Source: Pseudomonas fragi
Lineage (GTDB): Bacteria; Pseudomonadota; Gammaproteobacteria; Pseudomonadales; Pseudomonadaceae
Reading direction: 5' to 3'
Length of the DNA: 64,000 nt
NCBI RefSeq assembly: GCF_900105835.1
Contig: NZ_LT629783.1
Span: 3,494,501-3,558,500, forward strand
Made by a program: the position numbers and the translations under genes. Under the pieces are notes generated by a model. It did not search any database and was not told where the DNA came from. It worked only from the letters and a program-made list of their open reading frames with translations. Of this stretch, positions 1-64,000 are shown one piece after another; positions within the stretch are counted from its first letter, which is position 1, and every line of letters starts with the position of its first letter.

Positions 1-7
1 CCGCACC

Positions 8-1030
8 ATGTTCAAGCCTCTTGCTCTTGCCGCTGCAGTCCTCAGCGCTTTTAGCCTTAACGCGTTCGCTGCCAAAACCGAACTGACCGTGTACACGGCC
101 CTGGAAGCCGAACAGCTCAAGACCTATAAGCAGGCCTTTGAAAAGGCCAACCCGGACGTCGAGATCAAGTGGGTGCGCGATTCCACGGGCATCATCACCG
201 CCAAGCTGCTGGCCGAAAAAGCCCGCCCGCAAGCGGATGCGGTGTGGGGCCTGGCCGCCTCCAGCCTGGCGATTCTGGACCAGCAGGGCATGCTGCAAAG
301 CTACGCGCCCAAGGACCTGGCCAAGATTGGCGGCAACTACCGTGATGCGGCCAACCCGCCGGCCTGGGTAGGCATGGACGTGTGGGCCGCGACCATTTGC
401 TTCAACACCATCGAGGCCGAAAAACAGGGCCTGAGCAAGCCGGTGAGCTGGCAAGACCTGACCAAGCCTGAATACAAGGGCAAGATCGTGATGCCCAACC
501 CGGCCTCGTCCGGAACCGGCTTTCTGGATGTGAGTGCCTGGTTGCAAACCTTCGGTGAGAAACAGGGCTGGCAGTTTATGGATGACTTGCACCAGAACAT
601 CGGCCAGTACGTTCATTCGGGTTCCAAGCCTTGCAAACTGGCGGCGGCGGGCGAGTTCCCGATCGGTATCTCGTTTGAATACCCGGCCGTGCAGCTCAAG
701 CGTCAGGGGGCGCCGCTGGATATCGTGTTGCCGAAGGAAGGCCTGGGCTGGGAAATCGAAGCCACTGCCGTGATCAAGGGCACGCCCCACGAAGAGGCAG
801 CCAAAAAGCTGGCTGACTTCTCCGCAAGCCCGGCGGCTATGGAGCTTTATAAAGAAAACTTCGCGGTGTTGGCCCAGCCCGGTATCGCCAAGCCACAGAC
901 CGAACTGCCAGCCGACTACGAGCAGCGCCTGATCAAGAACGACTTCGCCTGGGCCTCGCAGAACCGCGACAGCATCCTGGCCGAATGGCGCAAGCGCTAT
1001 GACGGCAAGTCCGAGAAAGTGGCGCAGTAG
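8..1030 (+). CDS. 2-aminoethylphosphonate ABC transporter, periplasmic binding protein
   Basis: 340-residue periplasmic solute-binding protein of the iron/spermidine-type fold. Residues 1-21 are a signal peptide ending AFA. The body starts with the typical TVYTAL strand and resembles the putative 2-aminoethylphosphonate-binding family (TIGR03261, AepX-like). The two genes that follow, an FAD oxidoreductase and a PhnZ-like oxygenase, are both phosphonate-catabolism types, which supports the substrate. The membrane and ATPase subunits would lie upstream, outside the window. The family call is from recognition of the sequence; the exact ligand is inferred from context. Confidence 0.85.
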   Translation: MFKPLALAAAVLSAFSLNAFAAKTELTVYTALEAEQLKTYKQAFEKANPDVEIKWVRDSTGIITAKLLAEKARPQADAVWGLAASSLAILDQQGMLQSYAPKDLAKIGGNYRDAANPPAWVGMDVWAATICFNTIEAEKQGLSKPVSWQDLTKPEYKGKIVMPNPASSGTGFLDVSAWLQTFGEKQGWQFMDDLHQNIGQYVHSGSKPCKLAAAGEFPIGISFEYPAVQLKRQGAPLDIVLPKEGLGWEIEATAVIKGTPHEEAAKKLADFSASPAAMELYKENFAVLAQPGIAKPQTELPADYEQRLIKNDFAWASQNRDSILAEWRKRYDGKSEKVAQ

Positions 1031-1050
1031 TTTTGTAGCCACAAAAGACC

Positions 1051-1137
1051 TGTGGGAGCGGGCTTGCCCGCGATTGGATCGCTGCGGTTGGACAGCTGCA
1101 CCGCGGCGTTTGTATCGCGAGCAAGCCCGCTCCCACA
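1051..1137. repeat. REP doublet (REPIN-like hairpin)
   Basis: Two inverted copies of the Pseudomonas REP core (GGGAGCGGGCTTGC and its complement) enclose a variable centre of about 40 bases. The element sits between the binding-protein and oxidoreductase genes, inside what should be one operon, so it will form a hairpin in the mRNA. Confidence 0.9.
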
Positions 1138-1169
1138 AGGGAAGTGAAGTTGCCCTTCAGGACATCGTG

Positions 1170-2297
1170 ATGACTCAACCAATCCTTATCGTCGGCGCCG
1201 GCATCCTCGGCCTGTCCCACGCCTACGCCGCTGCAAAACGCGGGCTCAAGGTGCGCGTCTTCGAACGCACCGCCACGCCACTGGGCGCCTCGGTGCGCAA
1301 CTTCGGCCAGGCGCTGGTCACCGGCCAGCCACCGGGCGTGATGCTCGATCTGGCCCGCGCCAGCCGCAGCATCTGGGCTGACTTGGCACAGCGCGCAGGC
1401 TTTGATCTCAAGCGCAATGGCTCATACCTGTTCGCCCGCACCGAAGCCGAAGAACACTTGCTCGAAGCCTTCTGCCAGGGCCGTGCACGGGAGTCCGGCT
1501 ATCGCGTCGAATTATTGCGCGGTGCAGCAATGGAGGCTCTGTACGCTGGCCAGTTCAGCCATCATCGCGCCGCATTGCATGGCCTTGACGACCAGCAGGT
1601 GTATTCGCGCGAAGCCATCCCGGCCCTTATCAACTATCTGCAGCGTGAGCTGGGCGTCGAATTTCATTTTTCCACCCTGGTGCGCGAGGTTGAACCCGGT
1701 CAAGTCCACACCACGGCAGGCAGTTTCAAGGGCGCGCAGGTGATTGTGTGTTCGGGTCACGATTACCTGACCTTGCTGGCCGAGCCGCTGGCCAGACTCA
1801 ACCCGCAGGTGTGTCGTCTGCAAATGCTGCGTGTGCGGCCCAAGGTCGATTTGAAGCTGCAACATGCTCTGCTCACCGGCCTGAGTTGCGTGCACTACGG
1901 CGCATTTGCCGACTTGCCCGAAGCGGCAGCTGTGCAGGCCGAAATCCTGCGCGACAGCCCGCACCTGGATGAGCACGGCATCCACCTGCTGATCAGCCCG
2001 ACGCCTTATGGTGATTTGATCGTCGGCGATTCTCACGATTACAGTCGGGATCCTTCACCTTTCAACTGCGAACAGGTGGATAACTGGATGCTGCAACTGT
2101 GCGAAGAAACCCTGGGCTGTGAAGTGCAGGTGGTCGAGCGCTGGCAGGGCGTCTATGGTGCCCGGGGGGCCAGGCCATTCACCTGGCTGGAGGTCGAGCC
2201 CGGCCTGCATGCGGCGCTGATGCACACCGGCGTGGGCATCAGCGTGGGCCCGGCGATGGCCGAGGGCAATATCGCCCGGATGCTGGAGACGATGTGA
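1170..2297 (+). CDS. FAD-dependent oxidoreductase of phosphonate operons (TIGR03364-like)
   Basis: 375-residue DAO-type flavoprotein. The N-terminal dinucleotide-binding motif GAGILG is at residues 9-14. An in-frame ATG at 999 would run through the REP element, so I chose the ATG at 1170, which places the Rossmann motif at the usual distance from the start. Proteins of this family recur in phosphonate operons. From memory, relatives (PbfC/PbfD) oxidise N-alkylated 2-aminoethylphosphonate to phosphonoacetaldehyde; I cannot tell whether this one does so. Its stop overlaps the start of the next gene by one base (TGATG), so the two are translationally coupled. Confidence 0.8.
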   Translation: MTQPILIVGAGILGLSHAYAAAKRGLKVRVFERTATPLGASVRNFGQALVTGQPPGVMLDLARASRSIWADLAQRAGFDLKRNGSYLFARTEAEEHLLEAFCQGRARESGYRVELLRGAAMEALYAGQFSHHRAALHGLDDQQVYSREAIPALINYLQRELGVEFHFSTLVREVEPGQVHTTAGSFKGAQVIVCSGHDYLTLLAEPLARLNPQVCRLQMLRVRPKVDLKLQHALLTGLSCVHYGAFADLPEAAAVQAEILRDSPHLDEHGIHLLISPTPYGDLIVGDSHDYSRDPSPFNCEQVDNWMLQLCEETLGCEVQVVERWQGVYGARGARPFTWLEVEPGLHAALMHTGVGISVGPAMAEGNIARMLETM

Positions 2298-2854
2298 TGA
2301 CCCACGCGCAGCAAGTGGTTGAAGATGTTTTTGGTTTGTATCAGCAATACGGCACCGACGATTATATCGGTGAGCCGGTGTCACAGATCGAGCATATGTC
2401 CCAGGCCGCGCAGTTGGCGTTGGCCGAAGGTTATGACGATGAAGTGGTGTTGGCAGCGTTCTTTCACGATATCGGGCACTTTTGCGGCAAGGATACGCAG
2501 AACATGGGCGGCTACGGGGTGGTCAGCCATGAGCGGGTTGGCGCCGATTACCTGCGCCGGGCCGGGTTCAGCGAGCGGCTGGCCAGGCTGGTGGAATACC
2601 ATGTACAGGCCAAGCGCTACCTGACTTTGCGCCAGCCGGGGTATTACGCGCTGTTGAGCGAAGCGAGCATTCGCACCCTGGGTTATCAGGGCGGGGTGAT
2701 GAGCGAGGCCGAGGCCGATGCATTCGAGCAGGACCCGCTGTGCCAGCTGAGCCTGCGCATGCGGGTGTGGGATGAACAGGCCAAGGCGATGCATGTGCCA
2801 GTTATCGACCTGCAAATCCTCAAGGCCAAAGCCCTGCGCCTGCTGAATGCGTGA
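2297..2854 (+). CDS. phnZ: PhnZ-like HD-domain diiron oxygenase
   Basis: 185-residue HD-domain protein. In PhnZ such a mixed-valence diiron centre cleaves (R)-1-hydroxy-2-aminoethylphosphonate to glycine and phosphate. The metal ligands appear complete: H33, H57, D58, H78, H102 and D159. The PhnZ-specific substrate residues also appear present as Y23 and E26 in the stretch DYIGEP; published PhnZ numbering, from memory, is Tyr24 and Glu27. This favours a true PhnZ over a generic HD phosphohydrolase. The partner hydroxylase PhnY is not in view and may lie upstream of the window. I chose the ATG at 2297, which overlaps the previous stop; a GTG at 2294 is less likely. Confidence 0.8.
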   Translation: MTHAQQVVEDVFGLYQQYGTDDYIGEPVSQIEHMSQAAQLALAEGYDDEVVLAAFFHDIGHFCGKDTQNMGGYGVVSHERVGADYLRRAGFSERLARLVEYHVQAKRYLTLRQPGYYALLSEASIRTLGYQGGVMSEAEADAFEQDPLCQLSLRMRVWDEQAKAMHVPVIDLQILKAKALRLLNA

Positions 2855-2865
2855 TCACTGATCAT

Positions 2866-2952
2866 TGTGGGAGCGGGCTTGCTCGCGATGCTTACGCCGC
2901 GGTACATCAGCTTCACCGCAGTGATCCAATCGCGAGCAAGCCCGCTCCCACA
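2866..2952. repeat. REP doublet (REPIN-like hairpin)
   Basis: Inverted REP cores separated by a variable loop, lying between the convergent phnZ-like and DUF3482 genes. Confidence 0.9.
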
Positions 2953-2967
2953 AGGGGGGGGCGGCGT

Positions 2968-4332
2968 CTAGATTTGCTCGGCCAGCAACTCAATCTGCTC
3001 CTGACGCTCGGCCTGGCTCAACTTCGCATGCGGGTTGAGCGACGACCATTGTGGATGCGCCCGTGCCTTGTTCAGGGCTTCGGGCAGTTTGCCCTCGCGC
3101 CAGGTCTTGTCCTGCGGGGTGGCGACCTTGATGCTGTCTACGGCCGCATGCCCGCGAGCATTCAGTGCGTGCAGCAATTGCCGCTGACGCAAGGCCAGCA
3201 GGCGTAACACGCTGTCGTCCACGGTCAATTCGCGCTGGCCCTTGAGCTTGCCCAGCAAGCGGCTGCCGTAGCTGCGTGCGGTTTGCAGCGCACCGCCGGC
3301 AATGGCCCCGGCCAATGCGGCAGCGCCCAAGGTCAGGCCGCCGACCATCAAGTCCACACCGGCACCGGCCGCAGCGCCTGCGGCAATCCCGCCGCCGACC
3401 CGTACACCCAGATGCTTGAGCGTCTCCGGGTTGAACAAGTCATCGCCCCAGCGCCCGTCGAGCAACGGCAAGTCGCTGGCCGCTGCATCGCCGGGGCGAA
3501 AGCCGTACAGCTTGAGCATGGCTTCCACACAGCGTTGTTCGCGCTGCCGGATCGCTTCGCGCAACTGCTGGATGGCCTGTTGCTCGGCAGTTTTTTCGCT
3601 GGCCACGCTGCGTCGGCAGGCGGCGCAGTCGATCAGCAGTTCGGCGATCAGGCGCAGGGCGCTGTGCTTGCGGGCTTCACGCTGGGCCTCCTGGTCAGTG
3701 ATCAAGCGTTGCAGCGCCCCGCGTGAATGCTCCAGCAACAGCGCCAGGCTTTCATACAAGCGGCGTTCGCCATCTTCGGGCGGGGCCACGCTGTCGAACC
3801 GCACCAGCGCATGCAAACCGAGGCGGGCCAGGGCTTCGCGCCACTCGGGCTCGCGGTGTTGCGGGCTGCTGACAAAGTTGAGCACTGGCAGCAGCGGCTT
3901 GCCGCAACTGGCCAGTACGCTGAGTTCGTCGCGGTACTTGGCCAGCACCGGCTCGCGGGCATCGATCACATACAGCCCGGCGTCCGAGGCCAGTAACTGG
4001 CGCAGTACTTTGGCTTCCTGCTCAAAGCGCTGGCGCGCCTCGCTGCCCTGGAGAAAGCGGGCCACCCGCGCTGGGCCATCCAGGCGTTCACCGGGTTGGT
4101 CGAGGCGCTCAAGGTAGTCGAGCAGGGCGATGGCGTCTTCCAGCCCCGGCGTGTCGTACAGTTCCAGCAACGGCTCGCCGTCGACCGACAGCCGCGCCCC
4201 TTCGACATGGCGGGTGGTGCTGGGGCGGTGGGACACTTCGCCAAAGCCGACATCCCGGGTCAGGGTGCGCAGCAATGAGGTTTTGCCAACATTGGTGTGG
4301 CCGACCACGGCCAGCGTCAGTGGCTTAGTCAT
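2968..4332 (-). CDS. DUF3482 GTPase
   Basis: 454-residue putative GTPase. The P-loop GHTNVGKT is at residues 11-18 and the switch-II DTPG at 60-63. The usual NKxD base-recognition motif is not evident; the corresponding strand reads LPVLNFV. A Gly/Ala-rich hydrophobic segment in the C-terminal third looks membrane-associating. The start ATG at 4332 overlaps the stop of the upstream DUF2868 gene by 8 bases, so the two are coupled and probably form one complex at the membrane. Biological role unknown to me. Longer upstream starts in this frame would overlap the neighbour heavily and are rejected. Confidence 0.8.
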   Translation of the reverse strand: MTKPLTLAVVGHTNVGKTSLLRTLTRDVGFGEVSHRPSTTRHVEGARLSVDGEPLLELYDTPGLEDAIALLDYLERLDQPGERLDGPARVARFLQGSEARQRFEQEAKVLRQLLASDAGLYVIDAREPVLAKYRDELSVLASCGKPLLPVLNFVSSPQHREPEWREALARLGLHALVRFDSVAPPEDGERRLYESLALLLEHSRGALQRLITDQEAQREARKHSALRLIAELLIDCAACRRSVASEKTAEQQAIQQLREAIRQREQRCVEAMLKLYGFRPGDAAASDLPLLDGRWGDDLFNPETLKHLGVRVGGGIAAGAAAGAGVDLMVGGLTLGAAALAGAIAGGALQTARSYGSRLLGKLKGQRELTVDDSVLRLLALRQRQLLHALNARGHAAVDSIKVATPQDKTWREGKLPEALNKARAHPQWSSLNPHAKLSQAERQEQIELLAEQI

Positions 4333-5719
4333 GGCCAGTCTCCAGCCAGTTGAGGGGGGCGCTGGCGGCGAAGGGCAGGCCGAGCTTTTCCAGTGCGACA
4401 TGCCAGTCGCCCAGGCGGTCGGCGTCCAGCGCCTGGCCGGGCGGTGCTTGCAGCAGCCAGATGCGGGTTTCGCGGGCACTGCGCGCCAGTTCACCGATCA
4501 GCGCCAGGCTGCCGCGGTCCGGCGAGCGGCGCGGGTCGCAGGCAATGGCCAGGCGTGCCGGGGGGAAACGGGTCATTTGTTCCAGCAGTTTTTGCCGCGA
4601 CTCGCGGCTGTCGAGGATGCCGGCGTCCTTGACGGTGGGCGGTAACTTGGGTGGCCACGTATGCTGGTCGTCCAGCTCAATGGCCACGATCAGGGCGCCA
4701 TCGGTTTGCAGGGCGCTGTGCCCGGCCTGCACGTTGTGCAACTGCTCGGGGGCGGTGTCATTGACGCCCAGGCGCTCGCTGCTGGGCATCAGGCGCTCGC
4801 GCAACTGGCTATAGCCGGGCAGGTTGAGGTCCAGTTGCAGCGCGTTGCGCCCGGTTTTCCAGCGCCACAGGCAGAATGCCGCCAGCAGCAGGCGCGGGAT
4901 CACGCCGTAAATCAGTACCACGCCTACAAGCCAGACTGCCCAGGCCTGACGCACCCCTTCGTTGTTGTAAAGGCTGGTGTCGTTGCTGATGCGGATCATC
5001 TCCACGGTGGGCACGCTCATCCCCAGCCAGTTGGGGAGCGCGCCGAGGGCGCGGGTGGCGGCGACGAACACATCGGCACCGAGGATCGTGGTTTCCCAGA
5101 TAAACCCGTAGCGGCGCGTGGCCATAAGCAGCAGCATCATCACCAGCGCGCTGAGCATGGCCAGCAACCATAAGCCATTGACCAGCGTACCGAGCGCCCA
5201 GCGATTGAGTTTGCGCCGCTGCAGCAACAGCACCAGGGCCGGGGCCAGCTGCGCAGCCTTGGCATCGCGGGCGAGTTTTTCGCTGAGCCACAACCACAGG
5301 CGGCCGAGGCTGGCGCCGTGTTCACCGGCAAACAGCAGGCCCAGTGCCCAGCTCAACAGCAGGATCAGGTTGAGCCCCAGCAGGCTGCCCAGCGCCCAGA
5401 ACACATTGACCGGGGTTTGCCCGTCGCCAAGGGCGGCGAATGCCAGCCCGGCGCCACTGATCACGGCCAGCACGGCCAGTACCAGCAGCGCCAACCGCGC
5501 ACCTTGCAGCCAGTGCTGCATGGCAGCGAGCAGGCCGTCGCGCTCGGCCAGCCACAGGGCGCGATTTTGCAGGCGTGTGGGCAAGTCGCCGGCGGTGGCG
5601 CGGGCGCGTCGATTGGCTTCAAGGTCGTCCAGCGCGCCCGCGTGTTCTTCGCGCAGGCGCACGGTTTCGGTCAGCCAGAGGCGTTGTAGCGGGGAAAGTT
5701 GAGTCACGCGACATTCCAT
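4325..5719 (-). CDS. DUF2868 membrane protein
   Basis: 464-residue membrane protein. A charged N-terminal region of about 80 residues is followed by several hydrophobic segments between roughly residues 85 and 300, then a soluble C-terminal domain. It is the first gene of a two-gene unit with the DUF3482 GTPase. The start is uncertain: ATG at 5719 or GTG at 5707, and neither has a strong ribosome binding site. Divergent from folA with under 100 bases between them. Function unknown. Confidence 0.75.
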   Translation of the reverse strand: MECRVTQLSPLQRLWLTETVRLREEHAGALDDLEANRRARATAGDLPTRLQNRALWLAERDGLLAAMQHWLQGARLALLVLAVLAVISGAGLAFAALGDGQTPVNVFWALGSLLGLNLILLLSWALGLLFAGEHGASLGRLWLWLSEKLARDAKAAQLAPALVLLLQRRKLNRWALGTLVNGLWLLAMLSALVMMLLLMATRRYGFIWETTILGADVFVAATRALGALPNWLGMSVPTVEMIRISNDTSLYNNEGVRQAWAVWLVGVVLIYGVIPRLLLAAFCLWRWKTGRNALQLDLNLPGYSQLRERLMPSSERLGVNDTAPEQLHNVQAGHSALQTDGALIVAIELDDQHTWPPKLPPTVKDAGILDSRESRQKLLEQMTRFPPARLAIACDPRRSPDRGSLALIGELARSARETRIWLLQAPPGQALDADRLGDWHVALEKLGLPFAASAPLNWLETGHD

Positions 5720-5797
5720 TCAAGTGAACCAAGAGCATAACCGCTGTTAGTCAGGCGGGGTACTGTCGGCGCGGGCGGCTCTGGTATCCTCGGCGCC

Positions 5798-6310
5798 ATG
5801 AAAAAATCACTCCCCCTTAGCCTGATCGCGGCACTTGCTGAAAACCGTGTGATTGGCGTCGACAACAGCATGCCGTGGCATTTGCCGGCGGATTTCAAAT
5901 ATTTCAAGGCCACCACCCTGGGCAAGCCGATCATCATGGGTCGCAAGACCTGGGATTCGCTGGGGCGCCCGTTACCGGGCCGTTTGAACCTGGTGGTCAG
6001 TCGTCAGACTGATTTGCAGCTCGAAGGTGCCGAGGTGTTTGCCTCGCTGCAGGACGCTGTTGCGCGAGCCGAAGCATGGGCGCAAGAGCAGGGCGTGAGC
6101 GAAGTGATGCTGATTGGCGGCGCACAGCTGTACACCCAGGGTTTGGTGGATGCCGACCGCTTGTACCTGACGCGTGTGGGCCTGAGCCCGGAGGGGGATG
6201 CGTGGTTCCCTGAGTTCGATCAGGCGCAGTGGAAGCTGGTGTCGGAAGAGCTGCATGGCGCCGCGGATGACAAGCCGGCGTTCAGCTTTGAGGTGTGGGA
6301 AAGGGCTTAA
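5798..6310 (+). CDS. folA: Dihydrofolate reductase
   Basis: 170-residue DHFR, which reduces dihydrofolate to tetrahydrofolate with NADPH and is the trimethoprim target. The MPWHLPAD motif is at residues 25-32, with the acidic catalytic residue D32 equivalent to D27 of the E. coli enzyme. The GRKTWDSLGRPLPGR cofactor loop follows. Full length for the family. The gene stands alone, divergent from the DUF2868/DUF3482 pair. Confidence 0.97.
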   Translation: MKKSLPLSLIAALAENRVIGVDNSMPWHLPADFKYFKATTLGKPIIMGRKTWDSLGRPLPGRLNLVVSRQTDLQLEGAEVFASLQDAVARAEAWAQEQGVSEVMLIGGAQLYTQGLVDADRLYLTRVGLSPEGDAWFPEFDQAQWKLVSEELHGAADDKPAFSFEVWERA

Positions 6311-6314
6311 GGTC

Positions 6315-6437
6315 AAAAGCCCCTCACCCTAACCCTCTCCCGGAGGGAGAGGGGACTAAAAGCAAAAGCAGATCTTCGCAACACCACAGATCGGCTCCCT
6401 CTCCCTTTGGGAGAGGGCTGGGGTGAGGGTCGGCTTT
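6315..6437. repeat. CTCTCCC-type inverted repeat
   Basis: A long imperfect inverted repeat with pyrimidine-rich and purine-rich arms (AAAAGCCCCTCACCC ... GGGTGAGGGTCGGCTTTT). Each arm itself contains a small hairpin (CTCTCCC/GGGAGAG). It fills the gap between the convergent folA and tcyP genes and may terminate both. A shorter relative is at 60661-60720. Confidence 0.75.
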
Positions 6438-7829
6438 TTAAGCGTGCGCCAGATCACCATGATCGTCTTCAGCCAGAATGGCCTTGTCGGTCTGGTGCAG
6501 TATCTGGCTGGTTACGGTACCTGCCACCATCGAACCACTCACGTTCAGCGCCGTGCGGCCCATATCGATCAGGGGCTCAACCGAAATCAGCAGCGCCACC
6601 AGCGATACCGGCAAGCCCATCGCCGGCAACACGATCAGTGCCGCGAAGGTTGCACCACCGCCCACACCGGCCACGCCTACCGAACTCAAGGTCACAATAG
6701 CCACCAGCGAAGCGATCCATACCGGATCCAGCGGGTTGATGCCCACGGTCGGGGCCACCATCACCGCCAGCATGGCCGGGTACAGACCGGCACAGCCGTT
6801 CTGGCCAATGGTCGCGCCAAACGAAGCGGCAAAGCTGGCGATCGAAGACGGAATGCCCAGGCGACGGGTTTGCGCTTCGATGCTCAACGGGATGCTGGCT
6901 GCGCTCGAACGGCTGGTGAAGGCAAAGGTCAGTACCGGCCATACCTTGCGGAAGAAGCGCAGCGGGTTAACCCCGGAAAACGACACGATCACGCCGTGAA
7001 TCACAAACATCAGCGCCAGGGCGATGTAGGACACCACCACGAAGCTGCCCAGTTTGATGATGTCCTGCACGTTGGACATGGCGACCACTTTGGTCATCAG
7101 GGCCAGTACGCCGTACGGGGTCAGTTTCATCACCAGGCGTACCAGGCGCATCACCCAGGCTTGCAGGGTGTCGATGGCGCTGAGGATCTTGCCGCCTTTT
7201 TCCGGCTCGTCCTTGAACAGCTGCAGCGCGGCGATGCCCAGGAATGCGGCGAAAATCACCACGCTGATGATCGACGTCGGTTTGGCCCGGGCCAAATCGG
7301 CAAACGGGTTTTGCGGGATAAAAGACAGCAGTAGTTGCGGCACGTTCAGGTCCGACACCTTGCCCGCGTAATCGCTCTGGATCACTTGCAGGCGGCTCAT
7401 TTCAGCCGCGCCGGCCACCAGGCCATCGGCAGTCAGGCCGAACAGGTTGGTCAGGCCAATACCGATCAGTGCCGCGATCATGGTGGTGAACAGCAGCGTG
7501 CCGATGGTCAGGAAGCTGATCTTGCCCAGAGACGAGGCATTATGCAGACGGGCCACGGCGCTGAGGATCGAGGCGAATACCAGCGGGATTACGATCATTT
7601 GCAGCAATTGCACATAGCCGCTGCCAACCAGATCGAACCAGCCGATGGAGGCTTTCAGGGTCGGGCTGTCTGTACCGTAGGTCAGGTGCAGGCACAGGCC
7701 GAACACCACGCCTATAACCAGCGCCAGCAAGACTTTTTTCGCCAGGCTCCACGCGGTGTGGCGGGTCAGCGACAAGCCGAACAGCAACGCGAGGAACACC
7801 AGCAGATTGAGGATCAGCGGGAAATTCAT
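6438..7829 (-). CDS. tcyP: L-cystine:cation symporter (TcyP/YdjN family)
   Basis: 463-residue dicarboxylate/amino acid:cation symporter family protein with many hydrophobic segments. Its N-terminal half closely follows E. coli YdjN (TcyP), which is also 463 residues by memory, including [17 protein letters not shown] and [13 protein letters not shown]. TcyP imports L-cystine. Monocistronic, with the inverted repeat at 6315-6437 immediately downstream. Confidence 0.85.
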
Positions 7830-7956
7830 GAAAGCTCCGAGGGACGACTTGTACCAGTCTTGGATGTAACTATTGCGAACCGGAAATCGTAACAGGTTGA
7901 TATATCTACAAATATACCGATGTGGAATGACAACCTAGGTTTTTGGAATAAGCAGG

Positions 7957-7983
7957 TGGCGCAGACAAGACGATGACTGTCGT
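7957..7983 (+). promoter_or_regulatory. Predicted GbdR site upstream of pchP
   Basis: Direct half-sites TGGCGC at 7957 and TGTCGT at 7978 are 21 bp apart start to start, which is two helical turns and suits an AraC-family activator. The site ends 64 bases before the pchP start. The same arrangement occurs upstream of betT and of the dipeptidase gene. pchP belongs to the glycine betaine regulon in P. aeruginosa (from memory); binding here is inferred. Confidence 0.5.
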
Positions 7984-8047
7984 GCCCAAGCCAAAAACTG
8001 TCATGCAGGTTTGTTAGCGTCGATGCCTTTGACGAGGAGCATAGCTG

Positions 8048-9103
8048 ATGAAACTGACCGCCAAGTTGACCGCATTAACCCTGTGCATGGGGCTTGCCGG
8101 GCAGGCACTGGCCACCGAACTCAAGCACTGGCCCGCCGACCAGGCCAGGCAACTGGACGCCATGATCGCCGCCAACGCGAACAAGGGTAACTTCGCGGTC
8201 TTTGACATGGACAACACCAGCTACCGCAATGACCTGGAAGAAGCGCTGCTGCCGTTTATGGAAAACCGCGGCCTGATCACCCGGGACAGCCTCGACCCGT
8301 CGCTCAAGCTGATCCCGTTCAAGGACACGGCCGACCATAAGGAAAGCCTGTTCAGTTACTACTACCGCCTGTGCGAAGTGGACGACATGGTCTGTTACCC
8401 GTGGGTGGCCCAGGTGTTTTCCGGTTTTACCCTGCAGCAGCTCAAGGGCTATGTGGACGAGTTGATGGCGTCAGGCAAGCCAGTACCGGTGACTTACTTC
8501 GAGGGGGATGTGGTCAAGACCTCCGAGGTGCAGCCGCCCAAGGTGTTTACCGGGCAGGTGGAGCTGTTCAACAAGCTGATGGAGAACGGCATCGAGGTCT
8601 ACGTGATGACCGCCGCCTCTGAAGAGCTGGTGCGCATGGTCGCGGCTGACCCCAAGTACGGCTACAACGTCAAACCGCAGAACGTGATTGGCGTGAGCAC
8701 GCTGCTCAAGGACCGCAAGACGGGCGAACTCACCACCGCGCGCAAACAGATCAGCGCTGGCACCTACAACGAAAAAGCCAACCTGGGCCTGGAGCTGACC
8801 CCATACCTGTGGACCCCGGCCACCTGGATGGCGGGCAAGCAGGCGGCGATCCTGACCTATATCGACCAGTGGAAAAAACCGGTGCTGGTGGGCGGAGACA
8901 CGCCGTCCAGTGACGGCTACATGCTGTTTCACGGTGTGGACGTGGCCAAGGGTGGCGTGCACTTGTGGATCAACCGCAAGGACAAATACATGGCACAGCT
9001 GGAAGGGATGATGGCCAAGAATGCGGCGGCGCAAGCCAAAGAGGGGTTGCCGGTAACAGCGGACAAGAACTGGGTGATCGTCAAGCCGGATCAGATCCAG
9101 TAA
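8048..9103 (+). CDS. pchP: Phosphorylcholine phosphatase
   Basis: 351-residue periplasmic HAD-superfamily phosphatase that releases choline from phosphorylcholine. Residues 1-22 form a signal peptide ending QALA. The HAD nucleophile motif DMDNT is at 53-57, which is Asp31/Asp33/Thr35 after removal of 22 residues and agrees with the numbering I recall for P. aeruginosa PchP. A later GGDTPSSDG loop carries the metal-binding acids. It links to the choline uptake and oxidation genes at 47-60 kb, and a putative GbdR site lies just upstream. Confidence 0.9.
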   Translation: MKLTAKLTALTLCMGLAGQALATELKHWPADQARQLDAMIAANANKGNFAVFDMDNTSYRNDLEEALLPFMENRGLITRDSLDPSLKLIPFKDTADHKESLFSYYYRLCEVDDMVCYPWVAQVFSGFTLQQLKGYVDELMASGKPVPVTYFEGDVVKTSEVQPPKVFTGQVELFNKLMENGIEVYVMTAASEELVRMVAADPKYGYNVKPQNVIGVSTLLKDRKTGELTTARKQISAGTYNEKANLGLELTPYLWTPATWMAGKQAAILTYIDQWKKPVLVGGDTPSSDGYMLFHGVDVAKGGVHLWINRKDKYMAQLEGMMAKNAAAQAKEGLPVTADKNWVIVKPDQIQ

Positions 9104-9107
9104 TTCC

Positions 9108-9194
9108 TGTGGGAGCGGGCTTGCCCGCGATGCAGGCGGCGCGGTCTGCCTGCATGACCACGGCGATGCCATCGCGGGCAAGCCCGCTCCCACA
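9108..9194. repeat. REP doublet (REPIN-like hairpin)
   Basis: Inverted REP cores between the convergent pchP and ilvD genes, followed at once by the ilvD terminator. Confidence 0.9.
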
Positions 9195-9213
9195 AGGGTG
9201 GTTATGTTGCCCA

Positions 9214-9247
9214 TAAAAAATCCCGGCGCATGGCCGGGATTTTTGGT
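9214..9247 (-). terminator. Rho-independent terminator of ilvD
   Basis: GC-rich stem AATCCCGG/CCGGGATT with a 7-base loop. Read on the minus strand it is followed by a run of six T. It lies just after the ilvD stop codon. Confidence 0.85.
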
Positions 9248-9260
9248 CTTGCGTGATGGC

Positions 9261-11108
9261 TTACGGCACCAGCTTATCCAGCAACGCCTTATCACGCACC
9301 GCGCCTTTGTCGGCGCTGGTAGCCAGCAAGGCGTAGGCCTTGAGGGCTGTGGTGACTTTACGCGGCCGCACTTCCACCGGCTTCCAGCCTTTCTTGTCTT
9401 GCGCGGCGCGGCGTGTAGCCATTTCTTCGTCGCTGACCAGCAGGTTGATCGAACGGTTCGGAATGTCGATCAGCACCTTGTCGCCGTCCTGCACCAGACC
9501 AATCGCGCCGCCCGCAGCCGCTTCAGGTGAAGCATGGCCGATGGACAGGCCCGAAGTACCGCCCGAGAAACGACCGTCGGTGAGCAGTGCGCAGGCTTTG
9601 CCCAGACCTTTGGATTTCAGGTACGAAGTCGGGTAGAGCATTTCCTGCATGCCCGGGCCGCCTTTCGGGCCTTCGTAACGGATGATCACGATGTCACCGG
9701 CCTGCACTTCGTCTGCCAGAATGCCGCGCACGGCGCTGTCCTGGCTTTCGAAGATCTTGGCGTTGCCTTCGAACACGTGGATCGACTCGTCGACCCCGGC
9801 GGTTTTGACCACGCAGCCATCCAGCGCGATGTTGCCGTACAGCACGGCCAGGCCGCCTTCTTGCGAGTAGGCATGCTCGACACTGCGGATGCAGCCGTTT
9901 TCACGGTCGTCGTCCAGGGTGTCCCAGCGCGTTGACTGGCTGAACGCGGTTTGCGTCGGGATACCGGCCGGGCCTGCACGGAAGAATGTGTGCACGGCTT
10001 CGTCGTCAGTCTGGGTGATATCCCATTTGGCGATGCCTTCAGCCATGGTCTTGCTGTGTACGGTCGGCAGGTCGGTGTGCAGCAGGCCGCCACGGGCCAG
10101 CGAACCGAGAATGGAGAAAATGCCGCCGGCACGGTGCACGTCTTCCATATGGTACTTCTGAATGTTCGGCGCCACTTTGCACAGTTGCGGCACATGGCGC
10201 GACAGGCGGTCGATGTCTTTAAGGTCGAAATCGATCTCGGCTTCCTGGGCGGCGGCCAGCAAGTGCAGGATGGTGTTGGTCGAACCGCCCATGGCGATGT
10301 CCAGCGTCATGGCGTTTTCAAATGCCTTGAAGTTGGCGATGTTACGCGGCAGAACCGACTCGTCATTCTCGACATAGTACTGGCGGCACAGGTCGACGAT
10401 GGTGCGGCCGGCCTGCAGGAACAGTTGCTCGCGGTCGCTGTGGGTGGCCAGAGCCGAGCCATTGCCCGGCAGGGCCAGGCCCAGGGCTTCGGTCAGGCAG
10501 TTCATCGAGTTGGCGGTGAACATGCCGGAGCACGACCCGCACGTCGGGCAAGCGCTGCGCTCGTACTCGGCAACCTTCTCGTCAGAAGCGCTGGAGTCGG
10601 CGGCGATGACCATGGCGTCTACCAGGTCCAGACCGTGGCTGGCGAGCTTGGTCTTGCCCGCTTCCATCGGCCCGCCCGAAACGAAAATCACCGGGATGTT
10701 GAGGCGCAACGAGGCCATCAGCATGCCAGGGGTGATCTTGTCGCAGTTGGAAATGCACACAATGGCGTCGGCGCAGTGGGCGTTGACCATGTACTCCACG
10801 GAGTCGGCGATGATTTCGCGGCTTGGCAGCGAATACAGCATGCCGTCATGGCCCATGGCAATGCCGTCGTCCACGGCAATGGTGTTGAACTCCTTGGCCA
10901 CGCCGCCAGCGCGCTCGATCTCGCGGGCAACCAGCTGGCCCATGTCCTTGAGGTGGACGTGGCCGGGTACGAACTGGGTAAAGGAGTTGGCAATGGCGAT
11001 GATCGGCTTTTTAAAGTCGGCATCTTTCATCCCCGTGGCGCGCCACAAAGCGCGGGCGCCGGCCATGTTGCGGCCGTGGGTGGAGGTTTTCGAACGATAG
11101 TCAGGCAT
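9261..11108 (-). CDS. ilvD: Dihydroxy-acid dehydratase
   Basis: 615-residue enzyme of branched-chain amino acid synthesis. It dehydrates 2,3-dihydroxy-isovalerate and its isoleucine analogue to the 2-keto acids. It contains an iron-sulfur cluster; cluster cysteines are visible in [11 protein letters not shown] and in [20 protein letters not shown]. Full length for the E. coli-type enzyme. Monocistronic with a clear terminator downstream. Confidence 0.97.
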
Positions 11109-11503
11109 GGAACAACTCCGGGCGGCTAATCAGGTAACAAACAGGGAAGTGAGCTTCTAATGACTGACGGATCACACAGAAAATGACTACGTATCCGCGA
11201 GTTGCCGTAAACGCTGCGGGATCGCCGCGCGCCGGGGCTTGAGCTCATAAACCCGCCGGGGATGATTGGCGATGAATGAGTTGATTCTACACGGCTGGCG
11301 GGCGGAGGGAATGGGCAGGGCAGTTGCTCCTGAACACAAATGAGCGACTCGCAGGCCCAGCACTTGCGGTTGGCGGTTAATCTGGGCGTTGGGCAAGAAG
11401 CAGCCCGACTTTATGTAAGAAAGCACTATTTTGCGAACTGACCGCGCCATTTGCTGAAAATCACGCAATAGTGTTGGGATGATTTTTTCAGTGGGGACTC
11501 TAA
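11109..11503. other. Intergenic region, no gene recognised
   Basis: 395 bases between the divergent ilvD and DUF4153 genes. It must hold both promoters. A 93-codon minus-strand reading frame at 11187-11468 has no recognisable family or ribosome binding site and I do not call it. No attenuator-like leader peptide rich in Ile/Leu/Val was seen. Confidence 0.5.
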
Positions 11504-13189
11504 ATGCTAACCCTCAACCGCTCTGTCAAAACCAGCCTGGCCATTGGCCTGATACAGGGCCTGCTGCTCTGGCTGGCAAGTACGCTGACCGACCCTGGGG
11601 TCAGGGTTGCCCTGGCCACTGTCGTGCTGGTGGGTGGCATCAACCTGCTGCTGTTGGGTGACAACGTGCGACAGCGCGGCACTGCCTGGCTGGTGGTCGG
11701 ACTCACGGTGGTCGTGGCGGCAATCAGTACCTGGGTGTTTGTGGACGGCGACAGGCAGCTGTTCAACAACCGCTGGCTGACGGGCAGCTGGACGTTCTTT
11801 TCCCTGGTGATTGTTTACGTCTGCACGGTGTTCATCCTCAGCTGGCCAACCCGCGAAGGGCGCTATCCGCGTTATGAAGATTTGTTCCGCCATGCCTGGG
11901 ACACGGTGTTTATCGTATTGCTGGGCTTGTTGCTGAATGTGGTGTTCTGGGGGCTGCTGCTGTTGTGGGGCAACCTGTTCAAGATGCTCGGGATCGTGGC
12001 GCTCAACCGGCTGTTTTCAACCGAGGGGTTTATTTGTGTCAGCTCGGCAATGGTGTTTGCCCTCGGCTTGAACATGGGCCGTGAGAACGACCGGATCATT
12101 GGCCTGCTGCGCGGTATTTTGCTGACACTGTGCCGTTTCCTGCTGCCTCTGGGGGCGTTGATTGCGATTGTGTTCACTTTCGCCTTGCCCTTTACCGGGC
12201 TGGAGCCCATCTGGAATACCGGCTATTCGACACCCATCATGCTGTGGCTGGTGGCGGTCAATCTGTTTTTGCTCAATGGCGTGTTCCAGGACGGTGCCCA
12301 GGGCAGCGGGTACCCGGTCTGGCTGGTGCGTGTGGTCGACCTGTGCCTGCTGTGCTTGCCGGTGCTGGTGCTGCTGGCGGGGTATTCAACGTGGCTGCGC
12401 ATTGCCCAGTACGGCCTGACACCTTCCCGGGTGTTGGCAATCCTGCTGGTGGCGGTGATTTTTGCCCACTGTGTGGCGGCCGTCTGGGCGGTAGTGATGC
12501 CGCAGCGCCAGTGGCTATGGAGTGTGCGTCGCACCAACCCGGTGATTGCGCTGCTGACGGTTGCGCTGTTGCTGGCAATTCATACACCGTGGTTCAGCCC
12601 GTTGAAAATCAGCGCCAGCAACCAGGTTGCCCGTGTGCTGAGCGGCAAGACCCCGGTGGATATGTTTGACGCCGATACCTTGCGCTACCGCCTGGGCCAA
12701 CCCGGTGAGCAGGCGTTCAGCGTGCTGCTGGCGCAAGTGGAGCAAGGGCAGGTACTGACGCAAACCGAGCGTCAGGCCTTGCTCAAGCGGCTCAAGAATG
12801 CCGACACCGGTAAAGGCAAACGCGCGCCCAAGGAGAAAGCCCTGGAGTGGATCGGCCCTGAAGTGGCGGGCAGCGAGCAGTTTGAAGCGTCGGACTTTGG
12901 CAAGCAGACCTGCGAGAAACCGGGCTGTGTACTGTGGGCGGTTGATCTGGATCGGGATGGGCAAAGCGAGGTGCTGCAGTTGCCCAAGCGGGGCTGGGTG
13001 AGGTCGCTGGACTTCTTCAAGCGTGATGCGCAGGGTAAATGGCAGTTGGCGGGTACGTTCGAGGTCGATGGCAATGCGCTGGAGCTGATCGAGCAGATCC
13101 GTGAAGGCAAGGCCAAGGTGGTGGCGCCGCGATATCAATCGCTGTTGATCGATGGCGTGGAGCTGAGCCCAAACCCCAAGGCGCAGTAA
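11504..13189 (+). CDS. DUF4153 membrane protein
   Basis: 561-residue integral membrane protein with about ten hydrophobic segments over residues 10-375, followed by a soluble C-terminal domain of about 180 residues. This fits the DUF4153 family, whose function is unknown. The C-terminal part has a Cys pair (KQTCEKPGC) and a VDLDRDGQSE stretch that resembles an acidic calcium-binding-like loop. Stands alone between ilvD and the convergent rlmI. Confidence 0.75.
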   Translation: MLTLNRSVKTSLAIGLIQGLLLWLASTLTDPGVRVALATVVLVGGINLLLLGDNVRQRGTAWLVVGLTVVVAAISTWVFVDGDRQLFNNRWLTGSWTFFSLVIVYVCTVFILSWPTREGRYPRYEDLFRHAWDTVFIVLLGLLLNVVFWGLLLLWGNLFKMLGIVALNRLFSTEGFICVSSAMVFALGLNMGRENDRIIGLLRGILLTLCRFLLPLGALIAIVFTFALPFTGLEPIWNTGYSTPIMLWLVAVNLFLLNGVFQDGAQGSGYPVWLVRVVDLCLLCLPVLVLLAGYSTWLRIAQYGLTPSRVLAILLVAVIFAHCVAAVWAVVMPQRQWLWSVRRTNPVIALLTVALLLAIHTPWFSPLKISASNQVARVLSGKTPVDMFDADTLRYRLGQPGEQAFSVLLAQVEQGQVLTQTERQALLKRLKNADTGKGKRAPKEKALEWIGPEVAGSEQFEASDFGKQTCEKPGCVLWAVDLDRDGQSEVLQLPKRGWVRSLDFFKRDAQGKWQLAGTFEVDGNALELIEQIREGKAKVVAPRYQSLLIDGVELSPNPKAQ

Positions 13190-13194
13190 ACGCA

Positions 13195-13267
13195 GTGGGG
13201 GCGGGCTTGCTCGCGATGGTGGTGACTTACCCCATCGTTCTAATCGCGAGCAAGCCCGCTCCTGCAA
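13195..13267. repeat. REP doublet, degenerate outer ends
   Basis: Inverted REP cores (GGGGCGGGCTTGCTCGCGAT and complement) with a short centre and mismatched outer bases, between the convergent DUF4153 and rlmI genes. Confidence 0.8.
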
Positions 13268-13282
13268 GGAGCGGGCGTTACA

Positions 13283-14479
13283 TCAGCTGTTAGGCAGCAA
13301 ACGGCAGGTGATGCTCTTGATGTAACGGGTTTCCGGGATGGCCGGGTGTACCGGGTGGTCCGGGCCCTGGCCGCCGCGTTCCAGCAGTTGCATGTTGCGG
13401 TCCAGGTGACGGGCGCTGGTCAGCAGGATGTTTTGCAGGTCGTCTTCCGGCAGGTGCATCGAGCACGATGCGCTGACCAGAATGCCGTCCTTGTTGAGCA
13501 GGCGCATGGCCTGCTCGTTCAGGCGGCGGTACGCGCCTTCGCCGTTTTTCAGGTCTTTCTTGCGTTTGATAAAGGCCGGCGGGTCAGCCACGATCACGTC
13601 GAAACGCTCTTCGTTGGCCTTCAGTTCTTTGAGGGCCTCAAACACGTCGCCTTCCATGCAGGTGACTTTCTCAGCAAAGCCGTTCAGCGCTGCGTTGCGT
13701 TCAACCCCGTCGAGGGCGAAGGATGAGGCGTCGACACAGAACACTTCGCTGGCGCCAAAAGCACCGGCCTGGATGCCCCAGCCGCCGATGTAGCTGTACA
13801 GGTCCAGTACGCGCTTGCCCTTGACGTACGGGGCCAGGCGGGCGCGGTTCATGCGGTGGTCGTAGAACCAGCCAGTTTTTTGCCCGGCGATCACCGGGGC
13901 TTCGAATTTCACGCCGTTCTCTTCCAGTGACACCCACTCCGGCACCAGGCCGAAGACGGTTTCAACATAACGCTCAAGGCCTTCGGCATCACGCGCAGCC
14001 GAGTCATTCTTGAACAGGATGCCGCTTGGCTTGATCACTTGCACCAGGGCTGCAATCACGTCGTCCTTGTGCTGCTCCATAGTGGCCGAGGCCAGCTGGA
14101 CCACGAGGATATCGCCGAAACGGTCAACCACCAGGCCCGGCATCAGGTCGGAATCGCCGTAAACAAGGCGGTAGTAAGGCTTGTCGAAGAGGCGCTCGCG
14201 CAGGGACAGGGCCACGTTGAGGCGGTGTACCAGCAGCGACTTGTCCAGTGGCAGCTTGATGTCGCGCGACAGCAGGCGTGCACAGATCAGGTTGTTGGGG
14301 CTCATGGCAACGATGCCCAGCGGCTTGCCGCCGGCGGTTTCGAGTACCGCTTGGTCGCCGGCCTTAAAACCGTTCAGCGGTGTGGCGGCTACATCGATTT
14401 CGTTGCTGTAGACCCACAAGTGGCCGGCGCGCAGGCGTCGATCGGCATTGGCTTTAAGGCGCAGGCTTGGCAGGGACAT
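13283..14479 (-). CDS. rlmI: 23S rRNA m5C methyltransferase RlmI
   Basis: 398-residue SAM-dependent RNA methyltransferase. The N-terminal PUA domain (about 1-75) is followed by an EEHEE region and a Rossmann methyltransferase domain with DLYSYIGGWG (SAM motif I), VIVADPPAFIKRKK (motif IV) and SASCSMHL (motif VI with the catalytic cysteine). This matches E. coli RlmI, which methylates C1962 of 23S rRNA. Divergent from mutM. Confidence 0.88.
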   Translation of the reverse strand: MSLPSLRLKANADRRLRAGHLWVYSNEIDVAATPLNGFKAGDQAVLETAGGKPLGIVAMSPNNLICARLLSRDIKLPLDKSLLVHRLNVALSLRERLFDKPYYRLVYGDSDLMPGLVVDRFGDILVVQLASATMEQHKDDVIAALVQVIKPSGILFKNDSAARDAEGLERYVETVFGLVPEWVSLEENGVKFEAPVIAGQKTGWFYDHRMNRARLAPYVKGKRVLDLYSYIGGWGIQAGAFGASEVFCVDASSFALDGVERNAALNGFAEKVTCMEGDVFEALKELKANEERFDVIVADPPAFIKRKKDLKNGEGAYRRLNEQAMRLLNKDGILVSASCSMHLPEDDLQNILLTSARHLDRNMQLLERGGQGPDHPVHPAIPETRYIKSITCRLLPNS

Positions 14480-14629
14480 GACGTCGCTCCGGGTATTGAA
14501 AAGGGCGCGATTATAGCCTTAGACGCGCCCCGGAGGCGTGGCTGATTCACCGCATTGCGTCGGATCGCGGAGCCAGTGGCGCAGAAATTTCCGTTAGAAT
14601 TGCCAGCTATTCCAGAGTACGGAGCCTCC

Positions 14630-15442
14630 ATGCCTGAATTACCTGAAGTCGAAACCACTCGCCGTGGCATCGCCCCGCACCTTGAAGGGCAGCGGGTCAG
14701 TCGGGTGATTGTGCGCGAGCGGCGTTTGCGCTGGCCGATCCCTGAGGACCTCGACGTGCGGTTGTCGGGGCAGCGTATCGTGCTGGTGGAGCGCCGGGCC
14801 AAGTACCTGTTGATCAATGCTGAAGTCGGGACGCTGATTAGTCACCTGGGCATGTCGGGCAACCTGCGGCTGGTGGAAGCCGGGTTGCCCGCGGCCAAGC
14901 ATGAGCATGTGGATATCGAGCTGGAGTCCGGGCTGGCCCTGCGCTACACCGACCCGCGCCGATTCGGGGCCATGCTCTGGAGCCTTGACCCGCTGAACCA
15001 TGAATTGCTGGTGCGCCTGGGCCCGGAACCGCTAACCGACCTGTTTGATGGCGAGCGGCTGTTTCAGCTGTCGCGCAAGCGTTCGATGGCGGTCAAGCCG
15101 TTCATCATGGACAACGCCGTGGTGGTGGGGGTGGGCAATATTTACGCGACCGAGGCGCTGTTTGCTGCCGGCATTGATCCGCGTCGCGCTGCCGGGAGCA
15201 TTTCCCGGGCGCGCTATTTAAAGCTGGCGATTGAGATCAAGCGGATTCTGGCGGCCGCCATCGAGCGCGGCGGCACCACATTGCGCGATTTTATCGGCGG
15301 CGACGGCCAGCCCGGTTACTTTCAGCAGGAGCTGTTTGTGTACGGTCGCGGGTATGAACCGTGCAAGGTCTGCGGCACCGAGCTGCGTGACGTCAAGCTG
15401 GGCCAGCGCGCCAGTGTGTTCTGCCCGCGTTGCCAAACATAG
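14630..15442 (+). CDS. mutM: Formamidopyrimidine-DNA glycosylase
   Basis: 270-residue bifunctional glycosylase/AP lyase that removes 8-oxoguanine and FapyG. It begins [13 protein letters not shown], where Pro2 is the catalytic nucleophile and Glu3 its partner. The C-terminal zinc finger is intact (C-X2-C-X16-C-X2-C, starting CKVC and ending CPRC). The start ATG at 14630 follows a GGAG ribosome binding site; longer reading is excluded because Pro2 must be exposed after Met removal. Confidence 0.97.
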
Positions 15443-15465
15443 CCACCCGTAATGGGCTGAACTCT

Positions 15466-15552
15466 TGTGGGAGCGGGCTTGCTCGCGATGCAACCACCTC
15501 GGTCGAACGGATCGATCGCAGTGAATCTATCGCGAGCAAGCCCGCTCCCACA
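15466..15552. repeat. REP doublet (REPIN-like hairpin)
   Basis: Inverted REP cores between the convergent mutM and ferredoxin genes. Confidence 0.9.
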
Positions 15553-15572
15553 CAAATCGCATAGACGATGAA

Positions 15573-15872
<300 letters not shown>

Positions 15873-15923
15873 TCAATTGTGCCGCATTGGCGCCCGCAGT
15901 GCACGCGGGCGCCGCTTCAGTGG

Positions 15924-16493
<570 letters not shown>

Positions 16494-16521
16494 CTATAGA
16501 CGCGACGAAATAACTGCTTTT

Positions 16522-18117
16522 TCATGAATTTTTAAGGCGTTCAGCCAGTCGCGTTGCCAGTTTTGCTGTCAGCCCATATACCGACAATTGTGGGTTGGCG
16601 CCTATGCTGGTGGGGAACAACGAGCCGTCATGGATGGACAGGTTTTGTAATTGATGATGGCGCCCAAGGCTGTCGCTGACGGCCATTTGCGAATTTTCCC
16701 CCATCGCACATCCACCCATTACATGGGCGCTGGCCAGGCGGGTGCGATACAACTCAAGGCTCAAACTGTCGATCAGGTCACGGGTTGCGCGCAGGCGGGT
16801 GGTGTAGCCAGCATCGCTGTGCAGCGGCATCACCGCGCTGGCGCCTGCGGCAAACTGGATTTCGGCCATGCTGTGAAACGCGCGCTTGAGGCCCTCCCAA
16901 CCATAGGGTGTGAGGCTGTAATCGAGCACAGGGGTGTCATCGCTGCGTAACTGCACATGGCCGCCGGGGCTGTCGGGGTGAAAACCGTCGCGCATCAGTG
17001 CCAGCATCATATGGGTGTTGGGCAGTTGTGCCATTTGTGCGGCGCTGGTCTGGCCAACACCGGCAAACAGGGTGGCGGCCAGGGCCGGGTGCAAAGGCGG
17101 GACTTCGAGTTTGTAGCCCATTGGGCCTGTGACGCCGTCTTTCCACTGAAAGTGATCGGAGTAAATCGACTGCGGCGCTCCGTAAAAAGGGTTAATGGCA
17201 GTAGGAAATTGCGCAGCCGAAAAGTTGACCAGATGGAGAAACGTCCGTTTACCCAGTTGTTTGTACGGATCGGGTGCGTCGGAACGCATTAGCAGGCCGG
17301 GTGTATTGATGCCGCCGCCTGCCAGTACATAGTGTCGGGCCTTGACCGTTATGGTGCGGCCCGTGGGCGCTACGCAGCGGCTGTCCATAGCCTGACATTG
17401 CAGGCCGGTGACCTGCTCGCCACTGATCTGCAGTTTCCAGGCGCGGGCCAGGTAGAGCAGTTCGCCGCCATTTTCGAGGGTGGCGGGAATGGTCGTGACC
17501 AGCATCGATTGCTTGGCGTTGGTGGGGCAGCCCATGCCGCAATAGCCCAGGTTCCAGCAGCCGCGTACATTGCGCGGGATCACATGCCAGCTGTAACCGA
17601 GCTTTTCGCAGCCGCTGCGGATCACCTCGTTGTTGGCGTTGGGCGGCACTGCCCAGGGGGCGACACCCAGGCGCTGCTCCATGCGCTCGAACCACGGTGC
17701 CATTTGTTCGGCACTGTGCCCCGCCACGTTGTGTTCGCGGGCCCAGTGCTCCAGCGTCGGGGTTGGCGTGCGAAAGCTTGAGGTCCAGTTGACCAAGGTG
17801 GTGCCGCCCACGGCCCGACCTTGCAAAATGCTGATGGCGCCGTCCTTGCTCATGCGCCCGACACCTTCTTGATACAGGCTGGCGTAGGCTTCGTTTTCAA
17901 GGAGTTTGAAATCGCTGCTGGTCTTGAGCGGGCCTTCTTCGATCAGCAATACCTTGTAACCCGCAGCACTGAGGATCTCTGCCGTGGTGCCGCCGCCTGC
18001 ACCGCTGCCGACAATGGCAACGTCAGCCTCCAGGGTCAGGTCGCTGTCGAGGCGGGAGCCGTCATGGGTTTTCCAGCCTCGGGCCAGGCCTTCTCGGAAC
18101 GGATCGGGTACAGGCAT
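16522..18117 (-). CDS. GMC-family FAD-dependent oxidoreductase
   Basis: 531-residue glucose-methanol-choline oxidoreductase with the FAD motif GSGAGGG at residues 37-43 and the active-site His in SAHVMGGCAMGEN near the C-terminus. No signal peptide is visible. Its neighbours are a Tat-signal small protein and an aldehyde dehydrogenase, so the operon probably oxidises an alcohol to an aldehyde and then to an acid. Distance to the Tat protein is 125 bases and includes a REP doublet. Corresponds by synteny to the P. aeruginosa PA0364 region (from memory). Substrate unknown. Confidence 0.82.
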   Translation of the reverse strand: MPVPDPFREGLARGWKTHDGSRLDSDLTLEADVAIVGSGAGGGTTAEILSAAGYKVLLIEEGPLKTSSDFKLLENEAYASLYQEGVGRMSKDGAISILQGRAVGGTTLVNWTSSFRTPTPTLEHWAREHNVAGHSAEQMAPWFERMEQRLGVAPWAVPPNANNEVIRSGCEKLGYSWHVIPRNVRGCWNLGYCGMGCPTNAKQSMLVTTIPATLENGGELLYLARAWKLQISGEQVTGLQCQAMDSRCVAPTGRTITVKARHYVLAGGGINTPGLLMRSDAPDPYKQLGKRTFLHLVNFSAAQFPTAINPFYGAPQSIYSDHFQWKDGVTGPMGYKLEVPPLHPALAATLFAGVGQTSAAQMAQLPNTHMMLALMRDGFHPDSPGGHVQLRSDDTPVLDYSLTPYGWEGLKRAFHSMAEIQFAAGASAVMPLHSDAGYTTRLRATRDLIDSLSLELYRTRLASAHVMGGCAMGENSQMAVSDSLGRHHQLQNLSIHDGSLFPTSIGANPQLSVYGLTAKLATRLAERLKNS

Positions 18118-18149
18118 AGGAAGTACTCAAAATGAGTGTGAGATATCTC

Positions 18150-18236
18150 TGTGGGAGCGGGCATGCTCGCGATGGCATCAACTCAGCAGGTCTGAAGTAG
18201 CGCGTTGCCTGAATCGCGAGCAAGCCCGCTCCCACG
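18150..18236. repeat. REP doublet (REPIN-like hairpin)
   Basis: Inverted REP cores located inside the operon between the Tat-signal protein and GMC oxidoreductase genes; the left core has one change (GCATGCTCGC). Confidence 0.88.
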
Positions 18237-18242
18237 GGTTTT

Positions 18243-18788
18243 TTACAGCTTGGGTGGCCCTGGGTAGCCGCAGGCGCCCCAAGACTGCGGGCACTCGTAC
18301 CAGCTCATCATCACCAGTTGCACCAGCGAGCCGTGGCCCATTTTCAGCAGGCTCAGGCTGCTGTTTTGCCAGCGCTGCAGGAATGACTCAATCTGTTCGG
18401 GGCTGGCGTTTTCCCAGCGCCCCCACACCCCGGTCAACGGCCCGCGTGTTACAGGCATGGCCAGTACGTCGAACAGTTGCTGGGTCAGGGTCAGCAGCGC
18501 GGGTGACAGGTGGTTGAGGTTGTCGTCCAGTGTGTCGAGTGTGGCCTTGACCGCGCCGGGCATTGCTGGCGCGGTTACGCTGGCGGTGAGCATCACCGGG
18601 ATCAGCGCACGCAAGAATGCCAGGTCACTGCTGCGCAGAACCGAGAACCCGCGGGCGCTGCTGCTGGCGGAACAGCCGCTGAGGCTGGCGCCCAGCCCGG
18701 CAGTGGCCAGTAATACACTGGCCACTGCGCCGACCTTCAAGACCCCGCGACGTGAAATCAGGGCGTTTTCGACACTGTGTGCTGGCAT
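18243..18788 (-). CDS. Tat-signal small subunit / lipoprotein of the GMC oxidoreductase
   Basis: 181-residue protein with a twin-arginine signal (SRRGVLK, residues 12-18), a hydrophobic core, and then a lipobox LSGC at 36-39, so the mature protein may be a lipoprotein starting at Cys39. The architecture resembles the gamma subunit of FAD-type gluconate 2-dehydrogenase (a Tat-borne small subunit beside a GMC catalytic subunit). This suggests a two-subunit periplasmic dehydrogenase. The start ATG at 18788 is preferred over a TTG at 18794. Confidence 0.7.
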   Translation of the reverse strand: MPAHSVENALISRRGVLKVGAVASVLLATAGLGASLSGCSASSSARGFSVLRSSDLAFLRALIPVMLTASVTAPAMPGAVKATLDTLDDNLNHLSPALLTLTQQLFDVLAMPVTRGPLTGVWGRWENASPEQIESFLQRWQNSSLSLLKMGHGSLVQLVMMSWYECPQSWGACGYPGPPKL

Positions 18789-18801
18789 GGCCAAGGCTCC
18801 G

Positions 18802-20232
18802 CTAGCGGATAAACAGTTTCTGGATGATGCCTACCAGCTTTCGGCCATAGGGCGGGTAGATCAGCAAAGCGCTGTTCAGGCGCTGTTTGACCAACACCCC
18901 CTTGGCCTTGCTGAAGGTCAAAAAGCCTTCGTGACCGTGGTAATGGCCCATGCCCGAATGGCCGACACCGCCAAAGGGCAGGTCGTCGATGGCCACATGC
19001 AGCAGTGTTTCGTTGATGCTCACCCCGCCCGAGTGGGTGTTGTGGATAACGGTCTGTTGTTCGGCCTTGTTGTAGCCGAAGTAATACAGTGCCAGAGGGC
19101 GGGCTCTGCGGTTGATGTAGGCCATTGCCTGATCCAGAGTGGAGTAGGGCACAACGGGCAGTAGCGGGCCAAAGATTTCATCCTGCATGACCTGCATGTC
19201 GTCGTTTACATCCAGCAGCAGGGCATGGGGCATACGCCGCCCCTGGCCCTGTTCATACAGCGGGATCAAACGTGCGCCCTTGAGGGTGGCGTCGGTTTGC
19301 AGCCGTTCCAGGCGCGCCAGCTGCCGGTCGTTGATGATTGCGGTGTAGTCCGGGTTGTCGGCGAGCGTCGGATAAAAACTGAGCACGGCCTGGCGATAGG
19401 CGTCGACAAAACCCTCAAGCCGATTCTGGGGGACCAGCACATAATCCGGGGCGATGCAGGTTTGCCCAGCATTCAGGGTTTTACCCCAGGCGATGCGCTG
19501 GGCAGCGTCTTTGAGCGGTACATCGGCCGACACGATGGCGGGAGATTTACCGCCCAGCTCCAGGGTGACCGGCGTTAGATTTTCAGACGCGGCGCGCATC
19601 ACCTGTTTGCCCACATGGGTAGAACCGGTGAACAGCAAGTGATCGAAGGCCAGGCCGGAAAACGCGATCGCTACTGCTGCCTCGCCCAACACCACGGTGA
19701 CCATGTCGTCGGGAAAGACGCGCCCCAGCAAATCCTTGAGCAAACGCCCGGTGGCCGGGGTGAATTCGCTGAGCTTGAGCATGACCCGGTTGCCCGCCGC
19801 CAGTGCCCCAACCAAAGGGCCAATGGCCAGGTACAGCGGGTAGTTCCATGGCACGATAATCCCCACCACGCCCAGCGGCTGGTACATCACTTTGGCACTG
19901 GCGGGCGCGAACATCATGCCTACGCGGCGTGATGAGGGTTTCATCCAGCGCTTGAGGTGCCTGAGGGTGTAATCAATGCTGTGCAGGCACGGCATCAGCT
20001 CGGCAAACAGGGTTTCGTCGGGGCTGCGGTGGCTGAAATCCTGGCTGATGGCGTCGATCAGCACCTCGCGCTCGTGGCTCAACAGTTGGCGCAGGCTTTT
20101 TAGCCATTGCTGGCGCTGTGCAAGGGGCGGGAATGGATGAGCGGCGTAGGCTTGGCGCTGCTTGTCGAGCAGGGACTGGAGATCGTCCGGTTGGAGCGAG
20201 GCGTCGTGAAGGTGGGAACTGTCGACAGACAT
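18802..20232 (-). CDS. Coniferyl-aldehyde-dehydrogenase-like ALDH
   Basis: 476-residue NAD(P)-dependent aldehyde dehydrogenase. The catalytic Cys is in NAGQTCIAPDY and the general-base Glu in LELGGKSPA; the cofactor-binding VPWNYPL and FTGSTHVGK segments are present. The APDY sequence after the Cys and a C-terminal membrane-proximal tail are typical of the coniferyl/fatty aldehyde dehydrogenase branch. First gene of the operon with the Tat small subunit (13 bases apart) and GMC oxidoreductase. Divergent from the TetR gene that probably represses it. Confidence 0.85.
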   Translation of the reverse strand: MSVDSSHLHDASLQPDDLQSLLDKQRQAYAAHPFPPLAQRQQWLKSLRQLLSHEREVLIDAISQDFSHRSPDETLFAELMPCLHSIDYTLRHLKRWMKPSSRRVGMMFAPASAKVMYQPLGVVGIIVPWNYPLYLAIGPLVGALAAGNRVMLKLSEFTPATGRLLKDLLGRVFPDDMVTVVLGEAAVAIAFSGLAFDHLLFTGSTHVGKQVMRAASENLTPVTLELGGKSPAIVSADVPLKDAAQRIAWGKTLNAGQTCIAPDYVLVPQNRLEGFVDAYRQAVLSFYPTLADNPDYTAIINDRQLARLERLQTDATLKGARLIPLYEQGQGRRMPHALLLDVNDDMQVMQDEIFGPLLPVVPYSTLDQAMAYINRRARPLALYYFGYNKAEQQTVIHNTHSGGVSINETLLHVAIDDLPFGGVGHSGMGHYHGHEGFLTFSKAKGVLVKQRLNSALLIYPPYGRKLVGIIQKLFIR

Positions 20233-20285
20233 AGTGGCTCCAGGCGTTTTTTATCGGTTTTTATCGTTGCAGAGCAGTCATGTTT

Positions 20286-20303
20286 TTAGAGCCTATGCTC
20301 TAA
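20286..20303. promoter_or_regulatory. Palindromic operator between ALDH and TetR genes
   Basis: Perfect inverted repeat TTAGAGC-CTAT-GCTCTAA (7-base arms, 4-base spacer) in the 161-base divergent promoter region. Position, symmetry and length fit the operator of the adjacent TetR-family repressor. Binding is inferred. Confidence 0.65.
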
Positions 20304-20393
20304 CTTGTCAATTGCAGGCCTGCCCTCCGTGTTGTTTATCGTTTCAAGGTTAGGCCGTAAGATGCCTTTCGTTTTTAATTTAAGCGCAAGCCC

Positions 20394-21062
20394 ATGGCCA
20401 TACGACTAAAAACCAGCCAGCGCATCGCCAATAGCAGCCTGGAGCTTTTTAACCAGCTGGGTGAACGCAGTGTCAGCACCAACCACATTGCGGCCCACAT
20501 GGAAATTTCGCCGGGCAATCTGTATTACCACTTCCCCAACAAGCAGGCGATTATCTCGGTCTTGTTCAGCGAGTACGAGGCACTGGTATTGAGCTTTTTG
20601 CACCCGCCGCAAGGGCGGTTGCCAACCGTTGCCGACAAGCGCCAGTACTTGCAGCAACTGCTGGACGCCATGTGGCGTTACCGGTTTCTGTACCGTGATA
20701 TCGAACACTTGCTGCACAGCGACACGGAACTGGCCATCCGCTATCGACGTTTCTCCCAGCACTGCCTCACTCAGGCCCAGGCCATTTACGCCGGGTTTGT
20801 CGAGGCTGACATCTTGCGCATGACTCCCCAGCAAATTGAATCCTTAAGCCTGAATGCCTGGATTATTCTTACCTCCTGGGTAGGTTTTTTATGTACCACC
20901 CGTGACAGCAGTGACCAGCTCAGCGAGCAGGCCATCAAGCGCGGTGTGTACCAGCTGCTGGTGCTGGAGTCGGGTTTTGTCACCGAGCAGGCTCGCGAAG
21001 CCGTCGATGAGTTGATCAAGGAATACTACGTCCCCCTGGAACATGCGTTGTACGCTCAATAA
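20394..21062 (+). CDS. TetR-family transcriptional regulator
   Basis: 222-residue TetR-type regulator. The N-terminal helix-turn-helix covers about residues 8-50 with NHIAAHMEISPGNLYYHFPNK as the recognition region. The rest is a ligand-binding domain. Divergent from the ALDH/GMC operon, which it most likely represses through the palindrome at 20286-20303 together with its own promoter. Ligand unknown; a long-chain alcohol or aldehyde would suit the operon. Confidence 0.85.
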   Translation: MAIRLKTSQRIANSSLELFNQLGERSVSTNHIAAHMEISPGNLYYHFPNKQAIISVLFSEYEALVLSFLHPPQGRLPTVADKRQYLQQLLDAMWRYRFLYRDIEHLLHSDTELAIRYRRFSQHCLTQAQAIYAGFVEADILRMTPQQIESLSLNAWIILTSWVGFLCTTRDSSDQLSEQAIKRGVYQLLVLESGFVTEQAREAVDELIKEYYVPLEHALYAQ

Positions 21063-21091
21063 CCGCATTTCACCCCTCACAGGAGTCCACT

Positions 21092-21946
21092 ATGCCCGTT
21101 GCGCAACTGATCAGCCCGCAAGCCCTGAATGAACGTCAGGCGCAGCCCGGCCTGGTTATTCTGGATTGCCGCTTTGCCCTTGAAGACCCGGACTACGGCC
21201 GCTGCAGCTATGCCGAGGGGCATATTGCCGGTGCGCAGTTTGCCGATCTTGAACGCGACCTGAGCGGGCCTGTGATCAAGGGTGTAACCGGCCGTCACCC
21301 GCTGCCCGACCCGCGTACCTTGGTTGAGCGACTGCAAGCCTGGGGCATCAATGCCGACAGCGATGTGGTGCTGTATGACGATGGTCCTGGTGCTTTTGCC
21401 GCTCGTGCATGGTGGTTGCTGACCTGGTTGGGCAAGCGTGACGGCGTGTTTATCCTTGATGGCGGCCTCAAGGCCTGGCATGGCGCGGGCTTCCCGCTGA
21501 GCCTGGATGCCGCCCCGACGCTGCGCGGGACGTTCGAAGGCAAGCCCGACAGCCATATGTTGCTGAGTGCCGAAAAACTGCAAAAGCGCCTCGGCCAGCC
21601 GGAGCTGACCCTGATCGATGCCCGTGCCCAGCCGCGTTTTCGCGGTGAGGTCGAGCCCATCGACCCGATCGCCGGGCATATTCCGGGTGCGCAATGTGCG
21701 GCGTTCAGCGAAAACCTCGACAGCAGCGGGCGCTTTTTGCCTGCAGAGCAGCTCAAGCAGCGTTTTGCCGAGAAACTTGCGGGCCGCTCCCCCGAGGAGT
21801 TGGTGGCCTATTGCGGCTCGGGCGTGACGGCGTGCCATAACCTGTTTGCAATGGGCTTGGCGGGCTATCCGTTGGGCAAGCTTTATGCGGGCTCGTGGAG
21901 TGAGTGGATCAACGATCCGGCACGGGGCATTGCCACCGGCGATTGA
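21092..21946 (+). CDS. sseA: 3-mercaptopyruvate sulfurtransferase (tandem rhodanese)
   Basis: 284-residue protein with two rhodanese domains (about 5-135 and 155-280). The active-site Cys in the second domain lies in CGSGVTA, the form typical of mercaptopyruvate sulfurtransferases rather than thiosulfate sulfurtransferases (CRxGx[RT]). It follows the TetR gene by 29 bases with an AGGAG ribosome binding site, so it could be co-transcribed, though no functional link is evident. Confidence 0.82.
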   Translation: MPVAQLISPQALNERQAQPGLVILDCRFALEDPDYGRCSYAEGHIAGAQFADLERDLSGPVIKGVTGRHPLPDPRTLVERLQAWGINADSDVVLYDDGPGAFAARAWWLLTWLGKRDGVFILDGGLKAWHGAGFPLSLDAAPTLRGTFEGKPDSHMLLSAEKLQKRLGQPELTLIDARAQPRFRGEVEPIDPIAGHIPGAQCAAFSENLDSSGRFLPAEQLKQRFAEKLAGRSPEELVAYCGSGVTACHNLFAMGLAGYPLGKLYAGSWSEWINDPARGIATGD

Positions 21947-21967
21947 CGTGCGCAGTACAACAACCCC

Positions 21968-22054
21968 TTTGGGAGCTGGCGTGCCTGCGATGCCAGCAAC
22001 GCGGTTTAGCGGATAGACCGTGGCGTCTGAATCGCGAGCAAGCCCGCTCCCACA
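21968..22054. repeat. REP doublet with decayed left arm
   Basis: The right core is intact (ATCGCGAGCAAGCCCGCTCCCAC) but the left core has diverged (GGGAGCTGGCGTGCCTGCGAT). Lies between the convergent sulfurtransferase and AraC genes. Confidence 0.75.
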
Positions 22055-22069
22055 GCATGTGTGCAGATT

Positions 22070-22909
22070 TCAGCGGTTCGAGTTGGCACTGGCCAAGCGG
22101 TATGCACCGGGGCCAACGCCGTAGACCTTCTTGAATTGCCGGTTGAGGTGGCTCTGGTCAGCAAAGCCCAATTGCGTCGCCACCTCTAATGGCAAACAGC
22201 CCTGTTGCAGCAAGGCCCGGGCATGGGCGATACGTTGCTGCATCAGCCAGGTGTGCGGCGGCATGCCGGTGGCGCGCTGAAATACCCGGGCAAAGTGGAA
22301 TGGCGACAAATTGACCGCTGCGGCGAGTTCTTCCAGTGAAGGCGGCTCTGCCAGGCGGGCTTGCAGCAGTTCCTTGGCGCGGCTGACGGCGCGGTGTTCG
22401 ACCCCGGGCTTTGCTGGCAATGGCAGGCGGGCATGGCGGTTAAGCAGGGCAAGCATCATCTGGCGCCATGCCGTTTGTTGCTGCAGTGCAGTCTCTGGCC
22501 CTTCAAGCAATTGATGCAACTGGAACAACCCGCGAAACAGATCGCAGTCGTACAGCAATGTGTCATTGAAGGTCGGCAAGTGGCTGGCGGGCAGTTCCAG
22601 TTCTTCCAGCAGCTGTCGGATTTGCGCATTGTCCGGGTAAAAAGCCCGGTAACGCCAACCCGCATCATGGCCTTTGTGACCATTGTGCACTTCGTCCGGG
22701 TTGATCAGCACCAGCGTGCCGGTGGCGGCCAGATGCTCGGCACCGCGATAGCGATAACGCTGGGCGCCTTCGATAATCATGCCGATCACAAAACCATCAT
22801 GCACATGGGGCACGAAGCGGTGTTCGATATAGCGCGCCGTCAGCAGCTCCACACCCGTCAGGGGAGGCGTTTGCCAGAAGCGGATCGACTCACCCTGTTC
22901 TGCGTCCAT
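22070..22909 (-). CDS. AraC-family regulator with cupin sensor
   Basis: 279-residue regulator. The N-terminal cupin-like AraC ligand-binding domain (about 1-150, with HVHDGFVIG) is followed by two helix-turn-helix motifs at about 175-275 (FHFARVFQRATGMPPHTW and ADQSHLNRQFKKVYGVGPG). Its start overlaps the stop of the upstream YheT-like gene by one base (TAATG), so they are coupled. Target and ligand unknown. Confidence 0.85.
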   Translation of the reverse strand: MDAEQGESIRFWQTPPLTGVELLTARYIEHRFVPHVHDGFVIGMIIEGAQRYRYRGAEHLAATGTLVLINPDEVHNGHKGHDAGWRYRAFYPDNAQIRQLLEELELPASHLPTFNDTLLYDCDLFRGLFQLHQLLEGPETALQQQTAWRQMMLALLNRHARLPLPAKPGVEHRAVSRAKELLQARLAEPPSLEELAAAVNLSPFHFARVFQRATGMPPHTWLMQQRIAHARALLQQGCLPLEVATQLGFADQSHLNRQFKKVYGVGPGAYRLASANSNR

Positions 22910-23952
22910 TACGCAGATTCAAGCCGCAGCGCGGCCAGCCATTGCGGGATTCTGCGCTCAAGGTAATACCCCGGCCTTCCTGGCGAGCCTTCCAGAAATC
23001 CGACATGGCCGCCCTTGGCGTGCAATTCCAGTTGCGTGCAGGGCGATAGCTCGCTGGTTTCGGGAATACTGTGCTTGAACACGAACGGATCGTCCGTGGA
23101 CTGGATAATCAGTGTCGGTGTATCGATGGTCCCCAGAAAGTAGCGGCTGGAGGCGCGCCGGTAGTAGTCATCGACATTCAGGTAGCCGTTGAGAGGTGCC
23201 GTTACGCGGTCATCGAACTCCCAAAAGGTACGCATTTTGCTCAGGGTTTTGACCGAGCCCAGCTTGGTCAGGCTGGCCAGGCCTTCATGTCGGGCGTCGA
23301 GCTGGAACCGGTGTTTTTTGTCTTTGACGTAAGCCAGCATCTCGCGCATGAAGTGGGCTTGATAGACCCTGGAAAAGCCCAGGCCGATCCGGTCGGCACA
23401 CTGGTCAAGCCGGAACGGCACCGACACCGCCACAGCACCGCATAAACCGCTGTCACTGCCGCTTTCGCCCAGGTACTTGAGCAGCACGTTGCCCCCCAGC
23501 GAATAGCCCACGGCATACAGCGGGGCCAGGGGGTGTGCGGCGCGTATATGGGCCACGGCCTCGGCCAGATCTTCGCTGGCCCCCGAGTGGTAGCTACGGG
23601 CCAGTAAATTGGGCTCGCCCGAGCAGCCTCGCCAGTTCAGTGCGGCGCTGCTCCAGCCGCGTGCGGCGAGGGCATTTTGCAGCCCCAGCACATAGTGCGA
23701 GCTCGATGACCCGGTCAGGCCGTGCAGCACCAGTACCACCGGTGCATGGGCTGATGATATGCCGTGCCAGTCCAGGTCGAGAAAATCGCCATCCTTGAGC
23801 CAGATACGTTCACGTCGATGTTCAATGGCGGGCTTGGTGCGCCACAACGGCCCCCATAGTGTCTGGATATGGGGGTTGCCCAGGCCCGTAGCCGGAGTAA
23901 ACGGCTTGAGGGGTAAAGCATGGCTGTCTGAAAAAGGCACGGTGGTTCTCAT
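22909..23952 (-). CDS. YheT-family alpha/beta hydrolase
   Basis: 347-residue alpha/beta hydrolase. The nucleophile elbow is GYSLGGN and the oxyanion-region HGLTGSS motif precedes it; the late catalytic His is in KGGHVGFLEG. It matches the YheT/ABHD1-3 family, whose physiological substrate (lipid esters are suspected) is not settled. Upstream gene of the two-gene unit with the AraC regulator. Confidence 0.85.
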   Translation of the reverse strand: MRTTVPFSDSHALPLKPFTPATGLGNPHIQTLWGPLWRTKPAIEHRRERIWLKDGDFLDLDWHGISSAHAPVVLVLHGLTGSSSSHYVLGLQNALAARGWSSAALNWRGCSGEPNLLARSYHSGASEDLAEAVAHIRAAHPLAPLYAVGYSLGGNVLLKYLGESGSDSGLCGAVAVSVPFRLDQCADRIGLGFSRVYQAHFMREMLAYVKDKKHRFQLDARHEGLASLTKLGSVKTLSKMRTFWEFDDRVTAPLNGYLNVDDYYRRASSRYFLGTIDTPTLIIQSTDDPFVFKHSIPETSELSPCTQLELHAKGGHVGFLEGSPGRPGYYLERRIPQWLAALRLESA

Positions 23953-24028
23953 CGGATGACAGGTACGGCGGTTGTCTAAATTGCCACATCATGGCCTGAC
24001 GCCCAAGTGTTGCGTGCAGGCCGCGGGG

Positions 24029-25486
24029 TTATCGGTTGGCTGGCATGCAGCTTTGCGCCGTTACTGTCTGCGGTGCTATGGGATCCGGCAGGGGTTGTTG
24101 TACAACGTCAGGCCCGACGGTCACGCTGACCCAGCCGTCAGCCCTGAGGTGGCGGTTCATGGCCGCCTTGATCTGCTCACGGGTAAGGGCCTGAATCTGC
24201 CGGTTTTTGTAGTCGAAGGTCAGGGGCTGGTTAAAACGGCCGATGATGGACAGCTCATTGCGCATCTCCAGATTGCTGGCCGTGTGCTGGGGCAAGGCAC
24301 GCAGCAGGTGCTGCTTGACGTCGTTGAGCTGTATTTCGCTGGGCCCTTCTTCCAGGTACTGGGCAAACAGGGCCTTGATCCGGGCCAGAGCACCCTGGCT
24401 GTAGCGTGAGGGGGTATTGAGGCTGATGACCCAGGGCGCCGGGCCTTGTGCGTTGGGAATGTCCGATAGCACGCCGTAGGTGATGCTGCGATCCTCGCGC
24501 AGATCGCCGTTGAGAATGTGACTGAACATGATGTTCCCGGCACGGATGGCTGCCCAGTCAGGGTGCTGGGTGGGCACTGCGTTCTGGGCCATCATCAGCA
24601 GGGTATGGCTGGCCTCATCTTCGATATGCACGGTTTTGCCGCGGGTAGACGGGGCTGCCACTGCGTGTGGGCGGGTCAGTGCCGGCCCGGCAGGCAAGGC
24701 GTTGGCCAGTGAGCGGCTGAGGGTCTGTGCCTGTTGCAGGGTCAGGTCGCCGACGATCACGATTTGTGCGTTGGCGGCGGTATAGGCTCGGCGATAGAAA
24801 TTCACCAGTTGAGCTTGATCAATGCGCTCAAGGCTCTCGGCCGTACCGTACCTGGAGCGGGCGACCGCTTGCCCGGGGTACAGCTCGTCGTAGATCAATG
24901 TGCGCGCCAGGGCGTGGGGGTCGTCGTGGTCTTTTTTGAGCTGGGTGAGCAGCTCGTTTTTTACCCGGCGCTGACCTTCGACGGTAAAGCCCGGCCGGGC
25001 GAGCATCTCGGTGAACAGGTGCATGGCCGGTTCGCGGATGTGCGGGGCGCTCAAGCTGCGCAGGGTAAAAAAGCTCTGTTCCTTGCTGATGCCGTTGCCC
25101 AGGGCCACGCCCAGGCGATCAAACCCCTCGGCCAGGGCATTGGCGTCCTTGAGTGCCGAGCCTTCGTTGAACAGGCTCAGCACGGTGGCGGCCAGGCCGG
25201 GTGAGTCGCCATCCTGGTTGCTGCCGGCGGCAAAGCTGATCTGTAGATCGAACATGGCCAGGTTGTGGTTTTCGACAAACAGCACCCGAGTGCCTTGAGC
25301 CAGTTTCCAGGCCTTGATGGCTGGCAGGCGGGTGACGGGGGCCGTGGGGCTTAACTCAAGCATCGATTGCAGCTGTGGCGCGGGCGCCTGCGCCTGTGTG
25401 CGAGTACATAGCGTGACCAGGGCGAGCAGCAGGGCGGCGTACAGGGCGCATCGGGCTGCGACAGGCAGGGGCTTATTCAGATTCAT
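24029..25486 (-). CDS. M16-family peptidase homologue, zinc-site-less subunit (copy 2)
   Basis: 485-residue secreted protein (hydrophobic signal near residues 10-33) of the M16/insulinase-like fold with two M16 domains. It lacks the HxxEH zinc motif; the corresponding helix reads LSLFNEGSALKD. It is therefore the non-catalytic partner of a two-subunit peptidase, like the second subunit of processing proteases. Its start overlaps the 3' end of the catalytic gene by 14 bases. It is a paralogue of the gene at 27615-29105. If the upstream gene is really broken, this subunit has lost its partner. Confidence 0.8.
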   Translation of the reverse strand: MNLNKPLPVAARCALYAALLLALVTLCTRTQAQAPAPQLQSMLELSPTAPVTRLPAIKAWKLAQGTRVLFVENHNLAMFDLQISFAAGSNQDGDSPGLAATVLSLFNEGSALKDANALAEGFDRLGVALGNGISKEQSFFTLRSLSAPHIREPAMHLFTEMLARPGFTVEGQRRVKNELLTQLKKDHDDPHALARTLIYDELYPGQAVARSRYGTAESLERIDQAQLVNFYRRAYTAANAQIVIVGDLTLQQAQTLSRSLANALPAGPALTRPHAVAAPSTRGKTVHIEDEASHTLLMMAQNAVPTQHPDWAAIRAGNIMFSHILNGDLREDRSITYGVLSDIPNAQGPAPWVISLNTPSRYSQGALARIKALFAQYLEEGPSEIQLNDVKQHLLRALPQHTASNLEMRNELSIIGRFNQPLTFDYKNRQIQALTREQIKAAMNRHLRADGWVSVTVGPDVVQQPLPDPIAPQTVTAQSCMPANR

Positions 25487-26824
25487 GGCGAGACTCCTTG
25501 GGCAGCACATGGCTGACGGTCATGCGGTCGCGGGTCAGGAAGGTTTGCGCGGCGTGGCTGATGTCTTCGGGGGTGATTGCCTTCAGGGTCTGCAGGCGCT
25601 TTTCGTCGTGCTCCGGTGACAGCCCGGCAATGTCCAGTTCGCCCAGATACAGGGCCAGGCTTTGCAGGTCGTCCCGGTTGAACACCTGCCGGGCAATGAT
25701 CCGCGTGCGGGCGCGCTCAAGGTCACTGCTGGAGGGCGGTGTGTGTTTCAGTGATTCGAGCACTTCCCAGATACGCGCTTGCACCTCGCTGAGGGTTTTG
25801 ATTTTTTCGAGGTTGAGGGTGGCGGAAATACTGAGCAGCACATCACCGCGACTGATGCCGCTGTAGTGTGAGTCGATGCTGATGACCATCTCTTCACCGC
25901 GCCACAACCGGCTTTTGAGTGCCGAGCTGTCACCGCCTCCCAGCACCTCGCTGAGCAGCTCCAGTGCGGCTGCCGTATGGGGCTCGGTCTGGGTGCTCAG
26001 GCTGGGGACGTTGAACGTCATGCTCAGGTTGGGGATTTGATGGTCGATGTACTGGGTGATGCTGCGCTCACCTGGCGCTGCGAGTTCGAGCGGGGGTTTG
26101 ATTGCAGGCAATTGGCGCTGGGCAATCGGGCCGAAAAAGCGGGTGGCCAGCGCCTTGACCTGCCCGGCGTCGATCGCGCCGACGATGATCAACGTGGCGT
26201 TGTTGGGGGCATACCAGCTCTGGTACCAGTGCTTGAGTTCATCGACATGCATGCGTTCGAGATCGTGCATCCAGCCGATCACCGGGCTGCCAGAGGCGCT
26301 GGCAGGAAATGCCAAGCGCTGGGGCAACTCCAGGGCCCGCTGCTGGGGGTCGTTGTCGACGCTTTCGCTGCGTTCACTTTTGATGACTTCGCGTTCACCC
26401 TCCCAGTGCGCGGCGGACAGATGGGCGGTGCTCATCTGGTCGGCCATCACTTCAAGTGCGACAGCCAGGGCGTAAGGTGGCAGGGTTTGAAAAAAAGTGT
26501 GGCATCGCTTTGCGTCGCCGCATTGTCGGAGATGCCCAGGCTTTGAAAGATGTGGTCGGACTCCGCCGGGCAGAGTTTGCTGCTGCCTTTGAACACCATA
26601 TGTTCCAGGGCATGGGACAGGCCGGACTGGCCCGGCGGCTCATAGCTGGAGCCAACCCGGTACCAGAGTTGGGAATGCACCACGGCGGCGCGGTGGTCTT
26701 CGTGGACGATGACCCTGAGGCCGTTGTCCAGGGTGAACCGGTGAGTGGAGGGTTCGCTGCTGGCCAGGGCCGTCAGCGGTTGCAATACAAGGCCGAGAGC
26801 CAGCCCGGCGAGGGGGTGTTTCAT
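25473..26824 (-). pseudogene. M16-family zinc peptidase, frameshifted (copy 2)
   Basis: Two overlapping frames together encode one M16 peptidase. 26447-26824 has the signal peptide and the zinc motif HALEH, and stops after 125 codons. 25473-26450 carries the remainder from EREVIKSER onward. The intact paralogue at 29098-30450 aligns across the junction. The break maps to a homopolymer of seven A at 26490-26496 (T7 in the gene). Adding one T restores FFQTLPPYALAVALE and joins the frames. The cause could be a real mutation, a sequencing error, or polymerase slippage that makes some full-length product. Confidence 0.8.
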
Positions 26825-26915
26825 GGTAGGTGTCCTGACGAGTAAGCGTCAGAACAGATTGGGCTTGGGAGGGGGGAGGTGGGCGTTACATAGATATCGT
26901 GGAGCGAAAAAATCT

Positions 26916-27011
26916 GTAGTCGCTGCCGAAGGCTGCGATAAGGACCGAAAGGTCTTCGCTTTTGAATAAGCGACCCCTTCGGGCTCGATCGCAGCCTGCG
27001 GCAGCGGCTAC
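26916..27011. repeat. GTAGCNGCTGCC-family inverted repeat
   Basis: Arms GTAGTCGCTGCCGAAGGCTGC and its near complement (GCAGCCTGCGGCAGCGGCTAC) surround a centre with a small CGAAAGGTCTTCG hairpin. Between rsmD and the frameshifted M16 gene. Same family as 43657-43787, 47543-47688 and 63298-63428. Confidence 0.8.
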
Positions 27012-27018
27012 ATGTTCG

Positions 27019-27615
27019 TCAGGCTTGTGTTGCTTCGCGCTGCCACAGGGCGTAGTTCACGCCACCGGCTTTTTGCTCGCGGTGCAGGCGCCAGTTGGCA
27101 GGCAAGCCCAGCTCGGACGGACGCAACTCGCTTTCGGTGTAGACCCAGGCGTCTTCGGTCAGCCAGCCGCGTTGCTCGAGCAGATCACAGGCAGGCTTGA
27201 GCAGGTCCTTGTTGAACGGCGGGTCGAGGAATACCACGTCAAAGGTTTCGCTCGGCGTGGCATCCAGATAACGCAGGGCGTCGGTCTGCTGCACCTGGCC
27301 AACGGTGCAGCGCAGGATGCCCATGTTTTCGCGGATGTTGGAAATCGCATCGCGGTTGCTGTCCAGTGCCACGCCCTTGGCTGCGCCACGGGACATGGCT
27401 TCAAGGAACAGCGCACCGCTACCGGCGAAAACGTCCAGTACCCTGGCGCCGCCGATATGCGGAGCCAACCAGTTGAACAGGGTTTCACGCACGCGATCGG
27501 GCGTAGGGCGCAGGCCCTCTACATGGGGGAAGTCCAGCTTGCGGCTGCGCCATTCCCCGCCAATGATGCGTAACTGACCCGCACCGGAGTGCGATGTGTT
27601 TTTTGGCTTTGCCAT
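27019..27615 (-). CDS. rsmD: 16S rRNA m2G966 methyltransferase RsmD
   Basis: 198-residue SAM-dependent methyltransferase that modifies G966 of 16S rRNA. SAM motif I is VLDVFAGSGALFLEA and the catalytic motif IV is DPPFN. The N-terminal RIIGGEWRSRKLDF is typical. Its start overlaps the stop of the upstream M16 subunit gene by one base, so it is coupled to the peptidase pair. Confidence 0.92.
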   Translation of the reverse strand: MAKPKNTSHSGAGQLRIIGGEWRSRKLDFPHVEGLRPTPDRVRETLFNWLAPHIGGARVLDVFAGSGALFLEAMSRGAAKGVALDSNRDAISNIRENMGILRCTVGQVQQTDALRYLDATPSETFDVVFLDPPFNKDLLKPACDLLEQRGWLTEDAWVYTESELRPSELGLPANWRLHREQKAGGVNYALWQREATQA

Positions 27616-29105
27616 TAATGCTCCGGAACCCCAAGAGGTTGCTCTGAAGGTTTATCGGTAGGAGGTGGCAGTGGTTTTTGCGGCACGGTCGGGCCGGCGG
27701 TCACTACGACCATTTTGTCGGCGCTCAGGTGCTTGTTCATGGCGTCCTTGACCTGTTCGGTGGTCAGGTCCTGGGACTTCTGCATGAAGGTTTCCAGGTA
27801 ATCCAGGGGCAAATCATAAAAGCCCATTGCGCCAAGTTGGCCGACGATGGCGGCGTTGCTGGCAGTGGACAGCGGGAAGCTGCCAGCCAGTTCACGCTTG
27901 GCATCGTCGAGTTCTTTTTGCGTCGGACCATTTTTCAGGTAGTCGGCCAAAATGTCTTGCGCCAGTTTGAGCGTGCCTTCGCTCAGTTCGGCACGGGTCT
28001 GCAGGTTGATCATAAACGGGCCGCGAGCCTGCATCGGGCTGAAGCCGGAGTACACGCCGTAGGTCAGGCCTCGTTTTTCACGGACTTCAGTCATCAGGCG
28101 CGTGCCGAAACCGCCACCGCCCAGGATGCTGTTGCCCAGCGCCAGTGCGGCATAGTCGGGGTCGTCACGGTCGATACCCAGCTGCGACAGCAGCAGGTGG
28201 GTCTGTTTGGACGGGAACTCGATATGGGTTTCGCCAGCCTTGGGCTCGCTCGGCTGCACGGTCTTGGCAACCGCCGGGCCTTTGGGCAGCGCGGCGGAAA
28301 CCTGGGCTGCAATGGCCTCGGCTTCAGCACGGGAGAGGTCGCCAACGATCGCGATCACCGCATTGCCAGCAGTGTAGGCCTTGTTGTGGAAGGCCTTGAG
28401 CTGGTCGATGGTGATCGAAGTGATGCTTTCAGCCGTGCCATCGCTTGAGTGGGCATACGGGTGGTTGCCGTACAGGCGCTTGAACAGCTCATTGCTGGCC
28501 AGTTTGCCGGGGTTCTGTTTCTGGAACTCGAAGCTGGCCAGTAGCTGGTTCTTGATCCGCGCCAGGGAGTCTGCGGGGAACGTGGGCTTGCCCACCACCT
28601 CGGCAAACAGATTGAGCGCCGGGGTGCGTTTATCCACATCGCTCAGGCTGCGCAACGAGGCCACGGCCATGTCGCGGTAAGCGCCATTGCTGAAGTCTGC
28701 GCCCAGGCCTTCAAAGCCCTGGGCGATGGCGCCGACATCCTTGCCGGCCACGCCTTCGTTAAGCATGGCGTTGGTCAGCAAGGCCAGGCCGGGGGTGTTG
28801 TCGTCCTGGCTGCTGCCGGCGGCGAAGGTCAGGCGCAGGTCGAACATCGGCAGTTGCCGGGCTTCGACGAACAGTACTTTGGAGCCTTCGGCGGTTTTCC
28901 AGGTTTGCACGTTCAGCGCGCGGTGGCTGGGCGCCTTGCCGTCGAGCTCGGCCAGGGATTCGAGCTTGTGCTCGGTCTTGGCCTGGTCCAGCGCCTGGCT
29001 GGCAACCGATTGCTCAGGGTTGGTCAAAAAATAGCCGAGTGCGCCAACCAGTATGGCGGCGCTCAGACCGAGCAGGGCGTAGCGGGGGCCTTTACGCTCA
29101 CTCAT
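27615..29105 (-). CDS. M16-family peptidase homologue, zinc-site-less subunit (copy 1)
   Basis: 496-residue protein with an N-terminal membrane anchor (about residues 9-28) and two M16-type domains. The zinc motif is absent (LTNAMLNEGVAGKD in its place), so it should be the non-catalytic subunit paired with the gene at 29098-30450. The two overlap by 8 bases (ATGAGTGA). The start ATG at 29105 is chosen over one at 29135 for this reason. Confidence 0.85.
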   Translation of the reverse strand: MSERKGPRYALLGLSAAILVGALGYFLTNPEQSVASQALDQAKTEHKLESLAELDGKAPSHRALNVQTWKTAEGSKVLFVEARQLPMFDLRLTFAAGSSQDDNTPGLALLTNAMLNEGVAGKDVGAIAQGFEGLGADFSNGAYRDMAVASLRSLSDVDKRTPALNLFAEVVGKPTFPADSLARIKNQLLASFEFQKQNPGKLASNELFKRLYGNHPYAHSSDGTAESITSITIDQLKAFHNKAYTAGNAVIAIVGDLSRAEAEAIAAQVSAALPKGPAVAKTVQPSEPKAGETHIEFPSKQTHLLLSQLGIDRDDPDYAALALGNSILGGGGFGTRLMTEVREKRGLTYGVYSGFSPMQARGPFMINLQTRAELSEGTLKLAQDILADYLKNGPTQKELDDAKRELAGSFPLSTASNAAIVGQLGAMGFYDLPLDYLETFMQKSQDLTTEQVKDAMNKHLSADKMVVVTAGPTVPQKPLPPPTDKPSEQPLGVPEH

Positions 29106-30450
29106 GGGTTTTCTCCTCGGGCAGTACATGCGCAACGCTCAGACGGTCGCGAGTGAAATAGGTACGGGCAGCTTGCTGGATATCGGCCGGGGTGACCTTC
29201 TGCAGGTCGGCCAGTTCGGAGTCCATCAGCTTCCACGACAGGCCGACGGTTTCCAGCTGGCCGATCGAAGTGGCCTGGCTGGTGATCGAGTCGCGCTCGT
29301 AGACCAGGCCGGCAATCACCTGGGCTCGCACACGCTCCAGCTCTTCAGCGGTAGGCGGGGTTTTTTTCAAGTCGTCGAGCAAGCGCCACAAGCCGGCATC
29401 AGCCTGGGCCATGGTGACTTTTTTCTGGCTGTTGGGCATTGCCGAAAGCATAAACAGGCTGTCGCCACGGGTGAATGCGTTGTAGCTGGACGATGCGCCG
29501 GAGACCAGTTCTTCACCACGCTCCAGTTGCGTCGGCATGCGTGCGCTGTAGCCGCCATCCAGCAGCGCGGAAATCAGGCGCAGGGCATTGGCGGTGACAG
29601 GGTCTTTGGCAGTCGCGATGCTCGGTACGTTAAAGCCCAGCATCAGGCTTGGCAGTTGGGTCTGAACGTGGATCTTGAGCAGGCGCTCACCCGGGGTGGG
29701 CAGCTCCAGCGGGATTTTCGCGACAGGGATCTCGCGTTTTTGCACCTTGCCGAAGTAGCGCTGGGCCAGGGCTTTGACTTCGTCCGGTGTCACGTCCCCG
29801 ACAACCACCAGCGTGGCGTTGTTGGGGGCATACCATTCTTCGTACCAGGCGCGCAGTTCGCCAACGCTCATGCGCTCCAGGTCCACCATCCAGCCGATGG
29901 TCGGGGTGTGGTAGCCGCTGGAAGGGAAGGCCATCGCGCTGAACAGCTCGTAGGCTTTGCTCATGGGCTGATCGTCGGTCCGCAGGCGGCGCTCTTCCTT
30001 GATGACTTCGATCTCGCGCTTGAATTCTTCAGGCGGCAGGCGAAGGCTGGCCATGCGGTCGGCCTCGAGTTCAAAGGCCACGCCCAGGCGGTCGCGGGCG
30101 AGCACCTGGTAATAGGCGGTGTAGTCATCGCTGGTGAAGGCGTTTTCCTGGGCGCCAAGGTCGCGCAGGATCAACGAGGCTTCACCGGGGCCAACCTTGT
30201 TGCTGCCCTTGAACATCATGTGCTCAAGGGCGTGGGACAGGCCGGTCTTGCCGGGCGTCTCATAGCTTGAGCCCACCTTGTACCAGACCTGGGAAACCAC
30301 CACAGGGGCGCGATGGTCTTCGCGAACAATGACCTTGAGGCCATTGTCCAGGCGGAATTCGTGGGTGGGCTGCGGTTCGGCCGCCAGGGCCGAAAGCGGT
30401 AATAAAACTGTGCTGAGCAACAGGCCAGCAGCGCGGCGGGCTAGATTCAT
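29098..30450 (-). CDS. M16-family zinc metallopeptidase (copy 1)
   Basis: 450-residue secreted M16 peptidase. Signal peptide about residues 1-24 (ending ALAA). The inverted zinc motif HALEH is in the first domain, with the third ligand Glu in the REIEVIKEERR helix. The second half is the non-catalytic M16 domain. Forms an operon with the subunit gene at 27615-29105 and rsmD. The ATG at 30450 is chosen because it opens directly into the signal peptide; the frame continues upstream to 30540 without support. Confidence 0.88.
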   Translation of the reverse strand: MNLARRAAGLLLSTVLLPLSALAAEPQPTHEFRLDNGLKVIVREDHRAPVVVSQVWYKVGSSYETPGKTGLSHALEHMMFKGSNKVGPGEASLILRDLGAQENAFTSDDYTAYYQVLARDRLGVAFELEADRMASLRLPPEEFKREIEVIKEERRLRTDDQPMSKAYELFSAMAFPSSGYHTPTIGWMVDLERMSVGELRAWYEEWYAPNNATLVVVGDVTPDEVKALAQRYFGKVQKREIPVAKIPLELPTPGERLLKIHVQTQLPSLMLGFNVPSIATAKDPVTANALRLISALLDGGYSARMPTQLERGEELVSGASSSYNAFTRGDSLFMLSAMPNSQKKVTMAQADAGLWRLLDDLKKTPPTAEELERVRAQVIAGLVYERDSITSQATSIGQLETVGLSWKLMDSELADLQKVTPADIQQAARTYFTRDRLSVAHVLPEEKTHE

Positions 30451-30806
30451 TCGTTTTTTAACCTGTTGGGCTACCCGTTCGGCCTTAGCGTCTGCGGGTG
30501 AGGAGGTGCTAGGATACTGATCCGTTTTACTGGCGGCCACGCCTATCAGGCCTTTGACGATCAGACGACGTTTGATCGGGCAGTATAGGAGCCCGCTTGG
30601 AAGTGTGGATGTATCCCGGTAAATTTCGCATTTTTGCCGACTTTCCCGTGACAGACCCGAGTTAAGACGAAGTTTACGAGGTGTGTTTTACCCTCTGACT
30701 ACAGTTGCGTGCGAACAAGCTGACAAAATTACAGTCTGTTTCACACCGAATATTATTTGCCGAGGCGCCACAGTGGCGCGTCGCTACGATGAGATAGCCG
30801 TCCTCC
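30451..30806. other. Intergenic region between M16 operon and ftsY
   Basis: 356 bases between divergent genes. It must contain the promoters of both operons. I could not pick a -35/-10 pair with confidence, and saw no gene, repeat or strong hairpin. Confidence 0.5.
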
Positions 30807-32227
<1,421 letters not shown>

Positions 32228-32231
<4 letters not shown>

Positions 32232-32899
32232 TTCGTTTCGAGCAGGTCGGTAAGCGCTATCCAAATGGACACGTGGGCCTGCACGAGCTGAGCTTTCGGG
32301 TTCGTCGAGGCGAGTTCCTCTTTGTGACCGGCCACTCCGGCGCAGGCAAAAGCACGCTGTTGCGCCTGCTGCTGGCGATGGAACGCCCCACCAGCGGCAA
32401 ATTGCTGCTGGCAGGGCAGGACCTGGGGCAGATCAGCAACGCGCAGATCCCTTTTTTGCGTCGTCAGATCGGTGTGGTGTTCCAGAACCACCAGTTGCTG
32501 TTTGATCGCACGGTGTTCAACAACGTCGCCTTGCCCCTGCAAATTCTCGGCTTGTCCAAGGCTGAAGTCGCCAAGCGTGTCGATTCGGCGCTGGAGCGCG
32601 TGGCGCTGTCGGATAAAACCGATCTGTACCCGGGCGACTTGTCCACGGGCCAGCAACAACGTGTCGGCATTGCCCGCGCCATCGTGCATCGCCCGGCCTT
32701 GCTGCTGGCCGATGAACCCACCGGTAACCTCGACCCGCGTCTGGCGGCGGAAATCATGGGCGTATTTGAAGACATCAACCGTTTGGGCACCAGCGTACTG
32801 ATTGCCAGCCATGACCTGGCACTGATCGCCCGCATGCGCCATCGCATGCTGACCTTGCAGCGCGGGCGCCTGATCGGTGACGGGGAGGCCGCGCAATGA
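32228..32899 (+). CDS. ftsE: Cell division ATP-binding protein FtsE
   Basis: 223-residue ABC ATPase that with FtsX controls peptidoglycan hydrolases at the septum. Walker A GHSGAGKST, signature LSTGQQQR and Walker B LLLADEPTGNLD are intact. Overlaps ftsY upstream and ftsX downstream by four bases each (ATGA), which shows tight coupling. Confidence 0.96.
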
Positions 32900-33918
32900 G
32901 TGCCACCCGCAGCCCCAAAGTGTCCGAACGCGTAGCGCCCAAGGCCGCCGATCCGCAGCCGCCGAAGAAAAAACACGATGATGACGATGGCCCGACCTTC
33001 GCCATGTTGTTTCACGCCTGGGTTGAAGCCCACCGTGCGAGCTTGCTCGACAGCCTCAAGCGCCTGGGCAAACAACCGATTGGCAGCTTTTTCACCTGCC
33101 TGGTGATGGCGGTTGCCCTGAGCTTGCCGATGGGCCTGTCGTTGTTGCTCAACAACGTCGAGCGCCTGGGCGGTTCCTGGCAGCGCGCGGCGCAGATTTC
33201 GCTGTACTTGCAGATGGATGCCAGCAGCGAGCAGGGTGAAAATCTCAGCGATCAGATAAAAGGTATGGCAGGGGTGGCTGACGCAGAATTTATCAGCCGC
33301 GAAAAAGCCCTTGAAGAGTTCCAGCAGCAGTCAGGGCTGGGCGAAGCGCTTAAAGAGCTGCCCGACAACCCGTTGCCTGGCGTGGTGCTGGTTACCCCGG
33401 CCGAGGTCGATAAAGCCACCCTGGAAGCTCTTCGTGAGCGCCTGGCGCAGTTGCCAAAAGTGCAACAGGCGCAACTTGATCTAGTCTGGGTCGAGCGCCT
33501 GGCGGCCATCCTGAAGTTGGGTGACCGTTTCGTGTTTGGCTTGACTGTATTGCTGGTATCGGCTTTGCTGCTGGTTATCGGTAATACGATTCGTTTGCAT
33601 ATCGAGAATCGTCGTATCGAAATCGAGGTCATCAAGCTGGTTGGCGGCACTGACAGCTATGTACGCAGGCCCTTTCTTTATATGGGTGCGCTTTATGGCT
33701 TTGGTGCCGGTGTACTTTCGTGGGGAGTTCTGGCATTCGGCCTGAACTGGCTTAACGACGCGGTGGTGGGGTTGGCCGGTTTGTACGGCAGCAACTTTGC
33801 CCTGGCGGGCGTGCCGGTAGCCGATGGTCTGTCTCTCTTGCTTGGCGCGGTGCTGTTAGGGTATATCGGTGCATGGATTGCAGTAGCGCGGCATTTGCGT
33901 GAGCTTTCGCCCAAGTAG
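32896..33918 (+). CDS. ftsX: Cell division membrane protein FtsX
   Basis: 340-residue ABC-type membrane protein. A basic, Lys/Asp-rich cytoplasmic N-terminus of about 35 residues precedes TM1 (about 60-80). A periplasmic domain (about 85-205) and three further TM segments follow. This is the FtsX/MacB-like topology. Partner of FtsE. Confidence 0.95.
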   Translation: MSATRSPKVSERVAPKAADPQPPKKKHDDDDGPTFAMLFHAWVEAHRASLLDSLKRLGKQPIGSFFTCLVMAVALSLPMGLSLLLNNVERLGGSWQRAAQISLYLQMDASSEQGENLSDQIKGMAGVADAEFISREKALEEFQQQSGLGEALKELPDNPLPGVVLVTPAEVDKATLEALRERLAQLPKVQQAQLDLVWVERLAAILKLGDRFVFGLTVLLVSALLLVIGNTIRLHIENRRIEIEVIKLVGGTDSYVRRPFLYMGALYGFGAGVLSWGVLAFGLNWLNDAVVGLAGLYGSNFALAGVPVADGLSLLLGAVLLGYIGAWIAVARHLRELSPK

Positions 33919-33955
33919 TGTCTTGACACCTGTTGACCTTTTCAGCTTTTTTTGG

Positions 33956-33982
33956 GAACTTTTTTTCAGGTTTCCGGTCAAC
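33956..33982 (+). promoter_or_regulatory. AlgU/sigma-E-like promoter of rpoH
   Basis: GAACTT at 33956-33961 and TCAAC at 33978-33982, separated by 16 bases, fit an extracytoplasmic sigma factor (AlgU) promoter. They lie about 50 bases before the rpoH start. In P. aeruginosa rpoH is known to have an AlgU-dependent promoter (from memory), which supports the reading. A TTGACA at 33923 has no good -10 at the right distance. Confidence 0.6.
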
Positions 33983-34031
33983 TTTCGCAGTGCTGAACTG
34001 CACGAGTTATGTGAGACGGAGGTTTTTTCGT

Positions 34032-34886
34032 ATGACCACTTCTTTGCAACCTGCGTATGCGTTGGTCCCTGGTGCGAACCTCGAGGCCTATGTCAATACG
34101 GTGAACAGCATTCCACTGCTGACACCGGAGCAGGAGCGTGAACTGGCCGAGAGTCTCTACTATGAGCAGGATTTGGGGGCGGCTCGGCAGATGGTGCTCG
34201 CCCACCTGCGTTTTGTTGTACACATTGCCCGTAGTTATTCGGGCTATGGCCTGGCTCAGGCTGACCTGATCCAGGAAGGCAACGTCGGCCTGATGAAGGC
34301 GGTCAAACGCTTTAACCCAGAAATGGGCGTGCGTCTGGTGTCGTTCGCGGTGCACTGGATCAAGGCAGAGATCCACGAGTTCATCCTGCGTAACTGGCGG
34401 ATCGTGAAAGTCGCGACCACCAAGGCCCAGCGCAAACTGTTTTTCAACCTGCGCAGCCAGAAAAAACGCCTGGCGTGGCTGAACAACGACGAAGTGCATC
34501 GTGTGGCTGAAAGCCTCGGCGTAGAGCCTCGTGAAGTGCGCGAGATGGAAAGCCGCCTGACCGGTCATGACATGGCGTTCGACCCGGCAGCCGAAGCTGA
34601 CGACGACAGTGCGTTCCAGTCGCCAGCCAACTACCTGGAAGACCACCGGTACGACCCGGCGCGCCAACTGGAAGATGCTGACTGGACCGATAACTCTACC
34701 AGCAACCTGCACGAAGCGCTGGAAGTGCTGGACGACCGCAGCCGTGACATTCTGTATCAGCGCTGGTTGGCTGAAGACAAAGCCACGCTGCACGACCTGG
34801 CACAGAAGTACAATGTGTCTGCGGAGCGGATTCGTCAGCTGGAAAAAAGCGCGATGAACAAGCTCAAACTGTCGATTGCCGCTTAA
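34032..34886 (+). CDS. rpoH: Heat-shock sigma factor RpoH (sigma-32)
   Basis: 284-residue sigma-70-family factor. It contains the diagnostic RpoH box QRKLFFNLR, region 2 ([20 protein letters not shown]) and a C-terminal region 4 helix-turn-helix ([19 protein letters not shown]). It directs transcription of chaperone and protease genes. The start ATG at 34032 gives the normal length; the frame upstream is only leader. In other Pseudomonas and in E. coli, early-coding rpoH mRNA acts as a thermosensor; I did not fold it here. Confidence 0.96.
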
Positions 34887-34901
34887 TCCGGCCCGACAAA
34901 T

Positions 34902-34931
34902 AAACGCCCCGATCTGATCGGGGCGTTTTTG
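34902..34931 (+). terminator. Rho-independent terminator of rpoH
   Basis: Perfect stem AACGCCCCGATC/GATCGGGGCGTT with a very short loop, followed by a T run. It lies 15 bases after the rpoH stop and ends the ftsYEX-rpoH block. Confidence 0.95.
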
Positions 34932-34975
34932 TTTGTGCTGTTTGAGCGCCCCTGGCCAGCCTGCTCTGTGCAGGG

Positions 34976-35374
34976 TTAGCGGGACGGTTGTGCTTTAAGC
35001 TGCTCAGGGTCCACGCCATTTGCCCTGAGCAGGGCATCGACCAGCGAGCGGGACATCTCCACCGAATGCACCAGCGACCATACCAGCCCGCGCTCTATGC
35101 CACTGGCATGAACGGTGATTTCATCCGACACCTCTTCTGCACTTTTGAGCATCAGCGACACATGGGACAGGGCCTCTATTGCCCGAATATCAGGTTGCAC
35201 GGCAAAAGGTGATGTGGCGCTTACCTTGTGCACCCGAGTGGGCTTGAGGTTGGCGAGGGACACCCGCGGGGCCTGCTGCAGGGCCTCAAACAGGCTGCGG
35301 GTGGCCTCATCGTGCTGATGATCATCACGGGGAGGGTGACTGGCTTTGGGATCGTCGTGCGTCGTCTTTTTCAT
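34976..35374 (-). CDS. Small hypothetical protein, DUF6124/DUF3077-like
   Basis: 132-residue soluble protein. The N-terminal third is polar and probably disordered (His/Asp-rich). The C-terminal part, after FAVQPDIRAIEALSHVSLMLKSA, is predicted helical and resembles the small DUF6124 or DUF3077 proteins that are common in Pseudomonas. Function unknown. Stands alone, convergent to rpoH. Confidence 0.6.
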   Translation of the reverse strand: MKKTTHDDPKASHPPRDDHQHDEATRSLFEALQQAPRVSLANLKPTRVHKVSATSPFAVQPDIRAIEALSHVSLMLKSAEEVSDEITVHASGIERGLVWSLVHSVEMSRSLVDALLRANGVDPEQLKAQPSR

Positions 35375-35561
35375 GTCTCTTCCACGCGGATCATCGGCGA
35401 CTGGTGAAGATAGCCTTGCGGGTTTCCGGCCTGCAAGCAGCCCTTGCAGGCGCCACGCTTTCTCGGAAGCGTCTGCCTTTTGGCAGCGTAAATGTCTGAC
35501 GTGGGCGTCTGAGGAGTGAATTCGCTACACTGGCATACTTTTACGCTGTGCGTTGGCGCCC

Positions 35562-36062
35562 ATGACTGTTCTCAAATACCTCCAGGCTTACCCCCAGACC
35601 TTGCAAGAGCAGGTGCGCCAATTGATTGCGCGCGAGCAGCTGGGCGATTACCTGAGCGAGCGTTACCCACAGCGTCATGCGGTGCAAAGCGACAAGGCCT
35701 TGTATGCCTACGCTCAGGAACTCAAACAGGAATACCTGCGCAATGCGCCGTCTTTTGACAAGGTGCTGTTTGATAACAAACTCGACCTGACCCACCGTGC
35801 GCTGGGCTTGCATACGGCCATTTCACGGGTCCAGGGCGGCAAGCTCAAGGCCAAGAAGGAGCTGCGCGTAGCTTCGCTGTTCAAGGAAGCGGCGCCTGAG
35901 TTTTTGCGCATGATCGTGGTTCACGAGCTGGCCCACTTGAAAGAGTCGGACCACAACAAGGCGTTCTACAAGTTATGCGAGCACATGTTGCCGGGTTATC
36001 ACCAGCTGGAGTTTGATCTGCGTGTTTACCTGACGTGGCGGGATATGCAGGGCAAAACCTGA
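35562..36062 (+). CDS. YgjP-like metallopeptidase-domain protein
   Basis: 166-residue protein with the zinc motif HELAHLKESDHNKAFY: HExxH followed by a third His nine residues on, as in YgjP (DUF45) proteins. Physiological substrate unknown. I chose the ATG at 35562 over a TTG at 35553. Confidence 0.8.
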   Translation: MTVLKYLQAYPQTLQEQVRQLIAREQLGDYLSERYPQRHAVQSDKALYAYAQELKQEYLRNAPSFDKVLFDNKLDLTHRALGLHTAISRVQGGKLKAKKELRVASLFKEAAPEFLRMIVVHELAHLKESDHNKAFYKLCEHMLPGYHQLEFDLRVYLTWRDMQGKT

Positions 36063-36075
36063 CACTTACTTTGTG

Positions 36076-36162
36076 TGTGGGAGCGGGCTTGCCCGCGATA
36101 TGGTCGCCTCGGTACAACTGCCGAACCGCAGCGATTTAATCGCGAGCAAGCCCGCTCCCACG
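36076..36162. repeat. REP doublet (REPIN-like hairpin)
   Basis: Inverted REP cores between the YgjP-like gene and the small winged-helix gene. Confidence 0.9.
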
Positions 36163-36197
36163 CGCGCCGGGCCCGTACAGGCGGGCAGGAGTTCTGA

Positions 36198-36494
36198 ATG
36201 GAAGTCAGTAAAACCAAAAGCAGTTTTTACCGGCGCCTGTATGTGGCCTGGTTGATCGACAGCCAGACCGCCAGCAGCGTACCGGCACTCACCGAGGTGA
36301 CCGGCATGCCGCGCAGGACCGCGCAGGACACCATTGCGGCTCTGGCGGATCTGGACATCATCTGCGAGTTTGAACAGCAGGACGGCGCCCGCAACCACGC
36401 CGGACGCTACCTGATCCGCAGCTGGGGCCCGGTGGACAAAGCCTGGGTCGGCGGGCATCTGGTGCAGATCAAGCAGGTGCTGGGTTACCCCTGA
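36198..36494 (+). CDS. Small winged-helix domain protein
   Basis: 98-residue protein. Residues about 25-60 look like a winged helix-turn-helix (SVPALTEVTGMPRRTAQDTIAALADLD reads as helix-turn-helix). It could be a DNA-binding regulator, but no partner or ligand domain is present. Its 3' end overlaps that of the convergent acetyltransferase gene by 10 bases. Confidence 0.7.
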   Translation: MEVSKTKSSFYRRLYVAWLIDSQTASSVPALTEVTGMPRRTAQDTIAALADLDIICEFEQQDGARNHAGRYLIRSWGPVDKAWVGGHLVQIKQVLGYP

Positions 36495-36946
36495 GCCGTC
36501 AGGCGCATGCCGATGTGCGGGATGTTGTCTTCCAGGTACATCTCGCCCTGAGCACTGAACCCGTGTTGCTCATAGAAAGGTTGCAGGTGCGCCTGGGCCG
36601 ACAGGAACACGGGCTGCCCCGGCCAGTATTCTTCGATGTTTTCCAGGGCCTGTTCAAGCAGGGTATGCCCAAGCTTTTGCCCGCGACCCTCGACGGCAAC
36701 GATCACGCGACCAATGACCACGTCACCGCCCTGGGACTCGGGGTCGAGGATGCGGGCATACGCCACCAGCTGGTCGTCTTGCCAGCCCATCACATGCAGG
36801 GTATCGCCCGTCAGGTCCTGCCCGTCGACGTCCTGATAGGCGCATTTCTGCTCGGCGACAAATACTTTGGAGCGTAATTCGAGAATGGCGTAGAGCTGTT
36901 CCTTGCCCAGGTCGTTGTGGTGTTTGCAGAGCCAGTCGGTGGTCAC
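36485..36946 (-). CDS. elaA: ElaA-family GNAT acetyltransferase
   Basis: 153-residue GNAT protein of the ElaA type (begins with TDWLCKHHNDLGKEQLYAILELRSKVFVAEQKC). The acetyl-CoA loop is in VEGRGQKLGHTLLEQAL. Acceptor substrate unknown. Convergent with the winged-helix gene, 3' ends overlapping. Confidence 0.85.
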   Translation of the reverse strand: MTTDWLCKHHNDLGKEQLYAILELRSKVFVAEQKCAYQDVDGQDLTGDTLHVMGWQDDQLVAYARILDPESQGGDVVIGRVIVAVEGRGQKLGHTLLEQALENIEEYWPGQPVFLSAQAHLQPFYEQHGFSAQGEMYLEDNIPHIGMRLTAQG

Positions 36947-37010
36947 GATCTTGTCCTTGTTGGCGAGTTCATGCCCCGATAGTAGGCGCGATACCGACTG
37001 GCGCCAAGGC

Positions 37011-39185
37011 CTAAGGTGCCTTGACCAAATGCGCGGCCAGGGTGCGCAGCGGCCCGAGCTGGCGGCAGATCAGTGCCAGTTGGGTTTGCACCAGCCTCTG
37101 GTTCTCATCGATTTCATCCGGCATTTGTTCAAGCTCGCCGGCCAGGGTCTCTTCCTCGTCACTTTGCACCGCAACCGCCTGCTTGGTGGCCAGGCCCTGG
37201 GCAATCTGGTCGATGCTGTCGGCAATCTTGCTCCCGGCCCCTTCAATCAACTGTTCGCGCACCTCGGCGGGCAATACGGTGTCGCGGTGGGCGCCCAGAC
37301 CAGACAGGTAGCTGAGCAAGGTGTGGGACATCACCAGAAAACGAAAGCCCATATCGGCATCCTTACGGAAGTGCCCGGGTTCCATCAGCATATTGGCCAG
37401 GGTGGTCGACAGCGCCGCATCGGCGTTGTGGGCGTTACGCCGTGCCAGCCGATAGGCCAGGCTGTCGCTTTTGCCCTGGGCGTATTGCTGCATGATCTGG
37501 CGCAGGTACTGGCTGTTGCAGCTCAGGGTATTGGCCAGCACCTGATTGAGGCGACGGCCCTGCCAGTCCGGCAGGAACAGGAACACCGCTGCTGCCGCGA
37601 TCACGCTGCCCACCAGGGTGTCGAACAGGCGCGGCAGGAACAGCCCGTAGCCATCGCCCACCTGGTTGAAGCAAAACAGGATCATCAGGGTGATGGCCGC
37701 CGTGCTCAGGGTGTAGCGCGTGGTGCGGTTGATAAAGAACACCACCCCGGCCACCACGGCAAACATCGACTGCACCAGCGGGTTGGGAAACAGATCGAAC
37801 AGCGCCCAGCCCACGGCCAGGCCGATGGCGGTGCCGATAATCCGCTGGCTGAACTTGCGCCGCGTGGCGCCATAGCTTGGCTGGCACACGAACAGTGTGG
37901 TGAGGATGATCCAGTAGCCCTGGCTCGGGTGAATCCAGTGCACCATCGCAAAGCCGATGCTCAGCGCCAGAGGCAGGCGCAGGGCGTGGCGGAAGATCAG
38001 CGACGTTGGCGTCAGATGCTGGCGCAGACGCGACCAGACATCCTTGAGGTTACGCGGCGAACGGTCCAGCAGGCTGCTGTCGGTGGCATCCGCCAGGGTG
38101 TCGGGGTTGCTTGCATCGCTCAACAGGCGATCGAGGGTGCCCAGGTTGGCGGCCAGTGCCCGCAGCGAACGCAACAGCCCGCGCCAGGCCGGGTTGCTCT
38201 GGATACGCAGGTGTTCGAGGGAGGCATGCAGGTCGCCCAGGGCCTCGGCAAAACTGTCGTCATAGACGAACGGCTGGCGCAGCTTGATCGATTCCGACAG
38301 CCGCTGGCAGGCCACGCCCTGCTGGCGCAGCAGGCGCTGGCAACGGAACATCACATCACTGTGGAAGAAGGCATCGGCCAGGGCGTTGTACGGGTAATGG
38401 GACGAACTGGCGCGCTCATGGATGTCCTGCGCGAGAAAATACAGCTTGAGGTAGCGGCTGAGCTTGGAGCCTGGCCGGGTGTTGCCGACCCGGTGCAGGA
38501 TGATCTCCTTGGCGGTGTTCAGCGCTGCCACCACCCGGCCGTTTTGCCGGGCCAGTTCCAGGCGGCCCGCTTCCACGTCCAGCTTGCGGATGGGTTCGAA
38601 CAGCGCCGACTTGATCTTCAGGTACAGCCCCAGTTCCCAGAACAGCCGGGCCAGGCTCTGTTGCACCGGTTGATTGGAGAACAGGGCCTGCCACAGCACC
38701 GACAGTATCCCGTACCAGGCCGCACCGGCCACCAGCAGCAAGGGTTCATGCCAGAAGTTGGTGACTTCGCCGCCGCGCTGGTCCACGCCGATCATGGTGT
38801 ATACGGCCAGGATCAGTGTGGCCGAGGCAATCGCCCCGTAGCGTTCGCCCAATGCCCCGAGCATGGTCAGGCCGAAACTGGCCAGGGCCAGCGCGCAGAC
38901 CATCAGCCAGGGGTAGGGGAAAAGCAGCTCGACACTCAGGGCCGAGGCGGTGAAACACACCAGGGTCACCAGCAGGGCGTTGAGGCGGCCCTGCCAGCTG
39001 TCATCGGTTTCAGACAGGGCGCTGGCGATAATCCCCAGAAATAGCGGGATCAGCAGCGACATCTCATCCTGATACCAGCAAAAAGCCATGCTGCCGGTCA
39101 GGGCGACAAATACCCGCACGCTGTAACTGAACTTGTCCAGTGCCCACAGGCGACGCAAGGAATGCTGAAAGCTTTTCGATGACAT
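37011..39185 (-). CDS. yccS: YccS-family inner membrane protein (FUSC)
   Basis: 724-residue membrane protein with two blocks of hydrophobic segments (about 20-140 and about 390-510), each followed by a soluble region. This is the duplicated FUSC/YccS-YhfK architecture related to aromatic acid exporters. Substrate unknown. The start ATG at 39185 (MSSKSFQHSLRRLWALDKFSYSVR) is preferred over an upstream ATG at 39266, which lacks conservation features. Confidence 0.85.
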   Translation of the reverse strand: MSSKSFQHSLRRLWALDKFSYSVRVFVALTGSMAFCWYQDEMSLLIPLFLGIIASALSETDDSWQGRLNALLVTLVCFTASALSVELLFPYPWLMVCALALASFGLTMLGALGERYGAIASATLILAVYTMIGVDQRGGEVTNFWHEPLLLVAGAAWYGILSVLWQALFSNQPVQQSLARLFWELGLYLKIKSALFEPIRKLDVEAGRLELARQNGRVVAALNTAKEIILHRVGNTRPGSKLSRYLKLYFLAQDIHERASSSHYPYNALADAFFHSDVMFRCQRLLRQQGVACQRLSESIKLRQPFVYDDSFAEALGDLHASLEHLRIQSNPAWRGLLRSLRALAANLGTLDRLLSDASNPDTLADATDSSLLDRSPRNLKDVWSRLRQHLTPTSLIFRHALRLPLALSIGFAMVHWIHPSQGYWIILTTLFVCQPSYGATRRKFSQRIIGTAIGLAVGWALFDLFPNPLVQSMFAVVAGVVFFINRTTRYTLSTAAITLMILFCFNQVGDGYGLFLPRLFDTLVGSVIAAAAVFLFLPDWQGRRLNQVLANTLSCNSQYLRQIMQQYAQGKSDSLAYRLARRNAHNADAALSTTLANMLMEPGHFRKDADMGFRFLVMSHTLLSYLSGLGAHRDTVLPAEVREQLIEGAGSKIADSIDQIAQGLATKQAVAVQSDEEETLAGELEQMPDEIDENQRLVQTQLALICRQLGPLRTLAAHLVKAP

Positions 39186-39286
39186 GAAGTGGCGGTGCCT
39201 GGCTCGTGATTCGCTAACTTGAGCCAGATAAGACGACAGCGCAATGGGGCTGTCACATCGAACCAAAAATATTTATGCAAAGGCCC

Positions 39287-39350
39287 ATCGCGAGCAAGCC
39301 CGCTCCCACAGGAACAGCGATATTCCTGTGGGAGCGGGCTTGCTCGCGAT
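39287..39350. repeat. REP pair in reversed (back-to-back) order
   Basis: Two REP cores face the opposite way to all other doublets here: ATCGCGAGC...CCCACAGG first, then CCTGTGGG...GCTCGCGAT. They are only about 13 bases apart and give a near-perfect stem of about 27 bp. Between the divergently read ends of yccS and the HI0933 gene. Confidence 0.88.
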
Positions 39351-39370
39351 GCGGTTGGCGCTGGCTCAGG

Positions 39371-40549
39371 TCAGACGTACTGCGCCGCCGCATACCCCGA
39401 GGCCCACGCCCACTGGAAGTTGAAACCGCCCAGATGGCCGCTGACATCCAGCACTTCGCCGACAAAATACAGACCGGGGCTTTTCAGCGATTCCATGGTC
39501 TTGGACGACACTTCGCGGGTATCGACCCCGCCCAGGGTCACTTCCGCGGTGCGATAGCCTTCGGTGCCGGCTGGTACCACTTTCCAGCACGCCAGTTTGT
39601 CCGCCACCTGCGCCAGTTCTGCCGGGGTGTACTGCTTCATTGGCTTGGATTCGAACCAGTGCTCGGCCAGCAGGTTGGCCATTTTCTTGGTGAAGATTTC
39701 ACCCAGCAGGGTTTTCAACTCACTGTTGGGGCGTTCAGCCTGCTGGGTTTGCAGCCAGCTCAAGGCGTCGAGATCGGGCAGCAGATTGATTTCAACCGTG
39801 TCGCCCGGATTCCAGAACGAGGAAATCTGCAAGATTGCCGGCCCGCTCAAGCCCCGATGGGTGAACAGGATATTTTCGCGAAAGCTCTGATCATTACAGC
39901 TCACCAGGCAGTCCACCGACGTGCCCGACAGCTCGGTGCAGATTTCCTTGAGCTGATCGGTGATGGTGAACGGCACCAGGCCTGCGCGGGTCGGCAGCAA
40001 GGTGTGGCCGAACTGTTTGGCGATTTGATAACCGAAACCTGTCGCGCCCAGGGTCGGAATTGACAGCCCACCGGTGGCAACCACCAGCGACTGGCAGTCA
40101 ACCGGGCCCAGCGTGGTGTTGAGGCTGTAGCCGTTGTCGGTTTTTTCGATCTGCTCGACCGATGTGTCCAGGTGCAGGCTGACGCCCGCCTGTTTGCACT
40201 CGTCGAGAAGCATTTCAAGGATGTCGCTGGATTTGTTATCGCAGAACAGCTGGCCGAGTTTTTTCTCGTGATAGGGCACGCCGTGTTTGGCGACCATCTC
40301 GATAAAGTCCCACTGGGTGTAGCGGGCCAGGGCCGACTTGCAGAAGTGCGGGTTCTGCGACAGGAAATTGTTCGGCTCGGTGTACATGTTGGTGAAGTTG
40401 CAGCGGCCACCGCCCGACATCAGGATCTTTTTGCCGGCCTTGTTGGCGTGGTCGATCAGCATCACCTTGCGCCCGCGGTTGGCGGCGGTCAGTGCGCACA
40501 TCAAGCCTGCGGCGCCAGCGCCAATAATCACAACGTCGGTAGAGCGCAA
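39371..40549 (-). CDS. HI0933-family flavoprotein (YhiN-like)
   Basis: 392-residue FAD-binding protein of the HI0933 family (NAD(P)/FAD-dependent oxidoreductase). The FAD motif GAGAAGLM is close to the N-terminus, followed by the family motif KILMSGGGRCNFTN. The natural start is probably a TTG at 40549, read as LRSTDVVIIGAG, with AGGA 7 bases upstream. No ATG lies between the stop upstream of the REP element and the FAD motif, except one at 40630 that runs through the REP element. Function unknown. Confidence 0.82.
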   Translation of the reverse strand: MRSTDVVIIGAGAAGLMCALTAANRGRKVMLIDHANKAGKKILMSGGGRCNFTNMYTEPNNFLSQNPHFCKSALARYTQWDFIEMVAKHGVPYHEKKLGQLFCDNKSSDILEMLLDECKQAGVSLHLDTSVEQIEKTDNGYSLNTTLGPVDCQSLVVATGGLSIPTLGATGFGYQIAKQFGHTLLPTRAGLVPFTITDQLKEICTELSGTSVDCLVSCNDQSFRENILFTHRGLSGPAILQISSFWNPGDTVEINLLPDLDALSWLQTQQAERPNSELKTLLGEIFTKKMANLLAEHWFESKPMKQYTPAELAQVADKLACWKVVPAGTEGYRTAEVTLGGVDTREVSSKTMESLKSPGLYFVGEVLDVSGHLGGFNFQWAWASGYAAAQYV

Positions 40550-40589
40550 AGCGGTGTCCTCACAAAATTTATGGTCAGTGCAAACCTGA

Positions 40590-40676
40590 TGTGGGAGCGG
40601 GCTTGCCCGCGATTGCAGCACCCCGGTCATTCAGATGAACCGAGTTGTTTGCATCGCGAGCAAGCCCGCTCCCACA
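40590..40676. repeat. REP doublet (REPIN-like hairpin)
   Basis: Inverted REP cores between dbpA and the HI0933-like gene, both on the minus strand. Confidence 0.9.
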
Positions 40677-40703
40677 TTTGATCGCTGTTGTTCAGGCGAT
40701 TAT

Positions 40704-42089
40704 TTACAAAACCCGCACGCGCAATACGCGGCCTTTGATTTTGCCTTCGCTCAGGCGCTGGGCCGCTTGCTTGGCGATGGTGCGGTCAACCGCCACATAA
40801 GCCTGGAAGTCAAAGATCGCGATCTTGCCGACCTGGGCACCCGGGATACCCGCGTCGCCGGTCAGGGCGCCGAGAATGTCACCTGGACGAACCTTGTCTT
40901 TACGACCTGCACCGATCACCAGCGTACTCATGGCCGGCAGCAACGGTGCGCCGCCTTGAGAGGTCAGGGTGTCCAGGGTTTCCCAGTTCAGCGGAGCTTT
41001 CTGCAACTGCTCGATGGCCTGGGCGCGGTGCGCTTCGGACGGAGCAACCAGGCTGATGGCCACGCCTTTTTCACCGGCACGGCCGGTACGGCCAACGCGG
41101 TGAATATGGATTTCCGAGTCGCGGGCCAGCTCAACGTTGAGCACCATGTCCAGCGCGTCGATGTCCAGACCACGCGCCGCCACGTCGGTGGCAACCAGTA
41201 CTGAAGTCGAGCGGTTGGCAAACATCGCCAGCACCTGGTCACGGTCGCGCTGTTCCAGGTCGCCATGCAGGCCGACAGCCGAAATGCCCTTGGAGGTCAG
41301 GTGATCAACGGTTTCCTGCACCTGCTGCTTGGTGAAGCAGAACGCTACGCAAGACTGCGGGCGGAAGTGGCCCAGCACCTTGGTCACAGCGCTCATGCGC
41401 TCTTCAGGCGAGATTTCGTAGAAGCGTTGTTCAATTTGGCTGTCAGTGTGCAGCGCCTCGGCTTTTACCTGCTGAGGGTTGCGCATGAACTTGGACGACA
41501 GCTGCTTGATACCGGCCGGATAGGTGGCCGAGAACAGCAGGGTCTGGCGACGCTCCGGGGTTTTGACAATGATGTCTTCGATGGCGTCATAGAAGCCCAT
41601 GTCGAGCATGCGGTCAGCTTCGTCCAGTACCAGGGTGTTCAGGCCGTCCAGTACCAGCGAACCTTTGCGCAAGTGCTGCTGGATACGGCCCGGGGTGCCG
41701 ACGATGATGTGTGCGCCGTGTTCCAGCGAACCGATCTGCGGGCCGAACGACACGCCGCCGCACAGGGTCAGCACCTTGATGTTGTCTTCGGCGCGGGCCA
41801 GACGGCGGATTTCCTTGGCAACCTGGTCAGCCAGTTCGCGGGTCGGGCAAATCACCAGGGCCTGGCAGCCGAAGAAGCGCGGGTTGATCGGGTTCAGCAG
41901 GCCGATGCCGAAGGCGGCAGTTTTGCCACTGCCGGTCTTGGCCTGGGCGATCAGGTCCATGCCTTTGAGGATCACCGGCAAGCTCTGCGCCTGAATCGGC
42001 GTCATCTGGGCATAACCGAGGGAGTCGAGGTTAGCCAGCATGGCGGCGGACAGAGGCAGAGTATTAAAAGCGGTGGCAATGGTGGTCAC
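40704..42089 (-). CDS. dbpA: ATP-dependent RNA helicase DbpA
   Basis: 461-residue DEAD-box helicase involved in 50S ribosome assembly. Motifs: Q motif before AQAKTGSGKT (Walker A), PTRELADQ (Ia), VLDEADRMLDMGF (DEAD), SAT, and HRVGRTGRAG (VI). The last 75 residues form the DbpA RNA-binding domain that recognises 23S rRNA hairpin 92. The start is probably the GTG at 42089 (VTTIATAFNTLPL); an ATG at 42152 would add 21 residues unlike the family. Confidence 0.9.
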   Translation of the reverse strand: MTTIATAFNTLPLSAAMLANLDSLGYAQMTPIQAQSLPVILKGMDLIAQAKTGSGKTAAFGIGLLNPINPRFFGCQALVICPTRELADQVAKEIRRLARAEDNIKVLTLCGGVSFGPQIGSLEHGAHIIVGTPGRIQQHLRKGSLVLDGLNTLVLDEADRMLDMGFYDAIEDIIVKTPERRQTLLFSATYPAGIKQLSSKFMRNPQQVKAEALHTDSQIEQRFYEISPEERMSAVTKVLGHFRPQSCVAFCFTKQQVQETVDHLTSKGISAVGLHGDLEQRDRDQVLAMFANRSTSVLVATDVAARGLDIDALDMVLNVELARDSEIHIHRVGRTGRAGEKGVAISLVAPSEAHRAQAIEQLQKAPLNWETLDTLTSQGGAPLLPAMSTLVIGAGRKDKVRPGDILGALTGDAGIPGAQVGKIAIFDFQAYVAVDRTIAKQAAQRLSEGKIKGRVLRVRVL

Positions 42090-42191
42090 GGGACTGGCCT
42101 GCAAAACAAAATGTCGCGCAGTGTACCAGTCCCATGCCCTTTGCCTGAACATTCTGGACGAGATGTCATCCAGTTCTGCTTAAAAAGCAGC

Positions 42192-43622
42192 TTAATGTTC
42201 CAGCTCATGCTCCGAGTTGGCCTTGGGTTTACGCCCGTCCTGGGGTGACAATTGCAGGAAAATCGCCGCTGCCAGCATGGCCATGATCCCCACTGTGAGG
42301 AAGGTCAGCTGGAACGCGCCCAGTACGGTGTCTACGCCATCGCTGCCACCATCCCCGGTAAAACCGCCGAGCAATGCCCCGGCGCAGGCCACGCCCAGGC
42401 TCAAGGACAGCTGCGCCACCACCGACAGCAAGCTGTTGCCGCTGCTGGCGCTGGCGTCGTCGAGGTCGATCAGGGTCACGGTATTCATGGCGGTGAACTG
42501 CAACGAGTTGATCGCCCCCAGCACGGCCAACATAGACAGCAACAGCGGGTAAGGCGTGTGTTCGGTCACCAGGCCCATGCTGGCCAGCATCAGGCCCAGG
42601 GCGAAGGTGTTGGCCGTCAGCACCGTGCGATAGCCCACGCGTTCGATCAGCGGCCTTGCCACCCATTTGGCCAGCATCGCAGCCGCGGCCAGTGGCAGCA
42701 TGCTCATCCCGGCCTGCGACGGGGAATAGCCCAGCGCGACCTGCAACAGCAGCGGCACCAGAAACGGCAGGGCGCCGCTGCCCAGGCGGGCGAACAGGTT
42801 ACCGAGGATGCCCACCGCGAAGGTCTTGGTTTTAAACAGCACCGGGGAGAACAGCGGGTTGCTGATATTGCCCGCGCGCAGCCAGTACGCTGCCAGGCAC
42901 GCCATGCCCGCAAACAGCAGCAGCATCACCCGCAGGTGGGGCATATGCAGCTCGCCCAGGCCTTCCATGGCAATGGTGATAAACACCATCGCCGCGCCAA
43001 ACAGCACAAAACCCAGGCCGTCGAAACGGGTACGTTCGCTGCCGCGCAAATCCGGAATGAAGTGCCATACCGCCCAGCAGCCGAGGATGCCCACCGGCAG
43101 GTTGATCAGGAAGATCCAATGCCAGCTCAGGTACTGCACCATCCAGCCGCCCATCGTGGGGCCGATCAGCGGGCCGAGCAGGCCGGGGATGGTGATAAAG
43201 CCCATGATCCGCACCAGCTCCGAGCGCGGGTAGGCCTTGAGCACCACCAGCCGGCCGATGGGCAGCATCAGGGCGCCCCCCAGGCCCTGGATGATCCGTG
43301 CGCCGATCAGCTCGTTGAGGGTGCCGGAGAGGGCACAGAGCAACGAGCCAAAGCTGAACAGCAGGATGGCGCTGAAGAAAATTTTCTTGGTGCCGAAGCG
43401 GTCGGCGATCCAGCCCGAGGCGGGGATCAGCAGGGCCACGGTGAGCATGTAGGCAACGATCACGCCCTGCATGCGCAGCGGGTTTTCCTTCAGGTCGAGG
43501 GCCATGTCGGGCAGGGCAGTGTTGAGGATGGTGCCATCGAGCGACTGCATGAAAAACGCGATGGCCACCACCCACGGCAACCAGCGCAGGGTTTCAGGGC
43601 TTAGAACCGGGCGTACGGGCAT
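42192..43622 (-). CDS. DHA2-type MFS multidrug transporter (MdtD-like)
   Basis: 476-residue major facilitator with about 14 hydrophobic segments. The N-terminal DGTILNTALPDMA and GWIADRFGTKK motifs are characteristic of the DHA2 drug:H+ antiporters such as MdtD. No regulator, membrane-fusion or outer-membrane partner is adjacent, so the substrate is open. Confidence 0.8.
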   Translation of the reverse strand: MPVRPVLSPETLRWLPWVVAIAFFMQSLDGTILNTALPDMALDLKENPLRMQGVIVAYMLTVALLIPASGWIADRFGTKKIFFSAILLFSFGSLLCALSGTLNELIGARIIQGLGGALMLPIGRLVVLKAYPRSELVRIMGFITIPGLLGPLIGPTMGGWMVQYLSWHWIFLINLPVGILGCWAVWHFIPDLRGSERTRFDGLGFVLFGAAMVFITIAMEGLGELHMPHLRVMLLLFAGMACLAAYWLRAGNISNPLFSPVLFKTKTFAVGILGNLFARLGSGALPFLVPLLLQVALGYSPSQAGMSMLPLAAAAMLAKWVARPLIERVGYRTVLTANTFALGLMLASMGLVTEHTPYPLLLSMLAVLGAINSLQFTAMNTVTLIDLDDASASSGNSLLSVVAQLSLSLGVACAGALLGGFTGDGGSDGVDTVLGAFQLTFLTVGIMAMLAAAIFLQLSPQDGRKPKANSEHELEH

Positions 43623-43656
43623 AGGACCTCTTTGTTATTGGATGTGCCTGATGTTC

Positions 43657-43787
43657 GTAGCAGCTGCCGCAGGCGGCGTCCGGTTGCGCAGCAATCGTAA
43701 AACCTGAGAGCACGGTCTGGCAGGATGACCGAGCAACTTGAAATTACGACGACTGCGTCGTCGAACGCAGCCTGCGGCAGCTGCTAC
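43657..43787. repeat. GTAGCAGCTGCC-family inverted repeat
   Basis: Arms GTAGCAGCTGCCGCAGGC and its complement flank a centre of about 90 bases. Upstream of the MFS gene and downstream of the pmbA-like gene. Confidence 0.85.
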
Positions 43788-43796
43788 AAGACCGGG

Positions 43797-45134
43797 TTAC
43801 AGCGTCAGCGTGAGCTTTTTGATCAGCGCTCCCGGCAGCAGGTTTGACGCCGTCTGGCGCTGGTCGTAGGTGCTGGCCGACAGCAGCAGCTCGCGCTCGG
43901 CGGTCAGTGCTTCCAGTTGCGAACCCAGCAGACTATAGACGCTGTCATCAAACCGCATGGTGTTGACCGGGGCCTTTATCTCGCCGTTCTCGACCCAGAA
44001 GGTGGCAAAGCGGGTCATGCCGGTCAGGCGCGCGGCCGGCTGGTCCGAGTAGTTCAGGTACCACAGGTTGCTGATATACAGCCCGGTGCCCAACTGCTTG
44101 AGGATGTCAGCCTGTTCCAGCGTCCCTGCCGCCATTGCCAGCGCGCTCGGTGCTTCGTGTTCCGGCGCGCCGTTGACCTCAAGGCCATACTCGGCGGCAC
44201 TGCGCGAACTCACCAGTTGCTGCTCGGCCTTGCCGTGCTTGACCAGCGACAAGTCCTGACGCGGGTAGCCTTCGCCGGAAAAGGCCGGGCTCAGGGACTG
44301 GCTGACCTGCTCGTCAAACGACACCAGCGGGCTCAGCTGGGCATCCCCTGCGTAGAGCTTTTGCAGCGGGCTGGATTTGCTGGCCAGGGCCTGGGCCGAA
44401 AAACCACCCCAGCACAGCATGCTCATCACTTCTTCCAGCGCAGCCGGGGCCAGGTAGGCGCGGTATTCACCGGGCGCCAGGGCGTGCAGCGGGCGATCCA
44501 GAAAACCCAGTTGCTCGCGGGCCAGTTGCATGCGCCGGGCGAAACGCTCGCTGTCCCAGTCGGCCCCGGCGTAGCTGGCCTTGACCGCCTGCCCGTTACT
44601 GTGGAACAGGCTCCAGTCGAAGTTGAAACTATTGGCCTGATGCCAGCCAAAAGCGCCTTCGGAGCTGGCGTAGCCGTAGCTGATCGGGCCGCTGGCATAA
44701 AACCCGACCAGATCGACACCTTTGGATGCACTGCGGATTTCCTCCAGAACCCGGGCCGTGTCCGGCAGGGGCTGGCTCTGCTCGGCATGGCTGTGCCACG
44801 GCTGCGGGTTGAGCAGCAGGTACGGGTCGACGGGCAGTAACGGCAAGGTGTCGCGCAGTTGCTGCAGCGCTTCGGCCAGGCGGTGTTTGTCGACATTCGA
44901 CTCACCGGCCAGGGTAAGGCTCACATCGGCGTGGCGGCCATCGTGGATCAGCTTCAGGCTCAGGCTGGCCTGTTGCACTTGCCCTGCCTGACGCACCTTG
45001 CCCTTGTTGAAGCGGATAAATTCCGAGGCTTCGCCGTTATAGCCCAGGGTGAATTGCTCGGGCGGGCGGATCGCCTTGCCCAGCCACTCGACCAACGCCT
45101 TGAACTGCCCGGCCTGACTCAATGGGGTACTCAT
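43797..45134 (-). CDS. TldD/PmbA-family protein, PmbA-like subunit
   Basis: 445-residue member of the TldD/PmbA family lacking the HExxxH zinc motif, so it is the TldE/PmbA-type non-catalytic subunit. Its start overlaps the stop of the TldD-like gene by one base (TGATG). Together they should form a TldD/E-like heterodimeric peptidase. Shorter divergence from canonical PmbA suggests a second, specialised pair. Confidence 0.82.
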   Translation of the reverse strand: MSTPLSQAGQFKALVEWLGKAIRPPEQFTLGYNGEASEFIRFNKGKVRQAGQVQQASLSLKLIHDGRHADVSLTLAGESNVDKHRLAEALQQLRDTLPLLPVDPYLLLNPQPWHSHAEQSQPLPDTARVLEEIRSASKGVDLVGFYASGPISYGYASSEGAFGWHQANSFNFDWSLFHSNGQAVKASYAGADWDSERFARRMQLAREQLGFLDRPLHALAPGEYRAYLAPAALEEVMSMLCWGGFSAQALASKSSPLQKLYAGDAQLSPLVSFDEQVSQSLSPAFSGEGYPRQDLSLVKHGKAEQQLVSSRSAAEYGLEVNGAPEHEAPSALAMAAGTLEQADILKQLGTGLYISNLWYLNYSDQPAARLTGMTRFATFWVENGEIKAPVNTMRFDDSVYSLLGSQLEALTAERELLLSASTYDQRQTASNLLPGALIKKLTLTL

Positions 45135-46576
45135 CAGGCATCACCTCCAAATACATCGATTTGACTGAACACACAGGCCGGTGACGCGTGGCCCACGCGA
45201 ATCACCTGGTTGGGCTCACCCTTGCCGCAGTTGGGCGTGCCCAGCACCTTGAAGGTACTGGCGTCGCCCACGGCGCTGAGGTTGCGCCAGAACTGGTCGG
45301 AAATGCCCCGGTAGTTGGGGTTCTTGACCACGCCTTTGAGTTCGCCGTTTTCGATCAACTGGCCCCATTCGCAACCGAACTGGAACTTGTTGCGCGCATC
45401 GTCAATCGACCACGAGCGGTTGGTGGCCATCAGGATGCCGCTTTCGATACCGCCAATCATTTGCTCCAGCGACTGGTCGCCGGGCTCGATATTGAGGTTG
45501 GCCATACGATCGATCGGCGGTCGGTTCCAGCCGCAGGCGCGGCTGTTGGCCACGCCTTCCAGGCCCGAGCGGAACTGCGACAGTGCGCCGCCCAGCGGGC
45601 GCAGCAGCAGGCCTTCGCGGATCAGATACTCCTTGTAGGCCGGGGTGCCGTCGTCGTCGAAGCGGTAGCTGGCGAGTTCCTCGGGGATGGTCGGGTCGAA
45701 GGTCACGTTCAGCAATTTTGAGCCGTATTGCAGGCTGCCGAAGTCGCTGGCCTTGACGAAGCTGGTGCCTGCGTAATTGCGCTCGTCACCGAGAATGCGG
45801 TCCAGCTCCAGCGGGTGGCCGATGGATTCGTGGATTTGCAGGATCATCTGATCGGGCATCAGCAGCAGGTCGCGCTTGCCCGCCGGGGCATTGGGCGCCA
45901 GCAGCAATTGCAGGGCCTGGTCGGCGACCTGGGGTGCGGCGCCGATCAGCCCGCAGCGGCTGATCACATCGGCGCCACCTTGCTGGCCAAAGTTCTCGCG
46001 GCCCAGGCTGCGGCTCTGGCTGTCGTTGCCGTCATAGGCGGTGACGCTCATGCCCGGGTAGACAAAACGCTGGGCGCGGCGCAGCTCGGCGCCGGCACTG
46101 TTCAGGTAAATCTGTTCGACGTGATTGAGGCCCAGTGAAACTACCCAGCTCACCAGCCTCTCGTCCTTGGGCACAGCGGCTGATTCGGCGCCTAGCAGCT
46201 CGAAGCACTCACTCAGTGACGGGAAGGCCTGGTCGAGGTCTGGGGAGAAAAAGTCGGCGCGCTCATGGGACACCGGTTCCTGGCTCAGGTTGAGCAGGGC
46301 ATGCCCGGCGATCAGTTGGGCCTGGGTTTCGGCGCGATCAAGCGCGGCCTGCAGACCGGCCTGGGACAGGTCATTGGTGGCGGCATAAGCCTCGATACCG
46401 CGCAACCGCACGGTCAGCATGGCGCCCTGGTCGTGACTGAATGAGGGAGGCTCTGCGACGTTCTTGCGTACCGACAGGTATTGCCCGGACTCGCGTACAT
46501 AACGTAACGAAAAGAACTCGGCCCGGGTGCGCAGCGCGTCAAAGCGCTGCTTGAGCTGAGGGTAGAAATCGAACAT
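45134..46576 (-). CDS. TldD-family zinc metallopeptidase
   Basis: 480-residue catalytic TldD-type subunit. The zinc motif is HESIGH (HExxxH) in MILQIHESIGHPLELDR, and the C-terminal NCGKGEPNQV carries the family's conserved Cys. A strong AAGGAGG ribosome binding site precedes the ATG at 46576. TldD/E complexes trim unfolded peptides and RiPP leader sequences in other bacteria (from memory). No RiPP precursor was seen nearby. Confidence 0.85.
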   Translation of the reverse strand: MFDFYPQLKQRFDALRTRAEFFSLRYVRESGQYLSVRKNVAEPPSFSHDQGAMLTVRLRGIEAYAATNDLSQAGLQAALDRAETQAQLIAGHALLNLSQEPVSHERADFFSPDLDQAFPSLSECFELLGAESAAVPKDERLVSWVVSLGLNHVEQIYLNSAGAELRRAQRFVYPGMSVTAYDGNDSQSRSLGRENFGQQGGADVISRCGLIGAAPQVADQALQLLLAPNAPAGKRDLLLMPDQMILQIHESIGHPLELDRILGDERNYAGTSFVKASDFGSLQYGSKLLNVTFDPTIPEELASYRFDDDGTPAYKEYLIREGLLLRPLGGALSQFRSGLEGVANSRACGWNRPPIDRMANLNIEPGDQSLEQMIGGIESGILMATNRSWSIDDARNKFQFGCEWGQLIENGELKGVVKNPNYRGISDQFWRNLSAVGDASTFKVLGTPNCGKGEPNQVIRVGHASPACVFSQIDVFGGDA

Positions 46577-46604
46577 GCACAGACCTCCTTGGACTTGGTG
46601 GGTC

Positions 46605-46691
46605 TGTGGGAGCGGGCTTGCTCGCGATGCAGGCAGTGCGGTTAACCCGCTGGACCGCGCCGATGCCATCGCGAGCAAGCCCGCTCCCACA
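46605..46691. repeat. REP doublet (REPIN-like hairpin)
   Basis: Inverted REP cores between the RraA-like gene and the tldD-like gene. Confidence 0.9.
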
Positions 46692-46708
46692 GGGGGGCGC
46701 GTAGCGTG

Positions 46709-47404
46709 TTAAACCGGGCAACCCTTGGCGCGCAGGATGGCGTCAAAACGGTCCGGGTCCAGGGTGCCTTCTTCGATTGCCTTGAGCGTCGCCTGTTCAC
46801 GAGCCAGCAGGTCGTGGCAACGGATCAGCAATTCCGGCAGTTCACTGCGCGAAGCCGCAACTACGCCGTCACCATCGCCAATCATCAGGTCGCCTGGCAT
46901 TACCAGCATGCCGGCACACGAGATTGGCACGTTGATTTCGCCGCCGCCGTCAGTGCTCGGGCCGCGGTGTACGCCGCCAATGGCGTAGGCCGGCAGTTCA
47001 CCGGTTTGCCATTCGTCGAGGTCGCGCAGGGCGCCGTTGATCACCACGCCGATAATCCCGGCCTTGAGGGCCATGGCGCGCATGATGCCGCCGAATACGG
47101 CACGGGTCAGGTCGGCGCTGCCGTCGATCACCAGCACATCGCCAGGGCGGGCCATTTGCATGGCTTTGAGGATCATCAGGTTGTCGCCCGGGCGTACGCG
47201 AACGGTCAGGGCGCTGCCCAGCATCGGCCGATTGCCGTGGAAAGACTTCAGGCCCAGACCGCCGACGTTGCGGCCCAGACAGTCACTGACAGCGGCTGCG
47301 GGGATCTTGCTGAATTCGGTAAGCCATTTTGGATCGAGAGGTTCTGCGTTTGGATTAATCAGAAAGCCGGTCGGCCATTTGCTCGAAGAGACAACATCAA
47401 ACAT
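46709..47404 (-). CDS. RraA-family protein (putative HMG/oxaloacetate aldolase)
   Basis: 231-residue RraA-fold protein. The GVVINGALRDLDEW segment holds the Arg-Asp pair used by class II 4-hydroxy-4-methyl-2-oxoglutarate/oxaloacetate aldolases for metal and pyruvate binding. It could be such an aldolase/decarboxylase or a RraA-like regulator of RNase E. It is longer than E. coli RraA (161 residues), which favours the enzyme branch. No aromatic ring-cleavage genes are adjacent, so the pathway is unclear. Confidence 0.75.
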   Translation of the reverse strand: MFDVVSSSKWPTGFLINPNAEPLDPKWLTEFSKIPAAAVSDCLGRNVGGLGLKSFHGNRPMLGSALTVRVRPGDNLMILKAMQMARPGDVLVIDGSADLTRAVFGGIMRAMALKAGIIGVVINGALRDLDEWQTGELPAYAIGGVHRGPSTDGGGEINVPISCAGMLVMPGDLMIGDGDGVVAASRSELPELLIRCHDLLAREQATLKAIEEGTLDPDRFDAILRAKGCPV

Positions 47405-47542
47405 AGAAAACCTCTTGGCCAGGCAAGGCTGGCATGTCGGGTGGGGCGGGGGGGTGTGGCGCGAAGCGAGGTACTAGAGTAGTGCCTGCGTTGAGGCCGG
47501 GGCAAGCGGGGCAAGATGAAACTCAAGAGTTACACAAAATTC

Positions 47543-47688
47543 GTAGCAGCTGCCGAAGGAACGAGGCTGCGTCCGGTTGCGAAGCGACCGTGAAACCAGA
47601 TGACGCGATTCATCGGAAGAACCGCGTCACCTGAATTTACGACGGTTGTGCCGCCGGACGTAGCCTCGCTCCGCTCGTCAACTGCTAC
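47543..47688. repeat. GTAGCAGCTGCC-family inverted repeat, expanded
   Basis: Left arm GTAGCAGCTGCCGAAGGAACGAGG with a partly matching right arm ending AACTGCTAC. About 146 bases, between betA and the RraA-like gene. Confidence 0.75.
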
Positions 47689-47697
47689 GGACAGTGC

Positions 47698-49401
47698 TTA
47701 CTGCGCGGTACGGCTTACTTCACGCAGTGGCTTGCCGCGCACCGGTGCGTCGCCTGCAACGTAGTAAGCAGCAGTGCTGCGTGGTTCCGGCTGGCGGCCA
47801 CGGATCTTGTCGGCGATTTTCTCGGCGATCATGATCGTCGGCGCATTGAGGTTGCCGGTGGTGATCAGCGGCATGATCGAGGCATCGACCACACGCAGCC
47901 CCTGCATCCCGTGCACACGGCCTTCAGCGTCGACCACGGCCATCTCGTCGGTGCCCATCTTGCACGAGCACGACGGGTGGAAAGCGGTTTCGGCGTGTTC
48001 GCGGATAAAGGTATCCAGCTCTTCGTCGGTCTGCTTGTCGATGCCCGGGCTGATTTCACGGCCACGGTAAGCATCCAGTGCCGGCTGCTGCATGATTTCG
48101 CGGGTCAGGCGGATGCCGTCACGGAATTCCTGCCAGTCCTGCTCGCTCGCCATGTAGTTGAAGAGGATGCTCGGGTACTCGCGCGGGTCCTTGGACTTCA
48201 CGTTGATCCGGCCACGGCTCGGCGAGCGCATGGAACCCATGTGCGCCTGGAAACCGTGCTCTTTCACGCCATTGCTGCCGTTGTAGTTAATCGCTACCGG
48301 CAGGAAGTGGTACTGGATGTTCGGCCATTCGAATTCTTCGCGGGTGCGAATAAAACCACCGGCTTCGAACTGGTTGCTGGCGCCGATGCCCTTGCCCAGG
48401 AACATCCACTCTGCGCCGATGGCCGGCTGGTTCCACCACAACAGTGACGGGTACAGGGAAACCGGCTGGGTGCAGGCGTATTGCAGGTACAGCTCAAGGT
48501 GGTCCTGCAGGTTCCGGCCAACGCCCGGCAGGTCGTGAACCACCGGGATGTCGAGGCTGTTGAGCAGTTCGGCCGGGCCGACACCGGAACGTTGCAGCAC
48601 GGTCGGCGAACCGATGGCGCCGCTGCACAGCAGTACTTCTTTACGCGCCTTGGCCTGGATACGGGTGTCGCTGTCGCCGACCATGTAGGACACGCCTACC
48701 GCACGCTTGCCTTCAAACAGGATCTTGTCGGTCAGGGCGTGGGTGACGATTTTCAGGGTCGAACGCTGCTTGGCCGTGTCCAGGTAGCCGCGGGCGGTGC
48801 TGGCGCGACGGCCGTTGGGCGTCACGGTACGGTCCATCGGGCCGAAACCTTCCTGCTGGTAGCCGTTCAGGTCTTCGGTGCGCGGGTAGCCGGCTTGCAC
48901 GCCGGCTTCAACCATGGCGTGGAACAATACGTTGTTGCCGGCTTTTGGCGTGGTCACGCTGACCGGGCCATCGCCACCGTGGTAGTCGTTAGGGCCGATG
49001 TCGCGGGTTTCGGCCTTGCGGAAGTACGGCAGGCAGCTGAGGTAATCCCAGTCTTCAAGACCTGGCATTTTTGCCCAGCCGTCATAGTCCATCGCGTTGC
49101 CGCGGATGTAGCACATGCCGTTGATCAGGGACGAGCCGCCCAGGCCCTTGCCGCGACCACATTCCATGCGACGGTTGTCCATGTGCGGTTCCGGGTCGGT
49201 CTCGAAGGCCCAGTTGTAGCGGCGGCCTTGCAGCGGGAACGCCAGTGCGGCAGGCATCTGGGTACGGAAGTCGAAGCGGTAGTCCGGGCCGCCTGCTTCA
49301 AGCAGCAGCACGGTGACGCCCTGGTCTTCAGTCAGACGGGTCGCCAGGGTGTTACCGGCAGAGCCGGCACCAATGATGATGTAATCGAATTCTTGGGACA
49401 T
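47698..49401 (-). CDS. betA: Choline dehydrogenase
   Basis: 567-residue GMC flavoprotein that oxidises choline to betaine aldehyde at the membrane. The FAD motif [12 protein letters not shown] is at the N-terminus; [14 protein letters not shown] and the active-site His in HPSCSCKMG are present. Last gene of betIBA. The start ATG at 49401 gives [13 protein letters not shown]; an upstream in-frame ATG lies within the REP element and is rejected. Confidence 0.95.
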
Positions 49402-49433
49402 AAATGCACCCTCTTGGAAGTGATGGCAGAACC

Positions 49434-49520
49434 CGTGGGAGCGGGCTTGCTCGCGATTCATGCAACGCGGCCTGTCTGGCAGACCGCAGCCATTCCATCG
49501 CGGGCAAGCCCGCTCCCACA
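49434..49520. repeat. REP doublet (REPIN-like hairpin)
   Basis: Inverted REP cores inside the betIBA operon, between betB and betA. A hairpin here could change relative betB and betA mRNA levels. Confidence 0.9.
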
Positions 49521-49542
49521 GGGTTTATGTGGGCCTGTCGGT

Positions 49543-51015
49543 TTAGAACACCGAAACGTAGTCGCCCAGCTCTACCTGTACCGATTTGACCTGGGTGTAC
49601 TGAGCCAGCGAGCTGATGCCGTTTTCACGACCGATGCCCGACTGCTTGTAACCGCCAACCGGCATTTTTGCGTCGGACTCGCCCCAGGCATTGATCCAGC
49701 AAATGCCCGCTTCCAGTTGGTGAATCACGCGGTGAGCGCGGTTCAGATCCTTGGTCACGACACCTGCGGCCAGGCCGAATTCGGTGTCGTTGGCGCGGCG
49801 GATCACTTCTTCTTCGCTGTCGTAGGTGAGGATGCTCATCACCGGGCCGAAGATTTCTTCCTTGACGATGGTCATGTCGTCGGTGCAGTCGCTGAACACG
49901 GTCGGTGCCACGAATGCGCCCTTGGCCAGGTCGCCTTCGGTCAGGCGTTCGCCGCCGCACAGCAGGCGGGCGCCTTCTGCCTTGCCCTTGGCAATGTAGC
50001 CCAGCACGCTTTCCATGTGAGCAAAGCTGACCAGCGGGCCGAAGTTGGTGTTTTCGTCTTCCGGGTTGCCGATGCGGATGCGCGCAACGCGCTCCAGGAT
50101 CTTGGCTTCAAACGCCGCTTTCAGGGTTGTCGGGATAAACACGCGGGTGCCGTTGGTGCACACCTGGCCCGAGCTGTAGAAGTTGGCCATCATCGCGGTA
50201 TCGGCGGCGCGATCCAGGTCGGCGTCGTCGAAAATGATCAGTGGCGACTTGCCGCCCAGTTCCATGGTCACGTCTTTGAGCGACGACTGGGTAGCGCTGG
50301 CGGTGACTTTCTTGCCGGTGTCGGTGCCGCCGGTGAACGAGATTTTCTCGATGCGCGGGTGCTCGGTCAGCCAGGTGCCGACTTCACGGCCGCTGCCGGT
50401 CAGGACGTTGAACACGCCATCCGGCAGGCCTGCTTCGGTGAAGATCTCGGCCAGCTTGAGGGTGGTCAGCGAGGTGACTTCGCTCGGCTTGAAGATCATC
50501 GCGTTGCCGGCAGCCAGGGCCGGTGCGGATTTCCACAGGGCGATCTGGATCGGGTAGTTCCACGCGCCGATACCGGCCACAACGCCTAGCGGCTCGCGAC
50601 GGGTGTAAACGAAAGAGGTGGTGCGCAGCGGGATCTGCTCGCCTTCGATGGCGGGCGCCAGGCCTGCGTAGTATTCCAGTACGTCGGCACCGGTGACGAT
50701 ATCGACGTAGCGGGTTTCGGAGTACGACTTGCCGGTGTCCAGGGTTTCCAGGGCGGCCAGTTCATCGTTGCGCTCGCGCAGGATTTCCACGGCGCGACGC
50801 AGGATGCGCGAACGCTCCATGGACGTCATGGCGGCCCAGATTTTCTGGCCTTTTTCAGCGCTGACAACGGCGCGTTCGACGTCTTCTTTGGTAGCGCGTT
50901 GCACTTGCGCGAGGACTTCGCCGTTAGCCGGGTTGATGGCATCGAAAGTAGCGTCGCTACCGGCGTCGGTGTAGCCGCCGTCGATGTAGAGTTTTTGCAG
51001 TTCGAAACGGGCCAT
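49543..51015 (-). CDS. betB: Betaine aldehyde dehydrogenase
   Basis: 490-residue NAD(P)+-dependent aldehyde dehydrogenase that makes glycine betaine. The catalytic Cys is in [12 protein letters not shown], the Glu in MELGGKSPL, and [11 protein letters not shown] forms the cofactor site. Middle gene of betIBA. The start ATG at 51015 gives [15 protein letters not shown]. Confidence 0.96.
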
Positions 51016-51210
51016 ATATCCTCGCAAGTGCATAAGTGGTTGGGCTAAAAAACTACTGCGCTAGGCAATACTGCGTTGAAAGCCTCCTCGTAATGCTCAT
51101 TGACTAAAGTCAACTCCGCTTACTCGTCGGCTTTCGCCTTGTCTTGCCGTCGCTCGCTACGTTTTTTGAAGCGCATAGTTCATTAGGTGGCTAGGTTGTT
51201 TGAAAGTGCC
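51016..51210. other. betI-betB spacer with small palindrome
   Basis: 195 non-coding bases inside the bet operon, unusually long for an operon spacer. It contains a perfect 14-bp palindrome TTGACTAAAGTCAA at 51100-51113 (TTGACT-AA-AGTCAA). The surrounding sequence reminds me of a recurrent Pseudomonas intergenic element, but I cannot confirm that here. Confidence 0.5.
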
Positions 51211-51804
51211 CTAACTCACCTGTTTCGCCAGTTGTAGATCCATATATTCGTAGCAGATGCGTTGTGCCTGGTCGGTGTCGAAGCCGTCACCGGAAAGGGC
51301 ACCCCGCAACCATAGACCATCGATCAGCGCTGCCAGGCCCCGTGCTGCATTACGGGCCTGGGCCTGGGGCAGTACTCGGCGGAACTGGCAGCACAGATTG
51401 GAGTACAAGCGGTGGTCGTTGATGCGCTGCAATCTGTGCAACGACGGTTGGTGCATGCTGGCGGCCCAGAAGGCCAGCCAGGTTTTCATTGCCGGGCCAT
51501 TAACCTGGCTGGCGTCGAAGTTGCCCTCGACGATTACCTGCAAATGCGCCCGCGGGCTGTCGTCGGCCAACGCCTGGCGGCGTTCGGTGACGTTGTCGAT
51601 CAAGACGTTCATCAAGTACCGCATGGTGGCGGCAATCAGACCGTTCTTGTCTTTGAAGTAGTGACTGATGATGCCGTTCGACACACCGGCCAGACGGGCA
51701 ATCAGCGCAATGCTGGCATCTGCCATCCCGACCTGATCGACAGCCGTCAAGGTGGCTTCGATCAACTGCTGGCGGCGTATGGGTTGCATACCGACCTTGG
51801 GCAT
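51211..51804 (-). CDS. betI: Choline-responsive repressor BetI
   Basis: 197-residue TetR-type regulator. The N-terminus [18 protein letters not shown] and recognition helix [15 protein letters not shown] match BetI, which represses bet genes and is relieved by choline. First gene of betIBA; a 20-bp palindrome 70 bases upstream is its probable operator. Confidence 0.93.
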
Positions 51805-51873
51805 TTCGTGAATCTCCTTGGGCCGGCGAGCAGTGCAAGAAACATCACTGAACGGCAGCCAGTCTATTTTGTT

Positions 51874-51893
51874 TTGATTGAACGTTCAATCAA
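51874..51893. promoter_or_regulatory. BetI operator (20-bp palindrome)
   Basis: Perfect palindrome with half-site TTGATTGAAC and complement GTTCAATCAA, in the divergent betI-betT intergenic region. Its position and symmetry fit the BetI binding site known in Pseudomonas and E. coli bet regions. Confidence 0.8.
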
Positions 51894-51929
51894 CAAAGAA
51901 TAGTATCTGCGACAATTCGTCGCGATTGA

Positions 51930-51956
51930 TGCCGTTTTCCTAAGCATGAATGGCGC
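51930..51956 (+). promoter_or_regulatory. Predicted GbdR site upstream of betT
   Basis: Half-sites TGCCGT at 51930 and TGGCGC at 51951, 21 bp apart, the same layout as before pchP and the dipeptidase. It lies 264 bases before betT, with a REP-like element in between. Confidence 0.4.
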
Positions 51957-51988
51957 AAAACGACATGGCAAAAGCACTGGAACCCCAG

Positions 51989-52080
51989 TGGCAGCGGGCT
52001 TGCTCGCGAAGGTCTAACGATACGCACACTAACGGATTAGATGCGGTGCCCTTGAGGCCTTCGCGAGCAAACCCGCTGCC
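51989..52080. repeat. REP doublet, variant core
   Basis: Inverted cores with GGCAGCGGGCTTGCTCGCGAA and TTCGCGAGCAAACCCGCTGCC: a different subfamily (GCAGCGGG rather than GGAGCGGG) from the other doublets in the window. Lies between betI and betT. Confidence 0.85.
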
Positions 52081-52219
52081 TTTGACAGCATTGGTCTGGG
52101 CGGGTCCGGTTTTTTAGCGGTGTCTTTATATCATCCGACCGCCGGTCGCTATCTAAGCGATTGGTCGGGTGGTGCCTTGCCTCAAGTTTTTCTCTCGCGC
52201 TGCCTGGAGCATCCGTGCC

Positions 52220-54214
52220 ATGAGTTCTGCTTCTCTAATAAAGACCCCACCGCAGAAGGTGACGGTCAACGGTTGGGTGTTTTACACCTCCACTGCCTTG
52301 ATACTTTTACTGACTGCCATCCTGATCATCGCCCCCGAAGAAGCGGGCCGCATTCTGGGTGTTGCCCAGGAATGGCTGTCGCGCAGCTTCGGCTGGTATT
52401 ACATGGTGGTGATCGCCGCTTACCTGATCTTTGTGGTCGGTCTGGCGTTTTCGTCCTACGGCAAACTGAAACTGGGGACCAAGCAGGACACCCCGGATTT
52501 CAGCTATGGCGCCTGGGCCGGCATGCTGTTTTCGTCCGGTATCGGTATTTCGCTGCTGTACTTCGGCGCTTCCGAGCCGCTGGACCACTACTTCAACCCG
52601 CCTGAAGGCGTGTCGGGCAGCCATGAAGCGGCGCGTCAGGCACTGCAACTGACGTTCCTGCACTGGGGCCTGCATGGCTGGGCGATCTACGCGCTGGTCG
52701 GCCTGGCCGTGGCCTATTTTGCCTACCGTCACAACCAGCCGCTGGCGTTGCGTTCGGCGTTGTACCCGTTGATGGGCGAGCGTTGGGTCAAGGGCGCAGC
52801 GGGCCATGCGGTAGACGGTTTCGGCATGTTCGTGACCCTGCTGGGCCTGGTGACCAACCTGGGCATTGGCTCGATGCAAGTGTCGTCGGGGCTTGAGAAC
52901 CTGTTCGGCATGGAGCACAGCAATACCAACCTGCTGATCGTGATCATCGTGATGAGCACCGTGGCGACCATCGCGGCGGTTTCGGGCGTTGAAAACGGTA
53001 TCCGTCGCTTGTCCAACCTGAACATCATCCTGTTCAGCGGCCTGCTGATTTTCGTGCTGTTGTTCGGCCCGACCCTGCACCTGCTCAACGGCTTTGTGCA
53101 AAACACCGGCGATTACCTCAACGGTATCGTGATGAAAACTTTCGACCTGTACGTGTACGAAGGCGATAGCAAGAAAACCGAGGGCTGGCTGGGCCTGTGG
53201 ACCCTGTTCTACTGGGCGTGGTGGATTAGCTGGGCCCCATTTGTAGGGATGTTTATCGCGCGCATTTCCCGTGGTCGTACCGTGCGCGAGCTGGTGGCGG
53301 GCGTGTTGCTGATCCCGCTGGGCTTCACCCTGGCCTGGTTGTCGATCTTCGGTAACTCGGCGCTGGACCTGGTGGTTAACCACGGTGCCGTGGAGCTGGG
53401 CAAGACGGCGCTGGAGCAGCCATCGATGGCGATTTACCAACTGCTTGAGCATTACCCGGCGTCGAAAATCGTGATTGGCGTGTCGATCTTTGTCGGCTTT
53501 GTACTGTTCCTGACCCCGGCGGACTCCGGCGCGGTGATGATGGCCAACCTTTCGTGCAAAGGCGGCGACGTGGATGAAGATGCGCCGCACTGGTTGCGCA
53601 TTTTCTGGTCGGCGGTGATCACCCTGGTGACCATCGGCCTGCTGTTTGCCGGCAACTTCGCCGCCATGCAAACCATGGTGGTGCTGGCGGGTCTGCCGTT
53701 TTCGGTGGTGTTGATCCTGTTTATGTTCGGCCTGCACAAGGCGATGCGTCAGGACACCCTGGTTGAACAGGAACAAGCCGAGCTGGCTGCCCGTGGCCGT
53801 CGTGGTTTCAGCGAGCGTCTGACTGCCCAGGACCTGCAACCGACTCAAGCCGTGGTGCAGCGTTTCATGGACAAACACGTGACCCCGGCACTGGAAGACG
53901 CGGCGGCACAATTGCGCAGCCAGGGGCTTGATGTGCAGACCCTGCTGGGCAGCGCCAAGCGGTGCATGGGCGTGCGGGTGGAGATGGAAGAAGGCAACCC
54001 GTTTGTCTACGAAGTCAGCCTGGATGGTTACCTGGCCGCGCCAAGTGAGTCTGAACAGGATGAAGTGCGCAGCCGTTATTACCGGGCCGAGGTGTACTTG
54101 CACAACGGCAACCAGGAGTACGACCTGATGGGCTTCACCCAGGAGCAAATCAGCCGTGATGTGCTCGATCAGTTTGAAAGCCATCGCCAACTCCTTGGCC
54201 GTGTTTATAGCTAA
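52220..54214 (+). CDS. betT: BCCT choline transporter BetT
   Basis: 664-residue BCCT-family proton/choline symporter with 12 expected TM segments over about 20-520. Signature segments: GASEPLDHYFNPP and the TM8 motif with FYWAWWISWAPFVGMFIARISRGRTVREL. The C-terminal cytoplasmic extension of about 140 residues is the osmosensing type of BetT. Divergent from betIBA. The start ATG at 52220 is chosen over one at 52169 for the typical short N-terminus. Confidence 0.93.
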   Translation: MSSASLIKTPPQKVTVNGWVFYTSTALILLLTAILIIAPEEAGRILGVAQEWLSRSFGWYYMVVIAAYLIFVVGLAFSSYGKLKLGTKQDTPDFSYGAWAGMLFSSGIGISLLYFGASEPLDHYFNPPEGVSGSHEAARQALQLTFLHWGLHGWAIYALVGLAVAYFAYRHNQPLALRSALYPLMGERWVKGAAGHAVDGFGMFVTLLGLVTNLGIGSMQVSSGLENLFGMEHSNTNLLIVIIVMSTVATIAAVSGVENGIRRLSNLNIILFSGLLIFVLLFGPTLHLLNGFVQNTGDYLNGIVMKTFDLYVYEGDSKKTEGWLGLWTLFYWAWWISWAPFVGMFIARISRGRTVRELVAGVLLIPLGFTLAWLSIFGNSALDLVVNHGAVELGKTALEQPSMAIYQLLEHYPASKIVIGVSIFVGFVLFLTPADSGAVMMANLSCKGGDVDEDAPHWLRIFWSAVITLVTIGLLFAGNFAAMQTMVVLAGLPFSVVLILFMFGLHKAMRQDTLVEQEQAELAARGRRGFSERLTAQDLQPTQAVVQRFMDKHVTPALEDAAAQLRSQGLDVQTLLGSAKRCMGVRVEMEEGNPFVYEVSLDGYLAAPSESEQDEVRSRYYRAEVYLHNGNQEYDLMGFTQEQISRDVLDQFESHRQLLGRVYS

Positions 54215-54228
54215 GCACTGAGAACTCG

Positions 54229-54315
54229 TGTGGGAGCGGGCTTGCTCGCGATGCCAGCGACGCGGTGTATCAGGTACACCGCGCTGATGTTATCGCGGGC
54301 AAGCCCGCTCCCACA
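54229..54315. repeat. REP doublet (REPIN-like hairpin)
   Basis: Inverted REP cores between the convergent betT and cbcV genes. Confidence 0.9.
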
Positions 54316-54328
54316 GGACTCGCGGCTA

Positions 54329-55507
54329 TCAGCCCAGATTCTTGCCCAGCAACGCGTGATACAGCTCGGTATCCCCCAGTATCCCCACCACTTTGTGATT
54401 GTCGTGCAGCACCAGTTTGTTGCCGGTCTGGTAACGGATCTGGAGTGCATCGCGCATGCCGATACCACTGTCCACCAGCGTCGGCCCGCGGCCAAGCCCT
54501 TCTACCGCCTGCCCGGTTTTCCAGTGTTGCAGGTCCACCACGCTGGCACCCTGGCGCACACCCTTGATGGTGTTGCCTTCAGCCAGGTCAATCCACGAAT
54601 CATCCCCCGGATCAATGCACACCGAGCCGTTGATGCGTTTGCAGTTGTCCAGTGTGCGCATCAGGCTGCGCCCGCACAGCACGTTGAGCGGGTTGGTATG
54701 GGCCACAAAGGTGCGCACATAGTCGTCGGCAGGGTTAAGCACGATTTCTTCGGGCTTGCTGTACTGCACGATCTTGCCGTCTTTCATGATTGCAATGCGG
54801 CTGCCCAGCTTGAGCGCTTCGTCAAGGTCATGGCTGACGAAAACGATGGTCTTGTTCAGCTTGTGTTGCAGCTCCAGCAACTCGTCTTGAAGGCCCTGGC
54901 GGATCAATGGGTCCAGCGCCGAGAAGGGTTCGTCCATCAGCAGGATGTCGGCGTCCATCGCCAGCGCCCGCGCCAGGCCAACCCGTTGCTGCATGCCGCC
55001 GCTCAACTCGTCGGGCTTTTTGTTGCGCCATTGGGTCAGGCCCACCAGTTCGAGCTTCTCGTCCACCAGGGTACGGCGTTCCTTTTCCGGGCGGCCCTGC
55101 ATCTCCAGGCCGAAGCTGATGTTTTCGCGCACTGTCAGCCAGGGCATCAGGGCGAATTTTTGAAACACCATGGCGATGCGTTTGGTGCGCATCATTTTCA
55201 GTTCGGCGGGGGTGCATGATGCGATGTCGATCTGCTTGCCTTCGTGCTCCACATACAGCTGGCCACGGCTGACCGTGTTGAGCCCGTTGATACAGCGCAA
55301 CAGGCTGGACTTGCCCGACCCGGACAAGCCCATCAGCACGCAGATTTCACCTTTGTCGATGTCCAGGCTGGCTTTTTCAACGCCGACGATCTGCCCGGTT
55401 TTTTTCAGGATCTGATCCCGCGACAAACCCTGATCCAGAAGGCTGAGCGCTTCACGCGGGTCTTTGGCAAAGATCACGTCCACATTATCGAAACGAATAA
55501 TACTCAT
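54329..55507 (-). CDS. cbcV: Choline ABC transporter ATPase CbcV
   Basis: 392-residue ABC ATPase of the glycine-betaine/proline type. Walker A LSGSGKSS, signature LSGGMQQR and Walker B LLMDEPFSALD are intact. The C-terminal 130 residues form a CBS-domain-like regulatory region. Its start overlaps the end of cbcW by four bases (ATGA-type). Energises choline uptake with CbcX and CbcW. Confidence 0.93.
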   Translation of the reverse strand: MSIIRFDNVDVIFAKDPREALSLLDQGLSRDQILKKTGQIVGVEKASLDIDKGEICVLMGLSGSGKSSLLRCINGLNTVSRGQLYVEHEGKQIDIASCTPAELKMMRTKRIAMVFQKFALMPWLTVRENISFGLEMQGRPEKERRTLVDEKLELVGLTQWRNKKPDELSGGMQQRVGLARALAMDADILLMDEPFSALDPLIRQGLQDELLELQHKLNKTIVFVSHDLDEALKLGSRIAIMKDGKIVQYSKPEEIVLNPADDYVRTFVAHTNPLNVLCGRSLMRTLDNCKRINGSVCIDPGDDSWIDLAEGNTIKGVRQGASVVDLQHWKTGQAVEGLGRGPTLVDSGIGMRDALQIRYQTGNKLVLHDNHKVVGILGDTELYHALLGKNLG

Positions 55508-56349
55508 GCGTCGGCTCCTGCTTTGGCGTCCGGCTGCTTGCAGATACGGTCGAGCATGATGGCCAGCAGCACAATCGCCAGTCCGGCTTCAAAGCCCAAT
55601 GCGATATCGGCCGTGTTCAGTGCGTTGACCACCGGTTTGCCCAGGCCATCGGCCCCTACCAGCGCGGCGATCACCACCATCGACAGCGACAGCATGATGC
55701 ACTGGGTAATCCCGGCGGCGATGCTCGGCATGGCGTGGGGCAGCTCGATACGGGTGAGCAGCTGGCGCCGCGAACAACCGAAGGCCTTGCCGGCATCGAG
55801 CAGCTCATGGGGTACGTCACGGATGCCCAGGTAGGTGAGGCGGATCGGCGCGGCAATCGCAAACACCACCGTGGAGATCAGCCCCGGCACCACGCCCAGC
55901 CCGAACAGGGTCAGGGTCGGGATCAGGTAAACAAAGGTCGGCACGGTCTGCATCAGGTCGAGCACCGGCCGCATAAAGGTGTAGAACATCGGTTTGTGCG
56001 CCGCGAGTATCCCCAGCGGCACGCCGATGATCACGCACACGAAGGTGGCGAACAGCACCTGGGCCAGGGTTTCCATGGTTTCTTGCCAATACCCCAGGTT
56101 GAGGATCAGCAGAAACGACAGCGCCACAAAAACCGTGAGCCCCCATTTGCGCTGGATAAAGTGGGCGAGCAGGGCAATCAGCCCGATAAATACGAAGGGG
56201 TTGAACCAGGTCAGGGTGAAGGTCACCGCGTGGATCATGGCTTCCAGTGTGCTGGCGATGGCATCGAAGATATTGGCACCGTGCTGGGTCAGCCATTCGA
56301 CGAAGCGTGCGATGTAATCACCCAAAGGGATTTTTTGATCAATCAGCAT
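55504..56349 (-). CDS. cbcW: Choline ABC transporter permease CbcW
   Basis: 281-residue permease with about six TM segments and the EAA-type loop (LLDAGKAFGCSRRQLLTRIELPHAMPSI). I chose the ATG at 56349 (MLIDQKIPLG), the usual N-terminus of CbcW as I recall it; an ATG at 56367 would add six residues. Between cbcX and cbcV in the same operon. Confidence 0.92.
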   Translation of the reverse strand: MLIDQKIPLGDYIARFVEWLTQHGANIFDAIASTLEAMIHAVTFTLTWFNPFVFIGLIALLAHFIQRKWGLTVFVALSFLLILNLGYWQETMETLAQVLFATFVCVIIGVPLGILAAHKPMFYTFMRPVLDLMQTVPTFVYLIPTLTLFGLGVVPGLISTVVFAIAAPIRLTYLGIRDVPHELLDAGKAFGCSRRQLLTRIELPHAMPSIAAGITQCIMLSLSMVVIAALVGADGLGKPVVNALNTADIALGFEAGLAIVLLAIMLDRICKQPDAKAGADA

Positions 56350-56417
56350 GGTAGTGAACGTCCGCATGCAGGGAAATTGAAACGGAGCCGGGTGCAGTTA
56401 CCCCCCGGCGTCCGCGA

Positions 56418-57365
56418 TTACTTCGCGAGGCTGGCTTTGACCGCCTCAAGCCCCGGTTTGCCATCCACCGTGGTGACGCCCGCCAGCCAGGTTTCAAGCA
56501 CTTGCGGGTTCTGTTTGAGCCAGGCTTTGGCGGCCGCGTCGGGTTTGATCTTGTCGTCCAGCACCTTGCCCATCAGGGTGCTTTCCATGTCGAGGGTAAA
56601 TACCAAGTTTTTCAGCAGTTGCCCGACGTTGCTGCACGCTTCGGTGTAGCCCTTGCGGGTATTGGTGTAGATGGTTGCCTGGCCATAATTGGGGCCGAAG
56701 AACTCGTCGCCGCCGGTGAGGTATTTCATTTTGAAGCGGGTGTTCATCGGGTGCGGTTCCCAGCCCAGGAACACCACGTCGGTACCTCGGCGCTGGGCGC
56801 GGTCAACCTGCGACAGCATGCCTGCCTCACTCGATTCAACCACCTTGAAGCCGGCATCTTTCAAGCCAAAGGCGTTCTTGTCGATCATGGTCTGGATCAT
56901 GCGGTTGCCGTCGTTGCCCGGCTCGATGCCGTAGATCTTGCCGTCCAGCTCCTTCTTGAACTTGGGTAAGTCGGAGAAGTCTTTGAGGCCCTTGTTGTAG
57001 AGCGCTTCGGGTACGGCGAGGGTGTATTTGGCGTTCTCCAGGTTGGCGCGCACGGTCTCGACGGTGCCTGCGTCGCGGTAGGCCTTGATGTCGTTTTCCA
57101 TGGTCGGCATCCAGTTGCCCAGGAACACATCCATGTTCTTGCCATCGGCCAGCGACTTGTAGGTGACCGGTACGGAAATCATGGTGGTTCTGGTCTTGTA
57201 GCCGAGGCCCTTGAGTATCTCGCTGGTAACGGCGGTGGTGACGGTGATGTCGGTCCAGCCGACATCCGAGAAATTGACGGTGCTGCATTGCTCCGGTTCT
57301 GCGGCCTGGGTGATGACGGGCAGACTCAGCAATGCAGCCAACAACAACGATGAGGAATGTTTCAT
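56418..57365 (-). CDS. cbcX: Choline-binding periplasmic protein CbcX
   Basis: 315-residue OpuAC-type substrate-binding protein with a signal peptide (residues 1-21, ending TQA). FSDVGWTDITVTTAV and the Trp/Tyr-rich pocket sequences are typical of choline-binding ChoX/CbcX proteins. First gene of cbcXWV and divergent from sdaB. Confidence 0.92.
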   Translation of the reverse strand: MKHSSSLLLAALLSLPVITQAAEPEQCSTVNFSDVGWTDITVTTAVTSEILKGLGYKTRTTMISVPVTYKSLADGKNMDVFLGNWMPTMENDIKAYRDAGTVETVRANLENAKYTLAVPEALYNKGLKDFSDLPKFKKELDGKIYGIEPGNDGNRMIQTMIDKNAFGLKDAGFKVVESSEAGMLSQVDRAQRRGTDVVFLGWEPHPMNTRFKMKYLTGGDEFFGPNYGQATIYTNTRKGYTEACSNVGQLLKNLVFTLDMESTLMGKVLDDKIKPDAAAKAWLKQNPQVLETWLAGVTTVDGKPGLEAVKASLAK

Positions 57366-57726
57366 GGATCGACTCCTGTGTGTCCGGGTTGCGGTTTTTC
57401 GATCGAAAAGCCGCAGGTATCAGTTGCGGTCGGGCGATGGTCGGCAGGGGACTGTGCCGGCGCATCTTGCAATCGAGTCGGGACTGATCATGTAACAGCG
57501 AAAATCAAACGCCTACAGGGGGCGTCGCATCCAGTACAGGCAGGGTCGTATCTGATACCAGCGAGGTCGTATCTGGACGAACGAGGCTCGAAAACTGCCT
57601 TTTCCGTGCATCTGCACCCCATAAAACGTCGGGGGCGCTGGCAGGCAAAGGCGGGTCGTAGCTGGACGTTTTTGCCGAGGGCAAACACCCCATGATGCAA
57701 GGCATTGACCCCCGAGGCTCGTGCTC
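57366..57726. promoter_or_regulatory. cbcX-sdaB divergent promoter region with direct repeats
   Basis: 361 bases. It holds three GTCGTA[TG]CTG direct repeats at 57545-57554, 57566-57575 and 57655-57664; the first two are exactly 21 bp apart. Written with one more base (GGTCGT) they are a weaker form of the TGNCGY half-site seen at the other choline genes. Likely controls both the transporter and the serine dehydratase genes, but binding is inferred. Confidence 0.5.
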
Positions 57727-59103
57727 ATGGCTATCAGCGTGTTTGACCTGTTCAAGATCGGTATCGGCCCTTCCAGCTCCCACACCGTAGGCCCGATGCG
57801 GGCGGCGGCGCTGTTTGTGCAGGGCCTGCGCGAGCGCGACAAGTTGCAACGGGTACGCCGTATCGAAGTGCAACTCTATGGTTCGCTGTCGGCCACCGGT
57901 ATAGGCCACGGCAGCGACAGCGCAGTGATCATGGGCCTGATGGGCGAATGGCCGGACGCCATTGACCCGGCGCTGATCGGGCCGCGCATTGCCGAGCTGC
58001 AACACAGCGAAAGGTTATTGCTCGATGGCTACCTGCCGATCCCGTTCGTGTGGGCGCAGGACATGCGCCTGATTGACGAGAACCTGCCGTTTCACCCCAA
58101 CGCCATGACTCTGGTCGCGCACACCGAAACCGCTGAATTGCATCGCGACACTTATTACTCGGTGGGCGGCGGTTTTGTGGTGGACGCGGCACAGGCCGCC
58201 AGCGGTGTGCTGGATATGGATCGCACCGAGTTGCCCTATGACTTCAGCAGCGCCGTCGAACTGCTCGAGCTGTGCCGCACCCATCACCTGAGCGTGGCGG
58301 CCTTGATGCTGGCCAACGAACGCACATGGCGCAGCGAAGACGAAATCCGCTGCGGCCTGATCAAACTTTGGCGCGCCATGCAGGACTGTGTAGAGCAAGG
58401 CTTGAAACACGAAGGCATCCTGCCCGGTGGTCTTAATGTGCGTCGTCGTGCAGCGCGCTTGCACCGCAGCCTGCAGGAACTGGGCAAACCCAACGTCATC
58501 GGCTCGACCCTGAGCGCGATGGAATGGGTCAACCTGTTTGCCCTGGCGGTCAACGAAGAAAACGCCGCTGGCGGGCGCATGGTCACGGCGCCCACCAACG
58601 GTGCAGCGGGGATCATCCCGGCGGTACTGCACTACTTTATGAAATTCAGCGATGAAGTTAGCGAGGCCAATGTGGTGGACTACCTGCTGAGCGCAGCGGC
58701 GATCGGTATTTTGTGCAAAAAGAACGCCTCGATCTCCGGGGCGGAGGTGGGCTGCCAGGGCGAGGTGGGTTCGGCGTGTGCGATGGCGGCCGCGGGGCTG
58801 GCGCAAATCCTCGGTGCCACCCCGGAGCAACTGTGCAACGCCGCGGAAATCGGCCTGGAGCACAACCTGGGCCTGACCTGCGACCCGGTGGGCGGGCTGG
58901 TGCAGGTGCCTTGTATCGAGCGCAACGCCATTGCAGCGGTCAAAGCGATCAATGCGGCGCAAATGGCCTTGCGGGGCGATGGTCAGCACTTTATTTCCCT
59001 GGACCGGGTGATCCGCACCATGCGCGACACTGGCGCCGACATGCACGACAAATACAAGGAAACCTCGCGCGGCGGCCTGGCGGTCAGCGCGGTGGAATGC
59101 TGA
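57727..59103 (+). CDS. sdaB: L-serine ammonia-lyase (iron-sulfur type)
   Basis: 458-residue single-chain L-serine dehydratase: serine to pyruvate and ammonia. The substrate motif SSSHTVGPM is near the N-terminus and the Fe-S cysteines lie in [25 protein letters not shown] and TCDPVGG regions. Its place between the choline transporter and gbdR fits the end of choline catabolism (choline, betaine, dimethylglycine, sarcosine, glycine, serine, pyruvate). The ATG at 57727 is preferred over a GTG at 57721. Confidence 0.93.
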
Positions 59104-59120
59104 CCCCCCCCCCCATTATC

Positions 59121-59207
59121 TGTGGGAGCGGACTTGCTCGCGATTGGATCGCTGCGGTCTGACATCTACACCGCGTCGATGCCATCGCGAGCAAGCCCGC
59201 TCCCACA
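59121..59207. repeat. REP doublet (REPIN-like hairpin)
   Basis: Inverted REP cores (left core with one change, GGACTTGC) between sdaB and gbdR, immediately after a run of C bases at the sdaB end. Confidence 0.88.
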
Positions 59208-59427
59208 ACAAGCCTGTTACTGCTGCATCGGCGCTTTTTCAGCGCACGGCGACCCGTTTTGGCGCACTCGTACTTTTGGTGACATCCTGTAACTGAGCTG
59301 CTCCTACATCCTTCCCACAAGTGCTACCGATGTGCTCAACAGCATCGGTCAGCACCTGTGTACCTGCGTTTAACCGGCGTTTTCCCATCACCCGTCCAGA
59401 CACATTGCGACGTCGTTTTCAGGCTTT

Positions 59428-59445
59428 GTTGAATAGCCATTCAAC
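59428..59445. promoter_or_regulatory. Inverted repeat upstream of gbdR
   Basis: GTTGAAT-AGCC-ATTCAAC, perfect 7-base arms with a 4-base spacer, 106 bases before the gbdR start. It shares TTGAA/TTCAA halves with the BetI palindrome but with wider spacing. A binding site for some dimeric regulator is possible; identity unknown. The rest of the 448-base sdaB-gbdR gap holds only the REP doublet. Confidence 0.45.
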
Positions 59446-59551
59446 TTTAGGCATGGCATTTGCGTTGTCATCTTAAAGCCCCGTGAAACGAGGGTCATAA
59501 CAAGAGCCTGCGCCTGAGGCCATCACCCGCTTTGTGTGAGGAGATACCGCG

Positions 59552-60655
59552 ATGACGTCGTTCAACTCCGGGGTTCAACCCCAGAACCGTACGCCTCAAT
59601 CCATCGGCTTTCTGCTGCTGGACAATTTCACGCTCATTTCCCTGGCATCCGCGATAGAACCCTTGCGCATGGCCAACCAGTTGTCGGGCCGTGAGTTGTA
59701 TCGCTGGAGCACCCTCAGCGCCGATGGCAGCCAGGTCTGGGCCAGTGATGGTCTGCAGGTGACCCCCGACGCCAGCATGCACAAGGCTCCGGCGCTGGAT
59801 ATGGTGATTGTTTGCGGAGGTATCGGTATTCAGCGCACCGTGACCCGTGAGCATGTCTCATGGCTGCAGAGCCAGGCGCGCCAGTCGCGCCGCCTGGGTG
59901 CCGTGTGCACCGGCAGCTGGGCCCTGGCCTATGCCGGCTTGCTCGACGGTTTTGATTGCAGCGTGCACTGGGAATGCCTGGCCTCGATGCAGGAAGCCTT
60001 CCCGCGGGTGGCCATGAGCACGCGGCTGTTTACCCTCGACCGCAGCCGCTTTACCAGCTCGGGCGGCACCGCACCGCTGGACATGATGCTGCACCTGATC
60101 AGCCGTGATCATGGCCGTGAGTTGTCGGCGGCGATTTCGGAAATGTTTGTGTATGAACGCATCCGCAACGAGCAGGATCACCAGCGCGTACCGCTCAAGC
60201 ACATGCTGGGCACCAACCAGCCCAAGTTGCAGGAAATCGTCGCGTTGATGGAGGCCAACCTCGAGGAGCCCATCGACCTGGATGAGCTGGCGGTTTATGT
60301 GACGGTGTCGCGGCGTCAGTTGGAGCGCCTGTTCCAGAAGTACCTGCATTGCTCGCCGTCGCGCTATTACCTGAAATTACGGCTGGTGCGGGCGCGGCAA
60401 TTGCTCAAGCAAACGCCGATGTCGATTATCGAAGTGGCGGCGGTGTGCGGGTTTGTGTCCACGCCGCATTTTTCCAAGTGCTACCGCGAATACTTCGGCA
60501 TTCCGCCACGGGACGAGCGTGTGGGTTCCAACACCGCACAGCAGACCACCCTGGTGCAGATTCCGCAGTCGCTGTTGCTGGCGCCGCTGGCCGGGCCGAT
60601 GTCGGCGTTGAACCAGGCGCGCAATGAGTCGACGTTTGCCAGTGTGAGGCTTTAA
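59552..60655 (+). CDS. gbdR: Glycine betaine-responsive activator GbdR
   Basis: 367-residue GlxA-type AraC regulator. An N-terminal DJ-1/PfpI-like domain (about 15-195) is followed by a C-terminal AraC helix-turn-helix pair (about 235-330, including VTVSRRQLERLFQKYL and GFVSTPHFSKCYREYFG). GbdR responds to glycine betaine and dimethylglycine and activates choline and betaine catabolic genes in P. aeruginosa (from memory). Position beside sdaB and cbcXWV is the standard one. A strong GAGGAG ribosome binding site precedes the ATG. Confidence 0.92.
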   Translation: MTSFNSGVQPQNRTPQSIGFLLLDNFTLISLASAIEPLRMANQLSGRELYRWSTLSADGSQVWASDGLQVTPDASMHKAPALDMVIVCGGIGIQRTVTREHVSWLQSQARQSRRLGAVCTGSWALAYAGLLDGFDCSVHWECLASMQEAFPRVAMSTRLFTLDRSRFTSSGGTAPLDMMLHLISRDHGRELSAAISEMFVYERIRNEQDHQRVPLKHMLGTNQPKLQEIVALMEANLEEPIDLDELAVYVTVSRRQLERLFQKYLHCSPSRYYLKLRLVRARQLLKQTPMSIIEVAAVCGFVSTPHFSKCYREYFGIPPRDERVGSNTAQQTTLVQIPQSLLLAPLAGPMSALNQARNESTFASVRL

Positions 60656-60660
60656 CAGGC

Positions 60661-60720
60661 AAAAGCGCCCTGATCCTGGCCCTCTCCTTCCGGGAGAGGG
60701 TTGGGGTGAGGGGCTTTTGC
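60661..60720. repeat. CTCTCC-type inverted repeat / possible gbdR terminator
   Basis: Stem CCCTCTC-CTTCCG-GGAGAGGG within outer pairing AAAAGC(G)CCC...GGGGCTTTT. Related to the repeat at 6315-6437. It lies just after the gbdR stop and, with the T run that follows, could terminate gbdR. Confidence 0.6.
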
Positions 60721-60727
60721 TTTTGCC

Positions 60728-60985
60728 TTACCCGACCTTGCTCTGCTTGAACTGCGCCAGCCCCGGCAGCAACTGGCGGTCAATCGCCTCGCGCACCGCA
60801 GGCAAGATGGTTGCGCTGCCGGTGTAGAGCTTTTCAACCAGCCCCTTGAGTGCGCGGGCATTGGTCTCGTTCAGCCCGCACACTGCCGCGGTGCAAGCCT
60901 GCTCCGCCGTGCCAGACACTTCAAAGCCCAGCGAGCGCAGTTGGCCAACCAGATCCTGTTCATCAATCAAATCCGCGTGCATCAT
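60728..60985 (-). CDS. Small hypothetical protein
   Basis: 85-residue protein, mostly helical in appearance, with two Cys residues in the middle (EQACTAAVCGL). It begins MMHADLIDEQDLVGQLRSLGFEV, so the start may be either Met. I do not recognise a family. Convergent with gbdR. Confidence 0.55.
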   Translation of the reverse strand: MMHADLIDEQDLVGQLRSLGFEVSGTAEQACTAAVCGLNETNARALKGLVEKLYTGSATILPAVREAIDRQLLPGLAQFKQSKVG

Positions 60986-61220
60986 GACTTTTTATCCTTC
61001 TACAAAGCGCGATCGAAGTTTGATTCTGGTAGGGCTTCGGGCCGGGGGCAAGGATGGTTTGGCGGGATGTCCTGCATGCCTAGCTGCAGGTCGTTTTTGG
61101 CTAAGTGCCCGGCGCAGGGTTGGGCACACTGGGGGCAGTAACATCCTCGATGGTTTGGTCACCGTCCTGCATCACACGCACTTGGCCCCGAATCTGTCAC
61201 GGCAGGTTCGGGGCTTTTTT
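60986..61220 (+). ncRNA. Candidate small RNA ending in an orphan terminator
   Basis: 235 bases with no plus-strand gene that end in a strong plus-strand terminator (61185-61220). The nearest plus-strand gene, gbdR, ends over 500 bases earlier, behind its own possible terminator and an opposed gene. This suggests a short transcript that starts in this gap. The 5' end is not determined. Confidence 0.35.
61185..61220 (+). terminator. Rho-independent terminator, plus strand
   Basis: Perfect stem GCCCCGAA/TTCGGGGC with a 14-base loop and six T after it. On the minus strand no T run follows, so it is not the terminator of the DUF3010 gene whose stop it overlaps. Confidence 0.85.
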
Positions 61221-61626
61221 AACCTTTGAGCAACGCCGCACACGCCGCCTTGAACGCTTCATGCTGGTATTTGTTCAGCGAGGCGGGCAGGTCGAAAGCG
61301 TGTTTTTTGAACTGTGCGTTGAGGGTTTGCGGGGACAGCAACTGCACCTGGCAATCGTCCAGCAACTGGATGATGCCTTCGATCTTGAACGTGGTCGGGC
61401 CACCGGCAAACTCGCCCTTCTTGCTGCGCTTTTTAATGGCGATACGGGTGATGCCGTTGCTTTTCACAAAGGCTGCAAGCTGCGCTGCGAAGGCTTTGAC
61501 GTTGGCAGCCTCGTCATCGTCGTCCAGGGCAATTTTTTTGGTCGCGACAGCCACATGCTCAAGGTCGGGACCGGCCAGGGCAAAGATGGCTTCGCTGCCT
61601 TTGATTTCGATACCGCAAATAGTCAT
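61219..61626 (-). CDS. DUF3010 family protein
   Basis: 135-residue soluble protein beginning MTICGIEIKGSEAIFALAG, the typical N-terminus of DUF3010, which looks like an RNase H-like fold (strand with an acidic residue then a small-residue turn). Role unknown. Another in-frame ATG far upstream (61785) overlaps the LprI-like gene and is rejected. Confidence 0.75.
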   Translation of the reverse strand: MTICGIEIKGSEAIFALAGPDLEHVAVATKKIALDDDDEAANVKAFAAQLAAFVKSNGITRIAIKKRSKKGEFAGGPTTFKIEGIIQLLDDCQVQLLSPQTLNAQFKKHAFDLPASLNKYQHEAFKAACAALLKG

Positions 61627-61669
61627 AAAAACCCTGGTTGATAAGTTGAAACTATTCTTGTGGGAAAGG

Positions 61670-62071
61670 TCAGTCCTGCCCGATCGATTCCAGAAACTCC
61701 GAGCGATCGTCGCTGATGCGCGCCATGCAGTCGTTCTGGGCGATGTTGAACGCTTCGGTACCGGCGGTGGCGGGGAACACGGCAATTGCGCAATCGGCGT
61801 CGCGCTGGTGCAGCCACAAGGCCTGGGCAGTCTTGATCTTGCTCAGGATGTTATTGAGCTGGGTGGCGTTACTGCCGTACAGCGAAGTCATGCGCTCCTG
61901 CAGGGCTTCGTAGTTCTCGCTCAACAACTGCTCGGCCGCATTTTTGCTGAACACCGAGCACGCCAGGGTCTGCCGGTCGTTTTCCACCGCGTCGCACGGG
62001 TTGTAGTCGGCATTTTCAGCTGCATGGGCGCCGCCGGTGATCAATGCCAAGGCCAGGAGAATCGATTTCAT
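61670..62071 (-). CDS. LprI-like (DUF1311) secreted protein
   Basis: 133-residue periplasmic protein: signal peptide 1-17 (ending GAHA), then a helical domain with four Cys (positions near 26, 38, 94 and 115) that would form two disulfides. It resembles the lysozyme-inhibitor LprI N-terminal domain (DUF1311). Divergent from the dipeptidase gene. Confidence 0.7.
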   Translation of the reverse strand: MKSILLALALITGGAHAAENADYNPCDAVENDRQTLACSVFSKNAAEQLLSENYEALQERMTSLYGSNATQLNNILSKIKTAQALWLHQRDADCAIAVFPATAGTEAFNIAQNDCMARISDDRSEFLESIGQD

Positions 62072-62179
62072 TGCCGCTTCCTAATCCATAGTTGGCGCCG
62101 ATTCTGGCTCAAGCGTGGGCCAAAGAACAGCCACGGCGTGCAGGTCATGATTTTGCCGCTGCCACGCTTTGTCGTGGTT

Positions 62180-62206
62180 TGACGCTTTCGGCAATTGCGC
62201 TGTCGC
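62180..62206 (+). promoter_or_regulatory. Predicted GbdR site upstream of the dipeptidase
   Basis: Half-sites TGACGC at 62180 and TGTCGC at 62201, 21 bp apart, matching the pattern at pchP and betT. It lies 95 bases before the dipeptidase start. The expected downstream genes (dimethylglycine demethylase) belong to the GbdR regulon in P. aeruginosa. Confidence 0.5.
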
Positions 62207-62301
62207 TTTTGCACCCGGCTGCTTTTGACCCCGAGCCTATGCTGGCCCCAATAGCGCCGGCAGACGATTCGGCGCAGCAAACGCCAATAAGGGGACGCCT
62301 G

Positions 62302-63279
62302 ATGAGCCCAGCCGAGTTGCACGCAGACAGCATCGTTATCGACGGGCTGATCATTGCCAAATGGAACCGCGAACTGTTTGAAGACATGCGTAAAGGTGGC
62401 CTCACCGCAGCCAACTGCACCGTGTCGGTGTGGGAAGGCTTCCAAGCCACGATCAACAACATTGTCGCCAGCCAGACCCTGATCCGTGACAACAGCGACC
62501 TGGTGATCCCGGTCAAGACCACTGCTGATATCCGTCGGGCGAAGGAGCAGGGCAAGACCGGGATCATCTTCGGCTTCCAGAATGCCCATGCCTTTGAAGA
62601 CCAACTGGGCTATATCGAGATCTTCAAGCAGCTCGGCGTTGGCGTGGTGCAGATGTGCTACAACACCCAGAACCTGGTGGGCACCGGCTGCTACGAACGC
62701 GATGGCGGGCTCTCGGGTTTCGGCCGCGAAGTGGTGGCTGAAATGAACCGTGTCGGGATCATGTGCGACCTCTCTCACGTCGGCTCGAAAACCTCGGAAG
62801 AGGTGATCCTGGAATCGAAAAAACCGGTCTGCTACTCCCATTGCCTGCCGTCCGGTCTTAAAGAGCACCCGCGCAACAAATCCGACGCCGAACTCAAGTT
62901 TATTGCTGACCACGGTGGCTTTGTCGGTGTGACCATGTTCGCGCCGTTTCTGGCCAAGGGCATTGACTCGACCATCGACGACTACGCCGAAGCGATCGAA
63001 TACACCATGAATATTGTCGGCGAAGACTCGATCGGTATCGGCACCGATTTCACCCAGGGCCACGGCCAGGATTTCTTTGAAATGCTGACCCATGACAAGG
63101 GCTACGCCCGCCGCCTGACCAGCTTCGGCAAGATCATCAACCCGCTGGGCATCCGCACCGTGGGCGAGTTCCCCAACCTCACCGAAACCCTGCTCAAGCG
63201 CGGCCATAACGAGCGCGTGGTGCGCAAGATCATGGGCGAGAACTGGGTCAACGTGCTCAAGGACGTCTGGGGCGAATAA
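62302..63279 (+). CDS. M19 dipeptidase-like protein of the glycine betaine locus
   Basis: 325-residue TIM-barrel protein of the renal dipeptidase family, found with DUF5943 and dgcA in Pseudomonas (P. aeruginosa PA5396 by synteny, from memory). Part of the metal site is altered: the family's D-G-H-N-D reads D14-G-L16-I-I18, so the His and Asp ligands are missing, and the bridging Glu is Gln93. The other ligands, H159, H180 and D249, are present. It may bind one metal or have a different activity. The start ATG at 62302 has an AGGGGA ribosome binding site; upstream in-frame sequence looks non-coding. Confidence 0.82.
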   Translation: MSPAELHADSIVIDGLIIAKWNRELFEDMRKGGLTAANCTVSVWEGFQATINNIVASQTLIRDNSDLVIPVKTTADIRRAKEQGKTGIIFGFQNAHAFEDQLGYIEIFKQLGVGVVQMCYNTQNLVGTGCYERDGGLSGFGREVVAEMNRVGIMCDLSHVGSKTSEEVILESKKPVCYSHCLPSGLKEHPRNKSDAELKFIADHGGFVGVTMFAPFLAKGIDSTIDDYAEAIEYTMNIVGEDSIGIGTDFTQGHGQDFFEMLTHDKGYARRLTSFGKIINPLGIRTVGEFPNLTETLLKRGHNERVVRKIMGENWVNVLKDVWGE

Positions 63280-63297
63280 CGCCAAGGCATCGTTTGC

Positions 63298-63428
63298 GTA
63301 GCAGCTGCCGAAGGCTGCGTCCGGCTGCGAAGCAGTCGCAAACCCATATTGCACATTTTGCCTGTGAAGGCGCGGTGACCGGTTTTACGACCGCTTCGCG
63401 CTCGAACGCAGCCTTCGGCAGCTGCTAC
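63298..63428. repeat. GTAGCAGCTGCC-family inverted repeat
   Basis: Arms GTAGCAGCTGCCGAAGGCTGCG and its complement enclose a centre of about 85 bases. It fills the space between the dipeptidase and DUF5943 genes, which are expected to be co-transcribed. Confidence 0.88.
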
Positions 63429-63458
63429 GGGACTTGATCATCTTCTGGAGTTGTATTC

Positions 63459-63989
63459 ATGGCTAAAATCGCCCCGCAATTGCCTATCGAAGTCGACAGC
63501 GAAACCGGCGTCTGGACCTCCGACGCCCTGCCGATGCTCTATGTGCCGCGCCACTTTTTCGTCAATAACCACATGGGCATCGAAGAAGTCCTGGGCGCCG
63601 ACGCCTACGCCGACATTCTCTACAAGGCCGGCTACAAATCCGCCTGGCACTGGTGCGAAAAAGAAGCTGAATGCCACGGCATCGAAGGCGTCGCAGTGTT
63701 CGAGCACTACATGAAACGCCTGTCGCAGCGTGGCTGGGGCCTGTTCACCATTCAGGACATCGATCTCGACAAAGGCACCGCCACCATCAAGCTGGAACAC
63801 TCCTGTTTTGTCTATGTGTACGGCAAGGTCGGGCGCAAGGTCGACTACATGTTCACGGGCTGGTTTGCCGGGGCAATGGATCAGATCCTGCACGCCCGTG
63901 GCAGCAACATCCGCACCGTGGCAGAACAGGTTTATAGCGGATCGGAAGAAGGCCACGACCACGGCCTGTTTATCGTCAAGCCGTTGTAA
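63459..63989 (+). CDS. DUF5943 protein of the glycine betaine locus
   Basis: 176-residue soluble protein with the look of a 4-vinyl-reductase (V4R) domain. It has several His/Cys-containing segments (AWHWCEKEAECHG). By synteny it is the gene before dimethylglycine demethylase dgcA in Pseudomonas (PA5397, from memory). Its biochemical role is unknown; expression with dgcAB suggests a role in betaine demethylation. The next gene lies beyond the window. Confidence 0.8.
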   Translation: MAKIAPQLPIEVDSETGVWTSDALPMLYVPRHFFVNNHMGIEEVLGADAYADILYKAGYKSAWHWCEKEAECHGIEGVAVFEHYMKRLSQRGWGLFTIQDIDLDKGTATIKLEHSCFVYVYGKVGRKVDYMFTGWFAGAMDQILHARGSNIRTVAEQVYSGSEEGHDHGLFIVKPL

Positions 63990-64000
63990 GTCGAGGATCG

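Follow-up and report, generated by a model that had tools for sequence, protein, structure and literature searches.

The 64,000-nucleotide stretch of Pseudomonas fragi DNA analysed here (referred to hereafter as the window) carries pchP, betT, cbcX, sdaB, gbdR and a dipeptidase gene, upstream of several of which lie copies of a direct repeat (Table 1). The initial annotation had picked out TGNCGY-N15-TGNCGY before pchP, betT and the dipeptidase gene, together with a weaker GGTCGT pair, and had named GbdR as the candidate regulator. All three exact copies are present (7957–7983, 51930–51956 and 62180–62206, all on the plus strand), as is the weaker pair (GGTCGT-N15-GGTCGT, 57544–57570). Their supposed rarity did not hold up, and the four sites proved to be of different kinds: two fit GbdR well, the pair at 57544 is of a different published type and the betT copy is probably not such a site.

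Table 1. Genes, candidate sites and predicted promoter elements in the window (−10 boxes are predictions; TIGR, PRK and NF entries are protein family models).
Feature	Position	Strand	Remarks
pchP GbdR-type site, TGGCGC-N15-TGTCGT	7957..7983	+	31 nt before −10 box; motif, layout, conservation
Third phased half-site at pchP (H4 of array), TGTCAT	7999..8004	+	
pchP −10 box, TAGCGT	8015..8020	+	placed by inference rather than by start-site mapping
pchP, phosphorylcholine phosphatase	8048..9103	+	name from initial annotation; no NCBIfam match
20-bp perfect palindrome TTGATTGAACGTTCAATCAA, probable BetI operator	51874..51893		invariant in 22/22 aligned rows
Motif match upstream of betT	51930..51956	+	judged not a GbdR site; rank 6845 of 960,040
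betT, BCCT transporter	52220..54214	+	TIGR00842 over cut-off; PRK09928 BetT 692 bits, just under cut-off 695
cbcX, choline ABC transporter binding protein	56418..57365	-	TIGR03414 over cut-off
Three half-sites 21 bp apart upstream of cbcX	57523..57570	+	CGTCGC 57523, GGTCGT 57544, GGTCGT 57565
sdaB GbdR-type site, GGGCGC-N15-GGTCGT	57633..57659	+	rank 5; overlooked by initial annotation
sdaB −10 box, CATGAT	57691..57696	+	predicted
sdaB, L-serine ammonia-lyase	57727..59103	+	TIGR00720 over cut-off
gbdR, AraC-family activator	59552..60655	+	NF052371 GbdR equivalog, 656 bits, cut-off 480
Intergenic exact motif match	62072..62098	+	judged chance; rank 6576 of 960,040 in matrix scan
Dipeptidase-operon GbdR-type site, TGACGC-N15-TGTCGC	62180..62206	+	conserved motif
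Dipeptidase-operon −10 box, TATGCT	62238..62243	+	predicted
Dipeptidase gene	62302..63279	+	ORF, conservation; name from initial annotation; no NCBIfam match

Frequency of the plain motif

Against the ~0.5 matches per 64 kb (both strands) originally expected, the genome rate is ~3.7, and the window holds 11 exact matches rather than three (dinucleotide shuffles gave a mean of 1.79 and at most 5). Seven of the 11 lie within genes according to a mechanical gene caller; four were taken as intergenic, namely those at 7957, 51930 and 62180 and one at 62072 that had been overlooked. The gene caller had labelled 62072, 62180 and the sdaB site at 57633 as coding, longer open reading frames in another frame covering these positions, and we overrode these labels by hand from the dipeptidase start (62302), the sdaB start (57727) and a minus-strand gene at 61670–62071. 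The four intergenic matches, in ~7 kb of such DNA (6.4 kb by the gene caller plus the stretches reclassified by hand), exceed chance: 0.13–0.41 would be expected (Poisson P 1e-5 to 8e-4, with a background drawn from a single intergenic match and a motif picked after the sites were seen). Two of them (51930 and 62072) lack conservation beyond the clade or the genome; at the position of the 62072 match, 200–260 nt before the dipeptidase gene, the strict motif occurs in 0/40 loci.

It is highly improbable that the matches as a whole arise simply from GC-rich coding statistics and the choice of a motif after the fact. The genome does hold 291 exact matches, mostly coding (213 for a reversed-pattern control); in a 400-kb sample amounting to 8% of this genome, 13 of the 14 matches are coding and one lies in its 48.6 kb of intergenic DNA, and a period of 21 bp, being seven codons, suits codon-phased words. 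This explanation accounts for the seven coding matches, and perhaps for 51930 and 62072, but fails on the non-coding conservation and on a layout common to five promoters of one pathway; at pchP, the dipeptidase gene, sdaB, gbcB and glyA it is contradicted by the conservation counts given below.

A layout common to five promoters

We observe directly, at conserved sites, a layout that the initial annotation had missed: a half-site, 14–15 nt, a second half-site, 31 nt and a −10 box. It is present at pchP, at sdaB (57633) and before the dipeptidase gene, and also at gbcB and glyA-sox just beyond the window; all five own-genome promoters have a 31-nt gap to the −10 box, these boxes being predictions found by searching for them. 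Conservation was read in the best 80 of 582 relatives (45 readable at betI-betT, 68 at cbcX-sdaB, 40 at the dipeptidase gene), in the 54 best-scoring pchP loci (with a match in 240/298 genomes, the weak matches L109 and L110 left out) and, for gbcB and soxB, in the 30 top matches from 57 genomes each; all counts rest on the best-scoring, hence closest, loci. The window's clade was taken as L001–L011 (GbdR at least 96% identical) and, for pchP, as the window plus L129–L132 (PchP 94–96%, the next at 89%), both defined without a tree.

The dipeptidase motif stands 112–123 bp before the start in 40/40 readable orthologous promoters, followed in all 40 by N31-TATGCT. At sdaB, both half-sites with N15, and N31 before the box, recur in 60/60 loci outside the clade and 8/8 inside; at glyA-sox, N15, N31 and TACCAT are found in 27/30 loci, own included. 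The gbcB promoter reads GGTCGC-N14-TGTCGY-N31-CANNAT in 30/30 loci, again own included, and the signature offered earlier, a 21-bp spacing, therefore does not hold by itself. No pair in register was found at gbcA beyond two single loci, and no register-type site common to loci was found for betT, or for cbcX on its own strand.

The pchP site is part of a 21-bp-phased array that is one unit shorter in the window's clade than in most other loci. Half-sites H2 and H3 and the box occur in 5/5 own-clade loci; elsewhere H3 and the box are found in 48/49 loci, with H2 as well in 47/49, by a lenient pattern set afterwards (any nGNCGn, gap 29–32, TA-box variants). The gap is 30 nt in 41 loci outside the clade and 31 nt in seven, and 30 nt in 3/5 own-clade loci. 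Because most species have 30 nt, an exact N31 is counted in only 8/54 loci, some of these being chance pairs.

When the matrix was trained on loci from outside the window's clade, the five own-genome sites came out at ranks 1–5 of 960,040 positions (482 kb), training having dropped non-fitting loci (16/49 for pchP, 3/29 for glyA). With each promoter left out in turn, the ranks among the same positions were 18 (pchP), 32 (dipeptidase), 48 (sdaB), 711 (gbcB) and 1723 (glyA), a fall indicating that the half-sites differ much between promoters. A shifted-gap control was clear-cut for the 31-nt register only at sdaB and glyA, some offsets doing as well or better elsewhere (dipeptidase rank 18 at −4, gbcB rank 435 at −9, pchP rank 13 at +5). 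Over the window and a further 18 kb past it, the composite pattern has seven matches, five of them at these promoters, and four in 400 kb of background.

The spacer TGNCGCTNTCGGCAATNNNNNTGNCGY, considered as a general GbdR signature, was rejected: of its 18 matches in the own genome one, the dipeptidase site, is free of mismatches and 17 carry three. In some relatives the outer pchP pair has a similar spacer.

The betT and cbcX upstream regions

The match at 51930 is probably not a site of GbdR type. Of 45 readable betI-betT regions, five carry the strict motif, and these five belong to the window's clade (L001, L002, L003, L005 and L010, that is, every readable own-clade locus), and this distribution would suit a true GbdR site recently gained in the P. 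fragi clade. We regard such a gain as unlikely: the 40 other loci give 0 strict matches (one relaxed), no −10 box lies in register, the half-site score is 8.8 versus 12.0–19.5 for the five good sites, and ~264 bp, including a REP-like palindrome, separate the match from the betT start. The adjoining invariant palindrome, which is probably a BetI operator, is of the kind used by a TetR-type repressor rather than a direct repeat, and could explain control of betT without GbdR.

The pair at 57544 lies between cbcX and sdaB, as described, and points away from cbcX; sdaB has a separate site (57633). It belongs to a set of three half-sites including 57523, and nGTCGY recurs three times at 21 bp in 68/68 readable cbcX-sdaB loci. 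The footprinted sequence of the carnitine regulator CdhR is given as GGTCGC-N15-GGTCGC in PMC5806209, and the pair differs from it in ending each half-site with T rather than C; half-site core, spacing and cbcX-sdaB location are shared with that operator, while GGTCGT, the third half-site and a genome lacking a CdhR ortholog set it apart. That the pair is a CdhR operator and not a GbdR site is nonetheless improbable. CdhR from P. aeruginosa does bind cbcX upstream DNA in vitro, but according to the same paper carnitine does not induce cbcX unless glycine betaine is made (PMC5806209). With CdhR of L001 as query, the best match in the window's genome, at 42%, is GbdR itself, two CdhR of different groups being 82% identical. 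The array is intact in the cdhR-lacking window, L006, L007, L011 and L002 (whose middle half-site is AGTCGT) and is carried likewise by the cdhR-bearing L001, L003, L004 and L005, cdhR having been sought genome-wide in the window's genome and at the locus alone in the others. Probably, the cbcX array is instead a GbdR target whose geometry differs.

GbdR as the predicted activator

At E. coli araBAD, the AraC half-sites araI1-I2 are direct repeats spaced by 21 bp, and the −35 region is reached by the proximal half-site. The sites here share the paired direct half-sites, the spacing and, probably, the reach of the proximal half-site, and differ in half-site sequence and in that the −35 overlap is deduced from the predicted −10 position. 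Since the layout resembles class-II AraC sites, GbdR activation is the reading we favour, and the repeats at pchP, sdaB, the dipeptidase gene, gbcB and glyA-sox are very probably GbdR-dimer sites that would activate these promoters. A GbdR dimer would bind two direct half-sites nGNCGY, 20–21 bp apart; the promoter-proximal half-site, which in this genome ends 31 nt before the −10 box, would seat GbdR over the −35 region. From there, and with a betaine-type ligand present, GbdR would bring in RNA polymerase, as in class-II activation of the AraC I1-I2 kind. From these sequences we infer GbdR binding, activation, the ligand and the identities of the −10 boxes alike. The earlier candidacy of GbdR gains support from conservation and promoter layout at pchP (7957) and the dipeptidase gene (62180), and is unsupported at betT (51930). 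GbdR is described as controlling pchP (PMC3170909), mutation of the conserved CG of the half-site as abolishing GbdR binding, and cbcXWV induction as running through GbdR (both PMC5806209).

Other GbdR-like proteins in the genome (48%, 40% and 39% identity) could share these sites, and GbdR, SouR, ArgR and CdhR sites are called very similar (PMC5806209). We think it quite unlikely, even more so than a CdhR operator at cbcX, that the sites are bound chiefly by another GbdR-like AraC protein (for instance a SouR/ArgR relative, or the paralog with 48% identity at L221): L221 adjoins genes for taurine-type ABC and ProP-like transporters and L222 one for a HisP-type ATPase, none of them choline genes, whereas gbdR is embedded in the choline cluster.

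A published result is hard to square with a single sigma-70-type promoter at pchP: in P. aeruginosa this gene is described as largely sigma-54 dependent, expression falling ~70% without sigma-54, and GbdR is proposed for a second promoter (PMC3170909). More tentatively, and with less confidence than for the five dimer sites, GbdR may work on arrays rigidly phased at 20–21 bp, more than one dimer occupying the four half-sites of pchP and the three of cbcX; the P. fragi clade might then have lost one 21-bp pchP unit and kept the pair nearest the register, and the cbcX array, hitherto taken for a CdhR operator, might be a reversed GbdR array needing no CdhR.

A search of the own genome within the PF04185 family led us to set phospholipase C aside as a further target, the sole match being an acid phosphatase (120 bits with the phospholipase C model, whose cut-off is 580). 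With cbcX as query, caiX was not found (next matches 28% and 27%).

The GbdR regulon of P. aeruginosa is already known, reportedly from work by Wargo in 2009 and Hampel in 2014, and the novelty here is modest. Shared with it are the regulator family (NF052371), half-sites with a required CG (PMC5806209) and the named targets pchP (PMC3170909) and cbcX (PMC5806209); different are the occurrence of the sites in the P. fragi clade and the shortened pchP array. We did not meet the layout in literature searches, whose reach did not extend to the GbdR-consensus papers. Used as a rule, it tells likely GbdR promoters apart from the bulk of the plain motif's 291 genome matches, and it changes two assignments, betT out and sdaB in. 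The clade's missing pchP unit is a natural experiment on the number of half-sites that GbdR needs, and a cbcX array that stays intact where cdhR is missing is one on which regulator uses that array.

Motif matches and their conservation

The direct repeat TGNCGY-N15-TGNCGY, which the initial annotation had placed upstream of pchP, betT and the dipeptidase gene, occurs exactly at each position named, and its GGTCGT pair between cbcX and sdaB is likewise present. The accompanying chance expectation of 0.5 was too low: the window holds 11 exact matches (shuffle mean 1.79) and the 5.07-Mb genome 291, against 213 for the reversed pattern used as control. Seven of the 11 fall within genes; the count of four intergenic matches (7957, 51930, 62072 and 62180) presupposes the start codons of the dipeptidase gene (62302) and of the gene at 61670–62071 (a crude gene caller leaves only two, with the dipeptidase region overlaid by longer ORFs in another frame). 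A 400-kb background sample had 1 of 14 matches intergenic, and the window shows an intergenic excess (P 1e-5 to 8e-4), measured against this thin background and with a motif picked post hoc. Match counting by itself cannot tell true sites from false.

Conservation separates the matches. The window's genome is close to P. bubulae, P. fragi and P. psychrophila (GbdR >99% identical). Among the 80 closest GbdR loci from named Pseudomonas, the dipeptidase site was kept in all 40 readable loci, 112–123 bp 5′ of the start, and the 62072 match had no counterpart 200–260 nt 5′ of the dipeptidase gene in any of 40 loci. The betT site was found in five of 45 readable betI–betT regions, every one of them in the window's clade (GbdR at least 96% identical). 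Adjoining it is a perfect 20-bp palindrome, unchanged in 22/22 aligned rows within a 41-bp invariant stretch, which we take to be probably the BetI operator. Intergenic REP-like palindromes were also seen by eye, one between the betT match and betT and another immediately 5′ of the glyA site.

Coordinates of sites and neighboring features (window positions unless stated)
Feature	Position	Sequence or layout
pchP site	7957	exact match; box TAGCGT
Palindrome, betI–betT	51874–51893	20 bp
betT match	51930	exact match
REP-like palindromes	51991–52082; 59115–59210; 13579–13664 of L081 (own-genome stretch beyond the window)
cbcX array	57523, 57544, 57565	three nGTCGY, 21-bp steps
GGTCGT pair	57544–57570	within cbcX array
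sdaB site	57633–57659	GGGCGC-N15-GGTCGT-N31-CATGAT
Region lacking cdhR	60655–62302; compared stretch of L001, with cdhR, 11000–17300
Dipeptidase-upstream match	62072	exact match
Dipeptidase site	62180	exact match; box TATGCT
glyA–sox site	just past window	TGTCGT-N15-TGGCGT-N31-TACCAT
gbcB site	just past window, L081 10258–10320	GGTCGC-N14-TGTCGC-N31-CAGAAT
GbdR paralog (L221)	own genome C1:487684–488613

A layout across five promoters

At pchP and the dipeptidase gene, the proximal half-site (nGNCGY) is followed after exactly 31 nt by a −10-like box; among the nine remaining exact matches in the window, a TANNNT box lies 27–35 nt downstream of only one, inside sdaB, at 30 nt. Further sites of this kind lie at glyA–sox (layout in 27/30 loci), at gbcB (N14 and N31 in 30/30) and, overlooked in the initial annotation, at sdaB; there, 60/60 loci outside the clade and 8/8 inside retain the pair of half-sites together with the 31-nt gap. 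As the gbcB spacer is invariably 14 nt whereas the other promoters have 15, spacing is promoter-specific and conserved. NCBIfam identified gbcA, gbcB, the serine hydroxymethyltransferase gene (glyA), soxB, soxA and etf genes; the two genes after DUF5943, for which no NCBIfam model exceeded its cut-off, are presumably dgcA and dgcB.

When a matrix was built from the five promoters in species outside the clade, the five own-genome sites took ranks 1–5 of 960,040 positions, in a test that shares promoter orthology with the training set; 57544 ranked 95, 62072 ranked 6576 and betT 6845. Under the stricter leave-one-promoter-out test, the ranks were 18 (pchP), 32 (dipeptidase), 48 (sdaB), 711 (gbcB) and 1723 (glyA). 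With the expected gap displaced by up to 12 nt as a control, sdaB and glyA had a sharp optimum at 30–32 nt, better offsets existed for the dipeptidase gene (rank 18 at −4) and gbcB (435 at −9), and at pchP +4 and +5 were equally good (ranks 17 and 13). The layout rule is thus supported in sum, individual promoters being no proof of it.

Half-site arrays at pchP and cbcX

Outside the clade (here the window and L129–L132), the phased pchP half-sites H1–H4, numbered from upstream, form the array H1-N15-H2-N15-H3, followed downstream by H4 and the box. By a lenient pattern, H3 and box were found in 48 of 49 such loci, with H2 in 47 and H1 also in 45; the H3–box gap is 30 nt in 41 loci and 31 in seven. 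Within the clade, H1 is present in 0/5 loci and H2, H3, H4 and box in 5/5, with gaps of 31 nt (two loci) or 30 (three). Where a conserved upstream anchor was found, the distance between it and the first half-site is 4 nt in 41/42 outside loci and in the four clade loci. The pattern fits loss of exactly one array unit, the majority state pointing to loss rather than gain. The genome itself has pchP; its sole PF04185 match is an acid phosphatase, the model for phosphocholine-specific phospholipase C scoring far under cut-off there.

The cbcX array, found in 68/68 readable loci, is oriented away from cbcX, and no half-site pair in register for cbcX was found on that gene's own strand. The carnitine regulator CdhR might be thought to keep it: the GGTCGC-N15-GGTCGC match of the CdhR paper falls in this region and, in that study, CdhR bound there in vitro without regulating cbcX, whose induction ran via betaine and GbdR (PMC5806209). 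Among the clade loci, cdhR sits in the gbdR–dipeptidase interval in L001, L003, L004 and L005; it is absent there from the window, L002 and L006–L011, and a CdhR search of the window's genome gave nothing above 42% identity (two CdhR proteins share 82%). The array is nevertheless intact in the window, L006, L007 and L011, and has one change in the middle half-site in L002. Because it is retained without cdhR, CdhR is unlikely to preserve it, unless the cdhR losses are very recent. The genes adjoining cdhR are likewise present in the four close relatives and missing from the window and seven sister loci, which may reflect loss, ancestral or repeated, in a single small clade.

GbdR as the probable activator

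We consider activation by GbdR, an AraC-family activator, the best reading of the sites, and a highly probable one, since its gene lies in the cluster and its control of pchP is known; binding, ligand and start sites are predictions. Our confidence is slightly lowered by P. aeruginosa pchP, which, in the study reporting that control, is mostly sigma-54- and NtrC-dependent, and for which GbdR is proposed to act at a second promoter (PMC3170909); this counts against a simple model. An AraC-type dimer would occupy a pair of direct half-sites spaced by two helical turns and, as 31 nt separate the end of the proximal half-site from the −10 box, would extend over the −35 region. This predicted arrangement is that of AraC at araI1–I2, a dimer on direct half-sites covering the −35 region. 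The genome also encodes a GbdR paralog (48% identical), which adjoins a gene for a binding protein of a taurine-type ABC system and one for a ProP-like transporter.

Neither the regulator, its regulon nor the idea of half-sites is new; added here are the layout over five promoters, the sdaB site, the pchP unit missing in one clade, and the cbcX array retained without cdhR.
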